From Microbacterium sediminis (lineage in GTDB: Bacteria > Actinomycetota > Actinomycetes > Actinomycetales > Microbacteriaceae), in NCBI RefSeq assembly GCF_004564075.1, contig NZ_CP038257.1, positions 1-64,000 of the forward strand: DNA of 64,000 bases, in the 5' to 3' direction. The notes below the pieces were generated by a model that had not been told where the DNA came from, made no database searches, and saw only the letters and a program-made list of their open reading frames with translations. This document shows, in pieces, positions 1 through 64,000 of this stretch. A program made the translations under genes and the position numbers. Numbering within the stretch: position 1 is the stretch's first letter; each line of letters opens with the position of its first letter.

Positions 1-37
1 CGAGCGGGCCCGCTTCCTCGACTGCTGGACGAGCTGA
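1..37 (+). CDS. C-terminal tail of an unidentified CDS (partial)
   Basis: Reading from base 2 gives an open frame of eleven codons ending in TGA (ERARFLDCWTS). The gene starts outside the window. The piece is too short to identify, and the assignment rests only on frame and on the promoter that follows it. Confidence 0.3.
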   Translation, partial: ERARFLDCWTS

Positions 38-65
38 CCCGAACGGGCCAGGGCAGGCCACTGGT

Positions 66-110
66 GAATGTCGGTGGCCTGCCCTAGTCTCTTAACTGTC
101 AGATTCACAC
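66..110 (+). promoter_or_regulatory. PafBC-type damage promoter plus conserved operator, copy 1
   Basis: TGTCGGTG at 69-76, eight bases, then TAGTCT at 85-90 match the RecA-independent DNA-damage promoter consensus (TTGTCRGTG-N8-TAnnnT) bound by PafBC in mycobacteria. ACTGTCAGATTCACAC follows at 95-110, where the transcript should start. The same operator-like block recurs at four other plus-strand genes, so it is probably a shared repressor site. It drives the gene at 139. Confidence 0.75.
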
Positions 111-138
111 ATCCGCCACACTCATCGAAGGAGACACC

Positions 139-855
139 ATGGACAGGCACGAGGTTCTCGCGGTCGCGAAGACGATCTACTCGCAGATCGAGCGCGGCTC
201 CCTCTGGGCACTCGGCGCGGGCAAGGTCAGCGCCGTGCTGGTCGACGACATGCCCGGCCTCAGCTTCCCGGCCCGCATCCTCCCCTTCCGCGCCGACGGC
301 ACCCGCGCCTCGCGGCCGCGCGTGATGAAGGTGGAGGTGCTGCTGAACGGACTCGACCTGTACGACGTGCGCGTCACGTGGCGGCAGGGCGCCGAGATCC
401 GCACGCACTTCCAGCTGCGCAACGTCTACGCCGAGGATCTGACGGCGCTGATGCTGTCGCTCGACTTCGACGGGGCCACCATCGTCAACCCCCGGATGGC
501 TCCCTGCGAGGCCGAGAAGCCGAACCCCGCACCGAAGCCCGCGGCCGGCGCGGAGGCGCTGCCGGTGGGCACGATCCTCGCCTCCCAGTGGGGGTACGAG
601 CAGACCAACGTCGACTTCTACCAGGTGGTCGCCGCCACGGCGCAGACGGTGCAGCTGCGCCCCATCCGCTCCCGCGTGACAGGTGAGGCCGGCTTCATGT
701 CCGAGCACGTGACCGCAGTGCCGGACGAGTTCACCGGCGAGGCGTTCCGCCGCAAGGTGATCACGTTCGGGTCGAGCCCGTTCGTGGCGATCAACGACCA
801 CGCCAACGCCTACGTCTGGGAGGGCGCGGAGCTGACCGCCTCCCACTACGCCTGA
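139..855 (+). CDS. Hypothetical plasmid protein, 238 aa
   Basis: The ATG is chosen because AAGGAGACACC stands directly before it; the same leader precedes the ATGs at 27765 and 30103. The protein is soluble with no signal peptide or membrane segment. Residues 1-120 form one segment. A Pro/Ala-rich linker follows near 128-140, then a C-terminal part beginning GTILASQWGYEQTNVDFY, which resembles a segment seen in other plasmid and phage proteins. No catalytic motif is recognised. It is controlled by a damage-type promoter with operator and followed by a hairpin terminator, so it is a single-gene unit. The function is unknown. Confidence 0.85.
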   Translation: MDRHEVLAVAKTIYSQIERGSLWALGAGKVSAVLVDDMPGLSFPARILPFRADGTRASRPRVMKVEVLLNGLDLYDVRVTWRQGAEIRTHFQLRNVYAEDLTALMLSLDFDGATIVNPRMAPCEAEKPNPAPKPAAGAEALPVGTILASQWGYEQTNVDFYQVVAATAQTVQLRPIRSRVTGEAGFMSEHVTAVPDEFTGEAFRRKVITFGSSPFVAINDHANAYVWEGAELTASHYA

Positions 856-863
856 CCAGGCGC

Positions 864-895
864 GCCCCGCCCTCTTGATCCCCGGAGGGCGGGGC
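864..895 (+). terminator. Intrinsic-type hairpin after the 139 gene
   Basis: GCCCCGCCCTC (864-874) pairs perfectly with GAGGGCGGGGC (885-895) around a 10-base loop. There is no U-tract, as is common in actinobacteria. It separates the upstream gene from the promoter at 908. Confidence 0.65.
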
Positions 896-907
896 ACCCG
901 GCCGGTC

Positions 908-951
908 AATGTCGGTGGCCCCGCATAGTCTCCTAACTGTCAGATTCACAC
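908..951 (+). promoter_or_regulatory. PafBC-type damage promoter plus conserved operator, copy 2
   Basis: TGTCGGTG at 910-917, N8, TAGTCT at 926-931, then ACTGTCAGATTCACAC at 936-951. Order and spacing are as in copy 1. It should drive the coupled genes from 971 to about 2611. Confidence 0.75.
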
Positions 952-970
952 CTCAGAGCAAGGGCAAATC

Positions 971-1204
971 ATGAACACCAACGGCACCACCACCGAGTTC
1001 GTCGCCTACAGCACCGCCCCGTGCCTGCGCTGCGGCAACACCTCCACCGTGTTCCTCCCAGCAACCGCGGCGAGCGCGATCGCCAACCGCCGACCTGTGC
1101 ACGAGGTGCTCCCCGAGGCCACCCCGGAGCTTCGGGAGCTGCTGATCTCCGGCATCCACCCCGAGTGCTGGGATGCCCTCTTCGGCGCCCTGGAGGACGA
1201 GTGA
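971..1204 (+). CDS. Small CxxC protein, 77 aa
   Basis: First gene after regulatory copy 2. The ATG follows AAGGGC at a usable distance. Residues 16-25 contain PCLRCGNTST, a CxxC knuckle that could bind zinc, and the C-terminal half (ELLISGIHPECWDALFG) looks helical. Similar small zinc-knuckle proteins occur on actinobacterial plasmids and phages, but no function is known. The stop overlaps the GTG of the next gene (GTGA), so the two are translationally coupled. Confidence 0.75.
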   Translation: MNTNGTTTEFVAYSTAPCLRCGNTSTVFLPATAASAIANRRPVHEVLPEATPELRELLISGIHPECWDALFGALEDE

Positions 1205-1347
1205 GCGCCCCGGCGACGGTGTGCAGCTACTGCGCCTACTTCGCAGGACTGCGCACCACCGCCGCCCTCCCCCGCACCACCCACAACCCCACGGCCGCAC
1301 ACCTGGCCAGCCACCCCGTCAACGCCATAAGGATCCCCACCTCATGA
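1201..1347 (+). CDS. Very small CxxC protein, 48 aa
   Basis: It is predicted because a GTG at 1201 overlaps the previous stop (GTGA) and the frame closes with TGA exactly overlapping the next ATG (ATGA at 1344). This double coupling is hard to explain by chance. The N-terminus has CSYCAYFAGL, a CxxC pair, and the rest is Thr/Pro/His-rich. It could be a zinc-knuckle partner of the preceding protein. There is no recognised family. Confidence 0.55.
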   Translation: MSAPATVCSYCAYFAGLRTTAALPRTTHNPTAAHLASHPVNAIRIPTS

Positions 1348-1610
1348 CCACCACCGCCCCGAGCTTCGAGCTCACCACCTACACCTCGCAGATCGACGGC
1401 GCCGCCGTCGCCGAGATCGCCACCCACCAGGTCACCGGCCGCGTCCGCATCTACCTCAACGAAGCCCCCATCTGGGACGCCGACCCCGAGACCGACGACC
1501 CCGCCGGCCACGGCCGCGCCGCGCTCGCCGCATACGACCGCGACCCGACGCCGGCAACCGCGCAGGACTGCGTCGACGCGCTGCGCGACCTCCTCCCCGC
1601 CCTGCACTGA
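1344..1610 (+). CDS. Hypothetical protein, 88 aa
   Basis: The start is fixed by the ATGA overlap with the preceding small gene. It is an acidic, soluble small protein (FELTTYTSQIDGAAVAEI near the N-terminus; QDCVDALRDLLPAL at the C-terminus) with no membrane segment or recognised motif. It lies in the damage-type operon ahead of the DUF3560 gene. Confidence 0.65.
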   Translation: MTTTAPSFELTTYTSQIDGAAVAEIATHQVTGRVRIYLNEAPIWDADPETDDPAGHGRAALAAYDRDPTPATAQDCVDALRDLLPALH

Positions 1611-1633
1611 CCACCACCCACGAAAGGCACCTC

Positions 1634-2611
1634 ATGCTGACGATCACCCACACCCACGAAGAAGGCACCCTCATCGACGGCACCGCCCGCGGCGACGGCA
1701 CCGCCGAGATCCTCAAGGCCAACGGCTGGCGCTGGGGCCGCTCCATCGGCGCCTGGTACCTGCCCCACTCCCGCGACCACCGCCCCAAGAGATACGCCAT
1801 CGACCAGACCGCCAAGGCACTCACCGCCGCCGGCTTCGACGTCGCCCTCGACCTCGACGACACCGTGCGCCCCACCGCCGAGGTCGAAGCCGACAAGATC
1901 GCCCGCCAGCAGGATCGAGCCGAAGCGCTCGCCGCCAAAGCCGACCGGAAGACCGACGCCGCGCTCGCCGCGGATGCGGCCGCGGATCGCGCGCATCGGG
2001 CCCTGCCGGAGGGCGGGGAGCCGATCAAGATCGGGCATCACTCGGAGGGCCGCCATCGCAGGGCGATCGAGCGTGCGCACACGGCGATGCGGCGCACCAT
2101 CGAGGCGACCGCCGAGGCCGAGCGTGCGGCTGCTCGCGCGGAGGCTGCGGCGCACACCACGGCGATGCGGTACTCACCGCGGCAGGTCGCCAACCGGCTG
2201 GAGAAGATCGCCGCCGACATCCGCCGTGTGCAGCGGCACCTCGACGGGTACATCGCCGATCGAGGTACCCCGTACGCCCGGCAGATCCCGCGCGCCGAGG
2301 GCACCGCACGCGACCGGTACCTGTCCGAACTCGCCGAGCACCAAGACGCGCACGCCTACTGGGAGGGGATCCGCGCCCAGCAGATCGCCGACGGGGTCGC
2401 CACGAACTTCACCCGCGACCAGTTCACCAAGGGCGACATCGTCAAGGTCGACGGCCGGTGGGCCGTCGTGCTGCGCATCAACCCGAAGAGCCTGTCTGTG
2501 CAGTCGCAGCACTGGCGCTACACCGCCCGCTACGACCAGATCCAGGAGCACCACCCCGGCGGCGCGGACGCGGCCGAGAAGGTCGCCGAGCTGCTGGCCG
2601 CTCGCCGCTGA
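1634..2611 (+). CDS. DUF3560 domain protein, 325 aa
   Basis: The N-terminal 65 residues resemble the short N-terminal part of other plasmid-borne members (NGWRWGRSIGAWYLP). Residues about 95-200 form an Ala/Arg/Glu-rich coiled coil carrying IKIGHHSEGRHRRAIER, the typical DUF3560 signature. The C-terminal part (KGDIVKVDGRWAVVLRINPKSLSV) looks like a small beta-barrel. DUF3560 proteins are common on actinobacterial plasmids and mobile elements, but their activity is unknown. The ATG is preceded by GAAAGG. The TGA overlaps the next promoter. Confidence 0.85.
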   Translation: MLTITHTHEEGTLIDGTARGDGTAEILKANGWRWGRSIGAWYLPHSRDHRPKRYAIDQTAKALTAAGFDVALDLDDTVRPTAEVEADKIARQQDRAEALAAKADRKTDAALAADAAADRAHRALPEGGEPIKIGHHSEGRHRRAIERAHTAMRRTIEATAEAERAAARAEAAAHTTAMRYSPRQVANRLEKIAADIRRVQRHLDGYIADRGTPYARQIPRAEGTARDRYLSELAEHQDAHAYWEGIRAQQIADGVATNFTRDQFTKGDIVKVDGRWAVVLRINPKSLSVQSQHWRYTARYDQIQEHHPGGADAAEKVAELLAARR

Positions 2612-2654
2612 ATGTCGGTGACCCTTCCTAGTCTTGTAACTGTCAGATTCACAC
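2611..2654 (+). promoter_or_regulatory. PafBC-type damage promoter plus conserved operator, copy 3
   Basis: TGTCGGTG at 2613-2620, N8, TAGTCT at 2629-2634, then ACTGTCAGATTCACAC at 2639-2654. It begins on the last base of the DUF3560 stop codon, so there is no spare intergenic DNA. It drives the gene at 2674. Confidence 0.75.
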
Positions 2655-2673
2655 ACTAGGAAGGGCCACCACC

Positions 2674-3105
2674 ATGGGTCAGTACACCGTCCTCACCATC
2701 ACCACCGGCACCAAGCCCCTCACCGAGAAGAAGGCCACCAAAGCCGCCGACGCCATCGAGATCCACGACACCGAGATCTACGAGACCGACGCCGGCTGGA
2801 CGATCGCCGGCCACTCCAAGTACCAGCCCGACAACCTCCACACCATCGCAGCTCGCCTCTCCCGCCACGGCGCAACCGTCACCGTCAGCGAGGAATGGGA
2901 CACCCGCGACGCCGACACCCCCGGCACCACCACCACGACCTACCGCAACGGCGAGCACCAGCCCCAGCACGACCAGGAAACCCACCTCGCCCCCGCCGAC
3001 CTCCACGCCGCCCTCGCCGCCGTACGCAACGCCCTCGACGGCAACGGCGACCTGATCACCGCCTCGCGCTGGCTCGTCGACGGCTTCGACGGCACCCGCC
3101 CCTGA
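2674..3105 (+). CDS. Hypothetical protein, 143 aa
   Basis: Starts 19 bases after the operator with AGGAAGGGCC as a ribosome site. It is soluble and Thr-rich. The N-terminal half alternates strands and helices (GQYTVLTITTGTKPL). The C-terminal helix (LHAALAAVRNALDGNG) ends in WLVDGFDGTRP. There are no recognised motifs. It is a single-gene unit closed by a long palindrome. Confidence 0.75.
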   Translation: MGQYTVLTITTGTKPLTEKKATKAADAIEIHDTEIYETDAGWTIAGHSKYQPDNLHTIAARLSRHGATVTVSEEWDTRDADTPGTTTTTYRNGEHQPQHDQETHLAPADLHAALAAVRNALDGNGDLITASRWLVDGFDGTRP

Positions 3106-3112
3106 CCACACA

Positions 3113-3148
3113 CCGGGGATGCGGCGAGCGCGCTCGCCGCATCCCCGG
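3113..3148 (+). terminator. Perfect 36-bp palindrome, likely bidirectional terminator
   Basis: CCGGGGATGCGGCGAGCG (3113-3130) is followed at once by its exact reverse complement (3131-3148). It lies seven bases after the stop of the 2674 gene, and a strong hairpin would form in RNA. A cruciform or protein site is also possible because the symmetry is complete. Confidence 0.6.
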
Positions 3149-3170
3149 GGGGTGCCCCTATTGTCGCCAA

Positions 3171-3464
3171 ATGCCCCGCACCATCCCGACCCGCGTCATC
3201 ACGGCCGTGCGCACCGCCGACAGCATCCGCGTCTACGTCGCCCACGACCCCCGCGCCAGCTACTCCCGATCCGTCATCCCCACCGTCACCCGCAACCGCA
3301 CCACCTGGGGATACCTCACCGACGGCCGCCCGATCCTCACCGGCCAGATCGACCACACGCTCGACCCCGCCGACAGCATCCGCGGCGAGCGCGACGCCGA
3401 GAAAGTCACCGCCGCCCTGCAGCAGGACCGAGCCGTCTCCGTCGTCGTCTACGACTTCGCCTGA
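3171..3464 (+). CDS. Hypothetical protein, 97 aa, probably leaderless
   Basis: The ATG at 3171 is chosen because a -10-like TATTGT (3159-3164) ends only six bases upstream and there is no ribosome site; actinobacteria use leaderless mRNAs often. The small basic N-terminus (RTIPTRVITAVRTADSIRVY) is followed by beta-rich sequence and an acidic helix near the end. No family is recognised. A hairpin terminator follows. Confidence 0.6.
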   Translation: MPRTIPTRVITAVRTADSIRVYVAHDPRASYSRSVIPTVTRNRTTWGYLTDGRPILTGQIDHTLDPADSIRGERDAEKVTAALQQDRAVSVVVYDFA

Positions 3465-3474
3465 TCCGCTCCAC

Positions 3475-3510
3475 CGAGACCCCGGACACCCCCACGGTGC
3501 CGGGGTCTCG
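3475..3510 (+). terminator. Hairpin terminator
   Basis: CGAGACCCCGG (3475-3485) pairs with CCGGGGTCTCG (3500-3510) around a 14-base loop, eleven bases past the stop of the 3171 gene. Confidence 0.65.
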
Positions 3511-3610
3511 TCGCGCCCGGGCACATCGTGCCGAACTCGTGGCGTCCCCGCCCTCGTCGCTACGCTGAGTCCCCCGCGGCGAGCGCGCCCACCCGGACGG
3601 AGACCCCAGC

Positions 3611-3988
3611 ATGACCCGAGAGACCCACGAACCGGACGAGCCGATCAACTGGCCCTACGGCCACGTCTCCGTCACCCCCGGCCGGACGACAGACCCCGCC
3701 GCAGACCGCATCGCGCTCGCCGCAGTCGCCGTCACCCTCACCGACGACGACCACGACGAGTGCATCCGCGTCACTCTCGGCCCCACGGACCACTACCTGC
3801 ACTCGACCACAGCCCGCGCCCTCGCCGACGAGCTCGCTGCCCACAACGGCACTCCCGTGACGATCACCATTCACGACATCCCCCATGCCGCCAGCGGCCC
3901 CGCAGCTCGAGCGCTCCGCCACGCGCTCGAGCTGCGCCTGACCGAGTGGAACCAGCGCCCCGCCGCCTACGGCATCCCGGGCGTCTGA
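3611..3988 (+). CDS. Hypothetical protein, 125 aa
   Basis: An upstream TACGCT (3561) could be the -10, and CGGAGACC gives a ribosome site before the ATG. It is an acidic soluble protein with a central DDDHDECIRVTLG and a C-terminal Ala/Arg helix. No family is recognised. It is the last plasmid-backbone gene before the transposon end. Confidence 0.65.
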   Translation: MTRETHEPDEPINWPYGHVSVTPGRTTDPAADRIALAAVAVTLTDDDHDECIRVTLGPTDHYLHSTTARALADELAAHNGTPVTITIHDIPHAASGPAARALRHALELRLTEWNQRPAAYGIPGV

Positions 3989-4067
3989 CACCCCGACGAC
4001 GCGAGCACCCGGCGAGCTGCGCTCGCCGCAGTTGTCGTGCCCCGGATGAGGGCCGGCTCCTCCCGAT

Positions 4068-4164
4068 TGTAGGTTCCCGCTCGAGATGGCGAGGAATGCC
4101 GCGATTCCACGGTAGTTGGCTGGGGTTTCGGGTTCAGGATTCCGCGAGTAGTGGCGGATTCTTA
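4068..4164 (+). repeat. Left terminal inverted repeat and internal repeat of the transposon
   Basis: Outermost TGTAGGTTCCCG (4068-4079) and ATGGCG (4086-4091). AGTGGCGGATTCTTA (4150-4164) repeats the subterminal motif of the right end. The stretch 3989-4305 has no credible gene; it holds this end and the CCGAT duplicate at 4063-4067. Confidence 0.7.
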
Positions 4165-4305
4165 CAAGAGCTCATGGCCGTCGCGGCGATCGGCTACACA
4201 CCATGCAGCGTGTCCGAACCGGCAGCGACGCGCTCTCCCCGGCCGCAGCAGCGCCCCCCGACGTGAACGGGAATACTCTCGTCAATCGGGGAGCTCCGGC
4301 AGGCG

Positions 4306-4647
4306 TCATCCTCCGCCGGGCAGATGCTCGAGGTGCCCGATGGCCTCCTCGAGCAGTTCGGAGACGTGGTCGTCGAAGAGCGAGTAGTGGATGTGCCGGC
4401 CGTCGCGCGTGCCAAGGACCAGGCTCAGATGCCGCAGCAGCCGCAAATGGTTCGATGTGGTCGTCTGTCCGATGTGCAGCTGTTCGCTGAGGTCGGTCAC
4501 GGTGCTCGGCTGAACACTCAGCGCGCTCAGAATGCGCAGCCGCACAGGTGACGCCAGTGCCTGCATGATCTCGGCGAGACGCTCAGCATCCGCTACGGAC
4601 AGGGTGCCTGCTTCCCGACGCGTCTCAGTACCGGCCATGCTCACCAT
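4306..4647 (-). CDS. ArsR/SmtB-family zinc/cobalt-sensing repressor, 113 aa
   Basis: A winged-helix metalloregulator. The core reads LASPVRLRILSAL ... TTTSNHLRLLRHLSLV, the ArsR recognition-helix pattern. Near the C-terminus the residues D-x-H-x10-H-x-x-H (DDHVSELLEEAIGHLEH) form the alpha-5 metal site of CzrA/SmtB-type Zn(II)/Co(II) sensors. The cysteine site of CadC-type sensors is absent. GGAGGGCACA precedes the ATG. It is divergent from the cation ATPase and should repress it until zinc or cobalt binds. Confidence 0.9.
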   Translation of the reverse strand: MVSMAGTETRREAGTLSVADAERLAEIMQALASPVRLRILSALSVQPSTVTDLSEQLHIGQTTTSNHLRLLRHLSLVLGTRDGRHIHYSLFDDHVSELLEEAIGHLEHLPGGG

Positions 4648-4683
4648 TGTGCCCTCCGATCACGACAATCATTCACAACTACA

Positions 4684-4707
4684 ATATATCATGATCTTGT
4701 GATGTAT
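4684..4707. promoter_or_regulatory. Candidate ArsR/SmtB operator between the divergent genes
   Basis: ATATATCA (4684-4691), eight bases, TGATGTAT (4700-4707): an 8-8-8 inverted repeat with one mismatch. It is the only AT-rich symmetry in the gap and is placed to block both divergent promoters. A -10-like TATCCT (4705-4710) overlaps it. Confidence 0.5.
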
Positions 4708-4716
4708 CCTGGTCGT

Positions 4717-6753
4717 ATGACTGCTTCTTCCCCGACGACTACCGCGCCCGCTGCGGAGACGCACGACCATTCCCACGGTTCGGCCCGGTGGGAGCTGTGG
4801 TTCGCGATCGCCGCGGGCGTGACCTACGCCGGCGGGATGATCGCCGAGTTCGCGTTGGGGCTGCCGATGGTCGGGTGGCCGTTGGTGTTCTTCCTCGCCA
4901 CCTACTTCTTCGGTGGGTTCTTCACGTTCCGCACCGCGATCGCCTCGACGATGCGAGGGAAGTTCGAGGTCGACTTCCTCATGCTGGTGGCCGCGATCGG
5001 CGCCGCCCTCATCGGCCGGTGGGCGGAAGGGGCGGTGCTGCTGTTCCTGTTCAGCCTCGGCCACGCGCTCGAGGAATACGCCCTCAGCCGTGCCAGCAAG
5101 TCCATCGAGTCCCTGGCCGAGCTCGCTCCCCGCAGCGCCCTGGTGCGCCGCGGCGGGGACGAGCCGGTGGAGGTGCCGGTGGAGGAGATCGTCGTCGGGG
5201 ACATCGTCGTCATCCGCCCGAACTCCCGCATTCCCTCAGACGGGTTCGTGATCTCCGGGGTGTCCGCGGTGGATCAGTCCGCGGTCACCGGGGAGTCGAT
5301 TCCGGTGGAGAAGGAGCCGGTGGCCGACCCGGAGCGGGCGATGCGCACCGTCGACACCCTGCCCGCCGCCAACCGTGTGTTCGCCGGCACCGTGAACGGG
5401 TCCGGCGTGCTCGAGGTCGAGGTCACCGCGACCTCCGCGGACTCGACGCTCAGCAAGGTCGTCGAGCTCGTCCGCTCCGCCGACCAGGCCGCCTCCCCCA
5501 CACAGCAGTTCATCGACCGGTTCCAGCGTTGGTACGTGCCCGCCGTGATCCTCGGGGTCGCCGTCACCCTCCTGATCTCCTGGCTCGCGTTCGCGCAACC
5601 GTTCCCCGACGCGTTCTACCTCGCCATGACCGTGCTCGTCGCCGCCAGCCCCTGCGCGCTCGCGATCGCAACCCCGGCCGCGGTGCTGGCAGGGGTCGCC
5701 CGTGCTGCGCGTGCCGGGGTGCTCGTCAAGGGCGGCGCCCCGCTCGAGACGCTCGGGCGGGTCAAGGCGATGGCGTTCGACAAGACCGGCACCCTGACCT
5801 GGGGTGCCCCCCGGGTGACGTCCGTCACCCCCGCCGCCGACGTGCCCGAGTCCGAGCTGATCCGCACTCTGGTCGCTGTCGAAGCGCTCAGCGATCACCC
5901 GCTGGCCGAGGCGATCGTCCGCGACCTCGAGCCCCGCGTCCCCCAGGCCGAGCGCCTCACCGCGACAGACCTGAACGCGGTCGTCGGGCGTGGCGTCACG
6001 GCGACGATCGACGGCGAGCGGGTCGACGTCGGCAACCTGCGCATGTTCGACGAGCAGCAACTCGCGCTGACCGGCACGCTCGCCGACGCGTACACGCAGG
6101 CGCGGGACTCCGGGCAGACGCTGATGATCATCCGCCGTGGCGACCGGTTCCTCGGCATCGTCGGCGTGATGGATGCGTCCCGCGCGGAGTCCGCCCAGGT
6201 GCTCAGCGCGCTCCGGGGCGCGAACGTGGGGCAGCTCGTGATGATCTCCGGCGACAACCAGCGCGTCGCCGACGCGGTCGGCCGGGAAGTCGGCGTCGAC
6301 ACCGCGATCGGCGAACTGCTCCCCGAGGACAAAGTCGCTCAGATCACCCGCCTCGCCGAAACCCACCGACCGATCGCGATGGTCGGCGACGGCGTCAACG
6401 ACGCCCCCGCGATGGCCCGCGCCGACGTCGGCATCGCGATGGGCGCCGCCGGCTCCACCGTCGCGTTGGAAACCTGCGACATCGCGCTGATGAGCGACGA
6501 CCTCGGCCGCGTCCCGTTCGCCGTGCGGCTCAGCCGCGCCACCAGCCGCATCATCCGGCAGAACCTCATCGCCAGCCTCGCGATCGTCGCGTTCCTCATC
6601 CTCGCCACCTTCCTCGGCCTGAACATCGGCGCGGTCGTACTCATCCACGAAGGCTCCACCCTGATCGTCGTCGGCAACGCACTCCGCCTGCTCAACTTCG
6701 AGCGCGGCAAAGAGCACCACGGCATCGACCACGAAGACAGGCCCACCGCTTGA
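4717..6753 (+). CDS. P1B-4-type heavy-metal efflux ATPase, 678 aa
   Basis: ATP-driven export of a soft divalent cation (Co, Zn, Cd or Fe) across the plasma membrane. The N-terminus is short and histidine-rich (HDHSHG) with no CxxC domain. SPCALAI lies in the transport helix, FDKTGTLT carries the phosphorylated Asp, SDHPLAEA is the HP motif, and GDGVNDAPA is the hinge. HEGST in the last membrane helix is the P1B-4 signature. The ATG at 4717 is preferred because the operator covers the earlier GTG/ATG at 4699-4702; a leaderless start six bases after TATCCT is possible. It is paired with the divergent ArsR repressor. Confidence 0.9.
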   Translation: MTASSPTTTAPAAETHDHSHGSARWELWFAIAAGVTYAGGMIAEFALGLPMVGWPLVFFLATYFFGGFFTFRTAIASTMRGKFEVDFLMLVAAIGAALIGRWAEGAVLLFLFSLGHALEEYALSRASKSIESLAELAPRSALVRRGGDEPVEVPVEEIVVGDIVVIRPNSRIPSDGFVISGVSAVDQSAVTGESIPVEKEPVADPERAMRTVDTLPAANRVFAGTVNGSGVLEVEVTATSADSTLSKVVELVRSADQAASPTQQFIDRFQRWYVPAVILGVAVTLLISWLAFAQPFPDAFYLAMTVLVAASPCALAIATPAAVLAGVARAARAGVLVKGGAPLETLGRVKAMAFDKTGTLTWGAPRVTSVTPAADVPESELIRTLVAVEALSDHPLAEAIVRDLEPRVPQAERLTATDLNAVVGRGVTATIDGERVDVGNLRMFDEQQLALTGTLADAYTQARDSGQTLMIIRRGDRFLGIVGVMDASRAESAQVLSALRGANVGQLVMISGDNQRVADAVGREVGVDTAIGELLPEDKVAQITRLAETHRPIAMVGDGVNDAPAMARADVGIAMGAAGSTVALETCDIALMSDDLGRVPFAVRLSRATSRIIRQNLIASLAIVAFLILATFLGLNIGAVVLIHEGSTLIVVGNALRLLNFERGKEHHGIDHEDRPTA

Positions 6754-6792
6754 GAGACTCAGCCGGCGCAGGCGACGGCCTCCCTTGCGCGG

Positions 6793-7188
6793 CTATGTGG
6801 CCCAGCAGGATTGCACGGTGCCGGTCGTTGCCTGCGCGACGGTCGGGATGGTCTCCACGAGTGCTCGTGTGATCTCCTCGGACGCGGGGTACTCGATGAC
6901 CCGCCAACCGACGATGCCGAAGTCCTCATCCAATGCCTGCACCGCGCATGCGAACGACGTCCCAGCGGGTGGCGTGGCTTGGAAGGATACGGTCACGGTG
7001 CGCGCATCGACCAGCTCGTATCCGGTCTCGTCGAATCCGACGTCGTCGAGCGAGTTCGAGACAGTCAGCCACGAAAGCCCGGCGACAGACAGGATTGCCG
7101 CCGTCGCGACGGTGACCCAGAACACGCGGCGGCGGATGGGCCGCGGTCCCCGACCGTAGCGGTCGGCGAGCTCCTCTTTCGTCGTCAC
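6793..7188 (-). CDS. DUF4307 membrane protein, 131 aa
   Basis: One membrane helix near residues 22-45 (VFWVTVATAAILSVAGLSWLTV) follows a basic N-terminus (ELADRYGRGPRPIRRR), with an extracytoplasmic beta-rich domain ending in a Cys (SCWAT). This is the typical DUF4307 layout. The GTG at 7188 is preferred because it avoids a 20-base overlap with the upstream gene and gives the family-like start TTKEELADRYG. It is the last gene of the long minus-strand cytochrome/copper operon. The function is unknown. Confidence 0.75.
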   Translation of the reverse strand: MTTKEELADRYGRGPRPIRRRVFWVTVATAAILSVAGLSWLTVSNSLDDVGFDETGYELVDARTVTVSFQATPPAGTSFACAVQALDEDFGIVGWRVIEYPASEEITRALVETIPTVAQATTGTVQSCWAT

Positions 7189-7198
7189 GTAGTGCGCC

Positions 7199-9178
7199 CT
7201 ATCTGCGGCTGCGAGCATCGCGGTCGGCGAGCTCGGTGAGGCGTGCGTTGTAGGCCTCGAGCTCGGCTTCGCCGGTGCGGTCGGCGTGCCGGTCTCGCCG
7301 CTTGGTCTCGCGGTCGTCGCTGCGACTCCACTGAATCGCGACCGTGATCGCGAGGATCAGGGTGGGGATCTCACCGATCGACCACGCGATACCGCCGCCG
7401 GTGTACTGATCCTCGAGCGGTGTGACACCCCAGGTGCGACCCATCGACCCGAACCAGTCGGCGACCATCAGCCCCGACTGCATCATGATGGAGATGCCGA
7501 AGAACGCGTGCATCGCCATCACACCGATGAGCAGCAGCAGCCTGCCGGCGTAGGGAAGCCGCCACGGCACCGGGTCGATGCCGATCAGGGAGAGCGCGAA
7601 CAGGTAGCCGGTGATGAGGAAGTGCGCGATCATCCACTGGTGGCCGAGGTGGTCGTACAGCGACCAGCGGAACAGGTCGGTGTAATAGAACACCCACAGT
7701 GAGCCGATGAACAGGGCGGCCGCGACGAACGGGTTCGTCAGGATGCGGGCGACGGGCGAATGCACCGCCCACAGGATCCACTCCCGCCCGCCGCGGGTGC
7801 CGTCGTCGCGTTTGCGGATCGCCCGGGCGGCGAGGGTCACCGGGGCGCCGGCGACCAGCAGCACCGGGATCGCCATCGTGAGCAGCATGTGCCCCACCAT
7901 GTGCATGCTGAACAGGTAGTCCTGGTAGACGTTGACGACGCCGCCGGTGACCCAGACCAGCAGCACCATGCCGGCGACCCACATGATCGTGCGATACACA
8001 GGCCACGCGTCGCCGCGCCGGCGCAGCCGCCACACCCCGGCGAGATAGAAGAAGATCGCGAACCCGGCGAGCACCGCCCACAACATGTCCACGTTCCACG
8101 CGGTGACCCACCGTTCGATCGTGAGCTCCGGGGGCAGCGGGGCACCGGTGAGGCGTTCTGCCGGCGAGGGGATCTCGGGAAGCGGGGCCGGGTTCGGTGG
8201 CGGAGTGCGGGCCAGCGCTGCGGCGGCGCCGCTGGCCACACCCATCAGTGCCAGCTCGAACGCGATGAGCATCCAGAAAGGGCGGGATGCCGCGTCGGAG
8301 CTGCGCATCCTGCCGATCAGGCGGGTGCGGTACCACGCCCCGAAGAGGCCGAGGCCGACGAGCGCGACGACCTTGATGCCCAAGATCGCGCCATAGGGCG
8401 AGAGCAGATCGGACCACTCCTGCAGGCCGATGGCGGCGCGCACCGTGCCGGACACGGCGACGAGCACGAACGCGGCCAGAGCGATGCTCGAGTAGCGGGC
8501 GGCGAGATCGGGGATGCGGCGACGGTCGAGGGCTGGACGGACGGCGATGAGCAGCAGGAGCCCGCCGAGCCACACCGCGGCGCCGATGATGTGCAGGATG
8601 AGCGCCATCATCGCCTCGTGGTGGAAGGCGTCATCGCCGGAGTGCCCCTGCGTGCCCATCGGCACGAGCGAGGCCACCGCCACCAGGGCGACCAGAAGCG
8701 TCCCGACCCAGGACCGCACGGCGAATGTCAGGACGGTGAGGGCGGCGCCGGCGACCGTCGTGATCAGCCATGTCCTGCCGACCTCGAGCTCGACGAGGAA
8801 CCGGCCGAGCTGGGCACCGAACTGGGGGCCTGCGTCGATGGCCGGGTTGAACACGCTGAGAAGCGTGAGGAACCCGGTCGCGCCCGCGGCCACGGTGAAC
8901 AGGGCTGCAGAGATCGACGCGGTATCGAGGGCGACGTCGAACTCGCGCTCACCGGCCCGCAGCGTGAACAAGGCGGTCACGAGCACACCGACCATGCCCG
9001 CGGCGGCGAGATTCACGACCAGTTTCGTGACCGGAAGCCCCCAGCGCACAACAGGGCCGGCGTCGCCGAGTGGGATCTGCGCAGCACCCCCACCGAACCA
9101 CAACGCCCCGACCAAGGCGATGAGTGCGACCCCGCCGAGGATCGCAGGCCCTGCGACCCGCAAGACGCGAGGAGTCAT
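7199..9178 (-). CDS. CopD-CtaG fusion membrane protein, 659 aa
   Basis: Residues 1-310 form a multi-helix CopD/YcnJ-like copper import domain (helices around 10-30, 45-70, 85-110 and onward). Residues about 340-620 are the caa3-type CtaG cytochrome oxidase assembly domain, with HMVGHMLLTMAIPVLLVAG, GHQWMIAHF and MAMHAFFGISIM supplying the conserved histidines. The C-terminal tail is charged and cytoplasmic. The protein probably moves copper and helps load it into cytochrome oxidase. The ATG overlaps the end of a 28-codon ORF. CopC, a partner protein, is encoded at 19525. Confidence 0.9.
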   Translation of the reverse strand: MTPRVLRVAGPAILGGVALIALVGALWFGGGAAQIPLGDAGPVVRWGLPVTKLVVNLAAAGMVGVLVTALFTLRAGEREFDVALDTASISAALFTVAAGATGFLTLLSVFNPAIDAGPQFGAQLGRFLVELEVGRTWLITTVAGAALTVLTFAVRSWVGTLLVALVAVASLVPMGTQGHSGDDAFHHEAMMALILHIIGAAVWLGGLLLLIAVRPALDRRRIPDLAARYSSIALAAFVLVAVSGTVRAAIGLQEWSDLLSPYGAILGIKVVALVGLGLFGAWYRTRLIGRMRSSDAASRPFWMLIAFELALMGVASGAAAALARTPPPNPAPLPEIPSPAERLTGAPLPPELTIERWVTAWNVDMLWAVLAGFAIFFYLAGVWRLRRRGDAWPVYRTIMWVAGMVLLVWVTGGVVNVYQDYLFSMHMVGHMLLTMAIPVLLVAGAPVTLAARAIRKRDDGTRGGREWILWAVHSPVARILTNPFVAAALFIGSLWVFYYTDLFRWSLYDHLGHQWMIAHFLITGYLFALSLIGIDPVPWRLPYAGRLLLLIGVMAMHAFFGISIMMQSGLMVADWFGSMGRTWGVTPLEDQYTGGGIAWSIGEIPTLILAITVAIQWSRSDDRETKRRDRHADRTGEAELEAYNARLTELADRDARSRR

Positions 9179-9261
9179 TCCTGTCGCGGTCGGAGTGACC
9201 GCTGTCCGCGTTCAGTGGCATCCGCACCCGTGGTGGCGGGAATCGAGAGTATCGGGGTCAT
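9175..9261 (-). CDS. Micro-ORF, 28 aa, coupling ccsA-like gene to CopD-CtaG
   Basis: It starts with an ATG overlapping the stop of the 17-aa ORF and ends in a TGA overlapping the CopD-CtaG ATG. The predicted peptide begins MTPILSIPATTGADATERG. It has no family. Its probable role, if translated, is to carry ribosomes across the gap. Confidence 0.3.
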   Translation of the reverse strand: MTPILSIPATTGADATERGQRSLRPRQE

Positions 9262-9311
9262 GTGCGTGCTTTCGGCTCGGGCAAGAGGGCGGGGCAGGGG
9301 TGCGGGGTCAT
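9258..9311 (-). CDS. Micro-ORF, 17 aa, after the ccsA-like gene
   Basis: The ATG overlaps the ccsA-like stop (ATGA) and the frame ends in an ATGA overlapping the next micro-ORF. The peptide is MTPHPCPALLPEPKART. Support is positional only. Confidence 0.28.
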   Translation of the reverse strand: MTPHPCPALLPEPKART

Positions 9312-10324
9312 GTGAGCCCGGAGTAGGAGTGGAGGCCCTGGAAGAACATGTTCACGATCGTGAAGTTGAACAGCACCGCGACGAACCCGATGATGGACAG
9401 CCAGGCGGAGCGGGTGCCGCGCCAGCCGCGGGTCGCGCGGGCGTGGATGTAGCCGGCGTAGAGCACCCAGATCACGAACGTCCACACCTCCTTGACATCG
9501 AAGCCCCAGTAGCGACCCCAGGAGTCGTTGGCCCAGATCGCGCCGGCGATCAGGGTGAACGTCCAGAACACGAACCCCACGATCGCGAACCGGTACGCGA
9601 GGGACTCGAGCACGTCGGCGGCGGGCAGAGTGCGCAGAAACCCAAGACCGTCGGCGCGGGCAGTGTCCGAGGATGCTCGGGTGCGGCGCTCCCGGCGGGC
9701 CTGCAGGAGCTGGGTGATGGAGATGCCGCAGGCGATCGCGAACAGGGCGGTGGCCAGGGACGCGACGAAGACGTGGATGACCAGCCACACGCTCTTGAGC
9801 GGATCCATCAGCGGAACGACCTCGACGTAGAACGAGACCGTCGCGCCACCCAGCAGCAGCACCACCATGCCGATCAGGAACGCACCGAGGAAGCGGAGGT
9901 CGTAGCGGCGCAGCACCAGCAGGTAGACGGCCACGATCAAGACCGTGCCGGTCAGCGCGAACTCGTACATGTTCGCCCACGGCACCCGCTCCGCGGCGAT
10001 GCCGCGCAGGATGGTGCCGGCCAGGTGGAACAGGAACGCGAGGACCGTCAGCGACGTCCCGATCCGCGCCCACAGCAGCCGTTGACGCTGCGCGGGCGGC
10101 GTGCGAACACTGTCCACCGACCCACTCTGGGCGTTGTCCGTCTGCTGGCCCGCCCGTGCGGTAGCGCCGGCCAGGACCGGCTCCCGCTGCGGGACGCTGG
10201 CGGGGACGGAGCGCCCGGCCAGGTCGATGGTGTACGCGATGAACGCGAGCAGGTAGGTGGCGATCGCCGTCCACACCAGCAGCAGTGAGATGCCGTCGAG
10301 GGAGAGCGCGTCGGTTCCGGTCAT
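9308..10324 (-). CDS. CcsA/CcsB-type haem handling protein for cytochrome c biogenesis, 338 aa
   Basis: System II cytochrome c maturation protein that works with ResB to present haem outside the membrane. About eight membrane helices are visible. The haem-binding WWD-type segment is WGRYWGFDVKEVWTF near residue 265, with WANMYEF, HVFVAS and HARATRGW supplying conserved His/Trp positions. The ATG at 10324 matches the typical short N-terminus and overlaps an upstream 25-codon ORF. ResB, CcdA and TlpA homologues are encoded upstream on the same strand. Confidence 0.9.
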   Translation of the reverse strand: MTGTDALSLDGISLLLVWTAIATYLLAFIAYTIDLAGRSVPASVPQREPVLAGATARAGQQTDNAQSGSVDSVRTPPAQRQRLLWARIGTSLTVLAFLFHLAGTILRGIAAERVPWANMYEFALTGTVLIVAVYLLVLRRYDLRFLGAFLIGMVVLLLGGATVSFYVEVVPLMDPLKSVWLVIHVFVASLATALFAIACGISITQLLQARRERRTRASSDTARADGLGFLRTLPAADVLESLAYRFAIVGFVFWTFTLIAGAIWANDSWGRYWGFDVKEVWTFVIWVLYAGYIHARATRGWRGTRSAWLSIIGFVAVLFNFTIVNMFFQGLHSYSGLT

Positions 10325-10398
10325 GGCAGGGTCGTCCTCTTCGTCGTTGCGGTCAGGGGGTGCCCGCGAGCGGGGTGGCGCGGTAGATCCGTGCACAT
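10321..10398 (-). CDS. Micro-ORF, 25 aa, between M23 peptidase and ccsA-like gene
   Basis: The ATG lies three bases after the M23 peptidase stop, and the TGA overlaps the ccsA-like ATG (ATGA). The peptide begins MCTDLPRHPARGHPL. It is the third gap-filling micro-ORF in this operon. There is no family match. Confidence 0.28.
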   Translation of the reverse strand: MCTDLPRHPARGHPLTATTKRTTLP

Positions 10399-10401
10399 CG
10401 G

Positions 10402-11280
10402 TCAGCCCGCGTTCGCTTCCAGCCAGGCCAGCGAGTCCACGGCGGTTCCGTCGAGGTAGACCTCGAAGTGCAGATGGTTCGCGGTGGAGCGTCCCGTGCT
10501 GCCGACGAGTCCGACCAGCTGCCCGGCCGTGACGGTCTGCCCGGCGGCGACCTGCCGGCTTCCGGTCTGCATGTGCGGGTACACCGTGCTCACCTGTTGC
10601 CCGTTCAGCACGGACTCCACCACCACGGTCACCCCGTATCCGCCGTAGCTGTCCTGCGAGATCCGCACGACGCCGTCGACGGACGCGTAGACGGGGGTTC
10701 CGCCGGCAGCGACCATGTCGGTGCCCATATGCGCGCCGCCTCGAGCACCGAAGCGGTCGGTCACGGTGAACGGACCGCCCACCGGCCACCGCACGGCTCC
10801 ACTGCCTTGGGGCACGATGCTGTAGTCGAAGGGCACCGAGGCGACTTGTGCGGAGGCGCGGGCACGTTCTGCGGCTGCTTCTGCCGCCTTCTTCTGGTCG
10901 ATCTCCGCCTGGGTGGTGGCCGAGTAGCTCTCCCGTGTGAGCTGCGTCCCAGTCGCGTCGGAGGCGACGATCAAGGATTGCGCGTCCTCGGACGCGACTT
11001 GCTGCAGTGTCGGGATCTCGAGGTCCGCCGGCTGCCAGGCGGCATACGCGGGGAGGGCGAAGGTGGCGATCAGGCCGGTGACCACCGTCAGGACCGCCAG
11101 GGAGCGCACTGGGCGCAGCGCGATTACCCGACCACGGGCGGACGTTTCTGCGGGCGGGCGCCGTGGGGGGCGGGTGGTGATGCTGGTGACTGGCGGGGTT
11201 GCGGCGCGGCGGAGGCTGCGGCGCGTGGGGGGCGTCTGGGGCTGGTCGCCGCCGCCGGGTGGGGTGGTCTGGTCAGTCAT
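10402..11280 (-). CDS. M23 (LytM-type) metallopeptidase, 292 aa
   Basis: Cell-wall endopeptidase or envelope activator. The cytoplasmic N-terminus is Pro/Arg-rich, with one membrane segment or signal near residues 58-80 (LAVLTVVTGLIATFALPAYA). An Ala/Glu coiled stretch (130-145) precedes the M23 fold from about 165. HMGTDM supplies the HxxxD ligands and HLHFEV the HxH pair, so the active site is complete. It lies beside a second M23 gene and cytochrome genes. Confidence 0.85.
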   Translation of the reverse strand: MTDQTTPPGGGDQPQTPPTRRSLRRAATPPVTSITTRPPRRPPAETSARGRVIALRPVRSLAVLTVVTGLIATFALPAYAAWQPADLEIPTLQQVASEDAQSLIVASDATGTQLTRESYSATTQAEIDQKKAAEAAAERARASAQVASVPFDYSIVPQGSGAVRWPVGGPFTVTDRFGARGGAHMGTDMVAAGGTPVYASVDGVVRISQDSYGGYGVTVVVESVLNGQQVSTVYPHMQTGSRQVAAGQTVTAGQLVGLVGSTGRSTANHLHFEVYLDGTAVDSLAWLEANAG

Positions 11281-11301
11281 GATGTCCTGGTTCGTTTCGG
11301 A

Positions 11302-12708
11302 TCAGATGGACACGCCGCGGTCGGCGAGGAAGGGGATGGGGTTGACCGGGGAGCCGTTCACGTAGGCCTCGAAGTGCAGGTTGCAGCCGAACGCGTTGCC
11401 GGTGTTGCCTTCGCTGCCGATCAGGTCGCCGGCGTTCACGCGTTGGCCGTATCCGACGTAGAAGCCGCCGGGGCGGATGTGGGCGTATCCGGTGCCGATC
11501 CCGCCGCCGTGGTCGATCTTGATGTAGTTGCCGTAGCCGCCGTTGTGCCCGGCGTAGACGACGGTGCCGGCCGCGGCGGCGTAGATCCCCGCGCCGCATC
11601 CGCCGCTGAGGTCGACGCCGTAGTGGTAGCTGGTCGAGCAGTACCCGTTGCCACACTGGGAGCTGCGCGGCCCGAACCCCGAGGTGCGGTGCCCGGAGGT
11701 CGGCCGTGCCCACCCGGAGCTGACCACACCCCCACCAGCACCTCCCGAGGCGGCGAGCCGTTCCGCTTCGGCGCGCTCCGCCGCTCGCCGCTGCTCCTCG
11801 GCGATGCGGGCAGCCTCCACCCCGGCCTGATAGTCGGCGATGGTCTTCGCGGTGGTGTCCTCGAGGGCGGCGAGCTGGGCCTGCAGCTCGCCGAGGTGGA
11901 GGGTCTGCGCGTCCAGCGCGGCCTGCGCAGCATCGGCGGCCTGCTGCGACTCGAGCATCTTCTGCTCGGCGACCTGCTGCAGCCGGTCGCGCTCATCCCG
12001 GGCCACCACCGCCTGATCGGTCAGGCTCTGCGCGGCATCGCGGGCGGTGAGCGCCGCAGCGTAGACGGCCTGGTTGCGTTCCAGCAGCTTGTCCATCACG
12101 CCCAGCCGGGACAGGAGATCGTCCGCGGTCGCGGCCGACCCGGAGAGGAACAGCTCGAGGGAGGTGGTGTCGCCCCCGTCGCGGTACAGCTGCGCGGCGA
12201 TGCGGCCGGCCTTGTTCGCCGCGTCGGTCGCGTTCTGCGCTTCCAGGTCGGCTTGGGACTGCAACGTGTCGGCGCGGATGGATGCGCCGAAGTACTCCTG
12301 CTGGGCGGTGTAGAACGCGCCGGCGGCCTGCTCGGCGGCGGTGCGGGTGCGCGCCACCTCGCCGGTCAGGCTTTGGATGAGGCCCTGGATCCGCTGCACC
12401 TCGGCAGCTTTGGTGGCCTCGTTCGCTTTCGCGGCCTGCACGTCCTCCCAGGACGGATAGGTCGCCGCGAACGCTGCCGGCAACAGCGGGCCGGCGACCA
12501 GGACGGCTGCCGCGCTCAATGTTCCCGCCGTCAGCAGAGTGCGCCGGCTCACCCCGGCCCGGAATGCGCGGCTCTCCGCGGGCGTGGGCGCGCACCCACA
12601 CTCCTCCGCCGTCAGGTCACCAGGAAGGGTGAGATCGCTGCCCGTCGCCAGCGTTCGCAGCGACCAGGCCAGTCGACCTCCGGCAGGCCTCATCCGTGGC
12701 GTGTTCAT
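11302..12708 (-). CDS. Secreted coiled-coil M23 peptidase, 468 aa
   Basis: Arg-Arg followed by a hydrophobic stretch (RRTLLTAGTLSAAAVLVAG, about 50-70) suggests a Tat or Sec signal. Residues 85-300 form a long Ala/Gln/Glu coiled coil of the EnvC/CwlO kind. The M23 domain fills 330-468. HYGVD gives the HxxxD ligands, while the usual HxH reads NLH (GCNLHFEAY): the zinc-binding His is kept but the general-base His is Asn. Hydrolysis may be weak or regulated. The ATG overlaps the lnt stop. Confidence 0.85.
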   Translation of the reverse strand: MNTPRMRPAGGRLAWSLRTLATGSDLTLPGDLTAEECGCAPTPAESRAFRAGVSRRTLLTAGTLSAAAVLVAGPLLPAAFAATYPSWEDVQAAKANEATKAAEVQRIQGLIQSLTGEVARTRTAAEQAAGAFYTAQQEYFGASIRADTLQSQADLEAQNATDAANKAGRIAAQLYRDGGDTTSLELFLSGSAATADDLLSRLGVMDKLLERNQAVYAAALTARDAAQSLTDQAVVARDERDRLQQVAEQKMLESQQAADAAQAALDAQTLHLGELQAQLAALEDTTAKTIADYQAGVEAARIAEEQRRAAERAEAERLAASGGAGGGVVSSGWARPTSGHRTSGFGPRSSQCGNGYCSTSYHYGVDLSGGCGAGIYAAAAGTVVYAGHNGGYGNYIKIDHGGGIGTGYAHIRPGGFYVGYGQRVNAGDLIGSEGNTGNAFGCNLHFEAYVNGSPVNPIPFLADRGVSI

Positions 12709-14324
12709 GGGTGCCTCCCCGGATCAGTCGAACGATCTGCGGCGGCCGCACGCGTGCGGGCACGGTGGGAGAACCCCGCCGCGGTGAGAGCGCCGGCGGC
12801 AGCGAGGACGATGAGAGCGGTGAGCCAGGGACCGAGGATCACCGCCGGGGTGAGTCCGGTGCGCAGCGGGACGGTGGTGATCGACGCGTCAACGGTGTCG
12901 ACGCCGATGCTGTCGACGGTGGTGCCGTCCGGGGTGATGACCTGGCTGGTGCCCACCGTGGAGACGTTGACGACCGCGCGGCCGGTTTCGATGGCGCGCA
13001 TCCGGGCGAACGCGAGCTGCTGCAGGTTCTCGTCGGTGCCGCGGAAGTCGGCGTTGTTGGTCTGGAACACGAACACCTCTGCGCCGGCGCGGGCACCGTC
13101 CCAGATCACGGCGTCGTAGATCACGTCGAAGCAGATCGCCAACCCCACCCCGACGTCGCCGACCTGCACGAGCGGCGGGTTGCTGCCGGGGGTGTATTCG
13201 CGTTGGATCAAGCCCACCAGGTCGGGGACGATCAGCTCGTAGAACCACCGGTCCGGCACGTACTCGCCGAACGGGACCGGGTTGACCTTGTCGTGCCACT
13301 GCCGGCCCGTGGGATCCGCGGTCCACAGCAGGGACGTGTTGAAGACATCGTCGCCGCGGGTGGTGGCGGCGTTCATCAGCAACGGCGCCCCGGCCGAGCG
13401 CACGACCCGGTCCAACGCCTCGGCGGCGGCGGGATCACTGAGCGGGTCGGCGTCGACGCCGCCCTCCGGCCAGGCCAGCAGATCCATCGGCTGCCCGTAC
13501 AGCGGCACCGTGGCGGCGGTCTGCGCGGCCAGGACGTCGCCGGGCACCTTGTCGTCGAAGTACCCGGTGGGGCCGTTGCCCTGCACCCATCCCACGCGGA
13601 ACTCCCCGGCCGGCGCGGTGGGGAACTGCGGCGCTATCACCAGGAGAGCGGCGACGCTCACAGCAGGGTGCAACCCGAGCATGAAGCGGATGCCGCCGGC
13701 GCGGATCCACTGCACCACAGAGGCGCACAGAATGACGATCAGCAGGGACAGGCCGGTCACGCTCGTCCACGACACGGCCTCCGCGAGCGGGCCGCCCACC
13801 TGGGTCATCCCGAGGCGCGCCCACGGGAACCCGGAGTACGGCCACGCACCCATCACCACCTCACGGGCCGTCCACAGAACCCCGATCAGCGGCGGTACCG
13901 CGAGCAGCTGCACGAGGCCGCGGGCCGGATAGCGGGCGGTCCACCGGTAGGCGAGCGCGATCGGCACCGCGCCCGCGCCGAACAGGACCGCTTCCAGCCC
14001 GGCGAGGGCAAGCCACGGCACCGGGCCGAGGAACTCCCCCACCCACACCAGATGGGTCGTGTAGAACACGGCGCCGAACACAGTGCCGACCAGCAGCGCC
14101 CCGCCGATGCTGCGGCCGATCAGGGCCACCAGGGCGACCGTGACACTCACGAACGTCAACGGCCACCACCCCACCGGTGCGGAGGCGAGATCCAGCAGCA
14201 GGCCGGCGGCCGCGGATGCCAGCACCGCCGCCCACACCGGCAGCGACCATGCCGCCACGGTGCGGCGCGGCGTCTCCTGCTCCGGCGCGGCGGCCGGGGC
14301 GGGTGTCGGCAAAGGCGTGCGCAT
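12705..14324 (-). CDS. lnt: Apolipoprotein N-acyltransferase, 539 aa
   Basis: Adds the third acyl chain to membrane lipoproteins. The N-terminal half has about six membrane helices. The C-terminal nitrilase-like domain shows the catalytic Glu in LAWPEGG, Lys in HDKVNPVPFGEYVPD and Cys in LAICFDVIYD, with a final membrane helix near 500-520. The length is normal. With lspA at 18627 and the lipoprotein-like TlpA it forms a lipoprotein-processing set inside the cargo. Its stop overlaps the M23 gene start. Confidence 0.9.
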   Translation of the reverse strand: MRTPLPTPAPAAAPEQETPRRTVAAWSLPVWAAVLASAAAGLLLDLASAPVGWWPLTFVSVTVALVALIGRSIGGALLVGTVFGAVFYTTHLVWVGEFLGPVPWLALAGLEAVLFGAGAVPIALAYRWTARYPARGLVQLLAVPPLIGVLWTAREVVMGAWPYSGFPWARLGMTQVGGPLAEAVSWTSVTGLSLLIVILCASVVQWIRAGGIRFMLGLHPAVSVAALLVIAPQFPTAPAGEFRVGWVQGNGPTGYFDDKVPGDVLAAQTAATVPLYGQPMDLLAWPEGGVDADPLSDPAAAEALDRVVRSAGAPLLMNAATTRGDDVFNTSLLWTADPTGRQWHDKVNPVPFGEYVPDRWFYELIVPDLVGLIQREYTPGSNPPLVQVGDVGVGLAICFDVIYDAVIWDGARAGAEVFVFQTNNADFRGTDENLQQLAFARMRAIETGRAVVNVSTVGTSQVITPDGTTVDSIGVDTVDASITTVPLRTGLTPAVILGPWLTALIVLAAAGALTAAGFSHRARTRAAAADRSTDPGRHP

Positions 14325-14327
14325 CGG

Positions 14328-15269
14328 TCAGGTGTCTTTCTGGTGGAGTCGGGTGAGGTAGTCGTTGTACGCGTCGAGCTCAGGGTCGCCGTGTGCGTCG
14401 GCGCGACGGTCGGCAGCGACCGCTTGGGCGGTGTCGTCGCGGAACCAGCGGTGCATGACGTAGATGAGCATCAGCAAGGTGGGGGCCTCGCCGTAGGACC
14501 AGGCCAGCCCGCCGGCGAGGCGCTGGTCTTCGATCGGGTCGATGCCCAGCGCGCTCGTCGGGCCGGCGAACCCGTCGATGAGGGTAGTGGTGGCCATCAT
14601 CAGGAAGACGCCGAAGAAGGCGTGCAGGGCGGCCTCGGCGAACACGTCCAGGGCGCGGCCGCCGTGGCTCATCCGCACCGGCAGCGGGTCCGACGACAGG
14701 ATCGGGATGGTGAACAGCATCCCGGCGACCAGGAACCCGACCTCGAGGAGGGTATGGCCGGTGACGGTGGACAGGATCGGATCGGCGAAGTTCGCCAGGT
14801 ACAGACCGTAAAACGCGGCCAGGTATAGCGGCACCGCCAGCCACGGGCTGAGCAGCCACCGTGCGGTGCGACTGCGTAGCCCGGCATGCGCGGCGCGGAG
14901 CACCAGGAGACCTGGGCCGTGGTGCGGGGTAGCGCGCAGCAGCAGGGTGCCGGGAGAGCCGAGGACCAGCAGCGGAGGGATCGCCATCATCAGGGTGAGC
15001 TGCTGGAACATGAACACCGAGAACAGGGCGTACCCGAAGTTCTCCACCGCCAGGCCGGTGACCGCGGCGAGGGCGACGCAGCCGAGCAGGAAGCTGACCG
15101 TCCGCCACACCGGCCAGCCGCGGCCGCGGACCCACATCCGGATCGCACCGGCCAGGTAGGCGACCGCGAGGAGTCCCGCGAGGAGCGGTAGCACCGGAGC
15201 CGGAAGCGGGGCCGGGGTGAGGAACCCGCCGAGGGTCGGCGGGGCGTCCGGGATCCACACGGTCGTCAC
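14328..15269 (-). CDS. Second CtaG-type cytochrome oxidase assembly protein, 313 aa
   Basis: A stand-alone caa3 CtaG domain protein with about seven membrane helices. It has AALHAFFGVFLMM and GHTLLEVGFLVAGMLF, and a C-terminal WFRDDTAQ...ELDAYNDYL tail like the fusion protein at 7199. It is expected to help copper insertion into oxidase. The GTG at 15269 is chosen because it overlaps the resB stop (GTGA). It lacks the CopD half. Confidence 0.85.
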   Translation of the reverse strand: MTTVWIPDAPPTLGGFLTPAPLPAPVLPLLAGLLAVAYLAGAIRMWVRGRGWPVWRTVSFLLGCVALAAVTGLAVENFGYALFSVFMFQQLTLMMAIPPLLVLGSPGTLLLRATPHHGPGLLVLRAAHAGLRSRTARWLLSPWLAVPLYLAAFYGLYLANFADPILSTVTGHTLLEVGFLVAGMLFTIPILSSDPLPVRMSHGGRALDVFAEAALHAFFGVFLMMATTTLIDGFAGPTSALGIDPIEDQRLAGGLAWSYGEAPTLLMLIYVMHRWFRDDTAQAVAADRRADAHGDPELDAYNDYLTRLHQKDT

Positions 15270-16954
15270 GGTGTGTCCTTCGCAGGCTGGTCTACGCCGA
15301 GGGCGTGCGCGTGGCGGGTCGCGAACTCGTCGACGGCGCGCGCCAAAGCGGGGTCTTCGCCGCGGGCCAGTCCCGCGTACTCGACGTGCACACCATCCGG
15401 GGTGGTGCGGGCTTTCACCCAGAGCCGGCGGCGGGGCACGAACAGGCCGGCGAACAGGCCGAGGGTGGCGAGCACGGAGAACGCGAGCACCCAGCCGCTG
15501 CTGGGGTCGCGTTGGATCTGCAGCGACGCGAACCGCTTCACCGGCTCCTCCGCCGTGACCTCCTCCCAGGTGATCGTGCCCCACCCGTTCGGCAGATCAA
15601 CAGTGGCGCCGGGGGTGAGCTCAAGGGAGTCGGCGGCGGTGTCGCCACCAGTGTGCTGGGTAAGCCCGTCGACCTCGAGCGTGTACACCGACCTCGGGGT
15701 GCCGTCGTCGATGCCGAGATCCCCGCTGAACACGTTGAGGGTGATCACCGGGTTGACCACGTCCGGGTAGACGGAGGTGAACGCGCCGGAGGGCAACACC
15801 CCCTGGGTGGGGTAGAAGAACCCGACCAGTCCGACCTGCTCAGGCAGCCCGTCCGGGACCTTGATGATTCCCAGCGAGGTCATGTTGGAGTCCTGCGGCA
15901 GGAACGGCTGCGATTCGCTGTACACGACCTCGCCTGCGGCGTCGCGGATCGTGAGGGTGGGGGCGTAGCCGTTTCCGAGCAGGTAGATCCGGTCGCCTTC
16001 GACGGTGATCGGATAGTTCACGATCACGCTCTGCGCCCGGTCGTCCTGCCCGGGCTGGCGAATGGTGACGTCGGCGGAGAAGTCGCCCGCCTGGCCTGCG
16101 CCAGGGGTGCCGGGCAGCCGGTAAGAGACCTGGAAGTCATCGAGGGTGAGCGAGTAGGGGGCAAGCCCGGTGCCGTCGACGAACCGGCCGGGGTCGAACG
16201 AGGAATAGTCGCTGAGCGCGTTCACAAACGTGGTGCCCTCCACCACCACCCGCTGCCCGGTATACGCGAACGACCCGCCGATCGCGACCGAGACCAGCAC
16301 GCCGACGAGGGCGACGTGGAAGATCAGGTTGCCGGTCTCGCGCAGGTAGCCGCGCTCGGCCGACACCGACGCGGCTCCGCGGGCGTCGTATCGCTCCACC
16401 CGGTATCCGGCCTTGCGCAGCTGCTCTGCCGCGACGTCGATCGCGTGCGCGGCCGGGTCGGTCCTCCCTTCCTCTCTCGGCAAGGTCAGTTCCCGGTACT
16501 CCGAGAGCCGCGACAGCCGGACCGGGGTGCGCGGGGGGCGGGAGCGGAGCGCCTTGTAGTGGTGCTTGGCGCGCGGGATCACGCAGCCGATCAGGGAGGT
16601 GAACAGCAGCAGATAGATCGCGGAGAACCACGGCGACAGGTACACGTCGAACAGGCCGACCGCATCGGCGAGGGGGAACACGTCGGGGTTGTCCCGCTCC
16701 CACTGGATGACACCGTTGGGGTCGGCGCTGCGCTGCGGGAACAGGGACCCGGGGACGGCGGCGATCGCGAGGAACAGCAGCAGGACCAATGCGGTGCGCA
16801 TGCTGGTCAGCTGCCGCCATGCCCACCGCAACCACCCGGTGATGCCCAGCGCCGGCTGGGTGATCTCCGTCGCGGATTCGCTGTCGGCGTGGTCGCCGGG
16901 GCGTAGCGGGTCGGCGGTGACGTCGGTGCCGGTGTCAGAGCGGGAGGGGGACAT
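15266..16954 (-). CDS. resB: ResB-type cytochrome c biogenesis protein, 562 aa
   Basis: Partner of the CcsA-like protein in system II haem ligation. Membrane helices lie near 45-65, 105-125 and 205-225, a large extracytoplasmic domain spans about 230-490, and a final helix lies near 500-520 (VLAFSVLATLGLFAGLFVP) before a cytoplasmic tail. This matches the ResB layout. The start overlaps the ccdA end by 20 bases; no better in-frame start was seen. Confidence 0.9.
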   Translation of the reverse strand: MSPSRSDTGTDVTADPLRPGDHADSESATEITQPALGITGWLRWAWRQLTSMRTALVLLLFLAIAAVPGSLFPQRSADPNGVIQWERDNPDVFPLADAVGLFDVYLSPWFSAIYLLLFTSLIGCVIPRAKHHYKALRSRPPRTPVRLSRLSEYRELTLPREEGRTDPAAHAIDVAAEQLRKAGYRVERYDARGAASVSAERGYLRETGNLIFHVALVGVLVSVAIGGSFAYTGQRVVVEGTTFVNALSDYSSFDPGRFVDGTGLAPYSLTLDDFQVSYRLPGTPGAGQAGDFSADVTIRQPGQDDRAQSVIVNYPITVEGDRIYLLGNGYAPTLTIRDAAGEVVYSESQPFLPQDSNMTSLGIIKVPDGLPEQVGLVGFFYPTQGVLPSGAFTSVYPDVVNPVITLNVFSGDLGIDDGTPRSVYTLEVDGLTQHTGGDTAADSLELTPGATVDLPNGWGTITWEEVTAEEPVKRFASLQIQRDPSSGWVLAFSVLATLGLFAGLFVPRRRLWVKARTTPDGVHVEYAGLARGEDPALARAVDEFATRHAHALGVDQPAKDTP

Positions 16955-17702
16955 TGATCACCACCTGTTGCAGCTGCGACATCAGCGCCGTCCACAGCCC
17001 GGTCACCATCAGCAGGCCGAGGGCGATGAGCATGGCCCCGCCGATGATGTTCAGGGCGCGGATGTGGCGGCGCAGGAACGTCACCGATCGGGACGCCCAC
17101 CCCCATCCGGCCGCGAGGATCAGGAACGGGATGCCCAGGCCCAGCGAGTACGCGAGCCCGAGCAGGCCCGCGCGGGCGGGGTCACCGAGGTTCCACGACA
17201 TAGAGATGATCGCTGCGAGCGTCGGGCCGATACAGGGGGTCCAGCCGACGCCGAGCGCGAACCCGAGAAGCGGCGCCCCGATCAGCCCGGTCCTACCCTG
17301 GGCGCGAGGGCGGAGGGTGCGCTGGGCAATGCCGAAGAAGCCGAGGAACACCAGGCCCAGGGCGATGATGACGACCCCGAAGACGCGAGTGAGCACATTG
17401 GCGTATTGCAGCAGCAGGTACCCGAAGGTGCCGCCGAGGATCGTGACGGCGACGAACACCACGGTGAACCCGGCGATGAACAATGTCACGCCCAGCAGCA
17501 GCCGCGCGCGCTCCGCCGTCACCGTGCGCCCCCCGTCCAGCGTGGGGGCCGCGGTCGTCGTGGTGGTGCTGCCGAGGTAGCCGAGGTAGCCAGGCACCAG
17601 CGGCAGCACGCACGGGGACACGAACGACACCAGCCCGGCGAGGATCGCGACCGGGATCGCGACCCACAGGGCGCCGTCGACGATCACCGCTCCCGGATTC
17701 AT
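16935..17702 (-). CDS. ccdA: CcdA/DsbD-type thiol-electron transporter, 255 aa
   Basis: Moves reducing equivalents from cytoplasmic thioredoxin to extracytoplasmic thioredoxin-like proteins. Six membrane helices carry the paired cysteines FVSPCVLPLVPGYL (about 30) and GWTPCIGPTL (about 165). The ATG at 17702 overlaps the tlpA stop (ATGA), so TlpA is the likely partner. The product should keep apocytochrome thiols reduced. Confidence 0.92.
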   Translation of the reverse strand: MNPGAVIVDGALWVAIPVAILAGLVSFVSPCVLPLVPGYLGYLGSTTTTTAAPTLDGGRTVTAERARLLLGVTLFIAGFTVVFVAVTILGGTFGYLLLQYANVLTRVFGVVIIALGLVFLGFFGIAQRTLRPRAQGRTGLIGAPLLGFALGVGWTPCIGPTLAAIISMSWNLGDPARAGLLGLAYSLGLGIPFLILAAGWGWASRSVTFLRRHIRALNIIGGAMLIALGLLMVTGLWTALMSQLQQVVINVPLPL

Positions 17703-18298
17703 GAGGTGTCCTCGGCGAGGGTGTCGGCGACCAGGGTGGACAGGATCGACGCGCTGGCCAACTGCCCGATGATCCGCGCCGCGACCCGCCCCTCCTGGTC
17801 GATGACCAAGGTGGTGGGGGTGGCCTGGATCGGAGTGACCTGCGCGAACGCGAGCTTGACCCGCCCGTCGTTCACGTCGATCACGCTCGGGTAGGTGACG
17901 TTGTTGTCTCTCGCGAACGACAATGCGGTGGCTGGCTGGTCGTAGGTGTTCACCCCGAGGAACGCCACACCCTGGTCCTGATACTCCTGCCAGACCTCCT
18001 CGAGCATCGGGGCTTCGACGATGCACGGCCCGCACGCGGCGTACCAGAAGTTCACCACCAGCACCCCGCCCCGGTAGTCGTCACTGGACACCGTCTCCCC
18101 GGTCTCGGTGACGCCCTCGAACACCACCGGCTCCCCGCGGTCGGCATCCGGGATCTCGACGATCTGGAAGTCACCGGCGATGTAGCCCTTCTCGTTCCCG
18201 TCCCGGTACTGCTGCGCGAGCGAGTCGCTGGACGTGCACCCGGCCAGCAGCAGCGCCGCGACCAGCGTCACGGCGGCAAGGACGCGGCGGCGGATCAT
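17699..18298 (-). CDS. TlpA/ResA-like thioredoxin lipoprotein, 199 aa
   Basis: Extracytoplasmic thiol-disulphide reductase. The lipobox LLLAGC follows a short signal (MIRRRVLAAVTLVAALLLAG), so it should be lipid-anchored. The thioredoxin fold has active site CGPC (NFWYAACGPCIVEAP, about 95) and the cis-Pro region IQATPTTLVID. The ATG at 18298 overlaps the stop of the upstream small membrane protein. It is probably reduced by CcdA and acts on apocytochrome c. Confidence 0.92.
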   Translation of the reverse strand: MIRRRVLAAVTLVAALLLAGCTSSDSLAQQYRDGNEKGYIAGDFQIVEIPDADRGEPVVFEGVTETGETVSSDDYRGGVLVVNFWYAACGPCIVEAPMLEEVWQEYQDQGVAFLGVNTYDQPATALSFARDNNVTYPSVIDVNDGRVKLAFAQVTPIQATPTTLVIDQEGRVAARIIGQLASASILSTLVADTLAEDTS

Positions 18299-18630
18299 GC
18301 GCGCTTGACCTTGATCAGGGCGCCGGCGACCAGAAACACGACTGCCGCGACCGGCTGCGCCGCAGTCCACACCGGGCCGGTGAACGGGAACGGGAACACC
18401 GGGTTCCAAATCACCGCGATCACGACGAACACAGGCAACCACCACCACTGCCGCGCCTGGATCGCGAACCACCCCACGATGACCGCGAAGATCGCGGCGA
18501 CGAACAGCACAACGGTGAACCAGTCCCCGCCCATCAGTACCGGCGCGAGGAACAACACCGCCGCCGCGAGCAGCCCCGGCGCGAACGCGTTGCGCTGGTA
18601 TACGGACGAGGTCCGCTGCTTCGCCATCAT
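18295..18630 (-). CDS. Small membrane protein, DUF6804-like, 111 aa
   Basis: Four hydrophobic segments (about 15-33, 36-55, 62-78 and 88-105) separated by short loops, with WWWLPVFVVIAVIWNPVFPFPF in the middle, resemble the DUF6804 family. The ATGATG start overlaps the lspA stop. No catalytic residues are recognised. Its position between lspA and tlpA suggests an accessory envelope role. Confidence 0.7.
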   Translation of the reverse strand: MMAKQRTSSVYQRNAFAPGLLAAAVLFLAPVLMGGDWFTVVLFVAAIFAVIVGWFAIQARQWWWLPVFVVIAVIWNPVFPFPFTGPVWTAAQPVAAVVFLVAGALIKVKRA

Positions 18631-19175
18631 GACCCGCTCACCACGGAGCCCGGCCCAGGCGACGCACCGGTCGTCGCACCGTCCGCTGCGCTCGCGCTGG
18701 CGCGGCGGTGTCGGGTCCACAGGCTCAGGCCGAGGACGATGACGCCGGCACCGAGGGCGACGTCGGCGAGGTTGCCGATGAACAGGTTCCCGTAGGCGAG
18801 GAAGTCGGTGACGTGCCCGACCCCGAACCCAGGGGGGGAGAACAGCCGGTCGATCAGGTTCCCGATCGCGCCCCCGAGGATCAGGCCGATCCCCATCGCC
18901 CACCATCCGGTCCGCGCCCGCGCGGCGGCGACGACCAGCAGCACCACGGCACCGACCCCGAGGAGAGTGAGCAGCCCGGTGACCCCGGCTCCGAGGGAGA
19001 GGATCGCGCCGGGGTTGAACGCGAGCTGCAGCCCAAGCAGATCCCCCAGCAGCGGGATCCGCTCCTCCTGACTCAACCCTCCCAGTGCGGCCGCCTTCGT
19101 CGCCTGGTCGACCAGGACCACCACAGCGGCGGCCAGGCACGCGACCGCGAACCGCCGGGTCTGCTCACGAACCAT
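18627..19175 (-). CDS. lspA: Lipoprotein signal peptidase, 182 aa
   Basis: Cleaves prolipoproteins after diacylglyceryl transfer. Four membrane helices are seen. The two catalytic aspartates fit GNLIDRLF and IGNLADVALG, and VDQATKA and FNPGAILSLG are conserved segments. The length is typical. It is first in a tightly coupled run (lspA-DUF6804-tlpA-ccdA-resB). Confidence 0.92.
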   Translation of the reverse strand: MVREQTRRFAVACLAAAVVVLVDQATKAAALGGLSQEERIPLLGDLLGLQLAFNPGAILSLGAGVTGLLTLLGVGAVVLLVVAAARARTGWWAMGIGLILGGAIGNLIDRLFSPPGFGVGHVTDFLAYGNLFIGNLADVALGAGVIVLGLSLWTRHRRASASAADGATTGASPGPGSVVSGS

Positions 19176-19252
19176 CAGCGGCTCCTCCTGCGTTCGCGAG
19201 GGCCGCTGATAACCCGGTCATCAGACCGGCTATCAGGAAGAGGTTTTTGGTG

Positions 19253-19528
19253 TCAGAAGTCGAAGAGGTCACCGAGGAACCCTTCCTTCCGCCGACGCCC
19301 GGAGCGACCGTGATGATCCCTGTCGCGGTCAGAACGGTGGTCGCCCTCGCGCGGATAGGGGGCGGTGCTGGTTTGCCGGCCGCCGCCGGCAAGGTCGGCG
19401 GCGCGGTCGATGATCTTGTCGAGCTCGCCACGGTCCAGCCAGACGCCCCGGCACTGCGGGCAGTAGTCGATCTCGACCCCGGAGCGTTCCGTGATCAGCA
19501 GGGCGGTCCCGTCGACCGGACATTTCAT
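19253..19528 (-). CDS. TFIIB-type zinc-finger protein, 91 aa
   Basis: The N-terminal zf-TFIIB motif has CPVDGTALL and DYCPQCRGVWLDRGELDKII, four cysteines expected to bind one zinc. The C-terminal half is Arg/Asp/His-rich and disordered, ending KEGFLGDLFDF. The ATG at 19528 overlaps the copC stop. Proteins of this family often sit beside membrane or stress genes; their partner is not known. Confidence 0.8.
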   Translation of the reverse strand: MKCPVDGTALLITERSGVEIDYCPQCRGVWLDRGELDKIIDRAADLAGGGRQTSTAPYPREGDHRSDRDRDHHGRSGRRRKEGFLGDLFDF

Positions 19529-20241
19529 GAGGGGTTCTCCTTCTGTTGCTGGTCGTCGGCGGTTCCACCATCCGCGGCGGCCGCGGCCGCGGCTGCTCGG
19601 TCGCGGCGACGACGCTCTCTGGCCACCATGAGCACGACCACCAGCGCGCCGCCCAGCACGATTACGCCACTCAGGACCGCAAGGACGGGGAGGAGTTCCC
19701 CACCTCCGGATGGCCCGTTGTGAACCTCTCCGGACGTATTGGCGGCAGATGTGGGAGACGGGTCGGGTGTCTGCTCCTCGGTCGCTTCGGGGGTAGGGGC
19801 GCTGGTGGGGACGGTGACCGCTTCGACGGTGTACTGGTACTCGTTGCTGATCGGGTGCCCGTCGCTGGACACGACCCGCCACCGCACCGTGTACACGCCC
19901 GCCTGACCAGGCGTCACCGCCTGGGTGACCGTGGTCCCGTCGATGACCGGATCCCCCGATGCGATGTTCTGCCCGTCCGGGGCGACCACCTCAATGATCA
20001 CGGCGCTGAAATCGGTGAGGATCTCGCCGCTGAACGTCAGCGAAATCTCCTCCGGGACCACGCTGACCGTGGATCCGGCTTCCGGGGAGGAGGAGACGAT
20101 CTCATCGTGCGCGGCTGCGGGCGCCGCGGTGGCGAACAGGAGCCCGGCGGCCAGCAGCAGCGTCGTCAGAGTGGACAGGAGGAGGATGCGTCTCCGTGAG
20201 CCGGATCGGTGCGGGTGTTCGTGGTCGGTGACGGTGGTCAA
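19525..20241 (-). CDS. CopC-domain copper-binding membrane-anchored protein, 238 aa
   Basis: A signal peptide (LLLSTLTTLLLAAGLLFATAAPAAAH) is followed by the CopC domain starting AHDEIVSSSPEAG, with SSDGHPISNEYQYTV near its end. These contain histidines typical of the Cu(II) site. A Thr/Pro/Glu-rich linker (about 150-180), a C-terminal membrane helix (about 190-212) and a basic tail follow. It should hand copper to the CopD domain encoded at 7199. Confidence 0.9.
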   Translation of the reverse strand: MTTVTDHEHPHRSGSRRRILLLSTLTTLLLAAGLLFATAAPAAAHDEIVSSSPEAGSTVSVVPEEISLTFSGEILTDFSAVIIEVVAPDGQNIASGDPVIDGTTVTQAVTPGQAGVYTVRWRVVSSDGHPISNEYQYTVEAVTVPTSAPTPEATEEQTPDPSPTSAANTSGEVHNGPSGGGELLPVLAVLSGVIVLGGALVVVLMVARERRRRDRAAAAAAAADGGTADDQQQKENPS

Positions 20242-20254
20242 GGCGGTGGTCCTT

Positions 20255-21274
20255 TCAGGGCCGGTTGATGATGTGCTGGGCGATCGTCGTCGCGTCTTTC
20301 CAGACCCCGGCGAGGGTGTCGGAGCCGCGGCCGCCGTACTGCGGCATCCCCGCCACGAACAGCCCGGGCAGGCCGGTCAGGGTGCGCCGCGGCCGGTCGA
20401 CGCGGGCCGGTTCCGGGAGCCAGTCGTCGCCAGGGGTGTAGCCGGTGGCGAGGATCACCGAGCGGGGGGATGCCTGCGTGCCATCGGCGAAGGTCACCCC
20501 GGCGCCGGCCGCGTCCTGCACCGCAGCTGCGATCGTGACCCCGACGCGGCGCAGCTGCTCATAGCTGTCGCCGAAGATCGGCTCGGGGCGACGCTCCCGC
20601 GAGAACAGCGGCACCCTCTCCCCCGCCGCGGCGGGATAGCTCATCGCGGGGCGATGCTGCCGCCGGGTTCGCACGGACAGCGTCACGGTGTGCGACGCGG
20701 ACAGTTCGCGGGCCAGCTGCACACCGCTGTTCCCGCCGCCCACGATGAGCACGTCGCCGACGGGGATCTGCTTCGGGTACAGGTACTCGCTGCTGTGCAG
20801 CACCACCCCGGGCATCGTCAGCAGAGACGCCCACTCCGGAATCCGCGGGTGCGCGGCCGCGCCCGTCGCGCAGATCACGTTGCGGGTCTGCACCTCCCCT
20901 GCCGTCGTCGACAGCAGCAGAGTCGAGCCGTTCCCGCGATGCTCCACCCCGGTCGCCTGGATGCCCCAGACCGTCTCCAGGCCCAGCCCGGCTTCCACGA
21001 AGGTGAGGTAGTCCGCCATCTCGTCCACTCGCGGATGCCGGCGCTGGTCACCCAGCAGCCGCCGCGGAGACAGCGCGCTATGCCGGGCGTCGCTGAGAAG
21101 CTCCATCGAATGCCACCGTGAGGACCAGGAACGCTGCCCCGTGCTGGCGGCGTCGATCACCACAAACTCGTGCTGCGGCCGCAGCCCTTCCGCGGCCAGA
21201 GCCGCGGCAACCGCGAGCCCAGACTGCCCGGCGCCGACGATGATCGCCCGCCGATGCGTCAAACCCGCCCGCAT
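20255..21274 (-). CDS. FAD-dependent flavoprotein monooxygenase/reductase-like, 339 aa
   Basis: Two dinucleotide-binding motifs are clear: IIVGAGQSGLAVA near the N-terminus (FAD) and LIVGGGNSGVQLA near residue 175 (NADPH). ILATGYTPGDDW is the late ATG motif. This is the single-component flavin monooxygenase/Trk-type fold. The ATG at 21274 is chosen because it overlaps the DsbA-like stop (TGATG). The substrate is unknown; the neighbourhood suggests envelope redox or metal stress. Confidence 0.85.
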   Translation of the reverse strand: MRAGLTHRRAIIVGAGQSGLAVAAALAAEGLRPQHEFVVIDAASTGQRSWSSRWHSMELLSDARHSALSPRRLLGDQRRHPRVDEMADYLTFVEAGLGLETVWGIQATGVEHRGNGSTLLLSTTAGEVQTRNVICATGAAAHPRIPEWASLLTMPGVVLHSSEYLYPKQIPVGDVLIVGGGNSGVQLARELSASHTVTLSVRTRRQHRPAMSYPAAAGERVPLFSRERRPEPIFGDSYEQLRRVGVTIAAAVQDAAGAGVTFADGTQASPRSVILATGYTPGDDWLPEPARVDRPRRTLTGLPGLFVAGMPQYGGRGSDTLAGVWKDATTIAQHIINRP

Positions 21275-21942
21275 CACCGGCCACCGTTCACCGCAGCCTG
21301 GATGGCGTTCTCGAGGTCGTCCCACTCCTGCAGCTCGAGCAGCTCACCGTCGAGGAAGAACGTCGGCGTGCTGCTCACCCCGAGCGCCTGGCCCTCCTCG
21401 AAATCCAGCTCCACCCGCTCCGCCGTAGCCGGGTCCGCCACGGCGGCGTCATAGGCGGCCATGTCCAGACCGATCTCCTCCGCGAAGCCACGGAACAGGT
21501 CGGCGCGAGACTCCTGCGCCTCACCCCACTCCGCCTGCGTCTCGAACAACCGGACATACATGTCCTCGAACCGGTCCTGCTGCGCGGCCGCTTCCGCCGC
21601 GACCGCCGCGTTCTTCGAATTGAAGTGACCGGGCAGCGGGAAGTAGCGGACCACATACGTGATCTCCCCAGCGAACTGCTCCCGCATATCCTCCACGATC
21701 GGGAAGAACGCGCCACACGCCTCGCACTCGAAGTCGAGGAACTCCACCAGGGTGACAGCGCCCTCCCCGCCGTCGTCGAGGACATGCGAGCTCTCCCGCA
21801 CCACCTGCGGGGATGCGTCACCGCCCCCAGATGAAGGTGGAGCGGACTGGCTCTGATTGACAAGGACATAGATCAACGCGGCGATCACCATCACCACCAC
21901 AACGGCAATGGTGACGAGCGTCGCCTTCACAGGGGTTTTCAT
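21274..21942 (-). CDS. DsbA-family thiol oxidoreductase, membrane-anchored, 222 aa
   Basis: One N-terminal membrane anchor (VTIAVVVVMVIAALIYVLV) and a thioredoxin-like DsbA/Thioredoxin_4 domain with active site CEAC (DFECEACGAFFP) and the cis-Pro region VSSTPTFFLDG. GGAG precedes the ATG at 21942. It probably introduces or shuffles disulphides outside the membrane, opposing the reducing CcdA-TlpA branch. A remnant of a close paralogue lies at 22532-22645. Confidence 0.88.
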   Translation of the reverse strand: MKTPVKATLVTIAVVVVMVIAALIYVLVNQSQSAPPSSGGGDASPQVVRESSHVLDDGGEGAVTLVEFLDFECEACGAFFPIVEDMREQFAGEITYVVRYFPLPGHFNSKNAAVAAEAAAQQDRFEDMYVRLFETQAEWGEAQESRADLFRGFAEEIGLDMAAYDAAVADPATAERVELDFEEGQALGVSSTPTFFLDGELLELQEWDDLENAIQAAVNGGR

Positions 21943-22033
21943 CGGGTACTCCAAACCAAGACACGGCACAGGACAGAACCCGGGCACGCAGCCCGGGACG
22001 AAGCGCCACCCGGAAAGGGTGGCGTGCCAAATG

Positions 22034-22486
22034 TCAGGTTCGGGAAAGACCCAACTGCGTCAACGAAAAGACAATCGGGTGAGCACGGGCAGCCGGCGCC
22101 GGAAGCAGCGAAGGCATCCGTGGCCCGTCACCGAGAACCGGAGGCATCCGCCGACGCCACAACCCCCGCAGCACCACCATGAACGTCAGCCCGCACAACA
22201 CGCCCAACATGCACAGCGCAGCGCCCACCAACGCGTTCGGCCCAGAAACGACGCCACCGGCGACCGCCTCATGCTCGACTGGGGCGTCTGCCACGGGCTC
22301 GACGTGGGGGTCCATGAACCCAGAAATCACCAGCGGAACAGGAGTCGAACCGTCCGCCTCTGTGTGACCCGTCGCTGCCAGACCCAACATCAGCAGCAGC
22401 GCCAAACCGACGCTGGTAATGAGCCTCATTATCAACAATTGCTCATTCAGCGTCGTGGAGCGCGGAGTCCGGGCCGAAGAGACCAT
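22034..22486 (-). CDS. DUF6153-like small membrane protein, 150 aa
   Basis: A signal or membrane helix (MRLITSVGLALLLMLGLAATGH) and a second helix near 95-115 (LVGAALCMLGVLCGLTFMVVL), then a Pro-rich tail ending LSRT. This resembles DUF6153, a His-containing family often found near copper genes. The start is uncertain: ATG 22486 or the later ATG at 22429, which begins just at the first helix. The function is unknown. Confidence 0.6.
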   Translation of the reverse strand: MVSSARTPRSTTLNEQLLIMRLITSVGLALLLMLGLAATGHTEADGSTPVPLVISGFMDPHVEPVADAPVEHEAVAGGVVSGPNALVGAALCMLGVLCGLTFMVVLRGLWRRRMPPVLGDGPRMPSLLPAPAARAHPIVFSLTQLGLSRT

Positions 22487-22531
22487 CGCCCACAGCCTAC
22501 CGTGCGCACCTAAACCCATTCGGAGCCCGGT

Positions 22532-22645
22532 TCACCCGAGCACGGGAGCGCCGGCAGCGCCGGCCGGGTCCGGCGCGGCTAGCCGGTCAACCAGGACGAT
22601 GACGACGGCAACGGTGGCGAAGGTGGCTTTGATGGGGGTCTTCAC
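22532..22645 (-). pseudogene. Remnant N-terminus of a DsbA-like paralogue
   Basis: A GTG at 22645 begins VKTPIKATFATVAVVIVLV, which aligns residue for residue with the N-terminal anchor of the DsbA-like protein at 21942 (MKTPVKATLVTIAVVVVMV). After about 20 codons the similarity ends and the frame stops at 22532. It is best read as the truncated start of a second copy deleted during assembly of this island. Confidence 0.55.
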
Positions 22646-22701
22646 AAGGGCCGGTTCCAAGTCGGGCGGTGTTCTGCCACCGCGGGGCGAGGGGTCGGTG
22701 G

Positions 22702-24807
22702 TCAGGCGTGGGCGGGTTCGGGCTGGCGAGCGGGCACCGTGGCGAGTTGCCGTAGCGCAGCGGGGCGACGGGCGGCGCGGACGCCATTGAGGATGACGAC
22801 GACCTCGGCGATCTCATGCACCAGCACGACGCCGGCGAGCCCGAGGATGCCGAACAGGGCGAGCGGGAACAGCGCGACGATGATCGCCAGAGCCAGACCG
22901 ATGTTGGCGGTCATGATGCGTCGGCCGCGGCGGGCGTGGGCGAGGGCGCCGGGGATGAGGCGGAGGTCGTGGCCGATGAAGGCGACGTCGGCGGACTCGA
23001 TCGCCGCCGCGGAGCCTTTCACACCCATCGCGATCCCGACCGTCGCCGTCGCCAGTGCCGGGGCGTCGTTGATGCCGTCGCCGACCATCGCGGTCGGTTG
23101 CTGCGTGACGAGCGCCTCAATCGCGGCGGCCTTGTCGGCGGGCAGCTGCTCGGCGCGAACGTCGGTTACGCCCGCCTCGGCGGCGATGGCGTGGGCGGTG
23201 CGGGTGTTGTCGCCGGTGAGCATGATGGTCTCAATGCCCTGCGACTGCAGCATCCGGACCGTCTCGGCCGACTCCGGGCGCAGCTCGTCCCGCACGCCGA
23301 TCAGGCCGGCGATCTGCCCGTCCGCCTCGACCACGACGACGGTCATGCCCTGCGCGGCAATCGCCTCCGCGTTCAACTGCTGGCCGGCGGGATGGAGCCA
23401 GCGGACATTGCCGACCCGGATCGCCCGGCCGTCGACGGTCCCGGTGATGCCATGCCCGGCCTCCTCGACCACCTCCGTTGCGGGGCTGGCGACGGGTGCG
23501 GCCGCGATGATGGCCGCGGCGAGGGGGTGGGTGCTGGTGGCCTCCACGGCGGCGGCCCAGGCGAGCAGGTCGTCGCGGGTGATACCGGGTGCGGGCTGGA
23601 CGTCGACGACGGTGGGCTCGTTGCGGGTGAGGGTGCCGGTCTTGTCGAGGGCGACGGCGCGGATCGTGCCGAGCTGCTCGAACGCTTCACCTGACTTGAT
23701 GACGACGCCGAACTTTGACGCCGCTCCGATCGCGCTGATCACCGTCACGGGCACCGCGATGGCCAGCGCGCACGGGGATGCCGCAACCAGGACGACGAGG
23801 GCGCGTTCGATCCAGGTCCACGGGTCGCCGACCAGCAGCCCGAACAGGGCGACCACGGCAGCGGCGATCAGGACGACGGGAACGAGCGGCTTCGCGATCC
23901 GGTCGGCGAGGCGTGCCCGGTTGCCCTTGCGGGCGTGGGCCTGCTCCACGAGGGCGACGATCTGGGTGAGGGAGTTGTCGCGGCCGTCCGCAGTTGCCTC
24001 GATCCGCAACGTCGCCGCCCCGTTGACCGAACCGGCGGCGACCGGATCGCCGGGGCCGACCTCGACCGGGATCGACTCGCCCGTGATCGCCGACGTGTCC
24101 AGGCTCGACCTACCCTCCACGACCACGCCGTCTGTGGCGATGCGATCGCCGGCACCGATGACGAGGATGTCCAGCTCACGCACGTCCGCGGCGGGGATCG
24201 TGACGTCGCTGGTTAGGCGGGAGACGCGGACAGTGTCGGGGATGAGGGACAGAAGGGCGCGCAAGCCTTCCTTGGCGCGGTCCATCGCCCGGTCTTCAAG
24301 CGCCTCGGCCAGGGAGAACAGGAACGCCAGGGTCGCGGCCTCGCCAACGTGGCCGAGCAGGACCGCGCCGATCGCGGCGATGGTCATCAGCAGCCCGACC
24401 CCGAGGCGACCGCGGATGAGGCGGCGGATCGCGCCGGGGACGAAGGTGTAGGCGCCGGCGAGCAGCGCCGCCCACTGCAGCACCAGCGCCGGGATGTGCA
24501 GACCAGTCCACTCGAACGTGTATCCGGCGAGGAGGAACAGCCCGGACAGCGCGGAGGGAAGCAACGCGAAGTCGCGCCACCAGGGCGGGCGGACCTCCGG
24601 CTCCTCGTCCGCCTCGGTGGGGGTGGTGGCGAGGTCGGGGCCGCAGCAGGCATCGCCCGCATCGTGCACCGCGCTTGGCGCCGCGGTCTTGGAGGAGGGT
24701 TCCGCGGCGCAGCAGGCGTCACCGGTCGAGAGCGGCCGGGACAGTTCGATGCGCCGGACCGTACCGGGCTTGCGCGGCTCGTTGGGGCCGCAACACTCTT
24801 CGCTCAC
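22702..24807 (-). CDS. CtpG-like P1B heavy-metal ATPase, 701 aa
   Basis: Metal-exporting P-type ATPase. The N-terminus has three CC pairs (EECCGP, DACCAA, DACCGP) instead of an HMA domain. SPCALAIAVP is the transport-helix CPx motif, LDKTGTLTRNEP the phosphorylation site, STHPLAAA the HP motif and GDGINDAPA the hinge. The last membrane helix has LVHEIAEVVVILNGVRA, as in mycobacterial CtpG. The GTG start overlaps the upstream stop (GTGA). It is the last gene of the cmtR operon; cadmium or lead export is the best guess. Confidence 0.88.
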   Translation of the reverse strand: MSEECCGPNEPRKPGTVRRIELSRPLSTGDACCAAEPSSKTAAPSAVHDAGDACCGPDLATTPTEADEEPEVRPPWWRDFALLPSALSGLFLLAGYTFEWTGLHIPALVLQWAALLAGAYTFVPGAIRRLIRGRLGVGLLMTIAAIGAVLLGHVGEAATLAFLFSLAEALEDRAMDRAKEGLRALLSLIPDTVRVSRLTSDVTIPAADVRELDILVIGAGDRIATDGVVVEGRSSLDTSAITGESIPVEVGPGDPVAAGSVNGAATLRIEATADGRDNSLTQIVALVEQAHARKGNRARLADRIAKPLVPVVLIAAAVVALFGLLVGDPWTWIERALVVLVAASPCALAIAVPVTVISAIGAASKFGVVIKSGEAFEQLGTIRAVALDKTGTLTRNEPTVVDVQPAPGITRDDLLAWAAAVEATSTHPLAAAIIAAAPVASPATEVVEEAGHGITGTVDGRAIRVGNVRWLHPAGQQLNAEAIAAQGMTVVVVEADGQIAGLIGVRDELRPESAETVRMLQSQGIETIMLTGDNTRTAHAIAAEAGVTDVRAEQLPADKAAAIEALVTQQPTAMVGDGINDAPALATATVGIAMGVKGSAAAIESADVAFIGHDLRLIPGALAHARRGRRIMTANIGLALAIIVALFPLALFGILGLAGVVLVHEIAEVVVILNGVRAARRPAALRQLATVPARQPEPAHA

Positions 24808-25079
24808 TGCACGCTCTCCTTCGTTGCGGGGGCGGGCGTCTGCTCTAGGAACGTGAGCGCGGCCAGTGCGTCATCGGTGCCGGTAACGGAAAGGCGCAGG
24901 TCGGGGTGGGTCGTGTCGATCGCCCAAGTCGCGAACGCGCAGCAGGACTGCTCGGTGCGGACCAGCTCCGTCAGCCGGGCGGTCGCGTCGTCGATCTTTG
25001 GGTAGTGGACGGTGATCTGGGCGGCCGTCCTGTCGATGTCGAGGAGGTAGTCGTCGTTGAATTCCTGCCACGCGGCTAG
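24804..25079 (-). pseudogene. 3' part of an Rv1993c-like gene cut by IS5-family insertion
   Basis: From LAAWQEFNDDYLLDIDRT to the C-terminus (about 90 codons) this matches the small protein that lies between cmtR and ctpG in mycobacteria. Removing the insertion and one CTAG copy rejoins it in frame with the 5' piece at 26053-26125. The Cys pair in TEQSCCAFATW could bind metal. The stop overlaps the ATPase start, so transcription from the IS or read-through is now needed to reach the ATPase. Confidence 0.75.
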
Positions 25080-25630
25080 GTCGTGTCTCCCAATAGTCGG
25101 ACCCAGGTGAGGATGGCGCAGAGGGTGACGCCGGCGCGGTACGTGATGGCGAGTTTGTCGAAGCGGGTCGCGATGCCGCGCCACTGCTTCGCGAGTGCGA
25201 AGAATCGCTCGATCACGTTGCGACCGCGGTAGGCGGTGGCGTCGAACCCGGGCGGGCGACCGCCGCGACTCCCGCGCCGTTTTCGTGCGATGATCTGGTC
25301 GCGCTTGTCGGGAATGACGGCCTTGACCTTGCGGCGGCGCAGCTCGCTGCGGATGACTCCGGTCGCGTAGGCACGGTCGGCGATCACGGCGTCGGGTCGG
25401 GTTCGTGGGCGACCCGGGCCAAGCCGGGGAACCTGGATCTCGCCGAGCACGTGGATGAGCATCGCTCCGTCGTTGCGCTGCCCGCCGGTCACGATCATCG
25501 CGAGCGGGCGGCCGTGCCCATCGACGGCCTGGTGGATCTTCGTGGTCAGACCGCCGCGGGAGCGGCCGATACCGTGACCGGGCGGTTCAATCTCGTGCCA
25601 GGGCAGATTCTTGTGATTCGATCCTGCCCC
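25076..25630 (-). CDS. IS5-family transposase, C-terminal frame (orfB)
   Basis: Expressed only by frameshift from orfB's partner orfA, probably at a run of five C/G at 25627-25631. It carries the DDE_Tnp_1 catalytic core: SRGGLTTKIHQAVDGHGRPL, VIADRAYAT and RRKVKAVIP, then NVIERFFALAKQWRGIATR with the late Glu. The product ends LLGDTT, and its TAG stop (25078-25076) lies in the CTAG target duplicate rather than in the element. Confidence 0.8.
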   Translation of the reverse strand, partial: GAGSNHKNLPWHEIEPPGHGIGRSRGGLTTKIHQAVDGHGRPLAMIVTGGQRNDGAMLIHVLGEIQVPRLGPGRPRTRPDAVIADRAYATGVIRSELRRRKVKAVIPDKRDQIIARKRRGSRGGRPPGFDATAYRGRNVIERFFALAKQWRGIATRFDKLAITYRAGVTLCAILTWVRLLGDTT

Positions 25631-26052
25631 CTGTGTCCTGCTCGGGGCGGGTGGTGTTCGTCGCATGCTGATGCGCACGCGCGATCGTCGCATCGATCGA
25701 CACCGCCCAGTCGATCTTCCCGGCCGCGTCGGCCTCGGCGAGCATCTGCGCCAGCACCCGATCCCACGTCCCGTCACCGGCGTAACGGCGATGCCGCTTC
25801 CACACCGTCTGCCACGGGCCGAACTGCTCGCGGGGCAAGTCACGCCACGGGATCCCGGTGCGGAACCGGTACGCGATGCCCTCCACAACCCGCCGGTCGT
25901 CACCGAACGGGTGACCACGCCGCCCGGCATTGGACGGCAACAGCGGAGCGATCCGCTTCCACTGCGCATCCGTGAACACCCGATATCGAGAACCCGTCGA
26001 CCTCACCCCACCAGACTGCCGCGAACCTCACGATGCATATGGGAGACACGCC
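25080..26052 (-). mobile_element. IS5-family insertion sequence, 973 bp
   Basis: The ends GTCGTGTCTCCC (25080) and GGCGTGTCTCCC (read inward from 26052) form 12-bp terminal repeats with one mismatch. CTAG is duplicated at 25076-25079 and 26053-26056, the YTAR-type target usual for IS427-like IS5 elements. Two overlapping transposase frames lie inside. It interrupts the gene between cmtR and ctpG and is intact, so insertion looks recent. Confidence 0.9.
25587..26006 (-). CDS. IS5-family transposase, N-terminal frame (orfA), 139 aa
   Basis: DUF4096-type N-terminal half of the transposase: FTDAQWKRIAPLLPSNAGRRGHPF, then YRFRTGIPWRDLPREQFGPWQTV, and DWAVSIDATIARAHQHA with the first catalytic Asp. 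The frame stops shortly after the G-run where orfB takes over. Confidence 0.85.
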   Translation of the reverse strand: MRSTGSRYRVFTDAQWKRIAPLLPSNAGRRGHPFGDDRRVVEGIAYRFRTGIPWRDLPREQFGPWQTVWKRHRRYAGDGTWDRVLAQMLAEADAAGKIDWAVSIDATIARAHQHATNTTRPEQDTGGRIESQESALARD

Positions 26053-26125
26053 CTAGCTGTGCAGCACCAGCGCCGGGCGTCAGCGTGCAGGCCACCGGCA
26101 GCAGGTCACGGTCGATGAGGCTCAT
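26053..26125 (-). pseudogene. 5' part of the Rv1993c-like gene
   Basis: The ATG at 26125 overlaps the cmtR stop (ATGA) and encodes 24 residues (DRDLLPVACTLTPGAGAAQL at the end) before the IS. Together with 24804-25079 it restores a protein of about 114 residues. Confidence 0.7.
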
Positions 26126-26457
26126 GCGCAGCACTCGCACTGATCGTCCATGCACGGGGCGCCCTCGTCGACGGCGACGACCGCCTCGAGCAGCTGTCGC
26201 AACCCCTGGGTCAGATGCGGGTCGGCGATCTCATACCGGGTGCGCCGACCTTCCGGTGTGGCGACGATCAACCCGCAGCCCCGCAGGCACGTCAGATGAT
26301 TCGAGACGTTCGTGCGGGTCAGCTCGAGATCTCGTGCCAGCTCAGCCGGGTAGCCGGGAGCGTCCAGCAGTGTGAGGAGGATCCGGGAACGGGTCGGGTC
26401 GGCCATCGCCCGACCCAGCCGGTTCATCACATCGAGGCGAGAAGTAAGAGTCAGCAC
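26122..26457 (-). CDS. cmtR: CmtR-type Cd/Pb-sensing repressor, 111 aa
   Basis: ArsR-family repressor closely resembling mycobacterial CmtR. LGRAMADPTRSRILLTLLDAPGYP starts the fold, and LTRTNVSNHLTCLRGCGLIV is the recognition helix containing both metal-site cysteines (CLRGC). A third Cys site is in the tail (APCMDDQCECCA). It lacks the alpha-5 His site of the regulator at 4306, so it should sense Cd(II)/Pb(II). The GTG at 26457 is chosen because TATAGT (26464-26469) ends six bases upstream, a leaderless arrangement matching the known CmtR N-terminus. Confidence 0.88.
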   Translation of the reverse strand: MLTLTSRLDVMNRLGRAMADPTRSRILLTLLDAPGYPAELARDLELTRTNVSNHLTCLRGCGLIVATPEGRRTRYEIADPHLTQGLRQLLEAVVAVDEGAPCMDDQCECCA

Positions 26458-26466
26458 AGGCTGACT
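26449..26466. promoter_or_regulatory. Candidate CmtR operator
   Basis: AGTCAG (26449-26454), six bases, CTGACT (26461-26466): a perfect inverted repeat overlapping the -10 (TATAGT on the minus strand) and the predicted GTG of cmtR. The position suits autorepression. Confidence 0.45.
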
Positions 26467-27436
26467 ATACATTCTCCGCTGTACTAATGCGAGGGCGGAT
26501 GAGTCGCGGTACCCCGGCGACCATGACCACCATTGCGACGAGCTCCACCAAGGTCTGAGTCACTACAACCAACGGCGTCAGAGCGAAAGATGCCGGCAGC
26601 GCGAGAGCGAGCGGGAGCACGACCAGCGAGTTGCGGGTGACCCCGCTGAACGTGGCCGCCCGGCGGCTGGGAACATCCAAGCGTGCCGCGCTCCCGAGGA
26701 GCGCACCGAGTGGTGCCACGATTAGGACGAACACGACGAACACGGGAACCGCGATTAGCAGCTGGCCGAGAGCGCTGCTCACGCCGAAGACCTGCGAGCC
26801 GATCACCACGGCGAGAGTCAGCATCATCAGCGGCACCATTGCCGCCAGCACCACGCCCTCGATCGCGCGGCCGGCACGGAACCGTTTCGCCAGCAGCTGC
26901 GTGGCGGCGGCGAGAACGAGCGGCAGCACGATCAACAACAGAAATGCCTCCACGAACGGATGCGGGTCGAACGCACCCACCACCTCGGCGCCGGCCATCA
27001 GCCACAGGTACACCGGCAGCAACACGATCTGCAGAAGCATCAGCAGGGGCGTGGCAGCAAGCAGCCGCGCACGTGCACCGCCAGCCAGGCCAGTGAACAC
27101 AATCACGTAATCCACACACGGCGTCAGCAGCACGAACAACACCCCAACGAGCACCGCCTGATCAGCCGCCACGGCGCGACTCAACCCGAACACGACCACC
27201 GGCACGACGACGAAGTTCAGGACGAGCACGACGCCCAGGAACCGCCAATCCGTGAAGGCCCGGCCGATCGCCGTGAACGGCACCCCCAGGAACGTCGCGT
27301 ACAGCAACAACCCGAGCACGGGATTGATCGCCGACTCGAGCGGATCCGCCACCGCCGGCACGAGTAGACCGACCACCGCACCCACGGCGATCGCTGCGAG
27401 GTAGAGCACTACCTGATGCCGCTCCCACCACTCCAC
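26465..27436 (-). CDS. BASS/ACR3-like membrane transporter, 323 aa
   Basis: About ten membrane helices in the bile acid:sodium symporter/arsenite-permease fold. LLTPCVDYVIVFTGLAGG near the middle carries a Cys at the position of the conserved ACR3 cysteine, and SGVTRNSLVVLPLALALP is the second crossover. The GTG at 27436 is a best estimate; longer starts exist but read into non-hydrophobic sequence. It overlaps the region that starts cmtR. It could export arsenite or another oxyanion; arsenate reductase is not present, so the substrate is open. Confidence 0.75.
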   Translation of the reverse strand: MEWWERHQVVLYLAAIAVGAVVGLLVPAVADPLESAINPVLGLLLYATFLGVPFTAIGRAFTDWRFLGVVLVLNFVVVPVVVFGLSRAVAADQAVLVGVLFVLLTPCVDYVIVFTGLAGGARARLLAATPLLMLLQIVLLPVYLWLMAGAEVVGAFDPHPFVEAFLLLIVLPLVLAAATQLLAKRFRAGRAIEGVVLAAMVPLMMLTLAVVIGSQVFGVSSALGQLLIAVPVFVVFVLIVAPLGALLGSAARLDVPSRRAATFSGVTRNSLVVLPLALALPASFALTPLVVVTQTLVELVAMVVMVAGVPRLIRPRISTAENV

Positions 27437-27619
27437 AGCTGTGCACACGAGCACAAGCCTGTCGAATGTAGCCGGTTCGCCCCTAATCGAGTGAGCGAGT
27501 AACCCTTCACCCCCAGCCAATGGCAGGACTGCTAGGTGCATGCCAACTACCCGCGGAATCTGTCATTTCGGATAGGAACCGACACGGCACTTACACGCAT
27601 CGTTCTCACCAATCTTTCG

Positions 27620-27683
27620 GATCCGCCACTTGTCCGCCACTTCATCTAAGAATCCGCCATCTTCGCCGAGAACCTACACCGAT
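27620..27683 (-). repeat. Right terminal inverted repeat of the transposon with three subterminal repeats
   Basis: Read inward from 27678 it gives TGTAGGTTCTCG and ATGGCGGATTCTTA. Three TCCGCCA motifs lie at 27622, 27633 and 27653, resembling repeated transposase-binding sites. CCGAT (27679-27683) is the target duplicate. The gap 27437-27764 holds this end and the dprA promoter but no gene. Confidence 0.7.
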
Positions 27684-27692
27684 GAGGGTTCC

Positions 27693-27737
27693 CAATGTCG
27701 GTGGCCCCTGCTACTCTTATCACTGTCAGATTCACAC
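27693..27737 (+). promoter_or_regulatory. PafBC-type damage promoter plus conserved operator, copy 4
   Basis: TGTCGGTG at 27696-27703, N8, TACTCT at 27712-27717, then ACTGTCAGATTCACAC at 27722-27737. It lies ten bases outside the transposon target duplication, so it survived the insertion. It drives the dprA-like gene. Confidence 0.75.
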
Positions 27738-27764
27738 CTAGTTGGCCCTCTCAAAGGAGACACC

Positions 27765-28676
27765 ATGACCACCTCAGACCTCACCGCACGCGCCGCCTGG
27801 AGCGTGCTCACCGAACCCGGCGACGCCGCCGCCGGAGCACTGACCACCACACTCGGCCACACCCGCGCGCTCGAGGCACTCACCAACGGCACGATCGGAT
27901 CCGCGCTCGCCGCGGCCGACGTCGACCCCGCCACCGCGCGCGAGTCGCTCAAGCGCTGGCAGGCGCGCCTGCACGCGGGAGCCCTCGACGCCAACCTCGC
28001 CGCGGTCGACCGCGCAGGTGTCACCCTGCTGGACCCGACCGAGGTGCCCGGCCTGACCGACCTCGGCATCCACGCCCCGCACGTCCTCTACGTCCGCGGC
28101 AACGCCCAGGCGCTCACCAACCCCGGCCCGAAACTGACCACCACCGGAGCGCGCGCCGCAACCCCCTACGGCGAGGACATCGCCGCCAGGTTCGTCACCG
28201 CCCTCCAGCCCCACGGCATCACCGTCCTCGCCGGAGGCGCATACGGCGTCGACGCAGCCGCCCACCGCGCCGCGCTCGCCGCAGGTCTGCCGACGGTGGC
28301 ATTCGTGGCCGGTGGCGTCGATCGGGTGTACCCGGCCGGGCACGCTCACCTGTTCTCGCGGATCGCGGAGGACGGCGCGGTCGTCAGCGAGGTCGCCCCT
28401 GGTGGCACCCCCACGAAGTGGCGGTTCCTGCAGCGCAACCGTCTCCTCGCCGCGGCCGCAGACGCGGTGGTCATCGTCGAGGCCGGCAGCCGGTCCGGGT
28501 CGCTGAACACCGCCGGTCACGCCAAGGCGCTCGGCCGCCCGCTCGGCGCGGTCCCCGGACCGGTCACGAGCGCGTCCTCCGAGGGATGCCACCGGCTCCT
28601 GCGGGAGTTCGGCGCCACCCCGATCACCTGCCCCTCGCACATCGCCGACCTGCTCGGCGTCGGCGTACCGGCCTGA
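27765..28676 (+). CDS. dprA: DprA/Smf-family DNA-processing protein, 303 aa
   Basis: Single-strand DNA binding and RecA-loading protein. AAGGAGACACC precedes the ATG. An N-terminal helical part (1-75) precedes the Rossmann-type core: VLYVRGN, then TTTGARAATPYGEDIAARF, VLAGGAYGVDAAAHRAAL, TVAFVAGGVDRVYPAGHA, and FLQRNRLLAAAADAVVIVEAGSRSGSLNTA. These are the standard DprA motifs. A C-terminal winged helix is absent or very short. The damage-type promoter suggests a role when single-stranded plasmid DNA is present, for example after transfer. Confidence 0.9.
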   Translation: MTTSDLTARAAWSVLTEPGDAAAGALTTTLGHTRALEALTNGTIGSALAAADVDPATARESLKRWQARLHAGALDANLAAVDRAGVTLLDPTEVPGLTDLGIHAPHVLYVRGNAQALTNPGPKLTTTGARAATPYGEDIAARFVTALQPHGITVLAGGAYGVDAAAHRAALAAGLPTVAFVAGGVDRVYPAGHAHLFSRIAEDGAVVSEVAPGGTPTKWRFLQRNRLLAAAADAVVIVEAGSRSGSLNTAGHAKALGRPLGAVPGPVTSASSEGCHRLLREFGATPITCPSHIADLLGVGVPA

Positions 28677-28682
28677 CCCCCA

Positions 28683-28709
28683 GGGAGGGCACCCCCGCGG
28701 TGCCCTCCC
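28683..28709 (+). terminator. Hairpin terminator after dprA
   Basis: GGGAGGGCACC (28683-28693) pairs with GGTGCCCTCCC (28699-28709) around a 5-base loop, seven bases past the dprA stop. Confidence 0.65.
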
Positions 28710-28740
28710 TCCCGATACCGTCCCCCTTGAGGAGATCCCG

Positions 28741-29025
28741 ATGACCACCAAGCGAAGCCAGTACCCCACCGACGTACCGGCATGGGACTGGGCCGACGTC
28801 AGCGCATGGGAAGACGCCGGACGACCCGACATCGCCGCCGACGGCACCTGGCGCACCCCCGAATGCATCGGCTGCGGCCGCGCGATCGCGGAGGACGACG
28901 ACGCGATCGCCACCCGCCGCGGCGCGATGCGCACCGACTGCGCCGAGGAGCTACCCCGCCAGACCGCTACCGCCACCCGCGTCCAGGAAGACGCCGGAGA
29001 GGAACAGAAGGAGATCAGCCGATGA
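28741..29025 (+). CDS. Hypothetical CxxC protein, 94 aa
   Basis: GAGGAGATCCCG precedes the ATG. The N-terminus is Trp/Asp-rich (PAWDWADVSAWEDAGRPD), followed by TPECIGCGRAI (a CxxC) and a second Cys in MRTDCAEEL. It could be a small zinc-binding protein. Its stop overlaps the GntR gene start (ATGA), so it may be part of the regulator unit. Confidence 0.65.
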   Translation: MTTKRSQYPTDVPAWDWADVSAWEDAGRPDIAADGTWRTPECIGCGRAIAEDDDAIATRRGAMRTDCAEELPRQTATATRVQEDAGEEQKEISR

Positions 29026-29507
29026 TCACCGACTTCCCCACCGACGCGCTCGCCGCGGTCGACAAAGACGACCGGAGACCCGCCTACACGCAGATCGCCG
29101 ACCAGCTGCGTCGCCTCATCCTCGAGCGCCACGTCACGCCCGGGACGCAACTGCCCGTCGAACCTGTGCTCGTCGACCGATTCGGCGTCTCACGCATGAC
29201 CGTGCGCGAAGGCATCCGGGTCCTGCGGCTCGAGGGCCTGCTCCGCACCGACCACGGCATCGGCGTGTTCGTCGCCACCTACCCCGGCGCCGTCCCCCTT
29301 GCCGGCACCATCCGCATCCGCACCCGACGCCCCGACAACCCGCGCCACCGGTACATCGACGCCGAGGTGACCGACAGCGACTGGCAGCCACCCGTCGCCG
29401 CCAACCTCCTCAGCTCCCACCTCGAGGCAGCCCTCGACAGCATCGGCCCCAACCAGACCGTCACGATCGACATCCGCGTCGACCACAAACCCCCGGAGAC
29501 CCCATGA
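29022..29507 (+). CDS. GntR-family transcriptional regulator, 161 aa
   Basis: The N-terminal 75 residues form a GntR winged helix (AYTQIADQLRRLILERHVTPG, then VLVDRFGVSRMTVREGIRVLRLEGLL). The C-terminal 80 residues are short and unlike FadR or UTRA domains. GntR-type Kor proteins control transfer on Streptomyces plasmids, so this protein is the nearest candidate to bind the ACTGTCAGATTCACA operators around it. That assignment is an inference. Confidence 0.85.
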   Translation: MITDFPTDALAAVDKDDRRPAYTQIADQLRRLILERHVTPGTQLPVEPVLVDRFGVSRMTVREGIRVLRLEGLLRTDHGIGVFVATYPGAVPLAGTIRIRTRRPDNPRHRYIDAEVTDSDWQPPVAANLLSSHLEAALDSIGPNQTVTIDIRVDHKPPETP

Positions 29508-29593
29508 CCGCCACCGCCGCCGCGGCGGCCGCCATCGACGGCGACGTCCGACTCCAATCCTGCTCGCCACCAACGTCACCGGCGAACAGATGA
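29504..29593 (+). CDS. Short ORF, 29 aa, possibly the frameshifted start of the next gene
   Basis: ATG overlaps the GntR stop, and TGA overlaps the next ATG. The sequence MTATAAAAAAIDGDVRLQ leaves the pattern expected. In the +2 frame the DNA continues RPTPILLATNVTGEQMNAQ directly into the 29590 gene. A single-base indel would fuse both into one protein of about 117 residues. Confidence 0.35.
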   Translation: MTATAAAAAAIDGDVRLQSCSPPTSPANR

Positions 29594-29856
29594 ACGCACA
29601 GCTCCCCGAGATCCGCGACAGCCTCGCCCGACGCGCCACCGCGGCCGCGCTCGCCGCAGCACACCCCACCATCACCACAACCGACGACCTCGACGCACTC
29701 CCCGCAGGAACAGTCGTCCGATCCGACACCGGCACCATCGCCTGCCGATTCGACACCGACCACGGCGTCGTCCTCGGCGACGATCGCCCCTTCTCCCCCT
29801 GGACGGCCCTGCAGCTGCCAGCCACCATCCTGTGGGACCCCCGCAGCTCCTCCTGA
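29590..29856 (+). CDS. Hypothetical protein, 88 aa
   Basis: It begins MNAQLPEIRDSLARRATAAA (helical), followed by a small beta-rich domain (DDLDALPAGTVVRSDTGTIACRF and VVLGDDRPFSPWTALQLPATIL) that may be a compact barrel. There is no clear ribosome site, and translational coupling is likely. See the neighbouring short ORF for a possible frameshift. Confidence 0.6.
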   Translation: MNAQLPEIRDSLARRATAAALAAAHPTITTTDDLDALPAGTVVRSDTGTIACRFDTDHGVVLGDDRPFSPWTALQLPATILWDPRSSS

Positions 29857-29931
29857 CAACCCCACCCCGACGCGATCGCGCTCGCCGCATCAGGCAGGCA
29901 CACGCCGTCACCTGGCGGTAGGGTTCGAAGA

Positions 29932-30017
29932 AGGCACCCGGCTGTCGAGCACTCCTTTCGAGTGGTCATGCCCCGTTGTGGATCTGACAGTTTTCAACAG
30001 GCTCCAGCCGGGTGCCT
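29932..30017. repeat. 13-bp inverted repeat enclosing a minus-strand copy of the operator
   Basis: AGGCACCCGGCTG (29932-29944) and CAGCCGGGTGCCT (30005-30017) are perfect inverted copies 60 bases apart. Between them, 29976-29991 read on the minus strand is ACTGTCAGATCCACAA, one base from the operator found before the plus-strand genes. No minus-strand gene lies downstream, so it may be a regulatory hub, an antisense RNA unit or a recombination remnant. Confidence 0.55.
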
Positions 30018-30037
30018 CTCTCATACCCCCAAGCGCG

Positions 30038-30085
30038 TTGATCCACCATCGAGATCCCGATACGCTGAAACTGTCAGATTCACAA
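30038..30085 (+). promoter_or_regulatory. Sigma-70-like promoter plus conserved operator, copy 5
   Basis: TTGATC (30038-30043), 17 bases, TACGCT (30061-30066), then ACTGTCAGATTCACAA (30070-30085). The operator matches the other copies, but the damage-type -35 (TGTCGGTG) is replaced by a housekeeping-like one. The shared part is therefore the operator. Confidence 0.65.
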
Positions 30086-30102
30086 CTACGGAAGGAGACA
30101 CC

Positions 30103-30525
30103 ATGCCTGTCCACCGCGACACGATCGACCTGTTGGTCACCGCCGCGTACCGAAGCCTCCCCCAGCGCGCTCCCGCCCACCAGCTCGAGCACGCCGACCG
30201 ACTCGGCCAGCTCCTCGCCGACGCGACCGCCACCCCGATCAACTACACCTGGCAGCCCGTCGCAGAGCTGCTCACCACGAGCTGGAACGACACCCTGGTC
30301 GCTCAGCTCGAGCGATCCCGCCTCCACCTCATCGAGAACCTCACGCACGACAACCCCGAAGCACAAGCGTTCTGCAGCACCCTCGGCGCCGCGATCCGCA
30401 CCCGCCTCGGCCGACGCGACACCGAGACTGGGATCCTCACCGCACACGACCTCGCGCACACCCAGCACATCTGGCACCGCCCCGAGCTGACCCTCGTCGC
30501 GCTCGCCGCGGAGGGACTGTCGTGA
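30103..30525 (+). CDS. Hypothetical helical protein, 140 aa
   Basis: The ATG follows the conserved AAGGAGACACC leader. The sequence is largely helical (DTIDLLVTAAYRSLPQRAP, LVAQLERSRLHLIENLTHD, CSTLGAAIRTRL) with no membrane segment or known motif. Its TGA overlaps the GTG of the next gene. Confidence 0.75.
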   Translation: MPVHRDTIDLLVTAAYRSLPQRAPAHQLEHADRLGQLLADATATPINYTWQPVAELLTTSWNDTLVAQLERSRLHLIENLTHDNPEAQAFCSTLGAAIRTRLGRRDTETGILTAHDLAHTQHIWHRPELTLVALAAEGLS

Positions 30526-31523
30526 GCCCGGCGCTAGTGGGGTACGACTACTTCGCCGAGCGGATGGACATGCTGCCGGCGAGCGTGCGCCACGGTCGCT
30601 ACACGAAGCGGTTCAAGGAGTGCAATTTCCCGGATCCGGTGACGCCTCCTGGGCAGCGGCCGGTTCAGTTCGCTCAGGATGCTGCCGATGAGTTCATCGC
30701 TGCTTGGCTCAAGCGGCGAGGGAAGCATCAGGGGGCGCCGCGGCGCCCGGTCGACGCGTCTGCTCCGCTGGTCGACGAGAACGGCCTGGTGGGGTACGAC
30801 TACTTCGCCGAGCGGCTGAACATCCTGCCTTCGAGCGTGCGCACGGGCGTGTACGAAGGGCGCTTCACCGGGTTCCCTGATCCGGATCCGCGCACGCCAC
30901 CTGGCCACCGCGACGGCGTGCGGTTCCCCAAGGCCGCGGCCGACGAGTTCATCGAGAGGTGGCTCGCGAGGCGGCGGCTCTACCGTGGCGGCGCGCCCCG
31001 ACGCCAGAAGCGCGAGCCCGCCCCGGTGTGGGAGGGGCAGGAGGATCTGGTCGGATACGACTACTTCGCCGCACGGCTCCTGGTGAGCGAGCACGCGGTG
31101 CACCTGCTCGCGTCGCGTGATGAGAGTTTCCCGGCACCGGTGACGCCGTCCGGGGACAGGTTCCCGCGCTGGCGCCAGGCGAACGCGGAGGCATACTGCG
31201 AGCGCCGGCTGCAGGGTGGCTCGAGCAGCCGCGGCCGCGTGCGGGCTGCGACGCTCGGCGATGCGGAGCGCGAGGCTGCGCAGAAGGCGATCGCGTTGCT
31301 CGGCCGGGAGATCAACCTGGCGTCACCGCGGCAGCTGCGCGAGGCGTTGTTCGGCGACATGCAGTTGCCGGCGACGACGGCGACCTCGCGGGGCCCATCG
31401 GTCAGCACGAGCGAGCTGGTGAAGCTGCATGAGCGCCATCCCAACGAGTTCCTGCGCCTGGTGCTGCGGTTCCGTGGCGTCGACGTCGACGCCACGGAAG
31501 AAATGCCGGCGGCGCCGAAGTAA
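30522..31523 (+). CDS. Protein with three tandem wHTH-like repeats, 333 aa
   Basis: The GTG overlaps the previous stop (GTGA). Three repeats of about 70-85 residues begin VGYDYFAERMDMLPASVR, VGYDYFAERLNILPSSVR and VGYDYFAARLLVSEHAVH. Each continues to PxxPxTPxG(x)R and a helix DEFIxxWLxRR. This resembles MerR/excisionase-type winged helices that read one strand motif each. The C-terminal 100 residues are different (REINLASPRQLREAL, DVDATEEM). It probably binds repeated DNA; no named family is assigned. Confidence 0.75.
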   Translation: MSPALVGYDYFAERMDMLPASVRHGRYTKRFKECNFPDPVTPPGQRPVQFAQDAADEFIAAWLKRRGKHQGAPRRPVDASAPLVDENGLVGYDYFAERLNILPSSVRTGVYEGRFTGFPDPDPRTPPGHRDGVRFPKAAADEFIERWLARRRLYRGGAPRRQKREPAPVWEGQEDLVGYDYFAARLLVSEHAVHLLASRDESFPAPVTPSGDRFPRWRQANAEAYCERRLQGGSSSRGRVRAATLGDAEREAAQKAIALLGREINLASPRQLREALFGDMQLPATTATSRGPSVSTSELVKLHERHPNEFLRLVLRFRGVDVDATEEMPAAPK

Positions 31524-31542
31524 CGAAGTCGTGGGTCCCTCT

Positions 31543-31605
31543 TTGTCGCCAGACCCGCATCCCCTCCACCCCTTGTAGGTGAAGGGGCCTCGCCGTCGGC
31601 GAGGC
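31543..31605 (+). promoter_or_regulatory. Conserved TTGTCG-N20-CCCCTTGTAGG element, copy A, with two hairpins
   Basis: TTGTCG (31543-31548), exactly 20 bases, CCCCTTGTAGGTGAAGGGG (31569-31587). The last part is also a hairpin (CCCCTT/AAGGGG) and matches copy C over all 19 bases. A second hairpin (GCCTCGCC/GGCGAGGC, 31587-31605) follows. It lies upstream of the gene at 31683. Confidence 0.65.
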
Positions 31606-31682
31606 GGATGCAGAGGACGACAGATGAACCGACAGCAGGCCAAGCGCACAACCGAGGAAAGCACCGAGAGGAGGTGAATCAG

Positions 31683-31898
31683 ATGGGCACCAAGTACACC
31701 GTCGGCGGCCGGCAGATCGACGTCGACGACGCGGAGGCCGTTCGGGCGCTCAGCGAGGAGGACTTCGCCGAGCTGCTTGGCCTGACCCTGCGCAGCGACA
31801 GCCCCCGCGTCGACGACCCGGCCGCGACGCCGGCGAGCCACCCGAAGGAGACGGGCTTCGCGTTCTTCCGCGGCCCTCAGCCAAAGGCGGGTGAGTGA
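31683..31898 (+). CDS. Hypothetical small acidic protein, 71 aa
   Basis: A very strong ribosome site (AGGAGGTGA) ends seven bases before the ATG. The protein begins GTKYTVGGRQIDVDDAEAV and has an acidic helix (LSEEDFAELLGLTL), ending KETGFAFFRGPQPKAGE. There is no family. Being under the element shared with the conjugation and Tad operons, it may act in transfer. Confidence 0.75.
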   Translation: MGTKYTVGGRQIDVDDAEAVRALSEEDFAELLGLTLRSDSPRVDDPAATPASHPKETGFAFFRGPQPKAGE

Positions 31899-31901
31899 TC
31901 G

Positions 31902-33296
31902 GTGTGCCGGTCGCTCGAGCAGGGCGGGCGGCGCTGTCCCCGCTGCTCCCCCGAGGGCCGCAGACTCTCCCGCGCGCAGGCGCGCGCCGCGGCCGCGGCC
32001 GACGGGATCCGCACGTTCATCGGCGTCACGCCGTATCGTCCGGAGTCGGCCGAGCTGATGCGGTTGAGCTCGCGGCCCAGCTACTACGACACCGATGAAT
32101 GGGCCGAGTTCGACGAGACGATCCACGCAGCTGCTGAACGGCACAACCTCGAGCTCGTCCACGAGGCGCCCGCCGACGGGCTCTGGCAGGGCGACACGGA
32201 ACCGGCGGGCGCCTACGAGGTTCGCGCCGAGAACTTCGACGACGTCAAGGCGTGGGCAGCCGAGATCGCCGGCAGGTACGACCAGGACAGCGTCATGGTC
32301 GGCTACTACGACGAGAGCGCGGACGGCCGCGTGTACAGCGTCGCCGTAGGAGACGCCCCCACGTCGGCCGTTCTAAGGACCCTGCGACAGGCTGGTCTCG
32401 ACGGCGGGCGTGTGACCGATGGCCGTCTCGAGATCGCCTCCCCCGGCGCGCCGCTGCCGGCCGAGGCGCAGCGAGTGCTCGCTGCTCGGTACGGCGGCGT
32501 CGACGTCGATCGGGCGCACATCGAGTTCGTCGAGAAGGACGACAGTCACCTCGCACACACCCCCATCAAGGCGATCCAGATGCTGCGACAGAACTACTGC
32601 GACCAGCACGGCATCCCACCCAGGCAGCGGATCCCGCATCTCACCTCGGCCGACGACATCGCCGCGGCGCGCGTCTATGAGCAGGGCGAGCACCAGCCCG
32701 ACCACCCGAAGATCCAGCGCTCCTACCGAGTCTTCCGTCAGCACGTCGCCCAGCAGTGGGACATGCTCACGGCAGCCGGATACCGGTTCGAGCCATGGCA
32801 CGGCGAGACCGAGCAGCCGTACCCGAACAGCGCTGAGATGCTCAGCGACCTGCGCGATCACAAGCGGCTCTACTACTTCCGCACCGAGGTGTCTCAGGAC
32901 AGCGAAGGCGCACTACCCCCGGATCACCCGATGGCCAAGCCGGTCACGGTCACCATGCCGGATGGGTCCCGACGCCGGATGGTCGCCAACGATGTCTTCC
33001 GCGCGGTCCACGACGCGATCGCTCACTCCGAGGGCCACCAGTTCGGCCCGTATGGGGAGAAGCGCGCCTGGTGGACGCACCGTTCAAGCTTGCCGAGTGA
33101 AGCTCGACTCGCACTGTGGAACGAGACCCGAGCGCAGAACGCTTGGACGAACGCCGGCCCGCACATGCAGACCCGTAGCGCCGACGGCAGCGTGCGGGTC
33201 AAGCGCCGCGGCGACGTCGACTACATCCCGCAGGTCGAGCGTCCCTACGCCCAGCAGAAGTGCGTGCTGCCCCCGAACGCGGAAGCGTTCATCTGA
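31902..33296 (+). CDS. Phage/mobile-element-type protein of unknown role, 464 aa
   Basis: The GTG start lies four bases after the previous stop. The N-terminus CRSLEQGGRRCPRC (two Cys pairs) is typical of proteins on actinobacterial mobile elements. A middle part (100-190) has alternating strands. From about 210 the segment TPIKAIQMLRQNYCDQHGIPP..., then HDAIAHSEGHQFGPYGEKRAWWTH and ETRAQNAWTNAGPHM, resembles a domain of large phage polyproteins. The His cluster HDAIAHSEGH might bind metal. The function is not assigned. Confidence 0.7.
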   Translation: MCRSLEQGGRRCPRCSPEGRRLSRAQARAAAAADGIRTFIGVTPYRPESAELMRLSSRPSYYDTDEWAEFDETIHAAAERHNLELVHEAPADGLWQGDTEPAGAYEVRAENFDDVKAWAAEIAGRYDQDSVMVGYYDESADGRVYSVAVGDAPTSAVLRTLRQAGLDGGRVTDGRLEIASPGAPLPAEAQRVLAARYGGVDVDRAHIEFVEKDDSHLAHTPIKAIQMLRQNYCDQHGIPPRQRIPHLTSADDIAAARVYEQGEHQPDHPKIQRSYRVFRQHVAQQWDMLTAAGYRFEPWHGETEQPYPNSAEMLSDLRDHKRLYYFRTEVSQDSEGALPPDHPMAKPVTVTMPDGSRRRMVANDVFRAVHDAIAHSEGHQFGPYGEKRAWWTHRSSLPSEARLALWNETRAQNAWTNAGPHMQTRSADGSVRVKRRGDVDYIPQVERPYAQQKCVLPPNAEAFI

Positions 33297-33299
33297 TGC

Positions 33300-33443
33300 C
33301 GAACTGGTGGTGTCCCTCCGGGATGCTGTCGACGTTTGGTTGCCACGGCCGTGAGGACGCGGCAGGCGCTGTCTCCGAAGTCGAGGGACTCGGTGCTCGT
33401 GCGCGTCCGGGTAGAAGTAATCCGCCCAGGCGTCACCGACCAC
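33300..33443 (-). pseudogene. Decayed N-terminus of a Fic-type toxin
   Basis: Directly after the VbhA-like gene, the frame reads VGDAWADYFYPD, like the start of actinobacterial Fic proteins (WxxYFYPGT). After about 13 codons similarity is lost, and no HPFxxGNG catalytic motif follows. It looks like a toxin deleted up to the gene that ends at 33296. Confidence 0.35.
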
Positions 33444-33446
33444 GGG

Positions 33447-33665
33447 TCAGCGGATCGACGAAGCGCCGGCCGCGCGGCCGGCGCGGGCATCGGCCCGGCG
33501 GAAGTACTCATCGACGGTGATATCCCCGCGCGTCTGCGCGGCAAGGTCCGCGACGTCCTCGCGGTTAGGGGTCCAGCCCTCGTGCCAGTTCGCCGCGAAC
33601 GCCTGACGGATCGCATTGCGCTGCACCTCGTCGAGCCCGTCGAACAGCTCAGGCCAGCGCGCCAC
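33447..33665 (-). CDS. VbhA-like antitoxin, possibly frameshifted at its start
   Basis: Residues AIRQAFAANWHEGWTPNREDV and LAAQTRGDITVDEYFRRADA fit the VbhA antitoxin helix set; the ANWHEG stretch is where the inhibitory [S/T]xxxE[G/N] motif is expected, with Ala at the first position. The frame continues upstream (IENLHDAAKRATEALPTTETP) to a strong site, GGAGGAACC-ATG at 33752. However, one extra A puts that ATG out of frame, so either translation starts inside at GTG 33665 or the gene is broken. No intact toxin remains beside it. Confidence 0.5.
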   Translation of the reverse strand: MARWPELFDGLDEVQRNAIRQAFAANWHEGWTPNREDVADLAAQTRGDITVDEYFRRADARAGRAAGASSIR

Positions 33666-33752
33666 GACGTCGAGGCCGGCGGCGGTCGGCGTCTCGGTGG
33701 TCGGCAGTGCCTCAGTGGCGCGCTTGGCGGCGTCGTGCAGGTTCTCGATTCA

Positions 33753-33894
33753 TGGTTCCTCCGCAGTCAGTCAACCTCGCGACCCGAAAGCGATCAAGGC
33801 ACCCGTTCCGGGCGTCGATCGCCAGATCGGCGCCCGCGGCGGTCGCGGTCCAGCGACAGACGCGCGTGACCGACTGCACGTCGGCGTCCCCGAA
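33753..33894 (-). pseudogene. Degenerate second copy of the 33895 gene's C-terminal domain
   Basis: Immediately after the TGA of the 33895 gene the same frame continues FGDADVQSVTRVCRWTATA, echoing FGDVDVRATVRVRRWTDDA inside that gene. It has no start of its own and runs up to the ribosome site of the antitoxin-like gene. A tandem partial duplication is the simplest reading. Confidence 0.35.
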
Positions 33895-34221
33895 TCACCA
33901 GGCCGATCGCGGGTCGTCGATGCGCTGACAGGCACCCTGCCAGACCCAGCAGCGCAGCTTCTCCCCGTCGACGTCGACCTCCACGCCCACGGCATCGTCG
34001 GTCCATCGCCGCACGCGCACAGTCGCGCGCACGTCGACGTCCCCGAACCGCAGCCAGGCGAGGCCCCACAGCTGCATGCTGTCGGGCACGATCGACACGA
34101 CCCGTTGGCCCAGCTGCTCGGGAGTGAGCGTGTGCAGTCGGCCGCGGGCGCGCGCCTCGCGCAGTTCGCGCTGCTCAGCGAGGCGGCCAGCGTTGTGGGG
34201 GTGTCGGCGGTTCTGGCCCAC
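33895..34221 (-). CDS. Hypothetical protein, 108 aa
   Basis: The second GTG (34221) is preferred because AGGAG lies seven bases upstream; the GTG at 34227 is too close. The N-terminus is Arg/His-rich and helical (NAGRLAEQRELREARARGRL), and the C-terminal beta domain reads LRFGDVDVRATVRVRRWTDDAVGVEV then CWVWQGACQRID. It is related to small proteins on other actinobacterial plasmids, with unknown function. Confidence 0.65.
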   Translation of the reverse strand: MGQNRRHPHNAGRLAEQRELREARARGRLHTLTPEQLGQRVVSIVPDSMQLWGLAWLRFGDVDVRATVRVRRWTDDAVGVEVDVDGEKLRCWVWQGACQRIDDPRSAW

Positions 34222-34318
34222 GAGCACACTCCTCGATATCGCGCGCCGGCCGACGGACTGACGAGAAGACTTTAGTACATGTGTTCGAAGGGATCCGGGT
34301 GCGCCGTCCTTACGTGCG

Positions 34319-34523
34319 TCACTTGGGGACGAGCACGTCGAGCAGACCGAGGTCGTCGGCGAAGATGAGCAGCTTGCCGCTGCTCTCGGACAGTCGCAGC
34401 GGTCCCCAGATGATGAACGCGGCGCCGGCGAGGTCGTCTGCGGTCGAAGCTGACGGCGTCGTAGACCTCACCGTTCTCGGCGTTGCGCGCCAGCTCCACC
34501 GCCCGCTCCCCTCCCCCGCGCAC
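34319..34523 (-). pseudogene. Frameshifted small plasmid gene
   Basis: One frame gives RAVELARNAENGEVYDAVSF and then degenerates into Arg codons. In the other frame the DNA continues DDLAGAAFIIWGPLRLSESS and ILIF-like sequence to LDVLVPK. Removing one base near 34435 joins them into a coherent protein of about 67 residues. It could be a real inactivation or a sequencing error. Confidence 0.5.
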
Positions 34524-34610
34524 CCCGCTGGGTGCCGAGCTTCCTCCCGCTCTGAGCTTGCCACGCCCCTCGCGTCGGGGTCGTGGGCGGGGTCTCCGGC
34601 GGCCAACAGT

Positions 34611-36025
34611 GGCCGCGTCCGTTTGAGTGGTGGTCTTTCGCTTCGTTGCGATGATCAGCTGTCGTTAGTTTAGGCGGCGGTGATCTCGGGGAGTATCACC
34701 GCCTCGTCGATGGTGGGGGTGGTCGCGGTGAGCTCGGTCATGGAGGCTTCGGAGAAGTAGCGGCGGTCGGCGGCTTCCCATTCGTCGTGTTGCTCGACGA
34801 GGACGGAGCCGGCCAGGCGGAGCAGGGCGGCGTTGTTCGGGAACACGCCAACGACGTCGGTGCGGCGCTTGATCTCCCGATTGAGGCGTTCCAGCGGGTT
34901 CGTGGACCAGATCTGTCGCCAATGCCGGGCGGGGAACGCTTTGAACGCGAGGATGTCGTCACGGGCGTCGGTGAGCATCACGGCGGTCTTGGGGTGGACG
35001 CGCTCGATCATGCGCACGACTTCGTCGAACTGGGCATCGATGTGCTCGGCGTCGGGTTGGGCGAAGATCGTGCGGATCACGCTGGCGACCATCTCCTGCC
35101 GGCCCTTCGGGAGGGCGGTCAGGACGTTGCGCATGAAGTGGACGCGGCAGCGCTGCCAGGCGGCGCCCTGCAACACGGTCGCTGCGGCCTTCTTCAGTCC
35201 GGCGTGGGCGTCGGAGATCACCAGCTTCACCCCGCCCAGACCTCGTGTCTTCAACGAGCGCAGGAACTGCTTCCAGAACTCCTCGGTCTCGCTGTCTCCG
35301 ACATCGAAGCCCAGCACGACCCGCCGCCCGTCAGCGGCGACGCCGATCGCGACGACGACCGCCTGGGACACGACACGGTGGTCGATGCGGACCTTGCAGT
35401 AGGTCGCGTCGAGGAACACGTAGGGGTAGGCGATGTCAGACAGCGAGCGGTCGCGGAACGATGCGACCTCGGCGTCGAGCCCTTGGCAGATGCGGGACAC
35501 CTCGGACTTCGAGATGCCAGTGTCAGCGCCGAGCGCTTTGACGAGGTCATCGACCTTCCGGGTTGAGACGCCGTGGAGGTAGGCCTCCATCACGACCGCG
35601 AACAAGGCTTGGTCGACCCGGCGGCGCCGCTCCAGCAGCGACGGGAAGAACGACCCCTGCCGCAACTTCGGGATCCGCAACTCCAGATCCCCAGCCGTGG
35701 TCGACAGCACCCGCGGCCGGGAACCGTTGCGGGTAGTCGTGCGCTCGCTCGTGCGCTCGTAGGGGGCGGCGCCGATGAATGCGGCTGTCTCCGCGTCGAT
35801 CAGCTCCTGGTAGAGCCGCTCGGTCGCGGCTCGGATGCGGTCGGTGGTGCCGGTGAGCTTCAGTTCCCCGAGCAGCTCGAGGAGGGCAGACTGGTCAAGA
35901 GCCATCGTGCGGTGTCGTCTTTCTGTGTGAGTTCTTGGTCGTTCTCACTGACCATCGCACGATGGCTCACCCCGTCGCGGTCACGACGCCGCGGGCCCGA
36001 AAGACCACCACCCCGCGGGACTCCA
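34611..36025 (-). mobile_element. IS256-family insertion sequence, about 1.4 kb
   Basis: GGCCAACAGT is present at 34601-34610 and 36026-36035 (8-9 of these are expected to be the target duplicate). The inner ends share TGGTGGTCTTTCG in inverted orientation about 15 bases inside each border. One intact transposase lies inside. The exact border is uncertain by one or two bases. Confidence 0.85.
34670..35905 (-). CDS. IS256-family (mutator-type) transposase, 411 aa
   Basis: Full length. The DDE core is visible: YVFLDATYCKVR (first Asp), LVISDAHAGLKKA (second Asp), CRVHFMRNVL, and TNPLERLNREIKRRTDVVGVFPN with the catalytic Glu. The N-terminal part contains FIGAAPYERTSERTTTRNG, typical of the family. 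No disruption is seen, so the element should be active. Confidence 0.95.
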   Translation of the reverse strand: MALDQSALLELLGELKLTGTTDRIRAATERLYQELIDAETAAFIGAAPYERTSERTTTRNGSRPRVLSTTAGDLELRIPKLRQGSFFPSLLERRRRVDQALFAVVMEAYLHGVSTRKVDDLVKALGADTGISKSEVSRICQGLDAEVASFRDRSLSDIAYPYVFLDATYCKVRIDHRVVSQAVVVAIGVAADGRRVVLGFDVGDSETEEFWKQFLRSLKTRGLGGVKLVISDAHAGLKKAAATVLQGAAWQRCRVHFMRNVLTALPKGRQEMVASVIRTIFAQPDAEHIDAQFDEVVRMIERVHPKTAVMLTDARDDILAFKAFPARHWRQIWSTNPLERLNREIKRRTDVVGVFPNNAALLRLAGSVLVEQHDEWEAADRRYFSEASMTELTATTPTIDEAVILPEITAA

Positions 36026-36257
36026 GGCCAACAGTCCTGGGCTGGTGGCCAACTATGTGCGGTTGGCGGCTCGAAAAATGCATGAAAGTTGCGTGAGAAC
36101 ACGCGCCGCCCCCTTGACCACCCTGCTAGGCTGAGCCGCAGCTTCAACTGCGCGTTATCGCGCGGGCGGGAGCGGAGGCTTGGCCTATCAAGGTTGTCTC
36201 GTTCGATACACGCTTCCCCGCCATCTCTGGTCACTCCGGCCGATCGCTTCTGCTGGC

Positions 36258-36372
36258 AATCTGCATGCAGATTTCACCGGATGAGCCTCACACTCTGGAA
36301 GTGCCGGAGTTCCGAGCTCTGCGACTCTGTGACTCACGAAGCCCGGCACTCTGTCAGTCCCGGACTTCCTGT
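36258..36372. repeat. Palindrome and repeat cluster downstream of parAB
   Basis: AATCTGCATGCAGATT (36258-36273) is a perfect 16-bp palindrome, related to the iteron-like AATCTGCTTGC pair at 39910. It is followed by degenerate copies of the GGAAGT/ACTCTG/CGGAGTTCC motifs found at 38022-38250. The gap 36036-36512 contains no credible gene. Confidence 0.45.
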
Positions 36373-36512
36373 GCCCCTAGCCAGGTGGCCACGCGTTCCG
36401 ACGCTCTCGGCAGTCGAGGCCAGGCGCCGGCGGTCACCGCTTGCTCGGGGACTCGGATGACGGGGCTCCCCTCACGCTGCGCCTCGCCGGCGTGCTGACC
36501 TGCCCCACGCGC

Positions 36513-36546
36513 GGATGGAGCACCCCGTCTCCGGGGTGCTCCATCC
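36513..36546 (-). terminator. Strong hairpin terminator of the par operon
   Basis: GGATGGAGCACCCCG (36513-36527) pairs perfectly over 15 bp with 36532-36546 around TCTC. It lies 17 bases past the stop of the last par gene. Confidence 0.75.
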
Positions 36547-36563
36547 GTGTATCGGTTCGTGTA

Positions 36564-37010
36564 TCAGCGGGTGCCGCGCGGCGGGATGACGCTGTTGCGC
36601 AGCTCTTCCTCGGTTACGCCGGCGAGGTCGTCGAAGCGCGTGATGAGCAGGTCGACGGCGACGCGGATGAGGGTGTTGTCGGTGATGCGCTCCCCTGCGG
36701 CGGTGCCCTTGGCTCGCTGTAGCCGCTTGGCCTGGACGGACAGCGCTTCGAGCTGGTCCTCCCGCAGACGGGCTTCCTTGCGCGCGAGCTGGAGGTAGAG
36801 CGGCTTGCTCGGCTCGGCGCGTGTCGCCTTCGGCTTGTCGGCCGCGACCGGCTGCGGCGCCGACGGCTGCGCCGGGGCCGGCTCTGCGGCGGTGAGGGTG
36901 TCGCTGCTGGGCGCCTCGTCGTCCTGCCGGTTCCGGGCCAGCATCCGCTTCGGGTCGGGCCGGCGCTTGGTTGCGAGGTTCGCGATTCCTCGAGTGGTCG
37001 TCTCGCTCAT
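36564..37010 (-). CDS. ParA partner, small centromere-binding-like protein, 148 aa
   Basis: It follows parA with an ATGA overlap. The N-terminal two thirds is charged and disordered (RRPDPKRMLARNRQDDEAP). A coiled stretch (LQLARKEARLREDQLEALSVQ) leads to RITDNTLIRVAVDLLITRF, which fits a ribbon-helix-helix DNA-binding fold. Type Ib-like par operons use such small proteins to bind repeat arrays next to parA. It probably binds the array at 38022-38250. Confidence 0.7.
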   Translation of the reverse strand: MSETTTRGIANLATKRRPDPKRMLARNRQDDEAPSSDTLTAAEPAPAQPSAPQPVAADKPKATRAEPSKPLYLQLARKEARLREDQLEALSVQAKRLQRAKGTAAGERITDNTLIRVAVDLLITRFDDLAGVTEEELRNSVIPPRGTR

Positions 37011-38005
37011 GCGTTTGCTCCTTCCAGCACCGCGTTCTCCGCCTCGAGGAGGCGATCGTTGATCTCCTGGGCGATCGTCTGCAGGTCGTCGGCGACGGAC
37101 CCTGCGGTCGCGCTCGTGAGCTGCTTGTTCTTGAGCTCGCCGCTGCGGATCTTCCACCAGGCGATGCCGGCCTTGGCCTCTTCCTTCGCGCGCTCGTCGA
37201 GCTCGTGCACCAGGAGACCTCCGCGGCCGGCCTGACTGGCGACGGCCTCGCTGTGGCGGATGGCCTGTCGGAAGACGATGTCCCGGCCGATGCCATCCTC
37301 TTCCCCGACTCCGAAGAGCCGGTCCAGGTCGTCCCGGGCGGCGCGCTCGGCGTTCTTCATCACCACGGTGCCGTCCTTGCGGGCGGAGGCGGTGCCGACG
37401 GCGAACAGGACGACGCCGAGGAGGTCGATCGTCTTGTTGACGTCGAGGACCTGGTCGATCCGCTCGGCGACCTTCACCACACCGGCGATGTCCTTGGCTC
37501 CGGTCCGGCTGGGGACGAGGACCCAGCGGGCGGCCGCGAGGGCTGCGAGCTGGAGGACGCCGTCGCCGGGCGGGCAGTCGAGGAAGATGAAGTCGTAGTC
37601 GTCGACGACGGGAGCGAGGATCCTGGCGAGCGCCAGCTTGGCGTTGAGCGGGTCGCTTCCCATCTTGGAGCTGAGCGCCGCGGTGACGTTGTGCAGGGCG
37701 CTCCCGCCGGCCCACACGTCGAGGTTCTCTCGGACGTTGGTGAGCGCGTCGACCTCGCCGCCGAACATCAGCGCCTTGGCGAGGGACTCCCCCTCATCGT
37801 TGCGCTCGTCGTCGACGTAGCCGAGGTCGACTTCGAGGTTCCCCTGCGGGTCGAGGTCGACCAGGAGAACGCGCGCGCCGGAGAGGGCGAGGTAGCCGCC
37901 GACGTTCGCGACGATGGTGGTCTTCCCGACGCCTCCCTTGAGGCTCTCGACGGCGATCACCCGGCTGAACGCTTCCCGGTCGATCGTGGGCACCGTGACT
38001 GCCAT
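37007..38005 (-). CDS. parA: ParA-type partition ATPase, 332 aa
   Basis: Walker-type partition ATPase. Near the N-terminus, VESLKGGVGKTTIVANVGGYLAL is the deviant Walker A; VLLVDLDPQGNLEVDLGYV and DYDFIFLDCPPGDG are the A' and B motifs. The ATG at 38005 is preferred because AAAGGGG ends six bases upstream; longer frames only read into the repeat array. There is no N-terminal DNA-binding domain. It segregates the plasmid with the small partner encoded next. Confidence 0.9.
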   Translation of the reverse strand: MAVTVPTIDREAFSRVIAVESLKGGVGKTTIVANVGGYLALSGARVLLVDLDPQGNLEVDLGYVDDERNDEGESLAKALMFGGEVDALTNVRENLDVWAGGSALHNVTAALSSKMGSDPLNAKLALARILAPVVDDYDFIFLDCPPGDGVLQLAALAAARWVLVPSRTGAKDIAGVVKVAERIDQVLDVNKTIDLLGVVLFAVGTASARKDGTVVMKNAERAARDDLDRLFGVGEEDGIGRDIVFRQAIRHSEAVASQAGRGGLLVHELDERAKEEAKAGIAWWKIRSGELKNKQLTSATAGSVADDLQTIAQEINDRLLEAENAVLEGANA

Positions 38006-38021
38006 GTCCATCCCCTTTCGG

Positions 38022-38250
38022 ATAGAAGTCCGCAAGTCTGTAAGTCTGCAAGTTCCAGACTCCGGTAGCACAGGAACTCCGGGAGTCTGTAAGTCCGAGA
38101 GTAACAGACTTGCGAAGTTTGTAAGTCTGTTACTCACGAACTTTGCAAGTTCGTTACTTCCAGAGTCTGTTACTTCCAGAGTCTGTTACTTCCAGAGTTA
38201 CAGACGCCTGCCGGAACTTCGGAAGTTGCAGACTTCCAGAGTTGTCGGAG
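38022..38250. repeat. Centromere-like repeat array upstream of parA
   Basis: Repeats built on AGTCTGTTAC: direct copies at 38124, 38164 and 38180, an inverted copy at 38101, and many shorter AAGTCTG(T/C)AAGT relatives. AGAGTCTGTTACTTCC occurs in tandem at 38162 and 38178. The region is AT-richer than its surroundings and noncoding. It is the most likely parS-like site and autoregulatory operator. The rest of the gap 38006-38362 shows nothing else. Confidence 0.7.
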
Positions 38251-38362
38251 TTGTTGCCCATCCCCCCTGCTTGGGTCCCTCACTCGGCGACCACCAGCCG
38301 CCCGGAAGCCCCCGTAGAAGCGCTGGAACGGCCCTGTACGCGCCGTTCTGGGTCGGTCAGGC

Positions 38363-39922
38363 CTAGGGGAGGGGTGCGCACGTCTGGAGCGCGTGTACGG
38401 CGTTCTGGGCGTCGTCCGGCAGAGGCGTGCTGGTGGGGCCGGTGAGCTGGACGTGCTGGCCTGTGACGGACGCGGAGATCTGATCGTCCGGCGTCGACCA
38501 GGTGAGGACGGATCCCTCTGTGTGCAACTCCCAGCCGCCTGCGCCGCGCAGGGCGCGGTGCAGGTCCGTGAGATGACCGACCAGTAGCTGAGCCTGCTCG
38601 CTGGCGGTGTGCAGGAGGATCCCGGGCCCGAGGGCGGCGGTGATGATCTGTTCATGATCCCGCGCGGTGAGTCTGGTCGTGGGGGCGGGGGAGCGGCGGA
38701 TCGGGGCGAGCGCGGCCGCGGCGGCGGCACGGGACTCCTCGAGCATCCGCTCCCGTTTCCGTGCGAGCTCGGCCGCCTGGCGCTGCGCTTCTCGCCTGGC
38801 GAGCTGGCGCTGCGCCTCCTCGGCCCTGCGCGATTCGAGAAGAGTGGCAGCCCCACGGACCCGTGCCAGCTGCGCAAGCGTCCACGCGAAATGCGCGATG
38901 CGGTCGCGCTTGGCGTCTCCTGCGAGGGGTGTGATGTTCAGCTCACGCAGCGCCGCATCCAGCTCGACCCTGAGCGTGTCAAGGGTGTAGCGCGCAGGGG
39001 TGATCTCGTGTAGCTCCAGGATCCGGCACAGCTGGCCGATGTGGCGGCCGCCCGCGAGGGATCCGCTGCTTCTCCAACTGGCCAGGGTCCGCGGATCCCG
39101 TGTCGTTCGGGACAGTTCCGGGGTCAGGAGGCCGAAATGCTTGGCGATCTGCCACGCGAAACGCTGCAGCTCGAGGGCGCGAGGGGCCCTGTCGGGCCGG
39201 GAATCTCTTCTCTTCGTCGATCGAGGCCGCGCAGCGGCCGTCGAGCGCGCCTGCGCGCGCTTTGGTGAGTTCTTCGGAACAGGAGATTCCTCAAGAACTG
39301 AACCCCTGCGGGGTAGGTGGAAATCATCCACAGGCAGCGAAGCCGGCGCCGGCATGATCAGCGCCCGTACCGACGCTGCAGAGGTCTGGTAGCTGCCGTG
39401 CGCCTCGCGCGCCGCCGCACGCTCGGCAGGGGACAGCTCACGCCCCCGCACGACCGTCACAGCAAGGCCGAGCTTCTCGAGCAGGCGCCGCGCGGTGCCG
39501 ACATGCCGCTTGGACATGCCCAGATCCTTCGCAACCGTCTCGTGGGAGGTGGAGACCCCGCGCCCAGTGCGCCGGTCCGCATGCGCAGCATCGTGCCGCG
39601 CGACGCGCAGCACCGTGTCGACGGCGATCTTCGCCGCAGCGCGCAGCCTCTCGCCGGCCTCTGAGCGCAGCACCCGCTCGCAGATCCCGAGCCAGGCGCT
39701 CATCGACGACCACGCCGGCAGCTGCGCGTACGCGCCATCCTCGACCGGCAGCGACCAGGACCGGCAACGCGCGGAACCGCCCCGCACCACACGACCGTCA
39801 GCACCTGCAGGCGCCGACGCAACGGCGTCAGGGCGCGACTGAACGGCCGACGCCTGAACGGGCAGAACGGTGGGGAGACCCGATAGGTAGGAGTGAACGA
39901 GATCGGGCGAATCTGCTTGCAA
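38363..39922 (-). CDS. Candidate plasmid replication initiator with winged-helix region, 519 aa
   Basis: The central N-terminal part (about 75-190) reads SMSAWLGICERVLRSEAGERL ... HETVAKDLGMSKRHVGTARRLLEKLGLAV, a clear winged-helix. A basic linker follows, then a second helical domain (RALELQRFAWQIAKHFGLL, HIGQLCRILELHEITPARY) and a long Arg/Glu/Ala coiled coil (about 370-410). The position between par and an iteron pair suggests Rep. The first codon is doubtful: the frame opens at TTG 39922 inside the iterons, and translation may begin further in. Confidence 0.6.
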   Translation of the reverse strand: MQADSPDLVHSYLSGLPTVLPVQASAVQSRPDAVASAPAGADGRVVRGGSARCRSWSLPVEDGAYAQLPAWSSMSAWLGICERVLRSEAGERLRAAAKIAVDTVLRVARHDAAHADRRTGRGVSTSHETVAKDLGMSKRHVGTARRLLEKLGLAVTVVRGRELSPAERAAAREAHGSYQTSAASVRALIMPAPASLPVDDFHLPRRGSVLEESPVPKNSPKRAQARSTAAARPRSTKRRDSRPDRAPRALELQRFAWQIAKHFGLLTPELSRTTRDPRTLASWRSSGSLAGGRHIGQLCRILELHEITPARYTLDTLRVELDAALRELNITPLAGDAKRDRIAHFAWTLAQLARVRGAATLLESRRAEEAQRQLARREAQRQAAELARKRERMLEESRAAAAAALAPIRRSPAPTTRLTARDHEQIITAALGPGILLHTASEQAQLLVGHLTDLHRALRGAGGWELHTEGSVLTWSTPDDQISASVTGQHVQLTGPTSTPLPDDAQNAVHALQTCAPLP

Positions 39923-39966
39923 TCTGCTTGCAAATTTCGCGCGCTGATCTCGTGCACATGCATGTG
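39910..39966. repeat. Iteron-like direct repeats and palindrome, candidate origin
   Basis: AATCTGCTTGC is repeated in tandem (39910-39920, 39921-39931), followed by AAATTT, and CACATGCATGTG (39955-39966) is a 12-bp palindrome. It is short AT-richer DNA at the 5' end of the candidate rep gene, as in iteron origins. Only two repeats are present. Confidence 0.5.
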
Positions 39967-40131
39967 TTTGCGCTACGATGAGGACGCACCTCCTCTTGGC
40001 CGAGGGTGTGGCGAAGCCCCGGGTACCTCCCGGAGCAGAGCATCAAGCGACGTGACCTGGCAGTCGATCGCTTGAAGAAGTAGTCCCGGATCAGAGCGGC
40101 GAAACTCGAAAGATCCGAACCCAATGCGTGT

Positions 40132-40157
40132 AGGCCCTCCGCTTCGGCGGGGGGCCT
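40132..40157. terminator. Hairpin terminator
   Basis: AGGCCCTCCG (40132-40141) pairs with CGGGGGGCCT (40148-40157), with one G-U pair, around a 6-base loop. On the plus strand it is followed by CTTGCGTT. It may end transcripts of the 40164 gene or a plus-strand transcript from the origin region. Confidence 0.55.
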
Positions 40158-40163
40158 CTTGCG

Positions 40164-40433
40164 TTACGGCACGTCGATAGGCAGCTCCCCGTCGCGCGGC
40201 AGTTCCGGCAACCACTTCGGGATGCCCTGGTCGGTGAGCTCCAGATTCGCGACCATCAGGTCTACGAACTCTGAGGCAGACATGTCCGCCCTCTTCGCGA
40301 GGGTGTTGACCCGGTCGCGAGTGGCCCGCTCGATGCGCCAGTTCGACAGGACGGGGTCGACGATCGTCCCCATCTTGCGGCGAGGCTTCTTCTCGCGCGG
40401 CGTCGGTTCGGTCGGAATGGACATGACACACAT
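40164..40433 (-). CDS. Small RHH-like protein, 89 aa
   Basis: The basic N-terminus (TPREKKPRRKMGTIVDP) precedes a helix-rich part RATRDRVNTLAKRADMSASEFVDLMVANLEL that fits an Arc/CopG-type ribbon-helix-helix. The ATG may be leaderless or begin at the inner ATG (40424). Position by the candidate origin suggests a copy-number or transfer regulator. Confidence 0.6.
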   Translation of the reverse strand: MCVMSIPTEPTPREKKPRRKMGTIVDPVLSNWRIERATRDRVNTLAKRADMSASEFVDLMVANLELTDQGIPKWLPELPRDGELPIDVP

Positions 40434-40499
40434 ACAAGCACGTATAAGTCTCAGTCGCCAGAACCTTCCATGGCGCGCCGCGCAGAATCTTGCGGCACC

Positions 40500-42734
40500 T
40501 CATGCTGCTTCGGGGAGTCGGATGGAGATGGTGTCGTCGGCGGGGACGTCGAGGGATCCGGGTTCGCCGGTCTCGTAGTCGCGGTAGCTGATGCTGATGT
40601 AGCCCTCGTCGGCGAGATCGAGTTCGGCGAAGTCCACCAGTCCCCAGGTGTCGTTGTCGGCGTCGACGAGTAGCAGCGCGCCCTCGTGTGCGAGGTCGCC
40701 GTTGTCGTCGAGGAGCTCCTCGATCACGGCGTCGCGGGCGGGGGAGTACCCGGCGAACATCTCTTCCTCGTCGCTGATCTCGGGCTCTTCTTCCTCCAGC
40801 TGGATCCGCTCGAGCACGGCCACTCGCGAGGTTGATGGCTGCGTGTTCTCGGCCGAGGCAGGGCCGTCGACGAAGATGCCGGCGGCCTTGCGGATCAGCT
40901 CGGGGGCGCGGCCTGCCGGGACGATCCGGGAGGCCATGTAGTCGTTGTAGTTGAGTGCATCGCCCGTCTCGTCGATGTCGGCGAGATCCTCCGGGTCGAC
41001 GATCGCCATGAGCTCGTGCAGGCGCACGTTGGGGCGGATGTTGTCGACGAGCTCGTCGTCCCCGGGGAACACCCACGTCTCGGGCCTGTCGGGCTGTGTC
41101 TGGTACGGGTCCGGTGTCCAGAACGACTGGATCTCAACCGGGACCCCGTGCTGGTTGTAGGCGATGCCGCGGCCCTTGGCGTTGACGGGGATGGCGACGC
41201 CGGTGGAGAAGCTGTCCCACATCATCTTCGCGCCGTCGGGGGAGAGGCGTCCGAAGCTGACGCGGAAGTTGAAGTTGTCGCGCATGTCGCCGGTGAGGAA
41301 CTCGGCGTCGGGTCGCTGCAGGCCGATGATCAGGTGCATGCGGACCTTGCGGGCCAGCGAGACGAAGTCGCTGATCTCCTCGAGCACAGGCGCCTGCGAT
41401 CCGGGGCCCTTGGGTTTGACGCTGCGGTACCAGCGGGTGACGGCGTTCTTGAAGGTCTTGAACTCGTCGACGACGAACAGCACCGGGGTGAAGTCCTCGA
41501 GGCGCACCTTGCCGGCCTCGTAGTCCTCGAACCGCTTCTGCATGAGCGTGTAGATCTCGTGGGCGACGCGTGCCTGGTGGTCGATGCGTCCGGCGATGAG
41601 CTTGACGTTCGGCCACTCACGCAGGCCGAGCAGCTCGATGCGCTTGCCATCGATGCCCCAGATCTCCCACCCGTGGGCGGCGAGGAACTGCACGATGCCG
41701 AGCAGGCACACGGTCTTGCCCTTGCCGGTCTTGCCAGTGACCAGGCCGTGCGGGTCGTCCTTGGGCTTCCACGTGATGACGTTGCCGTCCTCGTCCATCG
41801 CGAACGGCACACGCAGCTTGTCGTACGTCTTGAGCGGATCGACGTCCTCGGCCGGCGGGGCGATGTTCGGGTTCGGGATGACGTCGGCGAGGCTGGGGCG
41901 CACCTCGAACCGCACCACGTCGTTCTGCAGGTCCCAGAACGCCCTCCAGCGGCCATCGAGGACGGAGGAGAGGGAGGACTCGATCCGGGCACGCAGCGCG
42001 GAAGAGCTCAGCCGTGGGGTGACCTCATACCGCACAGTGATCTCGACTACCTGGTCGGCGTCGTTCAGCTTCACCGCTGTCTTCGCATCGCCGCCGAAGG
42101 TCTTGGCCACGACGGTGTTGACGCGCTCGATCTGCGCCTCCCGGGACCGGTCGGAATCCGACTCGGCGCGGGCGAGCACGATGCGGCCCTGGCGCCCCTT
42201 CTGCTTGTGCGTGGACAGGCGGTACGGGGCCCCGAAAGCGCGCTCGGAGAGCCGTCGTGCCTCGGCGATGATCTCGGGCACGGACTCGTCGCCGACTGGG
42301 TTGTAATGCAGCACCAGGCGCTGCGGGTACCCGATCACACCGCCCTGCCAGCGCTCGGCGACTACTCGCACGGGCCTGGGGGAGCGGTCGCCGGCGAGCT
42401 TGTCGACGCCGCGCGCGATCATCGCCCCGAACCCGCCCCGCCAGCGCTTGGCGAGCACGTGCTGGCGCTCCGGTGCCTGCCAGCCGAGCATGCCGCCCAT
42501 GCGCAGCAGGAACAGGTCCACGAGCTCCTGCCGCCGCCGGCGCACGACATGCCGGGTGATCGTGCCCGCGATCGCCGCGGCGCCGGCGCTGCTGGCCGCG
42601 ACGGCGAGACCGAACGAGTCGGTGACGATGCCGAATCCGGCGCCCATGGTCGTGGCGGCCGCGATCGCGCACACCGGCCCGACGGGAGCCTTGATCTTCG
42701 GGAGGGTGGCCTCGGCCACCAGGGGACGCGCCAT
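40500..42734 (-). CDS. TcpA-like FtsK/SpoIIIE coupling ATPase, 744 aa
   Basis: DNA-pumping coupling protein of the conjugation machine. Two membrane helices lie near 15-65 (GPVCAIAAATTMGAGFGIV, AVAASSAGAAAIAGTI). The motor has Walker A GKTGKGKTV (about 335) and Walker B VLFVVDEF (about 425), with LIIGLQRPDAEFLTGDMRDN as sensor region. The C-terminal 200 residues are acidic. It starts two bases after the small membrane gene that precedes it. Confidence 0.88.
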   Translation of the reverse strand: MARPLVAEATLPKIKAPVGPVCAIAAATTMGAGFGIVTDSFGLAVAASSAGAAAIAGTITRHVVRRRRQELVDLFLLRMGGMLGWQAPERQHVLAKRWRGGFGAMIARGVDKLAGDRSPRPVRVVAERWQGGVIGYPQRLVLHYNPVGDESVPEIIAEARRLSERAFGAPYRLSTHKQKGRQGRIVLARAESDSDRSREAQIERVNTVVAKTFGGDAKTAVKLNDADQVVEITVRYEVTPRLSSSALRARIESSLSSVLDGRWRAFWDLQNDVVRFEVRPSLADVIPNPNIAPPAEDVDPLKTYDKLRVPFAMDEDGNVITWKPKDDPHGLVTGKTGKGKTVCLLGIVQFLAAHGWEIWGIDGKRIELLGLREWPNVKLIAGRIDHQARVAHEIYTLMQKRFEDYEAGKVRLEDFTPVLFVVDEFKTFKNAVTRWYRSVKPKGPGSQAPVLEEISDFVSLARKVRMHLIIGLQRPDAEFLTGDMRDNFNFRVSFGRLSPDGAKMMWDSFSTGVAIPVNAKGRGIAYNQHGVPVEIQSFWTPDPYQTQPDRPETWVFPGDDELVDNIRPNVRLHELMAIVDPEDLADIDETGDALNYNDYMASRIVPAGRAPELIRKAAGIFVDGPASAENTQPSTSRVAVLERIQLEEEEPEISDEEEMFAGYSPARDAVIEELLDDNGDLAHEGALLLVDADNDTWGLVDFAELDLADEGYISISYRDYETGEPGSLDVPADDTISIRLPEAA

Positions 42735-42736
42735 GG

Positions 42737-43021
42737 TCAGCCCTCGACCTTCCGCGACCGGGCCAGGTGCAGCCGGAAAGCCCAGACGAGCAGCAGGATG
42801 AGCACCGCCAGGACCCCGCCGGCGATCAGCACGCGGCCGATGTCCAGTCCCGCCCCGTCCAGCACCGGCACGAGCACCCCGTCGGTGACGAGGATGTGCC
42901 AGTCCACGAGGAAGGCACGCACCTGCGGGAACAGGTTCCCGGCGAGCACGGGACCGAAGGTGGCGGCCAGGAAGATGACGACGAAGAACGTGATGATGTC
43001 GTCGGGGTCGTTGCTCTTCAT
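42737..43021 (-). CDS. Small membrane protein of the conjugation region, 94 aa
   Basis: Two membrane helices (DIITFFVVIFLAATFGPVLAG and VLIAGGVLAVLILLLVWAF) flank an extracytoplasmic loop, with a basic C-terminal end. AAGGAGATCC precedes the ATG. It is coupled to the TcpA-like gene and headed by its own copy of the conserved element (43047-43086). It is probably an anchor or partner of the coupling ATPase. Confidence 0.75.
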   Translation of the reverse strand: MKSNDPDDIITFFVVIFLAATFGPVLAGNLFPQVRAFLVDWHILVTDGVLVPVLDGAGLDIGRVLIAGGVLAVLILLLVWAFRLHLARSRKVEG

Positions 43022-43046
43022 CAGGATCTCCTTCTGAGACGGGGTC

Positions 43047-43086
43047 TCACTCGTAAGGGGCGGGCGCGGGAGGGCAGAGTCGACAA
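43047..43086 (-). promoter_or_regulatory. Conserved TTGTCG-N20-CCCCTT element, copy B
   Basis: On the minus strand TTGTCG (43086-43081), exactly 20 bases, CCCCTTACGAGTGA (43060-43047). TGACGGATTTGTCGACTCT around its upstream half is also found at copy C. It splits the transfer genes into two units. Confidence 0.65.
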
Positions 43087-43091
43087 ATCCG

Positions 43092-44357
43092 TCAGCCGGC
43101 GTCGACGAACAGGGGCGCTCCGATGGCCTTCATGAACTCGATCGGGTTGACGTAGTCGGCCCACTGCGCATCACCGCCGAGGTCGGCGACGGTCTGCAGC
43201 TGGGCGATCTGAGGGTTGGTGTTCCCGGCCACGCTGATGCGCAGATCCAGGTGGCAGCCGCTGGACATCCCCGACTCGGAGCCGGCGTTGCCGACCGCCC
43301 CGATGCGCTGACCTGCGACGACGGTGTCGCCGACCTGCACGGTGTGATCGGACTCGTACATGTGCAGGTAGCTGATCGTGTAGCCGTCCGGGTGCTGGAT
43401 CGACAACCACAGCGAGCTCGAGAACGTGACGGTGCCGTCCTGCACCGCGTACACGGGCTTCCCGCAGGGGGAGCCGGGGTTGAGCAGGTCGATGCCGGCG
43501 TGCCAGGTCGACGCGTTCGCGGCCGGCGCGTCACGCGGGCCGAACCCGCTGGTGAGAACGAACCCGGGATCGAGCGGGAGCGCAGCCTTCCCGGTGCCGG
43601 CCCCGCCGGCACCCTCCTCGCACTGCACGAGCGGGAGGACCGCCTCGATGATGTCCTCGGAGGCGACATCCCACACCTGGTAGCGCTCCGGGAACGCGGA
43701 CACCTGCACGGCCTGGGCCGCCTCGCCCAGCGTCATCGTCTCCCACCCGTCGACGTCGAGCAGACCACGCGGAGATCCGCCGTTAGGCCCCTCGGGACCG
43801 CCGAAGAACGCCTGGGCGCTGTAGGAGACGTTCATCAGCTCCGCGACGGTGCCCCACCCGGAGGCGGGGCGCTGCTGGAACAGGCCGACCGAGTCGTGAT
43901 CGGAGCCGACCGCATCGTGGGCGTAGTCGAGCGACTCCGGGACAGAGTCGTTGGCGTACATCAGCAGCCGTGACTCGACCAGCGCCGTCATCAGCGCGAT
44001 CTTCCAGCCGTTGAACGGGACGCCCTGCTGCTGCGCCACCGAGATGATCTCGGCCGCGTACAGCAGCTGCTGCCGCTCGAGCGTGACCGTCTGCGCCGTG
44101 CCCTCATCCCCGGGCGCCGAGCGCACGGTCAGGCCGTCACCGGCGAGCTCCTCGTCGATGGTGCACGAGACCGCATAGTCCCCGCCGCCGCCACCGGACA
44201 GCGTGCTGACCACCGCGAACATCGCCCCACCGATACCGACGATCGGCACCGCGGCGATCGCAACGGGCAGCCCGATCTTCACCAGCAGCAGCATGAGCAG
44301 CTTCTTCTTGACGGCCCCAGCGGCCGCCTTGCCCGCGTTCTTGGCAAGCTCGCTCAT
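43092..44357 (-). CDS. Bifunctional lytic transglycosylase/M23 protein of the T4SS, 421 aa
   Basis: VirB1-like cell-wall opening protein. There is one membrane helix near 30-52. An SLT-type lysozyme domain fills about 90-230 (ALVESRLLMY with the catalytic Glu, VGLFQQRPASGWG). The C-terminal M23 domain begins near 265: HAGIDLL supplies HxxxD, but the usual HxH is HLD (GCHLDLRI), so the second His zinc ligand is Asp and hydrolysis may be lost or altered. The ATG overlaps the TrbL-like stop. Confidence 0.88.
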   Translation of the reverse strand: MSELAKNAGKAAAGAVKKKLLMLLLVKIGLPVAIAAVPIVGIGGAMFAVVSTLSGGGGGDYAVSCTIDEELAGDGLTVRSAPGDEGTAQTVTLERQQLLYAAEIISVAQQQGVPFNGWKIALMTALVESRLLMYANDSVPESLDYAHDAVGSDHDSVGLFQQRPASGWGTVAELMNVSYSAQAFFGGPEGPNGGSPRGLLDVDGWETMTLGEAAQAVQVSAFPERYQVWDVASEDIIEAVLPLVQCEEGAGGAGTGKAALPLDPGFVLTSGFGPRDAPAANASTWHAGIDLLNPGSPCGKPVYAVQDGTVTFSSSLWLSIQHPDGYTISYLHMYESDHTVQVGDTVVAGQRIGAVGNAGSESGMSSGCHLDLRISVAGNTNPQIAQLQTVADLGGDAQWADYVNPIEFMKAIGAPLFVDAG

Positions 44358-46441
44358 CGCCCGATCCGCACGGCGAGCCGCTGGTGCAGGTCACCGGCCT
44401 TCTCCGCGGGCACGCGTGCCTGCTCGAGCGTGGTGCGCAGCTGGGCGGCCGCGGCCGACCGGTTCCGCGCCGAGCTGCGCTGCAGAGCCGTGTAGTCGTA
44501 CACGATGGTCGACTTCGGGCGTCGCACCTGAGGCTTGCCGTCCCCGGAGGTGTAGATCCGGCGTCGGTTCACTCGCACCTGGTCCAGCGGCCGCGGCGCC
44601 TCTTCGACCTGCCGCACCTCGATCTCGTGAGGCGTGGCATCGGGGGTGCGCTCGGCCGGAACTGACGTCAGCTCGTGCGACTCCTCGGATCCGAGCAGCC
44701 GGGACAGGCTCGTCCGCGGTGCCTGCGGCGTCGACGGCCGCGGCCCCACCGGCTTGCGAGTGGACGTGCCCGGTGCCGGCGGCGGAGTCAGCGGCGTGGT
44801 CGGCTTCGGCTGGTCCGGCCCGGCATCGGGCGCCGTTCCCGGGTTCGGCCCCGGCTTGGGGCCCTGGTGGGTGGGGTAGGGGTACTTCCGGCCGAAGTCG
44901 CTCCAGATCGCACCACGACCCTTCGACGCGAGCTGGTGCCCCTTGTGCGCGAGGTTGCCGACCCCATTCACCCCGGCCTTGATGGCACGAGCACCGACCG
45001 GGGCCAGCTTCTGCGCCCCGTACAGCGCCGCGCCGACGGTCATCATCGACGCCACCGGGCTCGGAGCGCTGCCGCCGCCTCGTGACGCACCCCAACGGGA
45101 CATGGCGTTCGCGATCGCGTTGCCGCTCTTGAGCGTGCCTTCGCGTGCCTTCACGAGCAGCGTCACCACGACGGCCACCAGCAGCAGCGAGAACAGGCTC
45201 GTGGGCAGGACGCCGACGCCGAGATCGTTCAGACCGACGACCGTGTCGGAGATCACCTTGAGGGCGCCGGCGAGCAGCACCACCACCACGATGATCGCGC
45301 CGAGCCCGAACAGGGTGTCCATCACCGATCGCCACAGCGCGTACCGGTTCATCGGGAGGATCGCCAGGTACGCCCAGAACATGCTCTTGCACGCCGACAG
45401 CAGCAGGCCGATCACGCTGGTCAGCAGCAGAACCGCCAACGCGATCGGGAGGATGAACATCGCGATCGAGCCGAGCGCGACGAACAGCAGCTGGATCGGG
45501 GCGGTGAAGTTCAAGCTCTCCGAATACTGCTTGGCCTCCTCATCGCACCCGCGGATGTCGTCCTTGAGGGTGTTCTCCTCGACCGCGGGCGGAGCGTTCT
45601 TCATGCGGTCCGCGAAGATCCCCGCGCACGACTCCGCGTTGTTCGGATCGCCCTCAAGCGGCCCGCCGAACGCGACCGTCTGTGCCGGCAGGCGCAGGAA
45701 GATGTCGGCCAGCTGGCCGGTGACCGAGTCGGAGATCGCCGCCGCCGGATCGGTGACGTTCAGCGCATCATCGAAGTTCTCGCTCACCACCAGCGCAGAC
45801 AGCGACCCGCCGTACTCGCGGGCCTTGTCCATCGCGCCCCCGGCGGTCGTGATCGAGGCGACCGGATTGGCCAGCACCCCGGTCGCCAGCAGGGACACAA
45901 CGACGGCGACAAACATCTCCTGGGCGCCCTTGCCGACCTTGCCGGCCACGAGCATCACCCCGCCCACGGCCGCGGCCACGGTCAGCGCCATCGGGATCCA
46001 GCCGATACGGGTGAGGAACTCCTGCACTCGCTCCGCCATGGTGGTGAACGGCACCACGAGCAGGTTCAGCCACTCGAACTTGAGCAGCCAATCGCACAGC
46101 CAGATCATCCACGACACCAGCGCGAGATGAATCGCCCAGAAGAACGCCGTGAGCCCGGAGACCATCGCCTTGATCGGGTCGGTAATCCCGCCCTTGTCGA
46201 TGGGCAGCTCGGCGTAGTTGGACAGCGGGATGCCGTAGGAGTCCGTCAGATCTCCCGGCACCAGCGGGTTGACGACCGTCACCGCGTGCGCGGCCATCGG
46301 CTGCCCCACCAGCACCACCACCAGCAGCGTCAGCGCGAGCGCCTGCGCCCAGCGAGGGTGACGCGCCGCCCACATCCGGATCGCCCAGTACGGACGGACG
46401 AACGCGTCGTCGATGGTGCGCGCGTAGAACCCGATCATCAC
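44354..46441 (-). CDS. TrbL/VirB6-like polytopic conjugation protein, 695 aa
   Basis: Inner-membrane channel component. There is a signal-like first helix (ALALTLLVVVLVGQPMAAHAV), then about six further helices up to residue 440 (GLTAFFWAIHLALVSWMIWL, LLFVALGSIAMFILPIALAVLLLTSV and others). The C-terminal 250 residues are cytoplasmic, Pro/Thr/Arg-rich and low-complexity. The GTG overlaps the VirB4-like stop. This matches the TrbL-type arrangement. Confidence 0.85.
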   Translation of the reverse strand: MMIGFYARTIDDAFVRPYWAIRMWAARHPRWAQALALTLLVVVLVGQPMAAHAVTVVNPLVPGDLTDSYGIPLSNYAELPIDKGGITDPIKAMVSGLTAFFWAIHLALVSWMIWLCDWLLKFEWLNLLVVPFTTMAERVQEFLTRIGWIPMALTVAAAVGGVMLVAGKVGKGAQEMFVAVVVSLLATGVLANPVASITTAGGAMDKAREYGGSLSALVVSENFDDALNVTDPAAAISDSVTGQLADIFLRLPAQTVAFGGPLEGDPNNAESCAGIFADRMKNAPPAVEENTLKDDIRGCDEEAKQYSESLNFTAPIQLLFVALGSIAMFILPIALAVLLLTSVIGLLLSACKSMFWAYLAILPMNRYALWRSVMDTLFGLGAIIVVVVLLAGALKVISDTVVGLNDLGVGVLPTSLFSLLLVAVVVTLLVKAREGTLKSGNAIANAMSRWGASRGGGSAPSPVASMMTVGAALYGAQKLAPVGARAIKAGVNGVGNLAHKGHQLASKGRGAIWSDFGRKYPYPTHQGPKPGPNPGTAPDAGPDQPKPTTPLTPPPAPGTSTRKPVGPRPSTPQAPRTSLSRLLGSEESHELTSVPAERTPDATPHEIEVRQVEEAPRPLDQVRVNRRRIYTSGDGKPQVRRPKSTIVYDYTALQRSSARNRSAAAAQLRTTLEQARVPAEKAGDLHQRLAVRIGR

Positions 46442-48996
46442 GCGGCCGCCTTCACCGGGGGAGTCGACAGCAGCGCCAGCCGGCGGTGCTGTCGCTCCGG
46501 CAGCGACTTCTGGAACAGACCGATCCGGCCCAGCTGGTCGCGCATCAGCATCTCGCCTTCACGGCCTGGCAGGACCTTGTTGTTGGCGCCGACGGGGCTC
46601 AGCTCCATCACGGCACGCACGTACTGGTCTTCGACGTCCTCCTCGCGCTTACGGCCGGTGAGCCACTGCACGGACTCGAACGCGAGATCCTCGGAAGGCT
46701 GCCGCGAGACGAAGCGGTTCTTGAGCATCGCGCGGGTCGTGGGCGTCCCCAGGGGGCCGACATCCTGGGCACCCAGACCCAGCAGCGCGAAGTGCTTGCG
46801 GTCATCGCGGAGGAAGTACATGACCTCTCGCTCGCCCTCAGGGGACTGCGTCACCGAGTAGCACTCGTCGATGTACGCCGCGGCCAGATCGGTTCGGTCC
46901 TGGAAGCAGATCTGCCGCGTGATGCTCATGAGCATCGCGTGCAGCGACCGGCCCACGATCTTCTCCGGCGACATCTCGTCGAACAGGTGCTTGTGCTCCA
47001 GCTCGCTGCGGTCCGGCACGCTCAGACCCGCGGTTAGGAACGCGATCGCCCGAGAGTCGATGTCCAGGGCCGGCAGCCCGTCATCGAAAAGAACCTGGCC
47101 GAAGTCCTTCGTCGACACGGTGCGCAGCAGCCCGTGCAGCTGCTTCATCTCGGGGCCGAGCTCGGCGATGTCGTCGACCAGGCCACGCAGCGAGGTGATG
47201 TTGTGCGAGGCGAGATAGGCGGGCTCGAGGACGCTGGAGAGGGCAACACCGCGGTCGTCCTTCATCGAGATGCCCAGCATCGTCGCGCACAGCGACTGCA
47301 CCATCCGGGCGCCGGTGATCGGGCCGAACACGCGCAGCGGGTCCAGCGAATACTCCGGCTCCATCAGGTCGACGATCGCGGTGGAGTCGGGGTTGAGGCT
47401 GCGGGCGAAGGTGGCGTACTCGCGAGCCTCGGTACGGTCGATCGCGATCACCCGGCCGCCGCGGTCGGCGACGATGCCCATGTCGTCCTTCATCAGGACG
47501 CTCTTGCCGCCGCCCTTCTCGCCGACCACGCCGAAGCTGGCCGAGCTGTTGCCGCGGATGACGCCGGCGTGGTCGCGCAGCACCGGGGTGCGGCGGCCGC
47601 TGGAGATGTTCACACCGAACTTCGCCCCCTTGGCGTCGCCGAGCTCGAACGAGACCAGCGGCACGCCGCTGGCGAACTCGCGACCCGTGGTGACCTGCTG
47701 CAGGTCACGCACGATCCGCTCAGGCGGGGTGCCGGGGATGAACGCCCACCACAGGTTCTCCTGCTCGCCGATCTCGGCCTTGAGGGTGAACTCGTGGCTC
47801 GAGTATTCGTCGACGACGAGCTTCGCCTTGGTCTGCGCGATCTCGGGCGTCTCACCGCCGACGGCGAAGATCGTCGCGCCGAGGACCTCCACCTCCTTGT
47901 CCGAGCGGTTCAGGCTCGCGTGGTACGCGGCCAGATCCGCGGCGAGCTGCTCGAGGTCGGAGGAACCGCCGGTGATCGTCGACGCGGACTCCTGCTGGTC
48001 GAACTGGTCGTGCAGCTCACGCTCGGCGCGTTTGTTGCGCAGCCGGACTTCCGCTCCCGAGGTGACCGTCAGTCGCTGCGCCCAGTCGACGTCAATCGGC
48101 AGCTGGTCCACGAAGGAGACCCACTCGGCGCCGGGAGACTCCCAACCGCCACGGGGGCCGTCGGCCAGGCCGAGGAGCACCTGGTACGACGGGGCCGCCC
48201 AGCCGTCGGTCTCGATCTTGAGGAAGCGGCGGCGGTGCGCCATGAACCGCGCATTCTTCGAGTCGGTCTGACCGCCCTCGTCGAACCACACCGACGGCAG
48301 CGCCGCGGGGAGAGTGAGCCGGAACCGCTCCTGGGTGTCGGCGCTGCGCGCCGTGGCGGGGGAGCCGATCGGCTCCGGCAGGGGCGCGACGGAGTCGGCG
48401 CTCAGCCCGCGCTTGGCGGAGTGCTGCACGATCCAGGCCTGCTCGGCGGCGGTGGCCGGCGTTGCGTTGAACGCTGCGGGGATCTGCTTCTGGATCGCCT
48501 CTGCAGCGGCGAGCATCGACGCGACCCGAGCCGGGGAGGGGCCGCGCCGCGGGCGCCCCAGCGTCGCGTTCAGCTGGTCCCCGGCAGCCTCCGCGCTCAG
48601 CCAGAAGCGATCCTTCATGCTGACCGCCGCCAGGGGCACCGACAGCCAGAACGCGCGCGTGCCGAGCGGGACGCTCTCGAGCGAGTCCAGCTGCAGCTCG
48701 ACCTCCTCGGCCCAATCCGGGCACTCCTGGATGTCGATTCCCTCGAGCATCTTCTCGACGAGCTCCACCGGATCCAGGTCCGCGCACAGCCCCAGCAGCA
48801 GCGCCTCGCCCTTGAGCGACTGGTAGAACGCCTGGTGGTGCAGCAGCACCATCTGACGCTCCTCCTTCGACGCGTAGGGGTAGATGATCGGCAGGTTCTT
48901 CACCGTGGCCGGCTGCAGGCGCCACGTCGCCCATACGACGCCCTGACGGGTCCACATCAGGTTGCGCGTCATCCAAGTCGCGGGAAGCTGCATCAT
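46438..48996 (-). CDS. VirB4-like T4SS ATPase, 852 aa
   Basis: Cytoplasmic motor that powers assembly or substrate transfer. The N-terminal 400 residues are the VirB4 middle/N region. Walker A reads VVGEKGGGKSVLMKDD near 490, Walker B AAYIDECYSV near 715, and VMELSPVGANNKVLPGREGEM lies toward the end. The ATGATG at 48996 is chosen by AAGGAG just upstream; the second ATG (48993) has better spacing. Confidence 0.9.
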   Translation of the reverse strand: MMQLPATWMTRNLMWTRQGVVWATWRLQPATVKNLPIIYPYASKEERQMVLLHHQAFYQSLKGEALLLGLCADLDPVELVEKMLEGIDIQECPDWAEEVELQLDSLESVPLGTRAFWLSVPLAAVSMKDRFWLSAEAAGDQLNATLGRPRRGPSPARVASMLAAAEAIQKQIPAAFNATPATAAEQAWIVQHSAKRGLSADSVAPLPEPIGSPATARSADTQERFRLTLPAALPSVWFDEGGQTDSKNARFMAHRRRFLKIETDGWAAPSYQVLLGLADGPRGGWESPGAEWVSFVDQLPIDVDWAQRLTVTSGAEVRLRNKRAERELHDQFDQQESASTITGGSSDLEQLAADLAAYHASLNRSDKEVEVLGATIFAVGGETPEIAQTKAKLVVDEYSSHEFTLKAEIGEQENLWWAFIPGTPPERIVRDLQQVTTGREFASGVPLVSFELGDAKGAKFGVNISSGRRTPVLRDHAGVIRGNSSASFGVVGEKGGGKSVLMKDDMGIVADRGGRVIAIDRTEAREYATFARSLNPDSTAIVDLMEPEYSLDPLRVFGPITGARMVQSLCATMLGISMKDDRGVALSSVLEPAYLASHNITSLRGLVDDIAELGPEMKQLHGLLRTVSTKDFGQVLFDDGLPALDIDSRAIAFLTAGLSVPDRSELEHKHLFDEMSPEKIVGRSLHAMLMSITRQICFQDRTDLAAAYIDECYSVTQSPEGEREVMYFLRDDRKHFALLGLGAQDVGPLGTPTTRAMLKNRFVSRQPSEDLAFESVQWLTGRKREEDVEDQYVRAVMELSPVGANNKVLPGREGEMLMRDQLGRIGLFQKSLPERQHRRLALLSTPPVKAAA

Positions 48997-49003
48997 CGGC
49001 TCC

Positions 49004-49564
49004 TTACTTGCCCTGCGTCTGCAGCAGCAGACGCTCCACACCGGTCAGTGCGACCGGCTGCTTGACCGCGGCCGTGGTCGGCTGCGGGTCGTTCACGACA
49101 GGTGCCGGCGCGACCTCGGGAGACGCCGAGGCCGCGGCCGGCACCAGGTAGGGATCGGCGGGATCGAACACCGCACCGCGCGGGGCGAACGCCGCGTGCG
49201 GGCTCCTCACCTGCACGGTGTGGCCGTGGATACGTCCGGAGGCCGGCTTGCTGACCGCCGAGTAGAGGCTCACGGCGACGCTGAGGAGATTGCGCCGCTG
49301 GATCGGCAGCAGGCCCGCGAGGAACGAAGCGCCCCAGGCGAGCAGGATCACCAGGCCGAACTCGACGATCACGCTGCCGAACGACCACAGCGGCCGGCTC
49401 ACGAACCCGATGACGGCCACGACCGCCAGCACCGCACCCTGGAACAGGGTGTACGGGCCGCCGGGAATCTTCGTCCCGTCGGTGAACTTGCCGATGAACT
49501 TCGGGAACCGCCTCGTGCGCGTGTAGAACCGTGCGACCTCGGCCGGGGCTTCGTCCTTCGCCAT
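49004..49564 (-). CDS. TcpE/ConD-like (VirB3-type) conjugation protein, 186 aa
   Basis: FYTRTRRFPKFIGKFTDGTKIPGG followed by two close membrane helices (QGAVLAVVAVIGFVS and VIVEFGLVILLAWGASFLAGLL) is the TcpE/ConD pattern. The C-terminal 70 residues are cytoplasmic, Pro/Ala-rich and unstructured. A very strong ribosome site (GGAGGAGGTG) precedes the ATG. It should dock the VirB4-like ATPase to the membrane. Confidence 0.75.
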   Translation of the reverse strand: MAKDEAPAEVARFYTRTRRFPKFIGKFTDGTKIPGGPYTLFQGAVLAVVAVIGFVSRPLWSFGSVIVEFGLVILLAWGASFLAGLLPIQRRNLLSVAVSLYSAVSKPASGRIHGHTVQVRSPHAAFAPRGAVFDPADPYLVPAAASASPEVAPAPVVNDPQPTTAAVKQPVALTGVERLLLQTQGK

Positions 49565-49599
49565 GTGTCACCTCCTCCAGCAGGGCTCGCCGAGGACGC

Positions 49600-49896
49600 T
49601 CAGAACAGGGTCAGAGCGGTCGACGCGTGCGCGGTGAGGGCGCTGATGACGATCGGGTCGCCCATCGACGAGACCGAGTTCACGGTGCCGCCGAGCTGGT
49701 CACGGAACCAGCCGATGCCCGAGGCGACCGCCCAGCCGGCAAGGCCGGCCGTGAGCAGCGAGGCGACGAGCTTCCCGATGGTGAAGTTCTTCGAGATCTG
49801 CCACACGAAGAAGCCGAGGATGACGACACCAGCGACGACGCCGATGGTGATCTGCACCTCGTTCGACAGGTTGCGGATGGAAGCGAGGATGTCCAT
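49600..49896 (-). CDS. Small TcpD/VirB2-like membrane protein, 98 aa
   Basis: Two membrane helices (VQITIGVVAGVVILGFFVWQI and LVASLLTAGLAGWAVASGI) with short ends and no cleavable signal. The position between TcpC-like and TcpE-like genes matches TcpD/ConC of Gram-positive systems. GGAACCC precedes the ATG. Confidence 0.7.
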   Translation of the reverse strand: MDILASIRNLSNEVQITIGVVAGVVILGFFVWQISKNFTIGKLVASLLTAGLAGWAVASGIGWFRDQLGGTVNSVSSMGDPIVISALTAHASTALTLF

Positions 49897-49908
49897 TTCA
49901 GGGTTCCT

Positions 49909-50964
49909 TTACTGGTCGGTGCCGGCCGTGGTGGTCGGCGTAGGGGTTGCGGAGGTGGAGGGGAGAGGAGCGGTGGAAGGGGCAGGCTCGGTGGACGGCA
50001 CGGCCGAGTCGCTGGCGACCCGCACCTGCGGGGCGAGGTCGACGGAGGAGACCTCCCAGCGGCCGGCACGCATCGTGAGCGTGAGCGCGTAGCTGGCAGG
50101 CAGCACCCGGGAGTCGACGTTCAGCCCGCGCACGGTGGCGAGCACCCGCATCTGGGAGCCCTCACCGGCCGACTCGACCGGCGGGACGTCGGAGCGCATG
50201 TCGACCGGATCGATCTGCACGAACTGAGCCGGCGAGACCGCGGTAATCGCCGCATCGGGCGAGATGAACCGGGTCAGGTCGCCGGCACCGGCGAGGTACG
50301 CACCGAGGAACTGCATCGTCGTCTCCCCGGCGGGATCCGACGTCGACAGCTGCTCCGTGTACGCCAGCGTCGGCGCCTTGCCCTGCGCCGGTGCCTCGAC
50401 CGGTGACGGCAGCGTGACGACCTTCATCTGGTCGCCGTCGACGGCGACCGTCACCTGGAAGAACCGGCGCGGCCAGCTCTCGGTGGCGTTGCCGTCCGCG
50501 TCGTACGACGTCTCCTGCACGTTGGCCGAGACCACGACCGTCACGAACGGTTCTGCAGCAGGCTCGGCCGACACGACAGCCAGGTCGCGGTAGGTCCACG
50601 CCTGCTCGGTCAGCGACGAACTCACCGCCGACAGGTCGATGTAGGACTCCAGCCCGGCAGCGTCGTCCTTGGTCGCCGACAGCCACGCGGAGACGAACTC
50701 CAGCGCGAACCCGGCGGCACGCTGCTGGCCCACGGTCAGCCCGTCCTGCTCGACGACCGCGGCCGCGGGCTCCTTCGGGCTGATCCACTCGATGGTCTGG
50801 CCCACGAACCCGATCGCGCCGGCGACGATCATCGCCCACACCGCGGCGGTCAGGGTGTTGCGCAGCAGCGCGCGACCCTTGGTCCACGAGCTGCCCGCCG
50901 CGATCGGCGCCGGCGAGGCCTCGACGGTCTCCTCAGCGCGCTGCTTCTTCTTGAACAGGCTCAC
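49909..50964 (-). CDS. TcpC/VirB8-like conjugation protein, 351 aa
   Basis: One membrane helix near 38-60 (TLTAAVWAMIVAGAIGFVG) and a large extracytoplasmic part made of two VirB8/NTF2-like domains (about 80-200 and 205-310), then a Ser/Thr/Pro tail. This is the TcpC layout. The GTG overlaps the stop of the preceding small gene (GTGA). Confidence 0.85.
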   Translation of the reverse strand: MSLFKKKQRAEETVEASPAPIAAGSSWTKGRALLRNTLTAAVWAMIVAGAIGFVGQTIEWISPKEPAAAVVEQDGLTVGQQRAAGFALEFVSAWLSATKDDAAGLESYIDLSAVSSSLTEQAWTYRDLAVVSAEPAAEPFVTVVVSANVQETSYDADGNATESWPRRFFQVTVAVDGDQMKVVTLPSPVEAPAQGKAPTLAYTEQLSTSDPAGETTMQFLGAYLAGAGDLTRFISPDAAITAVSPAQFVQIDPVDMRSDVPPVESAGEGSQMRVLATVRGLNVDSRVLPASYALTLTMRAGRWEVSSVDLAPQVRVASDSAVPSTEPAPSTAPLPSTSATPTPTTTAGTDQ

Positions 50965-51218
50965 GCTGCATCACCACCCGACAGCGGCTCGGACGAGTTC
51001 ACCAGGCGGCGGAACTTCTCCGCAGCGGTCTCATAGCGCGGCGACTGCAGGAACTTGAGCGCACGTTCACGGGTCGACGGATTGAACAGCTCGGTGTGCA
51101 GATCCAAGGCGATGTCGTGGCCCTCGTCGACGACGTCGAGAACCTGTGCCTGATCGTGAAGCTCGCTGAGCAGCTCAGCGCTGATCGCGTTGTCGTCGCT
51201 GTCCTTCTGTGCGCCCAT
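50961..51218 (-). CDS. First gene of the T4SS operon, hypothetical 85 aa
   Basis: The ATG at 51218 is preferred because GGGAGCGACGAG is just upstream. It is an acidic helical protein (SAELLSELHDQAQVLDVVDE, RERALKFLQSPRYETAAEKF) with no membrane segment. It is directly controlled by element copy C, so it could be a regulatory or assembly factor. There is no known family. Confidence 0.75.
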   Translation of the reverse strand: MGAQKDSDDNAISAELLSELHDQAQVLDVVDEGHDIALDLHTELFNPSTRERALKFLQSPRYETAAEKFRRLVNSSEPLSGGDAA

Positions 51219-51254
51219 CTCGTCGCTCCCTGGTCCGGGTCGCGCCGCTCGCGA

Positions 51255-51299
51255 CCCCTTCACCTACAAGGGGCCGGCGCTGGAGCCGAGAGTCGACAA
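51255..51299 (-). promoter_or_regulatory. Conserved TTGTCG-N20-CCCCTTGTAGG element, copy C
   Basis: On the minus strand TTGTCG (51299-51294), 20 bases, CCCCTTGTAGGTGAAGGGG (51273-51255), which is identical to copy A over 19 bases. It heads the T4SS operon, 37 bases before the first ATG. Confidence 0.7.
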
Positions 51300-51469
51300 A
51301 TCCGTCAGAAAAATCTGCCGATCTCGCGGATACACCCACACAGCCGCGGAAACACGCGGTTCTCCGGGAGTCCGTGTCACGCACGCACGGAGGGGAAGTA
51401 CACGTGGCGCTACACGCGCGCTGAGGAACGTCGGGGGCGATCTGGTTCGCCGCACCGCTTGGAGCACCG

Positions 51470-52192
51470 ATGTCCTCGACCACCGCACCCGTCTCGCTGA
51501 TGACCCGCCTCAACCAGGACTGGGCCGGCACTCACGTCGCCCGCGAGCACACCTTCGGTGAGCTCGGCACGCTCACCTGCGGGGAACTGCTCGAGCAGAT
51601 CCGCACCACCAGGGGCCCCGCTCAGGACGCACTGCTCTACCCCCTCATCACGCTCGCCCGCCGCGGCGACCGGATCGCAGAGCGCGTCCTCGTCCAGGTG
51701 CTCATCCCCGCCGCGCAGCGCATGGCCCACCGCGTCACCAGCCTCGACGACCTCGACCGCGCTGATCGCGTCGGCTACGCGATCGGCGCCGCCTGGGAGT
51801 CCATCCGCACCTACAAGCTGCACCTGCACGCCCGGGTGCACGCGAACCTCACCATGAACATGCTCGGGCTGCTCGCGCCCGAGAAGAGCGCCAACCAGCG
51901 CCACATCCACGACAACACCGCGCCCGTCTCCGACGAGGTCCTCGAGGTCCAGGCAGGGGAGTGGGAGCAGCCGGAAGCCCCGGCCGAAGTGCAGCTGGCA
52001 CGACTGTTCACCTGGGCCCTCGACACCCGCGTCCTCGACCGCGACGAGATCGCGCTGCTGTCCCGCGCCGCCCTCGGTGAAGAGACCCACCAGCAGATCG
52101 CCGACGACCTCGGCCTCACCGTCGCCGCGATGCGCAAGCGCGTCGACCGCATCCGCGGCCGACTCCGCGACGCCGCCCGCGACCAGCTCTGA
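51470..52192 (+). CDS. Sigma-70-like protein, 240 aa
   Basis: The N-terminal half contains a region-2-like helix set (VLIPAAQRMAHRVTSLDDLDR, VGYAIGAAWESIRTYKLHLH). The C-terminal 70 residues (LLSRAALGEETHQQIADDLGLTVAAMRKRVDRIRGRLRDAA) fit the region-4 helix-turn-helix that reads -35 elements. A clear anti-sigma partner is absent. It lies between the T4SS and Tad operons and may recognise their shared element, but this is inferred. Confidence 0.75.
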   Translation: MSSTTAPVSLMTRLNQDWAGTHVAREHTFGELGTLTCGELLEQIRTTRGPAQDALLYPLITLARRGDRIAERVLVQVLIPAAQRMAHRVTSLDDLDRADRVGYAIGAAWESIRTYKLHLHARVHANLTMNMLGLLAPEKSANQRHIHDNTAPVSDEVLEVQAGEWEQPEAPAEVQLARLFTWALDTRVLDRDEIALLSRAALGEETHQQIADDLGLTVAAMRKRVDRIRGRLRDAARDQL

Positions 52193-52369
52193 GGCCGTTG
52201 CGCAGGAAGTCACCTGCAACGGTGAGGTGTCCACGGCAAGTGTCCAGCAACCTGCTGGACGAAGATCTCGTTGTCCGATCGGGACTCAGCGCTCCGGCGT
52301 ATCTCCCGAGGACCGTGGAGAAGGACCTATGGCAGAATAAATAAAGTAAATACGAAATCTGGAGGGCTG
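52193..52369 (+). other. Leader region with AT-rich island
   Basis: Mostly GC-rich until 52334-52358, which is an unusual run (AATAAATAAAGTAAATACG) just before GGAGGG and the next ATG. A ribosome site GGAGAAGG precedes a three-codon frame ATG GCA GAA TAA at 52329. No larger gene is seen. It may hold the promoter of the ATPase gene. Confidence 0.45.
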
Positions 52370-53554
52370 ATGCCTCGAGAAGCCGAGCACGTCACGAGTC
52401 CGTTCAGCCCAGGATACGGCCGCCGACCCCTCGTGTTCGGTGGGCACAAGGAAGAGCTCGATGAACTGACCGAGGTCTTCCGCACGCTCGACTTCGGCGA
52501 GAACCACTCCGTGCTCATCTCCGGCCTCCGCGGTGCCGGTAAGACCTCGATGCTCACCATGCTCCAGGACGCCGCATTGGAACACGGCTGGCTGGTCATC
52601 AGCGACGATGCAAGCTCCGGGCTCATGGAGCGAGTGATGGACACGGCTATCCCCTCGCTCCTGGACAAGCTCGAACCGGCCACACGGACGCGACTGGCTG
52701 GGCTGGGGATCTGGCAGCTCAACGCGCAGCTGCAGTACGTCGACCGACACCGGCAGGTGAAGCCGCTTCTGCGGACGGATCTCATCGCGCTTTCGGAGCA
52801 CATCGGTCAGGCGGGGATCCTGATCACGATTGACGAGGTCTCCTCGGGCAAGACGCGACTGCGCGAGCTGTCACGGTTCGCGCTGGAGGTATCGCACGCA
52901 CTACAGGGCGGAGCGAACGTGATGATCGTGTTCGCGGGGATCAAGGTGGATCTGGACGCGCTGCTCGAGCAGGTTCACACGACGTTCCTGCGTCGCTCGA
53001 AGCAGTTGGACTTCCGCAGGCTCACGCCCAAGGAAACTCGGCGCGTACTCGAGGAGTCCATCCGCATCGGAGGGCGCGAGATCGAGGAAGAGGCATTGGT
53101 GCGGCTCGTTGCAGTCTCGCAGGGGTACCCGTACCTCGTGCAGCTCGTGGGCGACTACGCCTGGAGGAACACCCCGAGCGCCCTCCGCATCAGCGTCGCC
53201 GACGCCGAGGTCGCACATGAGAAGGCGATCAAAGCGGTGCAGCGCCGTGTGATCAGCCGCGTCTACCAGGACCTCTCCGAGAAGGACCGGGAGTTCGTCC
53301 AGGCGATGGCACAGGACCACGGGCGCAGCAAGATCTCCGACATCGTCAATCGGATGGGTGTCTCAGCCCAGTACGTGCAGGTCTACAAGCGACGGCTCAT
53401 CGACACCGGCTACGTGAAAGCCGACGGGCACGGGTACGTGGCATTCTCACTGCCGTACCTCGGCGACTACGTCCGATCGATGACGGCCGAGAGAGACGAG
53501 CCTGTCGCATCCCGCGACGAGTGGGACGACTTCCCTCCGCCGCCCAGCGTGTAA
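52370..53554 (+). CDS. AAA/Orc1-like ATP-binding protein, 394 aa
   Basis: GGAGGG precedes the ATG. Walker A ISGLRGAGKTSML (about 60) and Walker B-like ILITIDEVSSG (about 160) lie in an AAA core, with arginine-rich sensor helices. The C-terminal 110 residues form a winged helix (SKISDIVNRMGVSAQYVQVYKRRLIDTGYV). This resembles plasmid- and chromosome-borne ATP-binding proteins of the Orc1/Cdc6-like or STAND class. Its role is unknown. Confidence 0.8.
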   Translation: MPREAEHVTSPFSPGYGRRPLVFGGHKEELDELTEVFRTLDFGENHSVLISGLRGAGKTSMLTMLQDAALEHGWLVISDDASSGLMERVMDTAIPSLLDKLEPATRTRLAGLGIWQLNAQLQYVDRHRQVKPLLRTDLIALSEHIGQAGILITIDEVSSGKTRLRELSRFALEVSHALQGGANVMIVFAGIKVDLDALLEQVHTTFLRRSKQLDFRRLTPKETRRVLEESIRIGGREIEEEALVRLVAVSQGYPYLVQLVGDYAWRNTPSALRISVADAEVAHEKAIKAVQRRVISRVYQDLSEKDREFVQAMAQDHGRSKISDIVNRMGVSAQYVQVYKRRLIDTGYVKADGHGYVAFSLPYLGDYVRSMTAERDEPVASRDEWDDFPPPPSV

Positions 53555-53611
53555 CGCTCAGCGCGGACTCTACGCCGACCCGAGATGAGAGGGCCCGGGC
53601 GGAGGCCTGCA

Positions 53612-54001
53612 TCACTCGGAGCGGGGGCTGCCTGTCAGTTCCGCTTCCAATGCCTTGAGATGCGCGTCCAGTGCAGCGCGGTCGATCGACCAGATGAGCC
53701 TGTTGAAACCCGACCGGGCGCCGGCTCGCGTCGGGTCGGCGTTCGGCACCAGGAGTCCCGCCGCGACGAGGGGCTTGATGTGGTAGGTGATCGTGCTGCG
53801 GCTCACGCTGAGATCCGACATCAGCTGCTCGGCGGTGACGGATCCGTTCGCCGCGGCCGCGCGGACGATGCCGGCACGCACGGCGGGCATCCCGAACGTG
53901 TCGATGGCGTCGAGAGGCTCGGGAAGCATGAGATCGATTCTGTCAGGGCGGTGGCTCTCGGCCGGGAGGGAAGCGTTGCCCATCGGGAGCGTGTCCCCCA
54001 A
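53612..54001 (-). CDS. Winged-helix (ArsR-like) transcriptional regulator, 129 aa
   Basis: The core reads DTFGMPAVRAGIVRAAAANG, then TAEQLMSDLSVSRSTITYHIKPLVAAGLLV, a standard wHTH; metal-site cysteines and histidines are lacking. It is divergent from the Tad-type operon, so it may control the promoter region at 54119. The ATG choice is uncertain by a few codons. Confidence 0.75.
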   Translation of the reverse strand: MGDTLPMGNASLPAESHRPDRIDLMLPEPLDAIDTFGMPAVRAGIVRAAAANGSVTAEQLMSDLSVSRSTITYHIKPLVAAGLLVPNADPTRAGARSGFNRLIWSIDRAALDAHLKALEAELTGSPRSE

Positions 54002-54118
54002 ACGGCCGACACGGGGGTGAATCTCCTGTAACGGAAGTCGGCCAGAGGCTATCTAAATCTTCGCAAGCCTGTATCCTGGCGGGGAGCACCGGGGGGAAGC
54101 TCGCCGGCCGATATCGAG

Positions 54119-54155
54119 TTGTCGACTTCGGATCTACGGGCCCACCCCTAGTAGG
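54119..54155 (+). promoter_or_regulatory. Conserved TTGTCG-N20-CCCCTAGTAGG element, copy D
   Basis: TTGTCG (54119-54124), exactly 20 bases, CCCCTAGTAGG (54145-54155); one base differs from CCCCTTGTAGG of copies A and C. It lies 29 bases before the first Tad-type gene. Confidence 0.65.
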
Positions 54156-54184
54156 CAGAGACCACCTGCAGGGAAGAGGCACAC

Positions 54185-54934
54185 ATGAGCCAGACCGTCA
54201 CCGTGGAGGCTCCCGGGAGCGCGCCGCGCGTGGAGCAGCCGAACGAGGCTCCGACCATTGCTCCGGTGCGCACCCGGCGCTCGGCGATCTGGATCGCCGC
54301 CGCCATCGCGATCGTGCTGCTCGGCGCGATCGCCGGCGGCGTCGGCTACAACATCGTCAGCCAGACCAATCAGGTCCTCGTCGTGCAGCACGACATCGCA
54401 CGCGGAAGCGTGATCGCCGAGGCCGACCTGACCACGATCGCCATCTCGGAGGGGCAGAACACCGAGGCGATCCCCGTCGACCGTGCGAACGAGATCCTGG
54501 GCAAGATCGCCGCGGTCGACATCCCCGCCGGCGGCCTCGTCACCGCAGCGTCCGTCACCGACGCACTCGCCGCACCCGACGGGCGCGCGGTCGTCGGCAT
54601 CAGCCTCAAGCCCGAGCAGCTCCCGCTGCAGCGGCTGCACGCTGGCGACGAGGTCATCCTGGTGCCGCTGAGCAACCAGGCCACCGCTGCTGGCGCACCG
54701 ATCGAGGTGGACATCGACCAGACCATCCCGGCCGTCATCTCCCAGGTGACCTACCCGGCCGACTCCGGATCCGGATCGACGATCCGCGCCGTGGTCGACG
54801 TCTACGTCAACGCGCAGCTCGCCCCGCAGGTCAGCGCCGCCGCGGCGGCCGGCGCCATCGCCGTCTACGTCGCCCCGGCCACCGGCACCTCACAGACGCA
54901 GGAGAGCGACGACGAGACCGGCGAGGGGGAGTAG
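54185..54934 (+). CDS. CpaB/RcpC-like SAF-domain protein, 249 aa
   Basis: One membrane helix near 37-58 (IWIAAAIAIVLLGAIAGGVGYNI) is followed by an SAF domain (VLVVQHDIARGSVIAEADLT, then ILGKIAAVDIPAGGLVTAASV) and an RcpC/CpaB-type region (VVGISLKPEQLPLQRLHAGDEVILV). The C-terminus is acidic. It is first in the Tad-type operon and would form part of the envelope-spanning pilus base. Confidence 0.85.
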   Translation: MSQTVTVEAPGSAPRVEQPNEAPTIAPVRTRRSAIWIAAAIAIVLLGAIAGGVGYNIVSQTNQVLVVQHDIARGSVIAEADLTTIAISEGQNTEAIPVDRANEILGKIAAVDIPAGGLVTAASVTDALAAPDGRAVVGISLKPEQLPLQRLHAGDEVILVPLSNQATAAGAPIEVDIDQTIPAVISQVTYPADSGSGSTIRAVVDVYVNAQLAPQVSAAAAAGAIAVYVAPATGTSQTQESDDETGEGE

Positions 54935-54936
54935 GC

Positions 54937-55776
54937 GTGGCCGTACTCGTCCTGACCAGCCTCGCCGGCTCTCCCGGTGTCACCACTGCAGCGACCGCGC
55001 TGGCCGTGCACTGGCCACGCCCGGTCGTCCTCCTCGAGGCGGACACCAACGGCGCATCGTCGATGATGACCGGATTCTTCCGCTCCAACCTGCCGTCCAA
55101 GGCGGGCGGCATCGAGAAGGTCGCTCTCGCATCCACTCGCGGTGTGCTGCGCCGCGAGGACGTGTTCGACCCGGAGCTGGCGCTGTCGATCGCGGTCCAC
55201 GATCTGCCGCCCATCAAGGAGATGCCGCTGCCGGCCATCCCCGCCGACCACCGCCTGTGGGTTGTGCCCGGTTTCGTGAACATGCGTGTCGTCGACGGCG
55301 TCCGCGGCCTGTGGGGGCAGCTGCCCAGCCTGCTGCGCTCGATCTCCGAGGACGGCGTCGACGTGATCGTCGACCTCGGCCGACTTGTTCCCGAGGACCC
55401 GCGCCTGACGCTGATCGACACCGCAGACCGGACGGTCATCCTCGCCGAACCGACCATGGTCGACCTCAACCGTCTCTACCGGCGCCTGGCCATGGACGAC
55501 CTCGCCACGCGGGTCGACGCATTCACCCGCGGGAAGCGGTATGGACTGCTGCTGACGGAAGGCCCTGCTGAGCAGATCCCCGCCCGTGACTTCCACCAGC
55601 ACGTGATGCCCGTTCTCGGCACATTCCCGTACGACCCGACAGGGGCCGCGACGTTCTCGCACGGGCGCCCCGACCCCAAGCCGAACCGCAACCGGTACCG
55701 CGCCGCGGCGCGCAAGATCGCGATCGAGCTGGACACGCTGGTCAGCCGCGACGGACTCGACAGGAAGGTCAGCTGA
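54937..55776 (+). CDS. CpaE/TadZ-like ParA-family protein, 279 aa
   Basis: ParA/MinD fold with VLVLTSLAGSPGVTTAATALA at the N-terminus; the Walker A lysine is replaced (GVTT instead of GKTT), so ATP hydrolysis is probably lost. VVLLEADTNGASS and DGVDVIVDLGRLVPED follow as the other fold motifs. Such degenerate members localise Tad pili. The stop overlaps the CpaF-like start (TGATG). Confidence 0.8.
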   Translation: MAVLVLTSLAGSPGVTTAATALAVHWPRPVVLLEADTNGASSMMTGFFRSNLPSKAGGIEKVALASTRGVLRREDVFDPELALSIAVHDLPPIKEMPLPAIPADHRLWVVPGFVNMRVVDGVRGLWGQLPSLLRSISEDGVDVIVDLGRLVPEDPRLTLIDTADRTVILAEPTMVDLNRLYRRLAMDDLATRVDAFTRGKRYGLLLTEGPAEQIPARDFHQHVMPVLGTFPYDPTGAATFSHGRPDPKPNRNRYRAAARKIAIELDTLVSRDGLDRKVS

Positions 55777-57425
55777 TGGCCGACGACCAGATCCCCGAGA
55801 TCGAGATCTCCACCCGCCCCTTCCTCGGCGACCTCTTCGCCGGGAACCCCACGGGCGGCAACCTCGAGCCCCAGCGCGACCCGAGGACCGCAGCGCCCTA
55901 CATCCAGGAAGTCCCGCAGTTCCGGGAGCGCAGCCGCGAGAACTCCCACCTTCTCGCCGCAGCGACCGGGCGTCCCCATCTGCATGCTGTGCAGGAGAAC
56001 GAGCCGGCCCCGATGCTGCGCTCACGCCGCAACGACCCGCCCGCAATCGTCCACGACTCCCCGGACCTCGGTGAGATCCGAGCGGAGGGGTACCTCGAGG
56101 TCGACTGGGATCTCGTGCAGCGCCTCACTCGCGAGCTCGAGCTCGACGACTCCGGGGGAGCGCGGCCGCGGCACACCTTCGAGGTCGCGACCGCCTCGGC
56201 CGGTCCCGAGACCGCCTTCGAGCGCAACGCACTCGTGAAGATCAAGGAGAGCGTCAACCGCCACGCGGAGTACCTGTCCATGTCCAAGGGCTCCGACTAC
56301 GCCTGGGGCGAGATCACCCGCGCCCACTACGTGCAGGCCATCTTCGACACGGCCTTCCGATACGGGCGACTGCAGCAGTACCTGCGTGAGAACGACGTCG
56401 AAGACCTCTCGGTCGTCGGCCACGACAACGTCATGGTCACCAAGGGCGACGGCACCCGCCACCAGCGACCCCCGATCGCCGACAGCGACGACGAGCTCGA
56501 GGAGATGATCGCCACCATCGCCCAGCAGCGCGGCCGATCGTTCGCCCGCCCCGCCGGGCACATCGACCTCGACATCGGCGGCGCGCGCCTGTCGGCGACT
56601 GCCAAGGAGATCAGCGAGGAAACGACCCTCACCATCCGCAAGCACAACCTCGTCGACATCGACCTGGACGAGCTCGTCGCCAAGAACATGCTCACCGTGG
56701 AGATGGCCGACTTCCTCCGCGCCGCGGTCGCCGCCAACCTCACCATCCTCGTCGCCGGATACCCCGGCGTCGGCAAGACCACGTTCCTGCGCGCGCTGGC
56801 GGCATGCCTGCCCTGGGAAGAGAAGCTCGTGACGATCGAGACCGAGCGCGAGCTGTACCTGAACCGGCTGCGCAAGCGTCACAGCCAGGTCGAACCGCTG
56901 CAGTACATCCCGGCGCAGTTCGCCGGCAGCGATGCAGCCGCAGCGGTGTACTCCCTGGCCGACTGCTTCAACAAGTCGCTGCGATCCAGCGCCCAACGGA
57001 TCCTGATGGGCGAGATGCGCGGCCCCGAAGCCGTCGTCGTGATCAAGGTGCTGCAGGCCGGTAAGGGCGCGATGTCCACCGTCCACGCCCGCAGCGCCGA
57101 CGACGCCATCCACCGCTTCGCCGACATGCTGATGGGCGAGCAGGGGCTCTCCGACGACACCGTCCCGCTGCGGCAGATCCTCCGCTCGGTCGACCTGATC
57201 CTCTACCTGGACATGCTGCCGCTGCCGGGAGGCAAGCGCCGCCGCCTGGTCAGCGAGATCGCCGAGGTCCGCAACAACGACAAGGGCGAGCCGATGGCCG
57301 CGAACCTGTTCGCCTGGGACTGGGACCGGGGGCTGTACGTCCGCCCAGAGAAGGAGCCCTCCCCGGAGCTGGCGCGCGCGCTGCGCCGCCACGGGTACGA
57401 CTTCGGAGCGGGGAGGGTGTCATGA
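55776..57425 (+). CDS. CpaF/TadA-like secretion ATPase, 549 aa
   Basis: Type II/IV secretion ATPase that powers pilin assembly. The N-terminal 130 residues are variable. The CpaF core begins near 170 (LREN...EDLSVVGHDNVMV). Walker A is AGYPGVGKTTFLRALA (about 330), an Asp/Glu box lies in IETERELYLNRL, Walker B is RILMGEMRGPEAV, and STVHARSADDAIHR is the His box. The stop overlaps TadB (ATGA). Confidence 0.92.
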   Translation: MADDQIPEIEISTRPFLGDLFAGNPTGGNLEPQRDPRTAAPYIQEVPQFRERSRENSHLLAAATGRPHLHAVQENEPAPMLRSRRNDPPAIVHDSPDLGEIRAEGYLEVDWDLVQRLTRELELDDSGGARPRHTFEVATASAGPETAFERNALVKIKESVNRHAEYLSMSKGSDYAWGEITRAHYVQAIFDTAFRYGRLQQYLRENDVEDLSVVGHDNVMVTKGDGTRHQRPPIADSDDELEEMIATIAQQRGRSFARPAGHIDLDIGGARLSATAKEISEETTLTIRKHNLVDIDLDELVAKNMLTVEMADFLRAAVAANLTILVAGYPGVGKTTFLRALAACLPWEEKLVTIETERELYLNRLRKRHSQVEPLQYIPAQFAGSDAAAAVYSLADCFNKSLRSSAQRILMGEMRGPEAVVVIKVLQAGKGAMSTVHARSADDAIHRFADMLMGEQGLSDDTVPLRQILRSVDLILYLDMLPLPGGKRRRLVSEIAEVRNNDKGEPMAANLFAWDWDRGLYVRPEKEPSPELARALRRHGYDFGAGRVS

Positions 57426-58297
57426 TCCTCTTCGGGATCGCCGCCGGCGCGCTGGTCGCACTCGGCTTGGTGATGTTCGTCGGCTGGTTCCGGCCGGCGC
57501 CGCCCAAGCCCGTCACCTCGCGCAACAAGACCAAGCCCCGTCTCTCTCAGCGCTGGGCGGCACTGCCGGCGAAGACGAAGAACACCGTCATCATCGGCGT
57601 CGTCGTCGGCGTGGCCGCCGCGCTAATCACGAGCATCCCACTGCTGATCGTCGCCGTGCCGCTCGCGATGGTGGGCCTGCCCGCGCTGCTCGGCAAGCCC
57701 AGCAACCGCGACACCGACATGGTGCTGGCCCTCGAAGCCTGGGCGCGCTCGCTCGCCTCCACCGCGGAAACCGGCCAGTTCACGCTCCGCGAGGTCATCG
57801 GAGTCAGCCGCGCCGCCGCTCCCGAGATCCTCCGCGACCCGATCGAACGCCTCTACGCACGCATGTCGACCACCTGGTCATCCAAGGAAGCCCTGCGAGC
57901 GTTCGCGGACGAGCTGGACTCCGCTGACGCCGACGAGGTCGTGATCTACCTGATCCAGGCCGCACAGTTCTCCTCCGGCGGTCTCTCCCGCGCCCTGAGC
58001 ACCAATGCCGACGCGCTTGCCCAGTCCGCGAAGCTCCGCATCGACACGCTCGCCGAGCGTGACCGTCCCCGCCAGGTGCTGCAGCAGATGACGATCATCG
58101 CCACCGTCATCTCGGCCGCGGTGCTCGCCATGGGCGGGCAGATGATGTCGTTCTACCGCACCCCGGTGGGCGGAGTGGTCCTGACCGTCCTGCTCGGCCT
58201 GTTCGTGCTGTGCCTCATCTGGGGCAAGCAGACCGCGAAGTCCCGCCCCGACCCGCGCATCGTTCTCAGCAAGACGATCGAGGAGCAGCTGGCATGA
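57422..58297 (+). CDS. TadB-like pilus assembly membrane protein, 291 aa
   Basis: Membrane helices near 3-20, 60-95, 215-235 and 250-275 surround a cytoplasmic T2SSF-like loop (WARSLASTAETGQFTLREVI, SADADEVVIYLIQAAQFSSGGL). It should form the platform that the CpaF-like ATPase drives. ATGA overlaps join it to both neighbours. Confidence 0.85.
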   Translation: MILFGIAAGALVALGLVMFVGWFRPAPPKPVTSRNKTKPRLSQRWAALPAKTKNTVIIGVVVGVAAALITSIPLLIVAVPLAMVGLPALLGKPSNRDTDMVLALEAWARSLASTAETGQFTLREVIGVSRAAAPEILRDPIERLYARMSTTWSSKEALRAFADELDSADADEVVIYLIQAAQFSSGGLSRALSTNADALAQSAKLRIDTLAERDRPRQVLQQMTIIATVISAAVLAMGGQMMSFYRTPVGGVVLTVLLGLFVLCLIWGKQTAKSRPDPRIVLSKTIEEQLA

Positions 58298-59181
58298 ACC
58301 CTTCTACCCTCGGCATCTTCTCGGGCGCTCTGGTCGGCGTCGGCGTCGCTCTGCTCGTGTGGGTGCTCGCTCCTCGCACCGTCCGCGCGGGAGAAGCCCT
58401 CGCCCGCATCGGTGACATCACCGAGTCGGTCACCTCCGCCCGCACCGTCACCACCCGGTGGGACCGTGCCGGCGGGTGGGTCGCCCGCCGCGTCCCCGAC
58501 ATCCCCTTCCTCACCGTCCCCAGTCGGGACCTCGACCTGCTTGAGATCACCCCGCAGGCCTTCTACGCCTCGAAGATCCGCAGCGCGCTCATCGGCTTCG
58601 CGATGCCGCTGATCGGAGCCGTGTTCTTCCAGATCATGGGCCTGCCTGCCGTGCTGCCACTGGCTGCGTCGTTCCTGCTGGCCGGATTCTTCTGGTTCGC
58701 TCCGGACGCCGGAGTGCGCCGCAAGGCCGCCGCCGCACGGGCAGAGTTCACCCGGTTCGTGACCGTCTACCTGCAGATGGTCGCCGTGGCCCTGCTCGGA
58801 TCCACAACAGCCGATGCCGCGCTGGCCAACGCCGCCAGCGTGAGCGACAGCTGGGTGTTCCAGAAGATCCGCCGCGAGTACGCCGTCGCGGACGTCACGC
58901 ACACCAGCAAATGGGATGCGCTCGAACGGCTCGGCGCCGACGTCGGCGTCCCCGCTCTCGTGGACCTCGGCCGCACGATGCGCCTCTCCGAGGCACGTAT
59001 CGGCATCCGCGAGCAGCTGATCGCCAAGTGCGAGATGCTGCGCGCCGAGATCAGCGCCGCCGAGAAGGCGCTCGTCAAGCGACAGATCGGCCTCATGGCC
59101 GGCCCGGTCGTCGCCACCCTCGTGCCCGTGTTCGGGCTCGTCATCATCCCGCCCGTCATCCAGCTTGTCGCAGCCTTCTGA
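58294..59181 (+). CDS. TadC-like pilus assembly membrane protein, 295 aa
   Basis: Same T2SSF family as the preceding gene. Helices lie near 6-25, 105-125, 128-145 and 270-292, with cytoplasmic loops containing FTRFVTVYLQMVAVALLG and ALVDLGRTMRLSEARIGIREQL. The ATG at 58294 overlaps the TadB stop. Together the two make the usual TadBC pair. Confidence 0.85.
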   Translation: MNPSTLGIFSGALVGVGVALLVWVLAPRTVRAGEALARIGDITESVTSARTVTTRWDRAGGWVARRVPDIPFLTVPSRDLDLLEITPQAFYASKIRSALIGFAMPLIGAVFFQIMGLPAVLPLAASFLLAGFFWFAPDAGVRRKAAAARAEFTRFVTVYLQMVAVALLGSTTADAALANAASVSDSWVFQKIRREYAVADVTHTSKWDALERLGADVGVPALVDLGRTMRLSEARIGIREQLIAKCEMLRAEISAAEKALVKRQIGLMAGPVVATLVPVFGLVIIPPVIQLVAAF

Positions 59182-59215
59182 CACCCTGAATCCACCCATC
59201 CGAAAGGACATCACC

Positions 59216-59434
59216 ATGAAGAAGATCAACGAGCTCATCATCCGCGCCCAGGCCACCTACGCCGAGGGCATCGACCGCCTCAAGGAGAACCGCGAGGACG
59301 GCGCCTGGTACGAGGACGTCCCGTGGATGGCCGTCATGATCAGCGGCGGCGTCGTCCTCGCTCTCGCCCTCATCGCGATCCTCAGCGGCTGGGCGCAGAG
59401 CTTCTTCACCGGAAAGCTCGGCGGCATCTCCTGA
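59216..59434 (+). CDS. Candidate Flp-type pilin or pilin-like peptide, 72 aa
   Basis: A short charged N-terminal half (KKINELIIRAQATYAEGIDR, ENREDGAWYED) precedes one membrane helix (MAVMISGGVVLALALIAILSGW) and a small tail. The place after TadC and before TadE-like genes is where the pilin gene sits in actinobacterial Tad loci. A classical Flp processing motif is not obvious. GAAAGGA precedes the ATG. Confidence 0.6.
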   Translation: MKKINELIIRAQATYAEGIDRLKENREDGAWYEDVPWMAVMISGGVVLALALIAILSGWAQSFFTGKLGGIS

Positions 59435-59850
59435 TGAAGCAGAGCAGCCGATCGAAACTGGCGCGCCTGCTGCGCCAGTTCCGCAGGGAGGACGGCGTCG
59501 GGATGACCACCCCGACGCTGTGGATCGGCTCGCTCCTCATGCTCATCATCGCCCTCCAGGCCGGTATCTGGTTTCTGAGCAACACCGTCGCCCAGGCCGC
59601 CGCCCAGGCCGCCTATACGACAGCACGCGCATACGAATCCAGCGCCGGCAGCGGCCAGCAGGCCGCGGCCGATCTGATCCAGTCGATGAACGGGTACCTC
59701 GTGGACGTGACCGTGGACGTGGACCGAGCCGGAGACCAGGTGACTGTCACCCTCTCCGGCTCGGCCCCCTCCCTGCTCGCTGGCGTCCCGCTTCCGCCCA
59801 TCGAGCACACGATCACCGGGCCCGTCGAAAGGTGGGAGCCGGCGCCATGA
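59434..59850 (+). CDS. TadE-like pseudopilin, 138 aa
   Basis: A basic N-terminus (KLARLLRQFRREDGVGM) is followed by one membrane helix (LWIGSLLMLIIALQAGIWFL) and an extracytoplasmic domain (QAAYTTARAYESS, DVTVDVDRAGDQVTV), the TadE pattern. The start overlaps the previous stop (TGATG). Confidence 0.8.
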   Translation: MKQSSRSKLARLLRQFRREDGVGMTTPTLWIGSLLMLIIALQAGIWFLSNTVAQAAAQAAYTTARAYESSAGSGQQAAADLIQSMNGYLVDVTVDVDRAGDQVTVTLSGSAPSLLAGVPLPPIEHTITGPVERWEPAP

Positions 59851-60290
59851 TCCGACGACTCACCCACCGCATCCTCCGGGACGAGCGCGGCGACATCGAC
59901 GAAGTCCCGGCCTGGACCGTCACGGCACTGGGCACCCTCACGCTGATCCTGTTCGTCGTTTTCGTCGGCCGCGCCGCGTACGCCTCCAACACCATCCAGG
60001 CCGCAGCAAACGCCGCCGCCCGCGACGCCTCCATCTCCCGCACCGCCGAGATCGCCGTCCCCAACGCCCAGGCCGTCGCCTACGCCTCCCTCGGCGGCGT
60101 CACGTGCATCGACTCGGACGTGCAGATCGGCGGCAACGGACTGTCCACCGGCCTCGGCCAGACCGGCACCGTCACCGCAACCATCACCTGCACCATCAAC
60201 ATGAGCGACCTCGTCATCCCCGGCGCCCCCGGATCGCTCACGATCACCAAGACCGCCACAAGCCCCGTCGACCCCTACCGAGCGAGGTGA
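59847..60290 (+). CDS. TadE/TadG-like protein, 147 aa
   Basis: RDERGDIDEVP (a pilin-like DERG motif) stands before one membrane helix (WTVTALGTLTLILFVVFVGRAAY) and an Ala-rich extracytoplasmic domain with IQAAANAAARDASISRT. The ATG overlaps the previous stop. It is probably a minor pseudopilin. Confidence 0.78.
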   Translation: MIRRLTHRILRDERGDIDEVPAWTVTALGTLTLILFVVFVGRAAYASNTIQAAANAAARDASISRTAEIAVPNAQAVAYASLGGVTCIDSDVQIGGNGLSTGLGQTGTVTATITCTINMSDLVIPGAPGSLTITKTATSPVDPYRAR

Positions 60291-60293
60291 CAC

Positions 60294-60659
60294 ATGCGAC
60301 TCGTCCCGTTCACCGTGATCACCTGGCTCGGCATCCTCCTCATCGCCGGCGTCGTCCTCGACGGCGGCCTGCGCGTGTCCACGCTGCAGGATGCCCAGGG
60401 CGTCGCTCAATCCGCCGCGCGGGCCGGAACCAACGCCGCGACCGGCACCAGCGTCAACGGCGATGCCTTCGACATCAACGCCTCCATGGCGATCACCGCC
60501 GCACAGAACTACCTCACCTCGGCCGGCATGACCGGCACCACCACCGTCGACGGCGACACCGTCACCGTCACCGTCGAGACGACCTACACGCCGCTGCTGC
60601 TCAACTTCGGGCCCGTGACCGTCGAGGCCACCGGAACCGCACGGCTTATTGGAGGCTAG
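60294..60659 (+). CDS. TadG-like small pseudopilin, 121 aa
   Basis: An N-terminal helix (FTVITWLGILLIAGVVLDGGLRV) is followed by LQDAQGVAQSAARAGTNAA and a beta-rich domain ending GTARLIGG, typical of TadE/G family members. The ATG is three bases after the preceding stop. Confidence 0.75.
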   Translation: MRLVPFTVITWLGILLIAGVVLDGGLRVSTLQDAQGVAQSAARAGTNAATGTSVNGDAFDINASMAITAAQNYLTSAGMTGTTTVDGDTVTVTVETTYTPLLLNFGPVTVEATGTARLIGG

Positions 60660-60663
60660 ACGC

Positions 60664-61326
60664 ATGACTCGCCGACTCACCGCCCTCACCCTCGCCGCTC
60701 TCGCGATCGCCACCCTCGCCGGGTGCACGCCCACGCCCGAGCCCACCGAGACACCTTCGGCGAGCGCGACCCCGACCCCCACCCCGACGGCGACGCCGAC
60801 GGCGGGGGCTGCACCGCAGCAGGAGCCGGTGCCCGCACCCACGAGCGAGGAAGAAGCCGTGCTCGCTGCCGACCGGGCATACCAGGCGTATCTCCCGGTC
60901 GACTTCGAGCTCAAGAAGAACCCGGAGCTCGGCGTCGACTACGTGTCCGGTTATGTCGTGCCGGAATCTCGCTTCGCTCAGATCCTCGAGGACACCGTGG
61001 AGGCAGCCGTGAAGTCCAAAGGATCTGTCACCGGTGAACCGTTCAGTTGGCAGAGCAACCTGGCTATGTCCTACGCAGCGCCGCTGACGAACAACGCGAC
61101 GGGTGAGGACCTCGAGTTTGGTGGAGTCACTCTGTACGGATGTGCCGATAGCACTAAGACGGTGTTCCTCGAGGACGGGGAACCCGTTGAGGGTGCTCAA
61201 GGGCTCTTCCCCGCCAGGATCAGCTTGATCTACGCGTCTGATGCGGAGGCTTGGAAGATTACGGACCAGGCTGCGCTCGTCGACTCTGAGGGGAACCCCC
61301 TGGAGAGCCAGGTACCGCAATGCTGA
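60664..61326 (+). CDS. Lipoprotein of the Tad-type operon, 220 aa
   Basis: A signal with lipobox (LTALTLAALAIATLAGC) is followed by a Thr/Pro/Ala linker and a soluble domain (VLAADRAYQAYLPVDFELKK, VSGYVVPESRFAQILEDTVEAA). TGGAGG precedes the ATG at 60664. The lnt and lspA of the cargo would be suited to process it. The exact role is unknown; it overlaps the next gene start. Confidence 0.78.
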   Translation: MTRRLTALTLAALAIATLAGCTPTPEPTETPSASATPTPTPTATPTAGAAPQQEPVPAPTSEEEAVLAADRAYQAYLPVDFELKKNPELGVDYVSGYVVPESRFAQILEDTVEAAVKSKGSVTGEPFSWQSNLAMSYAAPLTNNATGEDLEFGGVTLYGCADSTKTVFLEDGEPVEGAQGLFPARISLIYASDAEAWKITDQAALVDSEGNPLESQVPQC

Positions 61327-62357
61327 CGCTCTCCAAGAGCCGGGCCTCAGGCGGCCTGCTGGTGGTTCTGCTGCTGGCGGCCGTTCTCGTGGTGTTCCAT
61401 TCGTCTCCCGCTGCAGCCGCGTGTGTCAAGGACCCGTTCGGCAATCTGATCTGTGATGGCTCTGGTGAGACGCCCGGCACCCCGGAGATTCCTGGCGGTG
61501 AGACCGGTGGTGGTGATACGGCCGTCGGTTTCACTCCTGGCCCTACCGAGTGCGTGTACAACGGCGGGGATGAGCCTGAGGTCGTCGACTGCTCGCGAGG
61601 CGGTGGCTACTGGTCGAACAGTGGTCAGTGCTACTGGACTCTGCTCGACCCGCAGCTGGCGCCTCCGCCGGGGAAGGACCCTCAGGTGGGTGCGTGGTAC
61701 GAGTGCGTGCCCTATGAGGAGTGCGTGCCCGGTACGACCCCCGGTGGTCTTCCGATCAGCTGCTACGGCGGGGCTCGGTGGTTGGATGCGCCTCCGCCGG
61801 GGATCACCCGGTACACGCCGGCGCAGGCGGCGAGCATCATCGCGCGCCAGCTGGTGCTGAGACCGATCACTATCGGTCTGGCGCCGGAGGAGAAGGTGCA
61901 CACCGATGATCCGGCCGGCACGGCGCCGTACCGGCGCACGTGGGTCGGGATCCCCGTGTGGGCATGGGTCCACAACCCGACGGAGAACCAGTTCGGATCC
62001 CCGTCTGTGACCGGCACGGCAGGTGGTGTCACGGTGACGGTGTCCGCTCGCGCTCAGTCCCTGGTGTGGGACTCCGGCGACGGGCAGCAGAAGGCGTGTG
62101 GCGCTGGAACCGCCTTCGACGTGGCCTACTGGGCGAACCGTCCCGCGGAGGATTCGCCGACATGTGGGTGGAGGTACACCCAGACCGGCACGTTCACCGT
62201 CTCGGCGACGACCAACTGGGTCGTCGAATGGACCGGTGGCGGCGAGTCCGGTCAGATCCAGATGCCGTCGACGACGGCGACGACCCAGGTGCAGGTCGGC
62301 GAGCTGCAGTCGGTCAACGTCTCCAGCGAAGGCGACACGTTCGCCGTTGGCGGCTGA
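61320..62357 (+). CDS. Secreted Cys-rich protein, 345 aa
   Basis: A signal peptide (SGGLLVVLLLAAVLVVFHSSPAAA) is followed by a Gly/Thr/Pro-rich stretch with several cysteines (ECVYNGGDEPEVVDCSRGGG, WYECVPYEECVPG) and a beta-rich C-terminal domain (VTVTVSARAQSLVWDSGDGQQKACG). Close relatives occur in other actinobacterial Tad-like loci, where automatic names such as ATP/GTP-binding protein are not supported by any nucleotide motif. It is probably surface exposed. Confidence 0.75.
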   Translation: MLTLSKSRASGGLLVVLLLAAVLVVFHSSPAAAACVKDPFGNLICDGSGETPGTPEIPGGETGGGDTAVGFTPGPTECVYNGGDEPEVVDCSRGGGYWSNSGQCYWTLLDPQLAPPPGKDPQVGAWYECVPYEECVPGTTPGGLPISCYGGARWLDAPPPGITRYTPAQAASIIARQLVLRPITIGLAPEEKVHTDDPAGTAPYRRTWVGIPVWAWVHNPTENQFGSPSVTGTAGGVTVTVSARAQSLVWDSGDGQQKACGAGTAFDVAYWANRPAEDSPTCGWRYTQTGTFTVSATTNWVVEWTGGGESGQIQMPSTTATTQVQVGELQSVNVSSEGDTFAVGG

Positions 62358-62440
62358 ACAGACAAGAGGAGGTGTGAAGTGACTCGCAGCGGGTGACGGA
62401 CATCGCCGATACGTTCGTACGGATCTGAGGAGGTCGCAGG

Positions 62441-64000
62441 ATGACGAAGTTTCTCAAGGGTCTGGTGTCGTTGGTCGGTATCGCCGCGATCCTCGTCGGC
62501 ATCCCTGCGGCGCTGATCTGGGCTGTCGGGAACCCGCTGCCCTCGCTCGAGCAGCTGCAGCAGCTGGTGTCGTTCCGGCCCGACTACGGCAACGTGCTGC
62601 TGCTGACGAAGATCCTCCCGATGTTCTGCTGGATCGCGTGGGCGTTCTTCGCCTTCCCGCTGCTGGGAGAGATCGCAGCCGCGATCGCCGGACGCACGAC
62701 CCGCAAGCGCGCCCCGATGCTCCGTGGACAGCAGAAGATGGCCGCCACGATGGTCGCCGCCGTCGCCGTCATGTTCACAGGGTTCAGCGGCCTGGCCGCC
62801 ACGCCGGCGCACGCCGAGACCATCACCGTTACCGCCAGCGAAAGCGCCGACGACGTCGCTGAGGCACCTCAGGCGGCCCCTGCCGCTCCTGCCGCGGCGC
62901 AGACGCCCGTGCAAGCGCCCGAGGAGGAGCAGGACGCGGTGCACGTCGTGCAGTCCGGGGACACGCTCTGGGCGATCGCGGAGGACGAGCTCGGAGACGG
63001 CGCCCGATACGGCGAGATCTTCCAAGCGAACGTCGGCCCGCAGGAAGGCGGCGGCTCCCTCACCGATCCAGACCTCATCTACCCCGGCTGGGAGCTGACT
63101 ATCCCCGGGGTGGAGCCCGCGCCGACCGCTGAGCCCCCGGCGCCGGCGCCGCCCGCTCCCACCGACAGCACGGACGATGCTCCCCCCGCATCGCCCGACG
63201 TCGACCAGGAGCAGCCTGGCGGTGCCGGCGCCGGTGCAGCGGGCGGCGGAAGCGGCACCGCCGATGCCGGCGAGGACGCCACCGTCGACGAACCCGCCAC
63301 CTCGCAGGAGGGCTCCACCTCCGCGCAGAACAGCGCTCCAGCTGGCGACGTCGACGAGGGCGAGTCGTTCGATGTCGCCATCCCGCTCGCGACCGGCGGA
63401 GGGATCGCCGGGGTCCTCGCGGCCGGTCTACTTGTTGCCATCGGCCGCCGTCGGCTACAGCAGCGCAACCGCCGCCAGGTCGGCGAGCGCATCGCGATGC
63501 CCGCGCCTGACAGCGCGGCCGCCGACCTCGAGCTCGAGATGCGGATCGTGGAGAACCCGGCCGGGATCGAGGACATCGACAATGCGCTGCGCACGCTGCA
63601 GGCGTGGGCCCAAGACTCCGGCGAGCGGCTGCCCGAGCTGCTCGCCGTGAGGCTTGCCGGCGAAGAGGTCGCCGTGTACCTGGCGGAGCCGGCCGACCTC
63701 CCGGCACCGTTCGAGGCCGTCGCTGCCGACGGCACCGCATGGATCGTGCGCCCCGGGACAGCGATCCCGCCCGAGGCGTCGACGATCGCGCCGTACCCGG
63801 CGCTGGTCACCATCGGCATCGACGACGCCGGGGGAGTGCTCATGCTCGACCTCGAGCAGATCGGCTCCCTCAACGTCACCGGAGACGAGCTCGCCGCCGT
63901 CGGCATGCTCAACGCGCTCGCCGTCGAGCTCGCCGAGAACCCCTGGGCCGACGAGCTGCAGCTGACCATCGTCGGCATGCCCGAAGGGCTCGCGCGCGAC
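62441..64000 (+). CDS. Large LysM-domain membrane protein (partial, runs off the window)
   Basis: GAGGAGGTCGCAGG precedes the ATG. Three N-terminal membrane helices (VSLVGIAAILVGIPAALIW, ILPMFCWIAWAFFAFPLLG, MAATMVAAVAVMFTGFSG) lead to a LysM domain (HVVQSGDTLWAIAEDELGDG ... PGWELTIPG). A Pro/Ala/Gly-rich region and another helix (GGGIAGVLAAGLLVAIG) follow, then a cytoplasmic start of the BTAD-type kind. The frame is open for 520 codons to the last base. It should tie the Tad-type machine to the cell wall. Confidence 0.85.
   Translation, partial: MTKFLKGLVSLVGIAAILVGIPAALIWAVGNPLPSLEQLQQLVSFRPDYGNVLLLTKILPMFCWIAWAFFAFPLLGEIAAAIAGRTTRKRAPMLRGQQKMAATMVAAVAVMFTGFSGLAATPAHAETITVTASESADDVAEAPQAAPAAPAAAQTPVQAPEEEQDAVHVVQSGDTLWAIAEDELGDGARYGEIFQANVGPQEGGGSLTDPDLIYPGWELTIPGVEPAPTAEPPAPAPPAPTDSTDDAPPASPDVDQEQPGGAGAGAAGGGSGTADAGEDATVDEPATSQEGSTSAQNSAPAGDVDEGESFDVAIPLATGGGIAGVLAAGLLVAIGRRRLQQRNRRQVGERIAMPAPDSAAADLELEMRIVENPAGIEDIDNALRTLQAWAQDSGERLPELLAVRLAGEEVAVYLAEPADLPAPFEAVAADGTAWIVRPGTAIPPEASTIAPYPALVTIGIDDAGGVLMLDLEQIGSLNVTGDELAAVGMLNALAVELAENPWADELQLTIVGMPEGLARD

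Follow-up and report, generated by a model that had tools for sequence, protein, structure and literature searches.

A block of 23.6 kb with genes for metal resistance and cytochrome assembly, located on a plasmid contig of Microbacterium sediminis (GCF_004564075.1, contig NZ_CP038257.1), is, with a probability that we put at about 90%, a non-autonomous cargo transposon that belongs to an actinobacterial branch of Tn7-like elements and is moved in trans, a reading that rests on sequence comparison. The window analyzed was the stretch of 64,000 bp from positions 1 to 64,000 of the forward strand of that contig, and the proposed element occupies 4068–27678. The first-pass annotation had placed ends with 19 of 24 matching bases and CCGAT flanks at these two positions, and its coordinates proved exact. 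The inverted termini, TGTAGGTTCCCGCTCGAGATGGCG (4068–4091, plus strand) and TGTAGGTTCTCGGCGAAGATGGCG (27655–27678, minus strand), are bordered by copies of the target-site duplication CCGAT at 4063–4067 and 27679–27683, as read from the sequence and flank comparison. A scan of the window for inverted 24-mers that start with TG, match at 19 or more positions, are separated by 500 bp or more, and share the same 5-bp flanks returned this pair alone, and 20 dinucleotide shuffles yielded none. The left end (4068–4170, plus strand) opens with the terminal TGTAGGTTC, followed by ATGGCGAG at offset 18, a pair of TTCCACG-like motifs (offsets 37 and 72), and TGGCGGA at offset 84; the right end (27592–27678, minus strand) opens with the same terminal motif and has close-set TGGCGGA copies at offsets 19, 39, and 50, so that the TGGCGGA repeats claimed for both ends are indeed there. 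These repeat arrays are asymmetric between left and right, are similar in relatives, and represent putative TnsB-type binding sites. In ungapped comparisons, the left end was identical at 73 to 79 of 100 bases to four of the five other left ends compared, and the right end at 77 of 87 bases to that of an autonomous TnsABC-TniQ element. In the same genome, the end pattern recurred only when three mismatches were allowed, twice on the chromosome (one hit for the reversed control pattern), and three other single-mismatch matches among 199 family genomes were taken for chance. A composite, IS-flanked transposon was rejected: no IS lies at 4068 or 27678, copies elsewhere end on the same bases, and the one IS5-family copy is internal.

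The plasmid carries conjugation-type genes, and the insertion adjoins a dprA-like gene whose name derives from a DNA identity of 70% with an annotated dprA and which had no match in Pfam or NCBIfam. An empty version of the site was sought, and no listed match crossed the joined CCGAT flanks. Among plasmids, the 301 bp around the right end had no match, the right end alone gave 12 weak, short matches and no useful relative, and the flanks gave mostly single-gene matches (65–73% identity in the best of them, with one of 32 and two of 113 records at 80–90%). L173, the plasmid whose dprA is closest, matched just two left-flank genes, weakly and distantly, and therefore provided no empty site from gene order.

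Between the ends lie an ArsR-family regulator (4306–4647, minus strand; Pfam PF01022), a heavy-metal P-type ATPase (4699–6753, plus strand; TIGR01525 and TIGR01512), and then, all on the minus strand, a DUF4307 protein (6793–7218), a CopD-CtaG fusion protein (7199–9178; PF05425 and PF09678), a CcsA/CcsB-type cytochrome c assembly protein of system II (9308–10789; PF01578, and TIGR03144 above cut-off), two M23 peptidases (10402–11280, a listed open reading frame that overlaps its neighbor, and 11302–12708), apolipoprotein N-acyltransferase (Lnt, 12705–14324), a second CtaG-family protein (14328–15584; PF09678, 229 bits), ResB of system II cytochrome c maturation (15266–16954; PF05140, 440 bits), a CcdA/DsbD-type membrane protein (16935–18035; PF02683), a ResA-like thioredoxin-fold protein (17699–18472), lipoprotein signal peptidase (LspA, 18627–19175; PF01252), CopC (19525–20241; PF04234), an FAD/NAD(P)-dependent oxidoreductase that is ArsO-like below cut-off (20255–21325), a DsbA-like protein (21274–21987; PF13462/PF01323), a second heavy-metal P-type ATPase (22702–24807), a second ArsR-family regulator (26122–26472), and an SBF/ACR3-like transporter (26465–27541; PF01758, with the ACR3 model TIGR00832 at 36.5 bits, below cut-off). 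The two CtaG proteins, CopC, CopD (as a domain), LspA, Lnt, and Dsb proteins (DsbA and the CcdA/DsbD type) of the earlier description were all found, and all parts of the system II cytochrome c maturation set that it listed are present, with ResB, CcsA, and the ResA-like protein among them. Both of its ATPases are there as well, with the correction that for each the cadmium-family model scored above cut-off and the copper model below. The cargo is predicted to function in the efflux of metals and the handling of copper, in cytochrome c maturation by system II, in the processing of lipoproteins, and in thiol-disulfide exchange.

The further claim that no matching transposase lies inside holds for tns genes, but a transposase is present in an unrelated, secondary IS5-family insertion of 973 bp (25080–26052, minus strand, transposase in two frames; PF01609 and PF13340) flanked by CTAG at 25076–25079 and 26053–26056. 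Its site is empty in seven of the eight other copies of the element described below; the eighth (G432) has a different IS5-family element of 926 bp at the same CTAG, 74–76% identical in the two best stretches. The insertion postdates the element and is outside the transposon's own machinery, and its transposase was dropped as the mover of the block because seven of the eight other copies are without that IS. None of the 26 cargo open reading frames scanned encodes TnsB, TnsC, or TniQ/TnsD, which sets the element apart from an autonomous Tn7-like transposon. Queries with TnsA, TnsB, TnsC, and TniQ found no match on the whole plasmid contig; in the complete genome of the window, the TniQ query had no match and the TnsB query only weak 67-residue matches in 347-amino-acid open reading frames.

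The block is present in eight other Microbacterium genomes, in all of which both 60-bp ends are identical to those of the window. Similarity running smoothly past 4068 or 27678 would speak against a discrete unit; instead, the eight alignments stop at those positions or at most 7 bp outside them, and the limits of the cargo fall at the ends, as had been claimed. The DNA beyond the borders differs between copies, except for flanks common to G204 and G505, and near-identical tns-less copies, counting that of the window, are found in nine genomes of this single genus, in eight contexts. The M. ginsengisoli copy is split across two contigs, and in the metagenome-assembled genome G200 the right end is at a contig edge. 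In the five hosts compared, a 7.9-kb cargo block is 98.8–100% identical whereas dnaB is 82–85% identical; G200 and G202 agree at all 7,877 of the 7,877 cargo positions, with dnaB 82% identical. On these identities, the element has spread recently between hosts. In a search of 398 family genomes with a 1.58-kb probe, the matches listed comprised ACR3/ArsR homologues of 65–79% and, as the sole full copy, that of the window itself, making this a poor probe for the element.

At three places the unit alone has a 5-bp duplication: CCGAT in the window, GGGTG in G200 (pieced together from two junction contigs), and CGATG in G505. In G503, the duplication AGAGT is obtained only when the border is set at another right end, 65 bp farther out; when the flanks of this copy were joined, one open frame ran over the junction, and matches of 69–75% crossed it in three of 27 other genomes. 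Spread of the block by homologous recombination or within larger elements or islands, rather than by transposition of its own ends, could account for the four of eight insertion contexts in which a 5-bp duplication is absent (G199, G202, G203, and G432), for the left end of another element that abuts the block in G203 and G432, and for the TnsABC-TniQ genes that adjoin it in G204 and G505. We consider this highly unlikely in view of termini that are the same in all eight other copies, the duplications in the window, G200, and G505, and the G503 copy, which interrupts a frame that is continuous in three of 27 relatives; the missing duplications are read as stacking in arrays.

Another alternative is that an autonomous Tn7-like element recently underwent in-place deletion of its tns genes and has been immobile since, in keeping with ends that match those of autonomous elements and with the lack of any tns gene found in the window's genome. 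The recurrence of the same tns-less structure in eight contexts and nine genomes, three with their own 5-bp duplication, indicates instead that it has moved after the loss of its tns genes, if it ever had any, and in-place loss is largely refuted, with very little probability left to it. We strongly infer mobilization in trans, since a 5-bp duplication borders the tns-less unit itself at three places; with no transposition genes of its own and near-identical copies elsewhere in eight genomes, the element was probably moved by the enzymes of a helper. Whole-genome tns searches covered six copy-bearing genomes, the window's own included (all but G432, G503, and G505). TnsB was present in three of the six, so some copies may have traveled with such a neighbor, and no tns gene was found in two of the five others.

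Candidate helpers were found beside ends of the same family. A scan with the right-end pattern returned 54 stretches, 50 with actinobacterial titles, as compared with ∼7.5 expected by uniform base counting. TnsA, TnsB, TnsC, and TniQ genes come after the ends in Mycobacterium L017 and in Microbacterium G211, G512, G562, and G596 (the run in G211 is cut by the contig end), and in Agromyces G215 only TnsA and TnsB were found within 20 kb beside the end. Same-type ends bordering a DDE transposase, the check proposed at the outset, therefore occur in other actinobacterial genomes in the form of TnsB. The autonomous element of the four Microbacterium genomes, to whose right end that of the window was compared above, has a left end of the same family and differs from the window element in having TnsA, TnsB, TnsC, and TniQ. 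Its first 9 kb are identical in G562 and G596 and match at 8995 of 9000 bases in G211. It is flanked by GGCGT in G512 and GAACC in G596, and a 5-bp duplication is absent in G562. The G512 element carries a cyclase-E2-E1-JAB-NucC defense cassette and no metal cargo. In G512 and G596, a second left end lies within a unit of 36 kb.

When the TnsB profile was compared with the PDB, solved TnsB proteins matched from E 1e-27 and Tn7 TnsB at 1e-9, and all four TnsB sequences have invariant residues, two Asp and one Glu, at DDE-type positions. The TnsA-like endonuclease of the G512 element matched PF08722 at 27.0 bits (cut-off 26.5), the Mycobacterium TnsA homologue had no Pfam match, and TnsA had no significant match in the PDB; TnsC reached no better than E 0.005 in the PDB, to VchTnsC. 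The first-pass annotation had left the type of the ends among Mu, IS21, Tn7, and Tn5053. IS21, Mu, and Tn5053/Tn402 likewise have TG-CA termini, multiple internal repeats, and 5-bp duplications, and the ends might on that account belong to an element of one of these groups. This is scarcely credible given that TnsA, TnsB, TnsC, and a long TniQ adjoin same-type ends and that all seven PDB matches of the TnsB profile at E 0.01 are TnsB or TnsA-TnsB proteins. The genes beside the ends are those listed above and not the IstA/IstB of the IS21 family. Tn5053/Tn402 elements comprise TniA, TniB, TniQ, and TniR and are not known to have TnsA, whereas the cognate G512 element encodes the TnsA-like endonuclease, a protein not known from IS21 or Tn5053. 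The Tn7-like reading with TnsA was retained and the other three were dropped.

The end TGTAGGTTC lies 1 to 33 bp after the dnaB stop codon in all nine contigs that hold dnaB together with family ends or tns genes, contigs that were reached through those ends or genes and are not a blind sample. The G199 copy of the metal element lies 1 bp past the stop with its right end towards dnaB, and the right end of the autonomous element follows dnaB in G596, G562, and G211. These positions point to dnaB as the probable attachment gene of the family. Only nine of the 54 end stretches contain dnaB, so that many ends are elsewhere or are far-side ends. The window copy, on its plasmid beside the dprA-like gene, and several other copies are not at dnaB, and the 500 bp beyond the dnaB of the window's own genome hold no family end. 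Our literature search found no description of dnaB as a Tn7-like attachment site.

In the mechanism that we propose, the element would keep both cis-acting ends, the left with spread TnsB-type sites and the right with close-set sites, and would be cut out by TnsA and TnsB from an autonomous relative in the same cell, with end similarity pointing to the likely TnsB. TnsC and TniQ, or another selector, would insert it beside dnaB, next to or within resident elements of its own kind, or at other sites such as the one on the plasmid. The plasmid may have brought the element into a host without tns genes. Recombination is a possible mover of some copies. Evenly balanced, in our judgment, is the broader proposal of a two-part, dnaB-centered actinobacterial system in which autonomous TnsABC-TniQ elements coexist with tns-free modules that are moved in trans, stack, and use any compatible pair of left and right ends. 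If it is true, cargo such as the set of ∼20 metal and cytochrome-maturation genes can spread independently, as a module open to exchange. Mixed end pairs are illustrated by the 36-kb unit of G512 and G596 and by the G503 metal element, which is paired with a foreign right end.

The 5-bp duplication is characteristic of Tn7 and its relatives (PMC11406308), and Tn7 has binding-site arrays of three on the left and four on the right, with metal cargo common in Tn7-like transposons (PMC8649781). The window element resembles them in its duplication, the repeat arrays in both ends, its metal cargo, and a family home next to a conserved chromosomal gene. It differs in that no Tns protein was found in it and in its location on a plasmid, and the attachment gene of the family looks like dnaB rather than the glmS, tRNA genes, parE, and comM that PMC11406308 and PMC10293859 name. 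Tn7706 of Rhodococcus erythropolis, as outlined in PMC12915292, carries tnsA, tnsB, tniQ, and tniB, is multicopy and on plasmids, and has an IS insertion in one plasmid; it is likened to the window element as actinobacterial, Tn7-like, plasmid-borne, and IS-hit, and unlike that element has its own transposition genes. In their survey, Benler et al. (2021, PMC8649781) describe an Actinobacteria-dominated clade 2 of Tn7-like TnsB, with no member experimentally characterized according to the authors; by host phylum and gene set, our family is a candidate fit. That survey took in no more than 125 kb around tnsB and would therefore overlook elements in genomes that lack tnsB, and because it and PMC10293859 start from transposition-protein genes, the same would hold for large elements in tns-less genomes. 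The results suggest that Actinobacteria contain a class of Tn7-like cargo that is moved in trans and has gone uncounted; one tns-less element of this kind, with metal efflux and a full system II set, has already spread among Microbacterium hosts.

Direct reading of the sequence confirmed the inverted ends at positions 4068 and 27678 and the CCGAT flanks that the first-pass annotation had described for the metal-resistance and cytochrome-maturation unit, here called the metal element. The whole window was scanned for inverted 24-mers that start with TG, match at 19 or more positions, lie 500 bp or more apart, and have the same 5 bp on both flanks; 4068/27678 was the sole pair recovered, and no such pair occurred in 20 dinucleotide-preserving shuffles. 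The 127,669-bp contig that begins with the 64-kb window is one of two in a 2.92-Mb genome (G000), where the end pattern recurs twice, only with 3 mismatches (reversed control, 1). A Mutator-type (IS256-like) transposase is encoded on the same plasmid at 34670-35905, outside the metal element.

A right-end pattern scan of species genomes returned 54 stretches (50 with actinobacterial titles), of which 7 showed no difference from the window right end across 105 or more bases, and the right end was present with at most 3 mismatches in 14 of 366 same-genus genomes. On following these stretches and the same-genus search, we located the metal element in nine genomes: G000, M. aurantiacum (G199), the MAG SCN18 (G200), M. 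ginsengisoli (G202, split over two contigs), TNHR37B (G203), PS02070 (G204), G432, G503, and G505. Five of the nine, identified by their position on the contig, recur in the 366-genome search (as G428, G642, G471, G584, and G685); the remaining five of the 14 comprised four genomes with the autonomous element (G512, G562, G596, and G756, the last being G211) and one contig edge in G561, the MAG also designated G201. Both 60-bp ends were identical to those of the window in all eight other copies, and the alignments to these genomes stopped at, or at most 7 bp outside, 4068 and 27678 rather than running smoothly across them. The G432, G503, and G505 copies contain ∼1.3 to 1.5 kb of extra DNA. 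Those of G204 and G505 have a common deletion of window positions 10444-12508 and common flanks, so eight insertion contexts were counted in the nine genomes. Cargo identity was 98.8 to 100% across a common 7.9-kb block compared with 82 to 85% for dnaB among five hosts; judged by these identities, transfer of the metal element is recent relative to its hosts.

The proposed gene content was borne out when 26 ORFs were scanned with Pfam and NCBIfam models. Both ATPases are heavy-metal P-type ATPases, scoring above the cut-off for the cadmium-family model and below it for the copper model. CopC, a CopD-CtaG fusion, and a second CtaG were detected, as were the system II cytochrome c maturation proteins (CcsA, ResB, CcdA/DsbD-type, and ResA-like) and LspA, Lnt, and DsbA. 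The cargo also includes two ArsR regulators, two M23 peptidases, and an ACR3-like transporter that scores below the cut-off. A 973-bp IS5-family insertion with a CTAG duplication occupies 25080-26052. The CTAG site is uninterrupted in seven of the eight other copies, and the G432 copy holds a different IS5-family element of ∼926 bp in the same CTAG (G432:C1:505404-506328), a minor example of IS target preference involving two different elements in two transposon copies. Diverged versions of cargo parts (72 to 81% in aligned pieces) were found on contigs of two further Microbacterium genomes (G201:C32 and G206:C5; L031, L074, and L075) that also bear family left ends, and a Corynebacterium efficiens plasmid holds a relative of part of the metal cargo.

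Ends of the same type bordering a DDE transposase, TnsB, were found in a Mycobacterium stretch (L017) and in G512, G562, and G596. Beyond the L017 end lie a TnsA-like ORF, TnsB, TnsC (of the TniB family), and a TniQ of 866 aa; the TnsA-like ORF has no Pfam match and is ∼43% identical to Microbacterium TnsA, which itself matches PF08722 just above the cut-off. The G512, G562, and G596 right ends are identical to that of the window at 77 of 87 positions and are followed by TnsA, TnsB, TnsC, and TniQ. A profile of four TnsB proteins yielded seven PDB matches, all TnsB or TnsA-TnsB (E values of 1e-27 to 1e-9; Tn7 itself 1e-9), and D265, D369, and E405, invariant in the TnsB alignment, are the predicted DDE triad. 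In G512 and G596 a 36-kb unit with a second left end inside is bordered by 5-bp duplications; the corresponding G562 borders, 37.5 kb apart, have no 5-bp duplication. The cargo of the G512 elements includes a cassette of the CBASS type (cyclase, E2, E1, JAB, and NucC). In three stretches with the same right-end type, L024, L037, and L212 (G512), genes for a SMODS cyclase and for ThiF/E1 lie immediately interior to the end; the L024 contig, labelled Croceicoccus, is perhaps a mis-binned actinobacterial contig. A 20-kb part of contig G210:C108 has two TnsA-TnsB-TnsC-TniQ sets, probably two adjacent Tn7-like elements; the first of the two TniQ genes, near the contig end, was only partly matched. 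Tn7706, described in PMC12915292, is an autonomous actinobacterial relative. In ungapped comparisons the window left end matches four other left ends at 73 to 79 of 100 positions, and in M. ginsengisoli two of these four are located to the left of tns genes; against the G512 outer left end the figures are 50/100 ungapped and 79% gapped. On M. ginsengisoli contig C66, the right end beside dnaB in the tns-bearing element is only 45/87 identical, a comparison that argues against a single clean TnsB-end set and indicates more than one pairing.

Duplications of 5 bp flank the metal element alone in the window (CCGAT), in G200 (GGGTG, as seen on two separate junction contigs of this MAG), and in G505 (CGATG); in G204 the right copy of CGATG is off by one base. 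The G503 flanks match (AGAGT) only with an outer right end 65 bp further out; when joined they give a single open frame across the junction, which is spanned by matches of 69 to 75% in 3 of 27 other genomes. No 5-bp duplication surrounds the metal element in G199, G202, G203, or G432. It abuts the left end of another element in G203 (6 bp between them) and in G432 (5 bp), is followed by a lone right end in G202, and in G199 has a right end that starts 1 bp past the dnaB stop. Among the matches listed for the 366 genomes, none spanned the joined flanks of the plasmid insertion, the best other match being 69% on the dprA side only, and the anticipated empty site with a single CCGAT was not recovered. 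The neighbor that abuts the metal element's right end in G203 and G432, designated element B, has its own left end (G432:C1:503765, G203:C3:1081926, G200:C10:149, and G202:C68:69832) and may be another tns-less module; in G203 a multicopper oxidase gene lies immediately interior to this left end. Right-end-like stretches of ∼65 to 123 bp that belong to no element also occur alone, between elements or at dnaB (G202:C66:15516-15622, G503:C1:1923776-1923840, and just past dnaB in G562).

In all nine contigs holding dnaB together with family ends or tns genes, a TGTAGGTTC end starts 1 to 33 bp past the dnaB stop. The G562 end 1 bp past dnaB is an additional one, the named element beginning 123 bp away, and the G204 end at this distance represents a different end type, the metal element following 94 bp later. 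Of the 54 right-end stretches, dnaB was present in 9 and absent from 45; the end is no more than 50 bp from where the dnaB alignment stops in 7 of the 9, among them Mycobacterium L017 and L028 and actinobacterial L040. The dnaB of the window host (85% identical as protein) has no such end in ∼500 bp downstream. From the position of the ends, we infer that dnaB is the attachment gene of the family. No description of dnaB as a Tn7-like attachment site was found in the literature searched, which included treatments of Tn7-like target selectors and hallmarks (PMC10293859 and PMC11406308); one Tn7-like paper mentioning DnaB uses it as a control. A second end type, recognized by eye from TGTAGG and TGTCC repeats, occurs past dnaB or beside the metal element (G199:C1:155648-159636, G204:C11:659902-659995, and G432:C1 beyond 528792) and looks like a second Tn7-like family using the same site.

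Neither TniQ nor TnsB was detected with Mycobacterium queries in G000, G199, or G203. A Microbacterium TnsB query matched G000 weakly six times, each match covering 67 residues in ORFs of 347 aa that we take to be an IS, and Tns queries had no match on the plasmid contig. TnsB was present in G200, G202, and G204, with TniQ above the cut-off in G202 and G204 and one weak match only in G200; tns genes adjoin the metal element in G505, and none lay within the 40 kb read in G432 and G503. Helper genes are thus present in some hosts, with none found in that of the window. The view of the metal element as a discrete unit lacking a matching transposase holds up: it has Tn7-like ends, no tns genes were found in it, and it has its own 5-bp duplications at several sites. 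The survey in PMC8649781 finds borders only around tnsB and includes an actinobacteria-dominated clade with no experimentally characterized member; it reports tnsE from clades 1 and 3 alone, yet finds 20% of the Tn7-like transposons on plasmids. No trans-moved or nonautonomous Tn7-like cargo in Actinobacteria was described in the titles and abstract openings searched, drawn mainly from open-access papers. In the proposed mechanism, TnsA, TnsB, TnsC, and TniQ supplied in trans would excise and insert the metal element. Genes of conjugation type (TcpC, AAA_10, FtsK-type, and T2SSE) are present on the plasmid, and a plasmid of this kind may be the route by which the metal element entered a host without tns genes.
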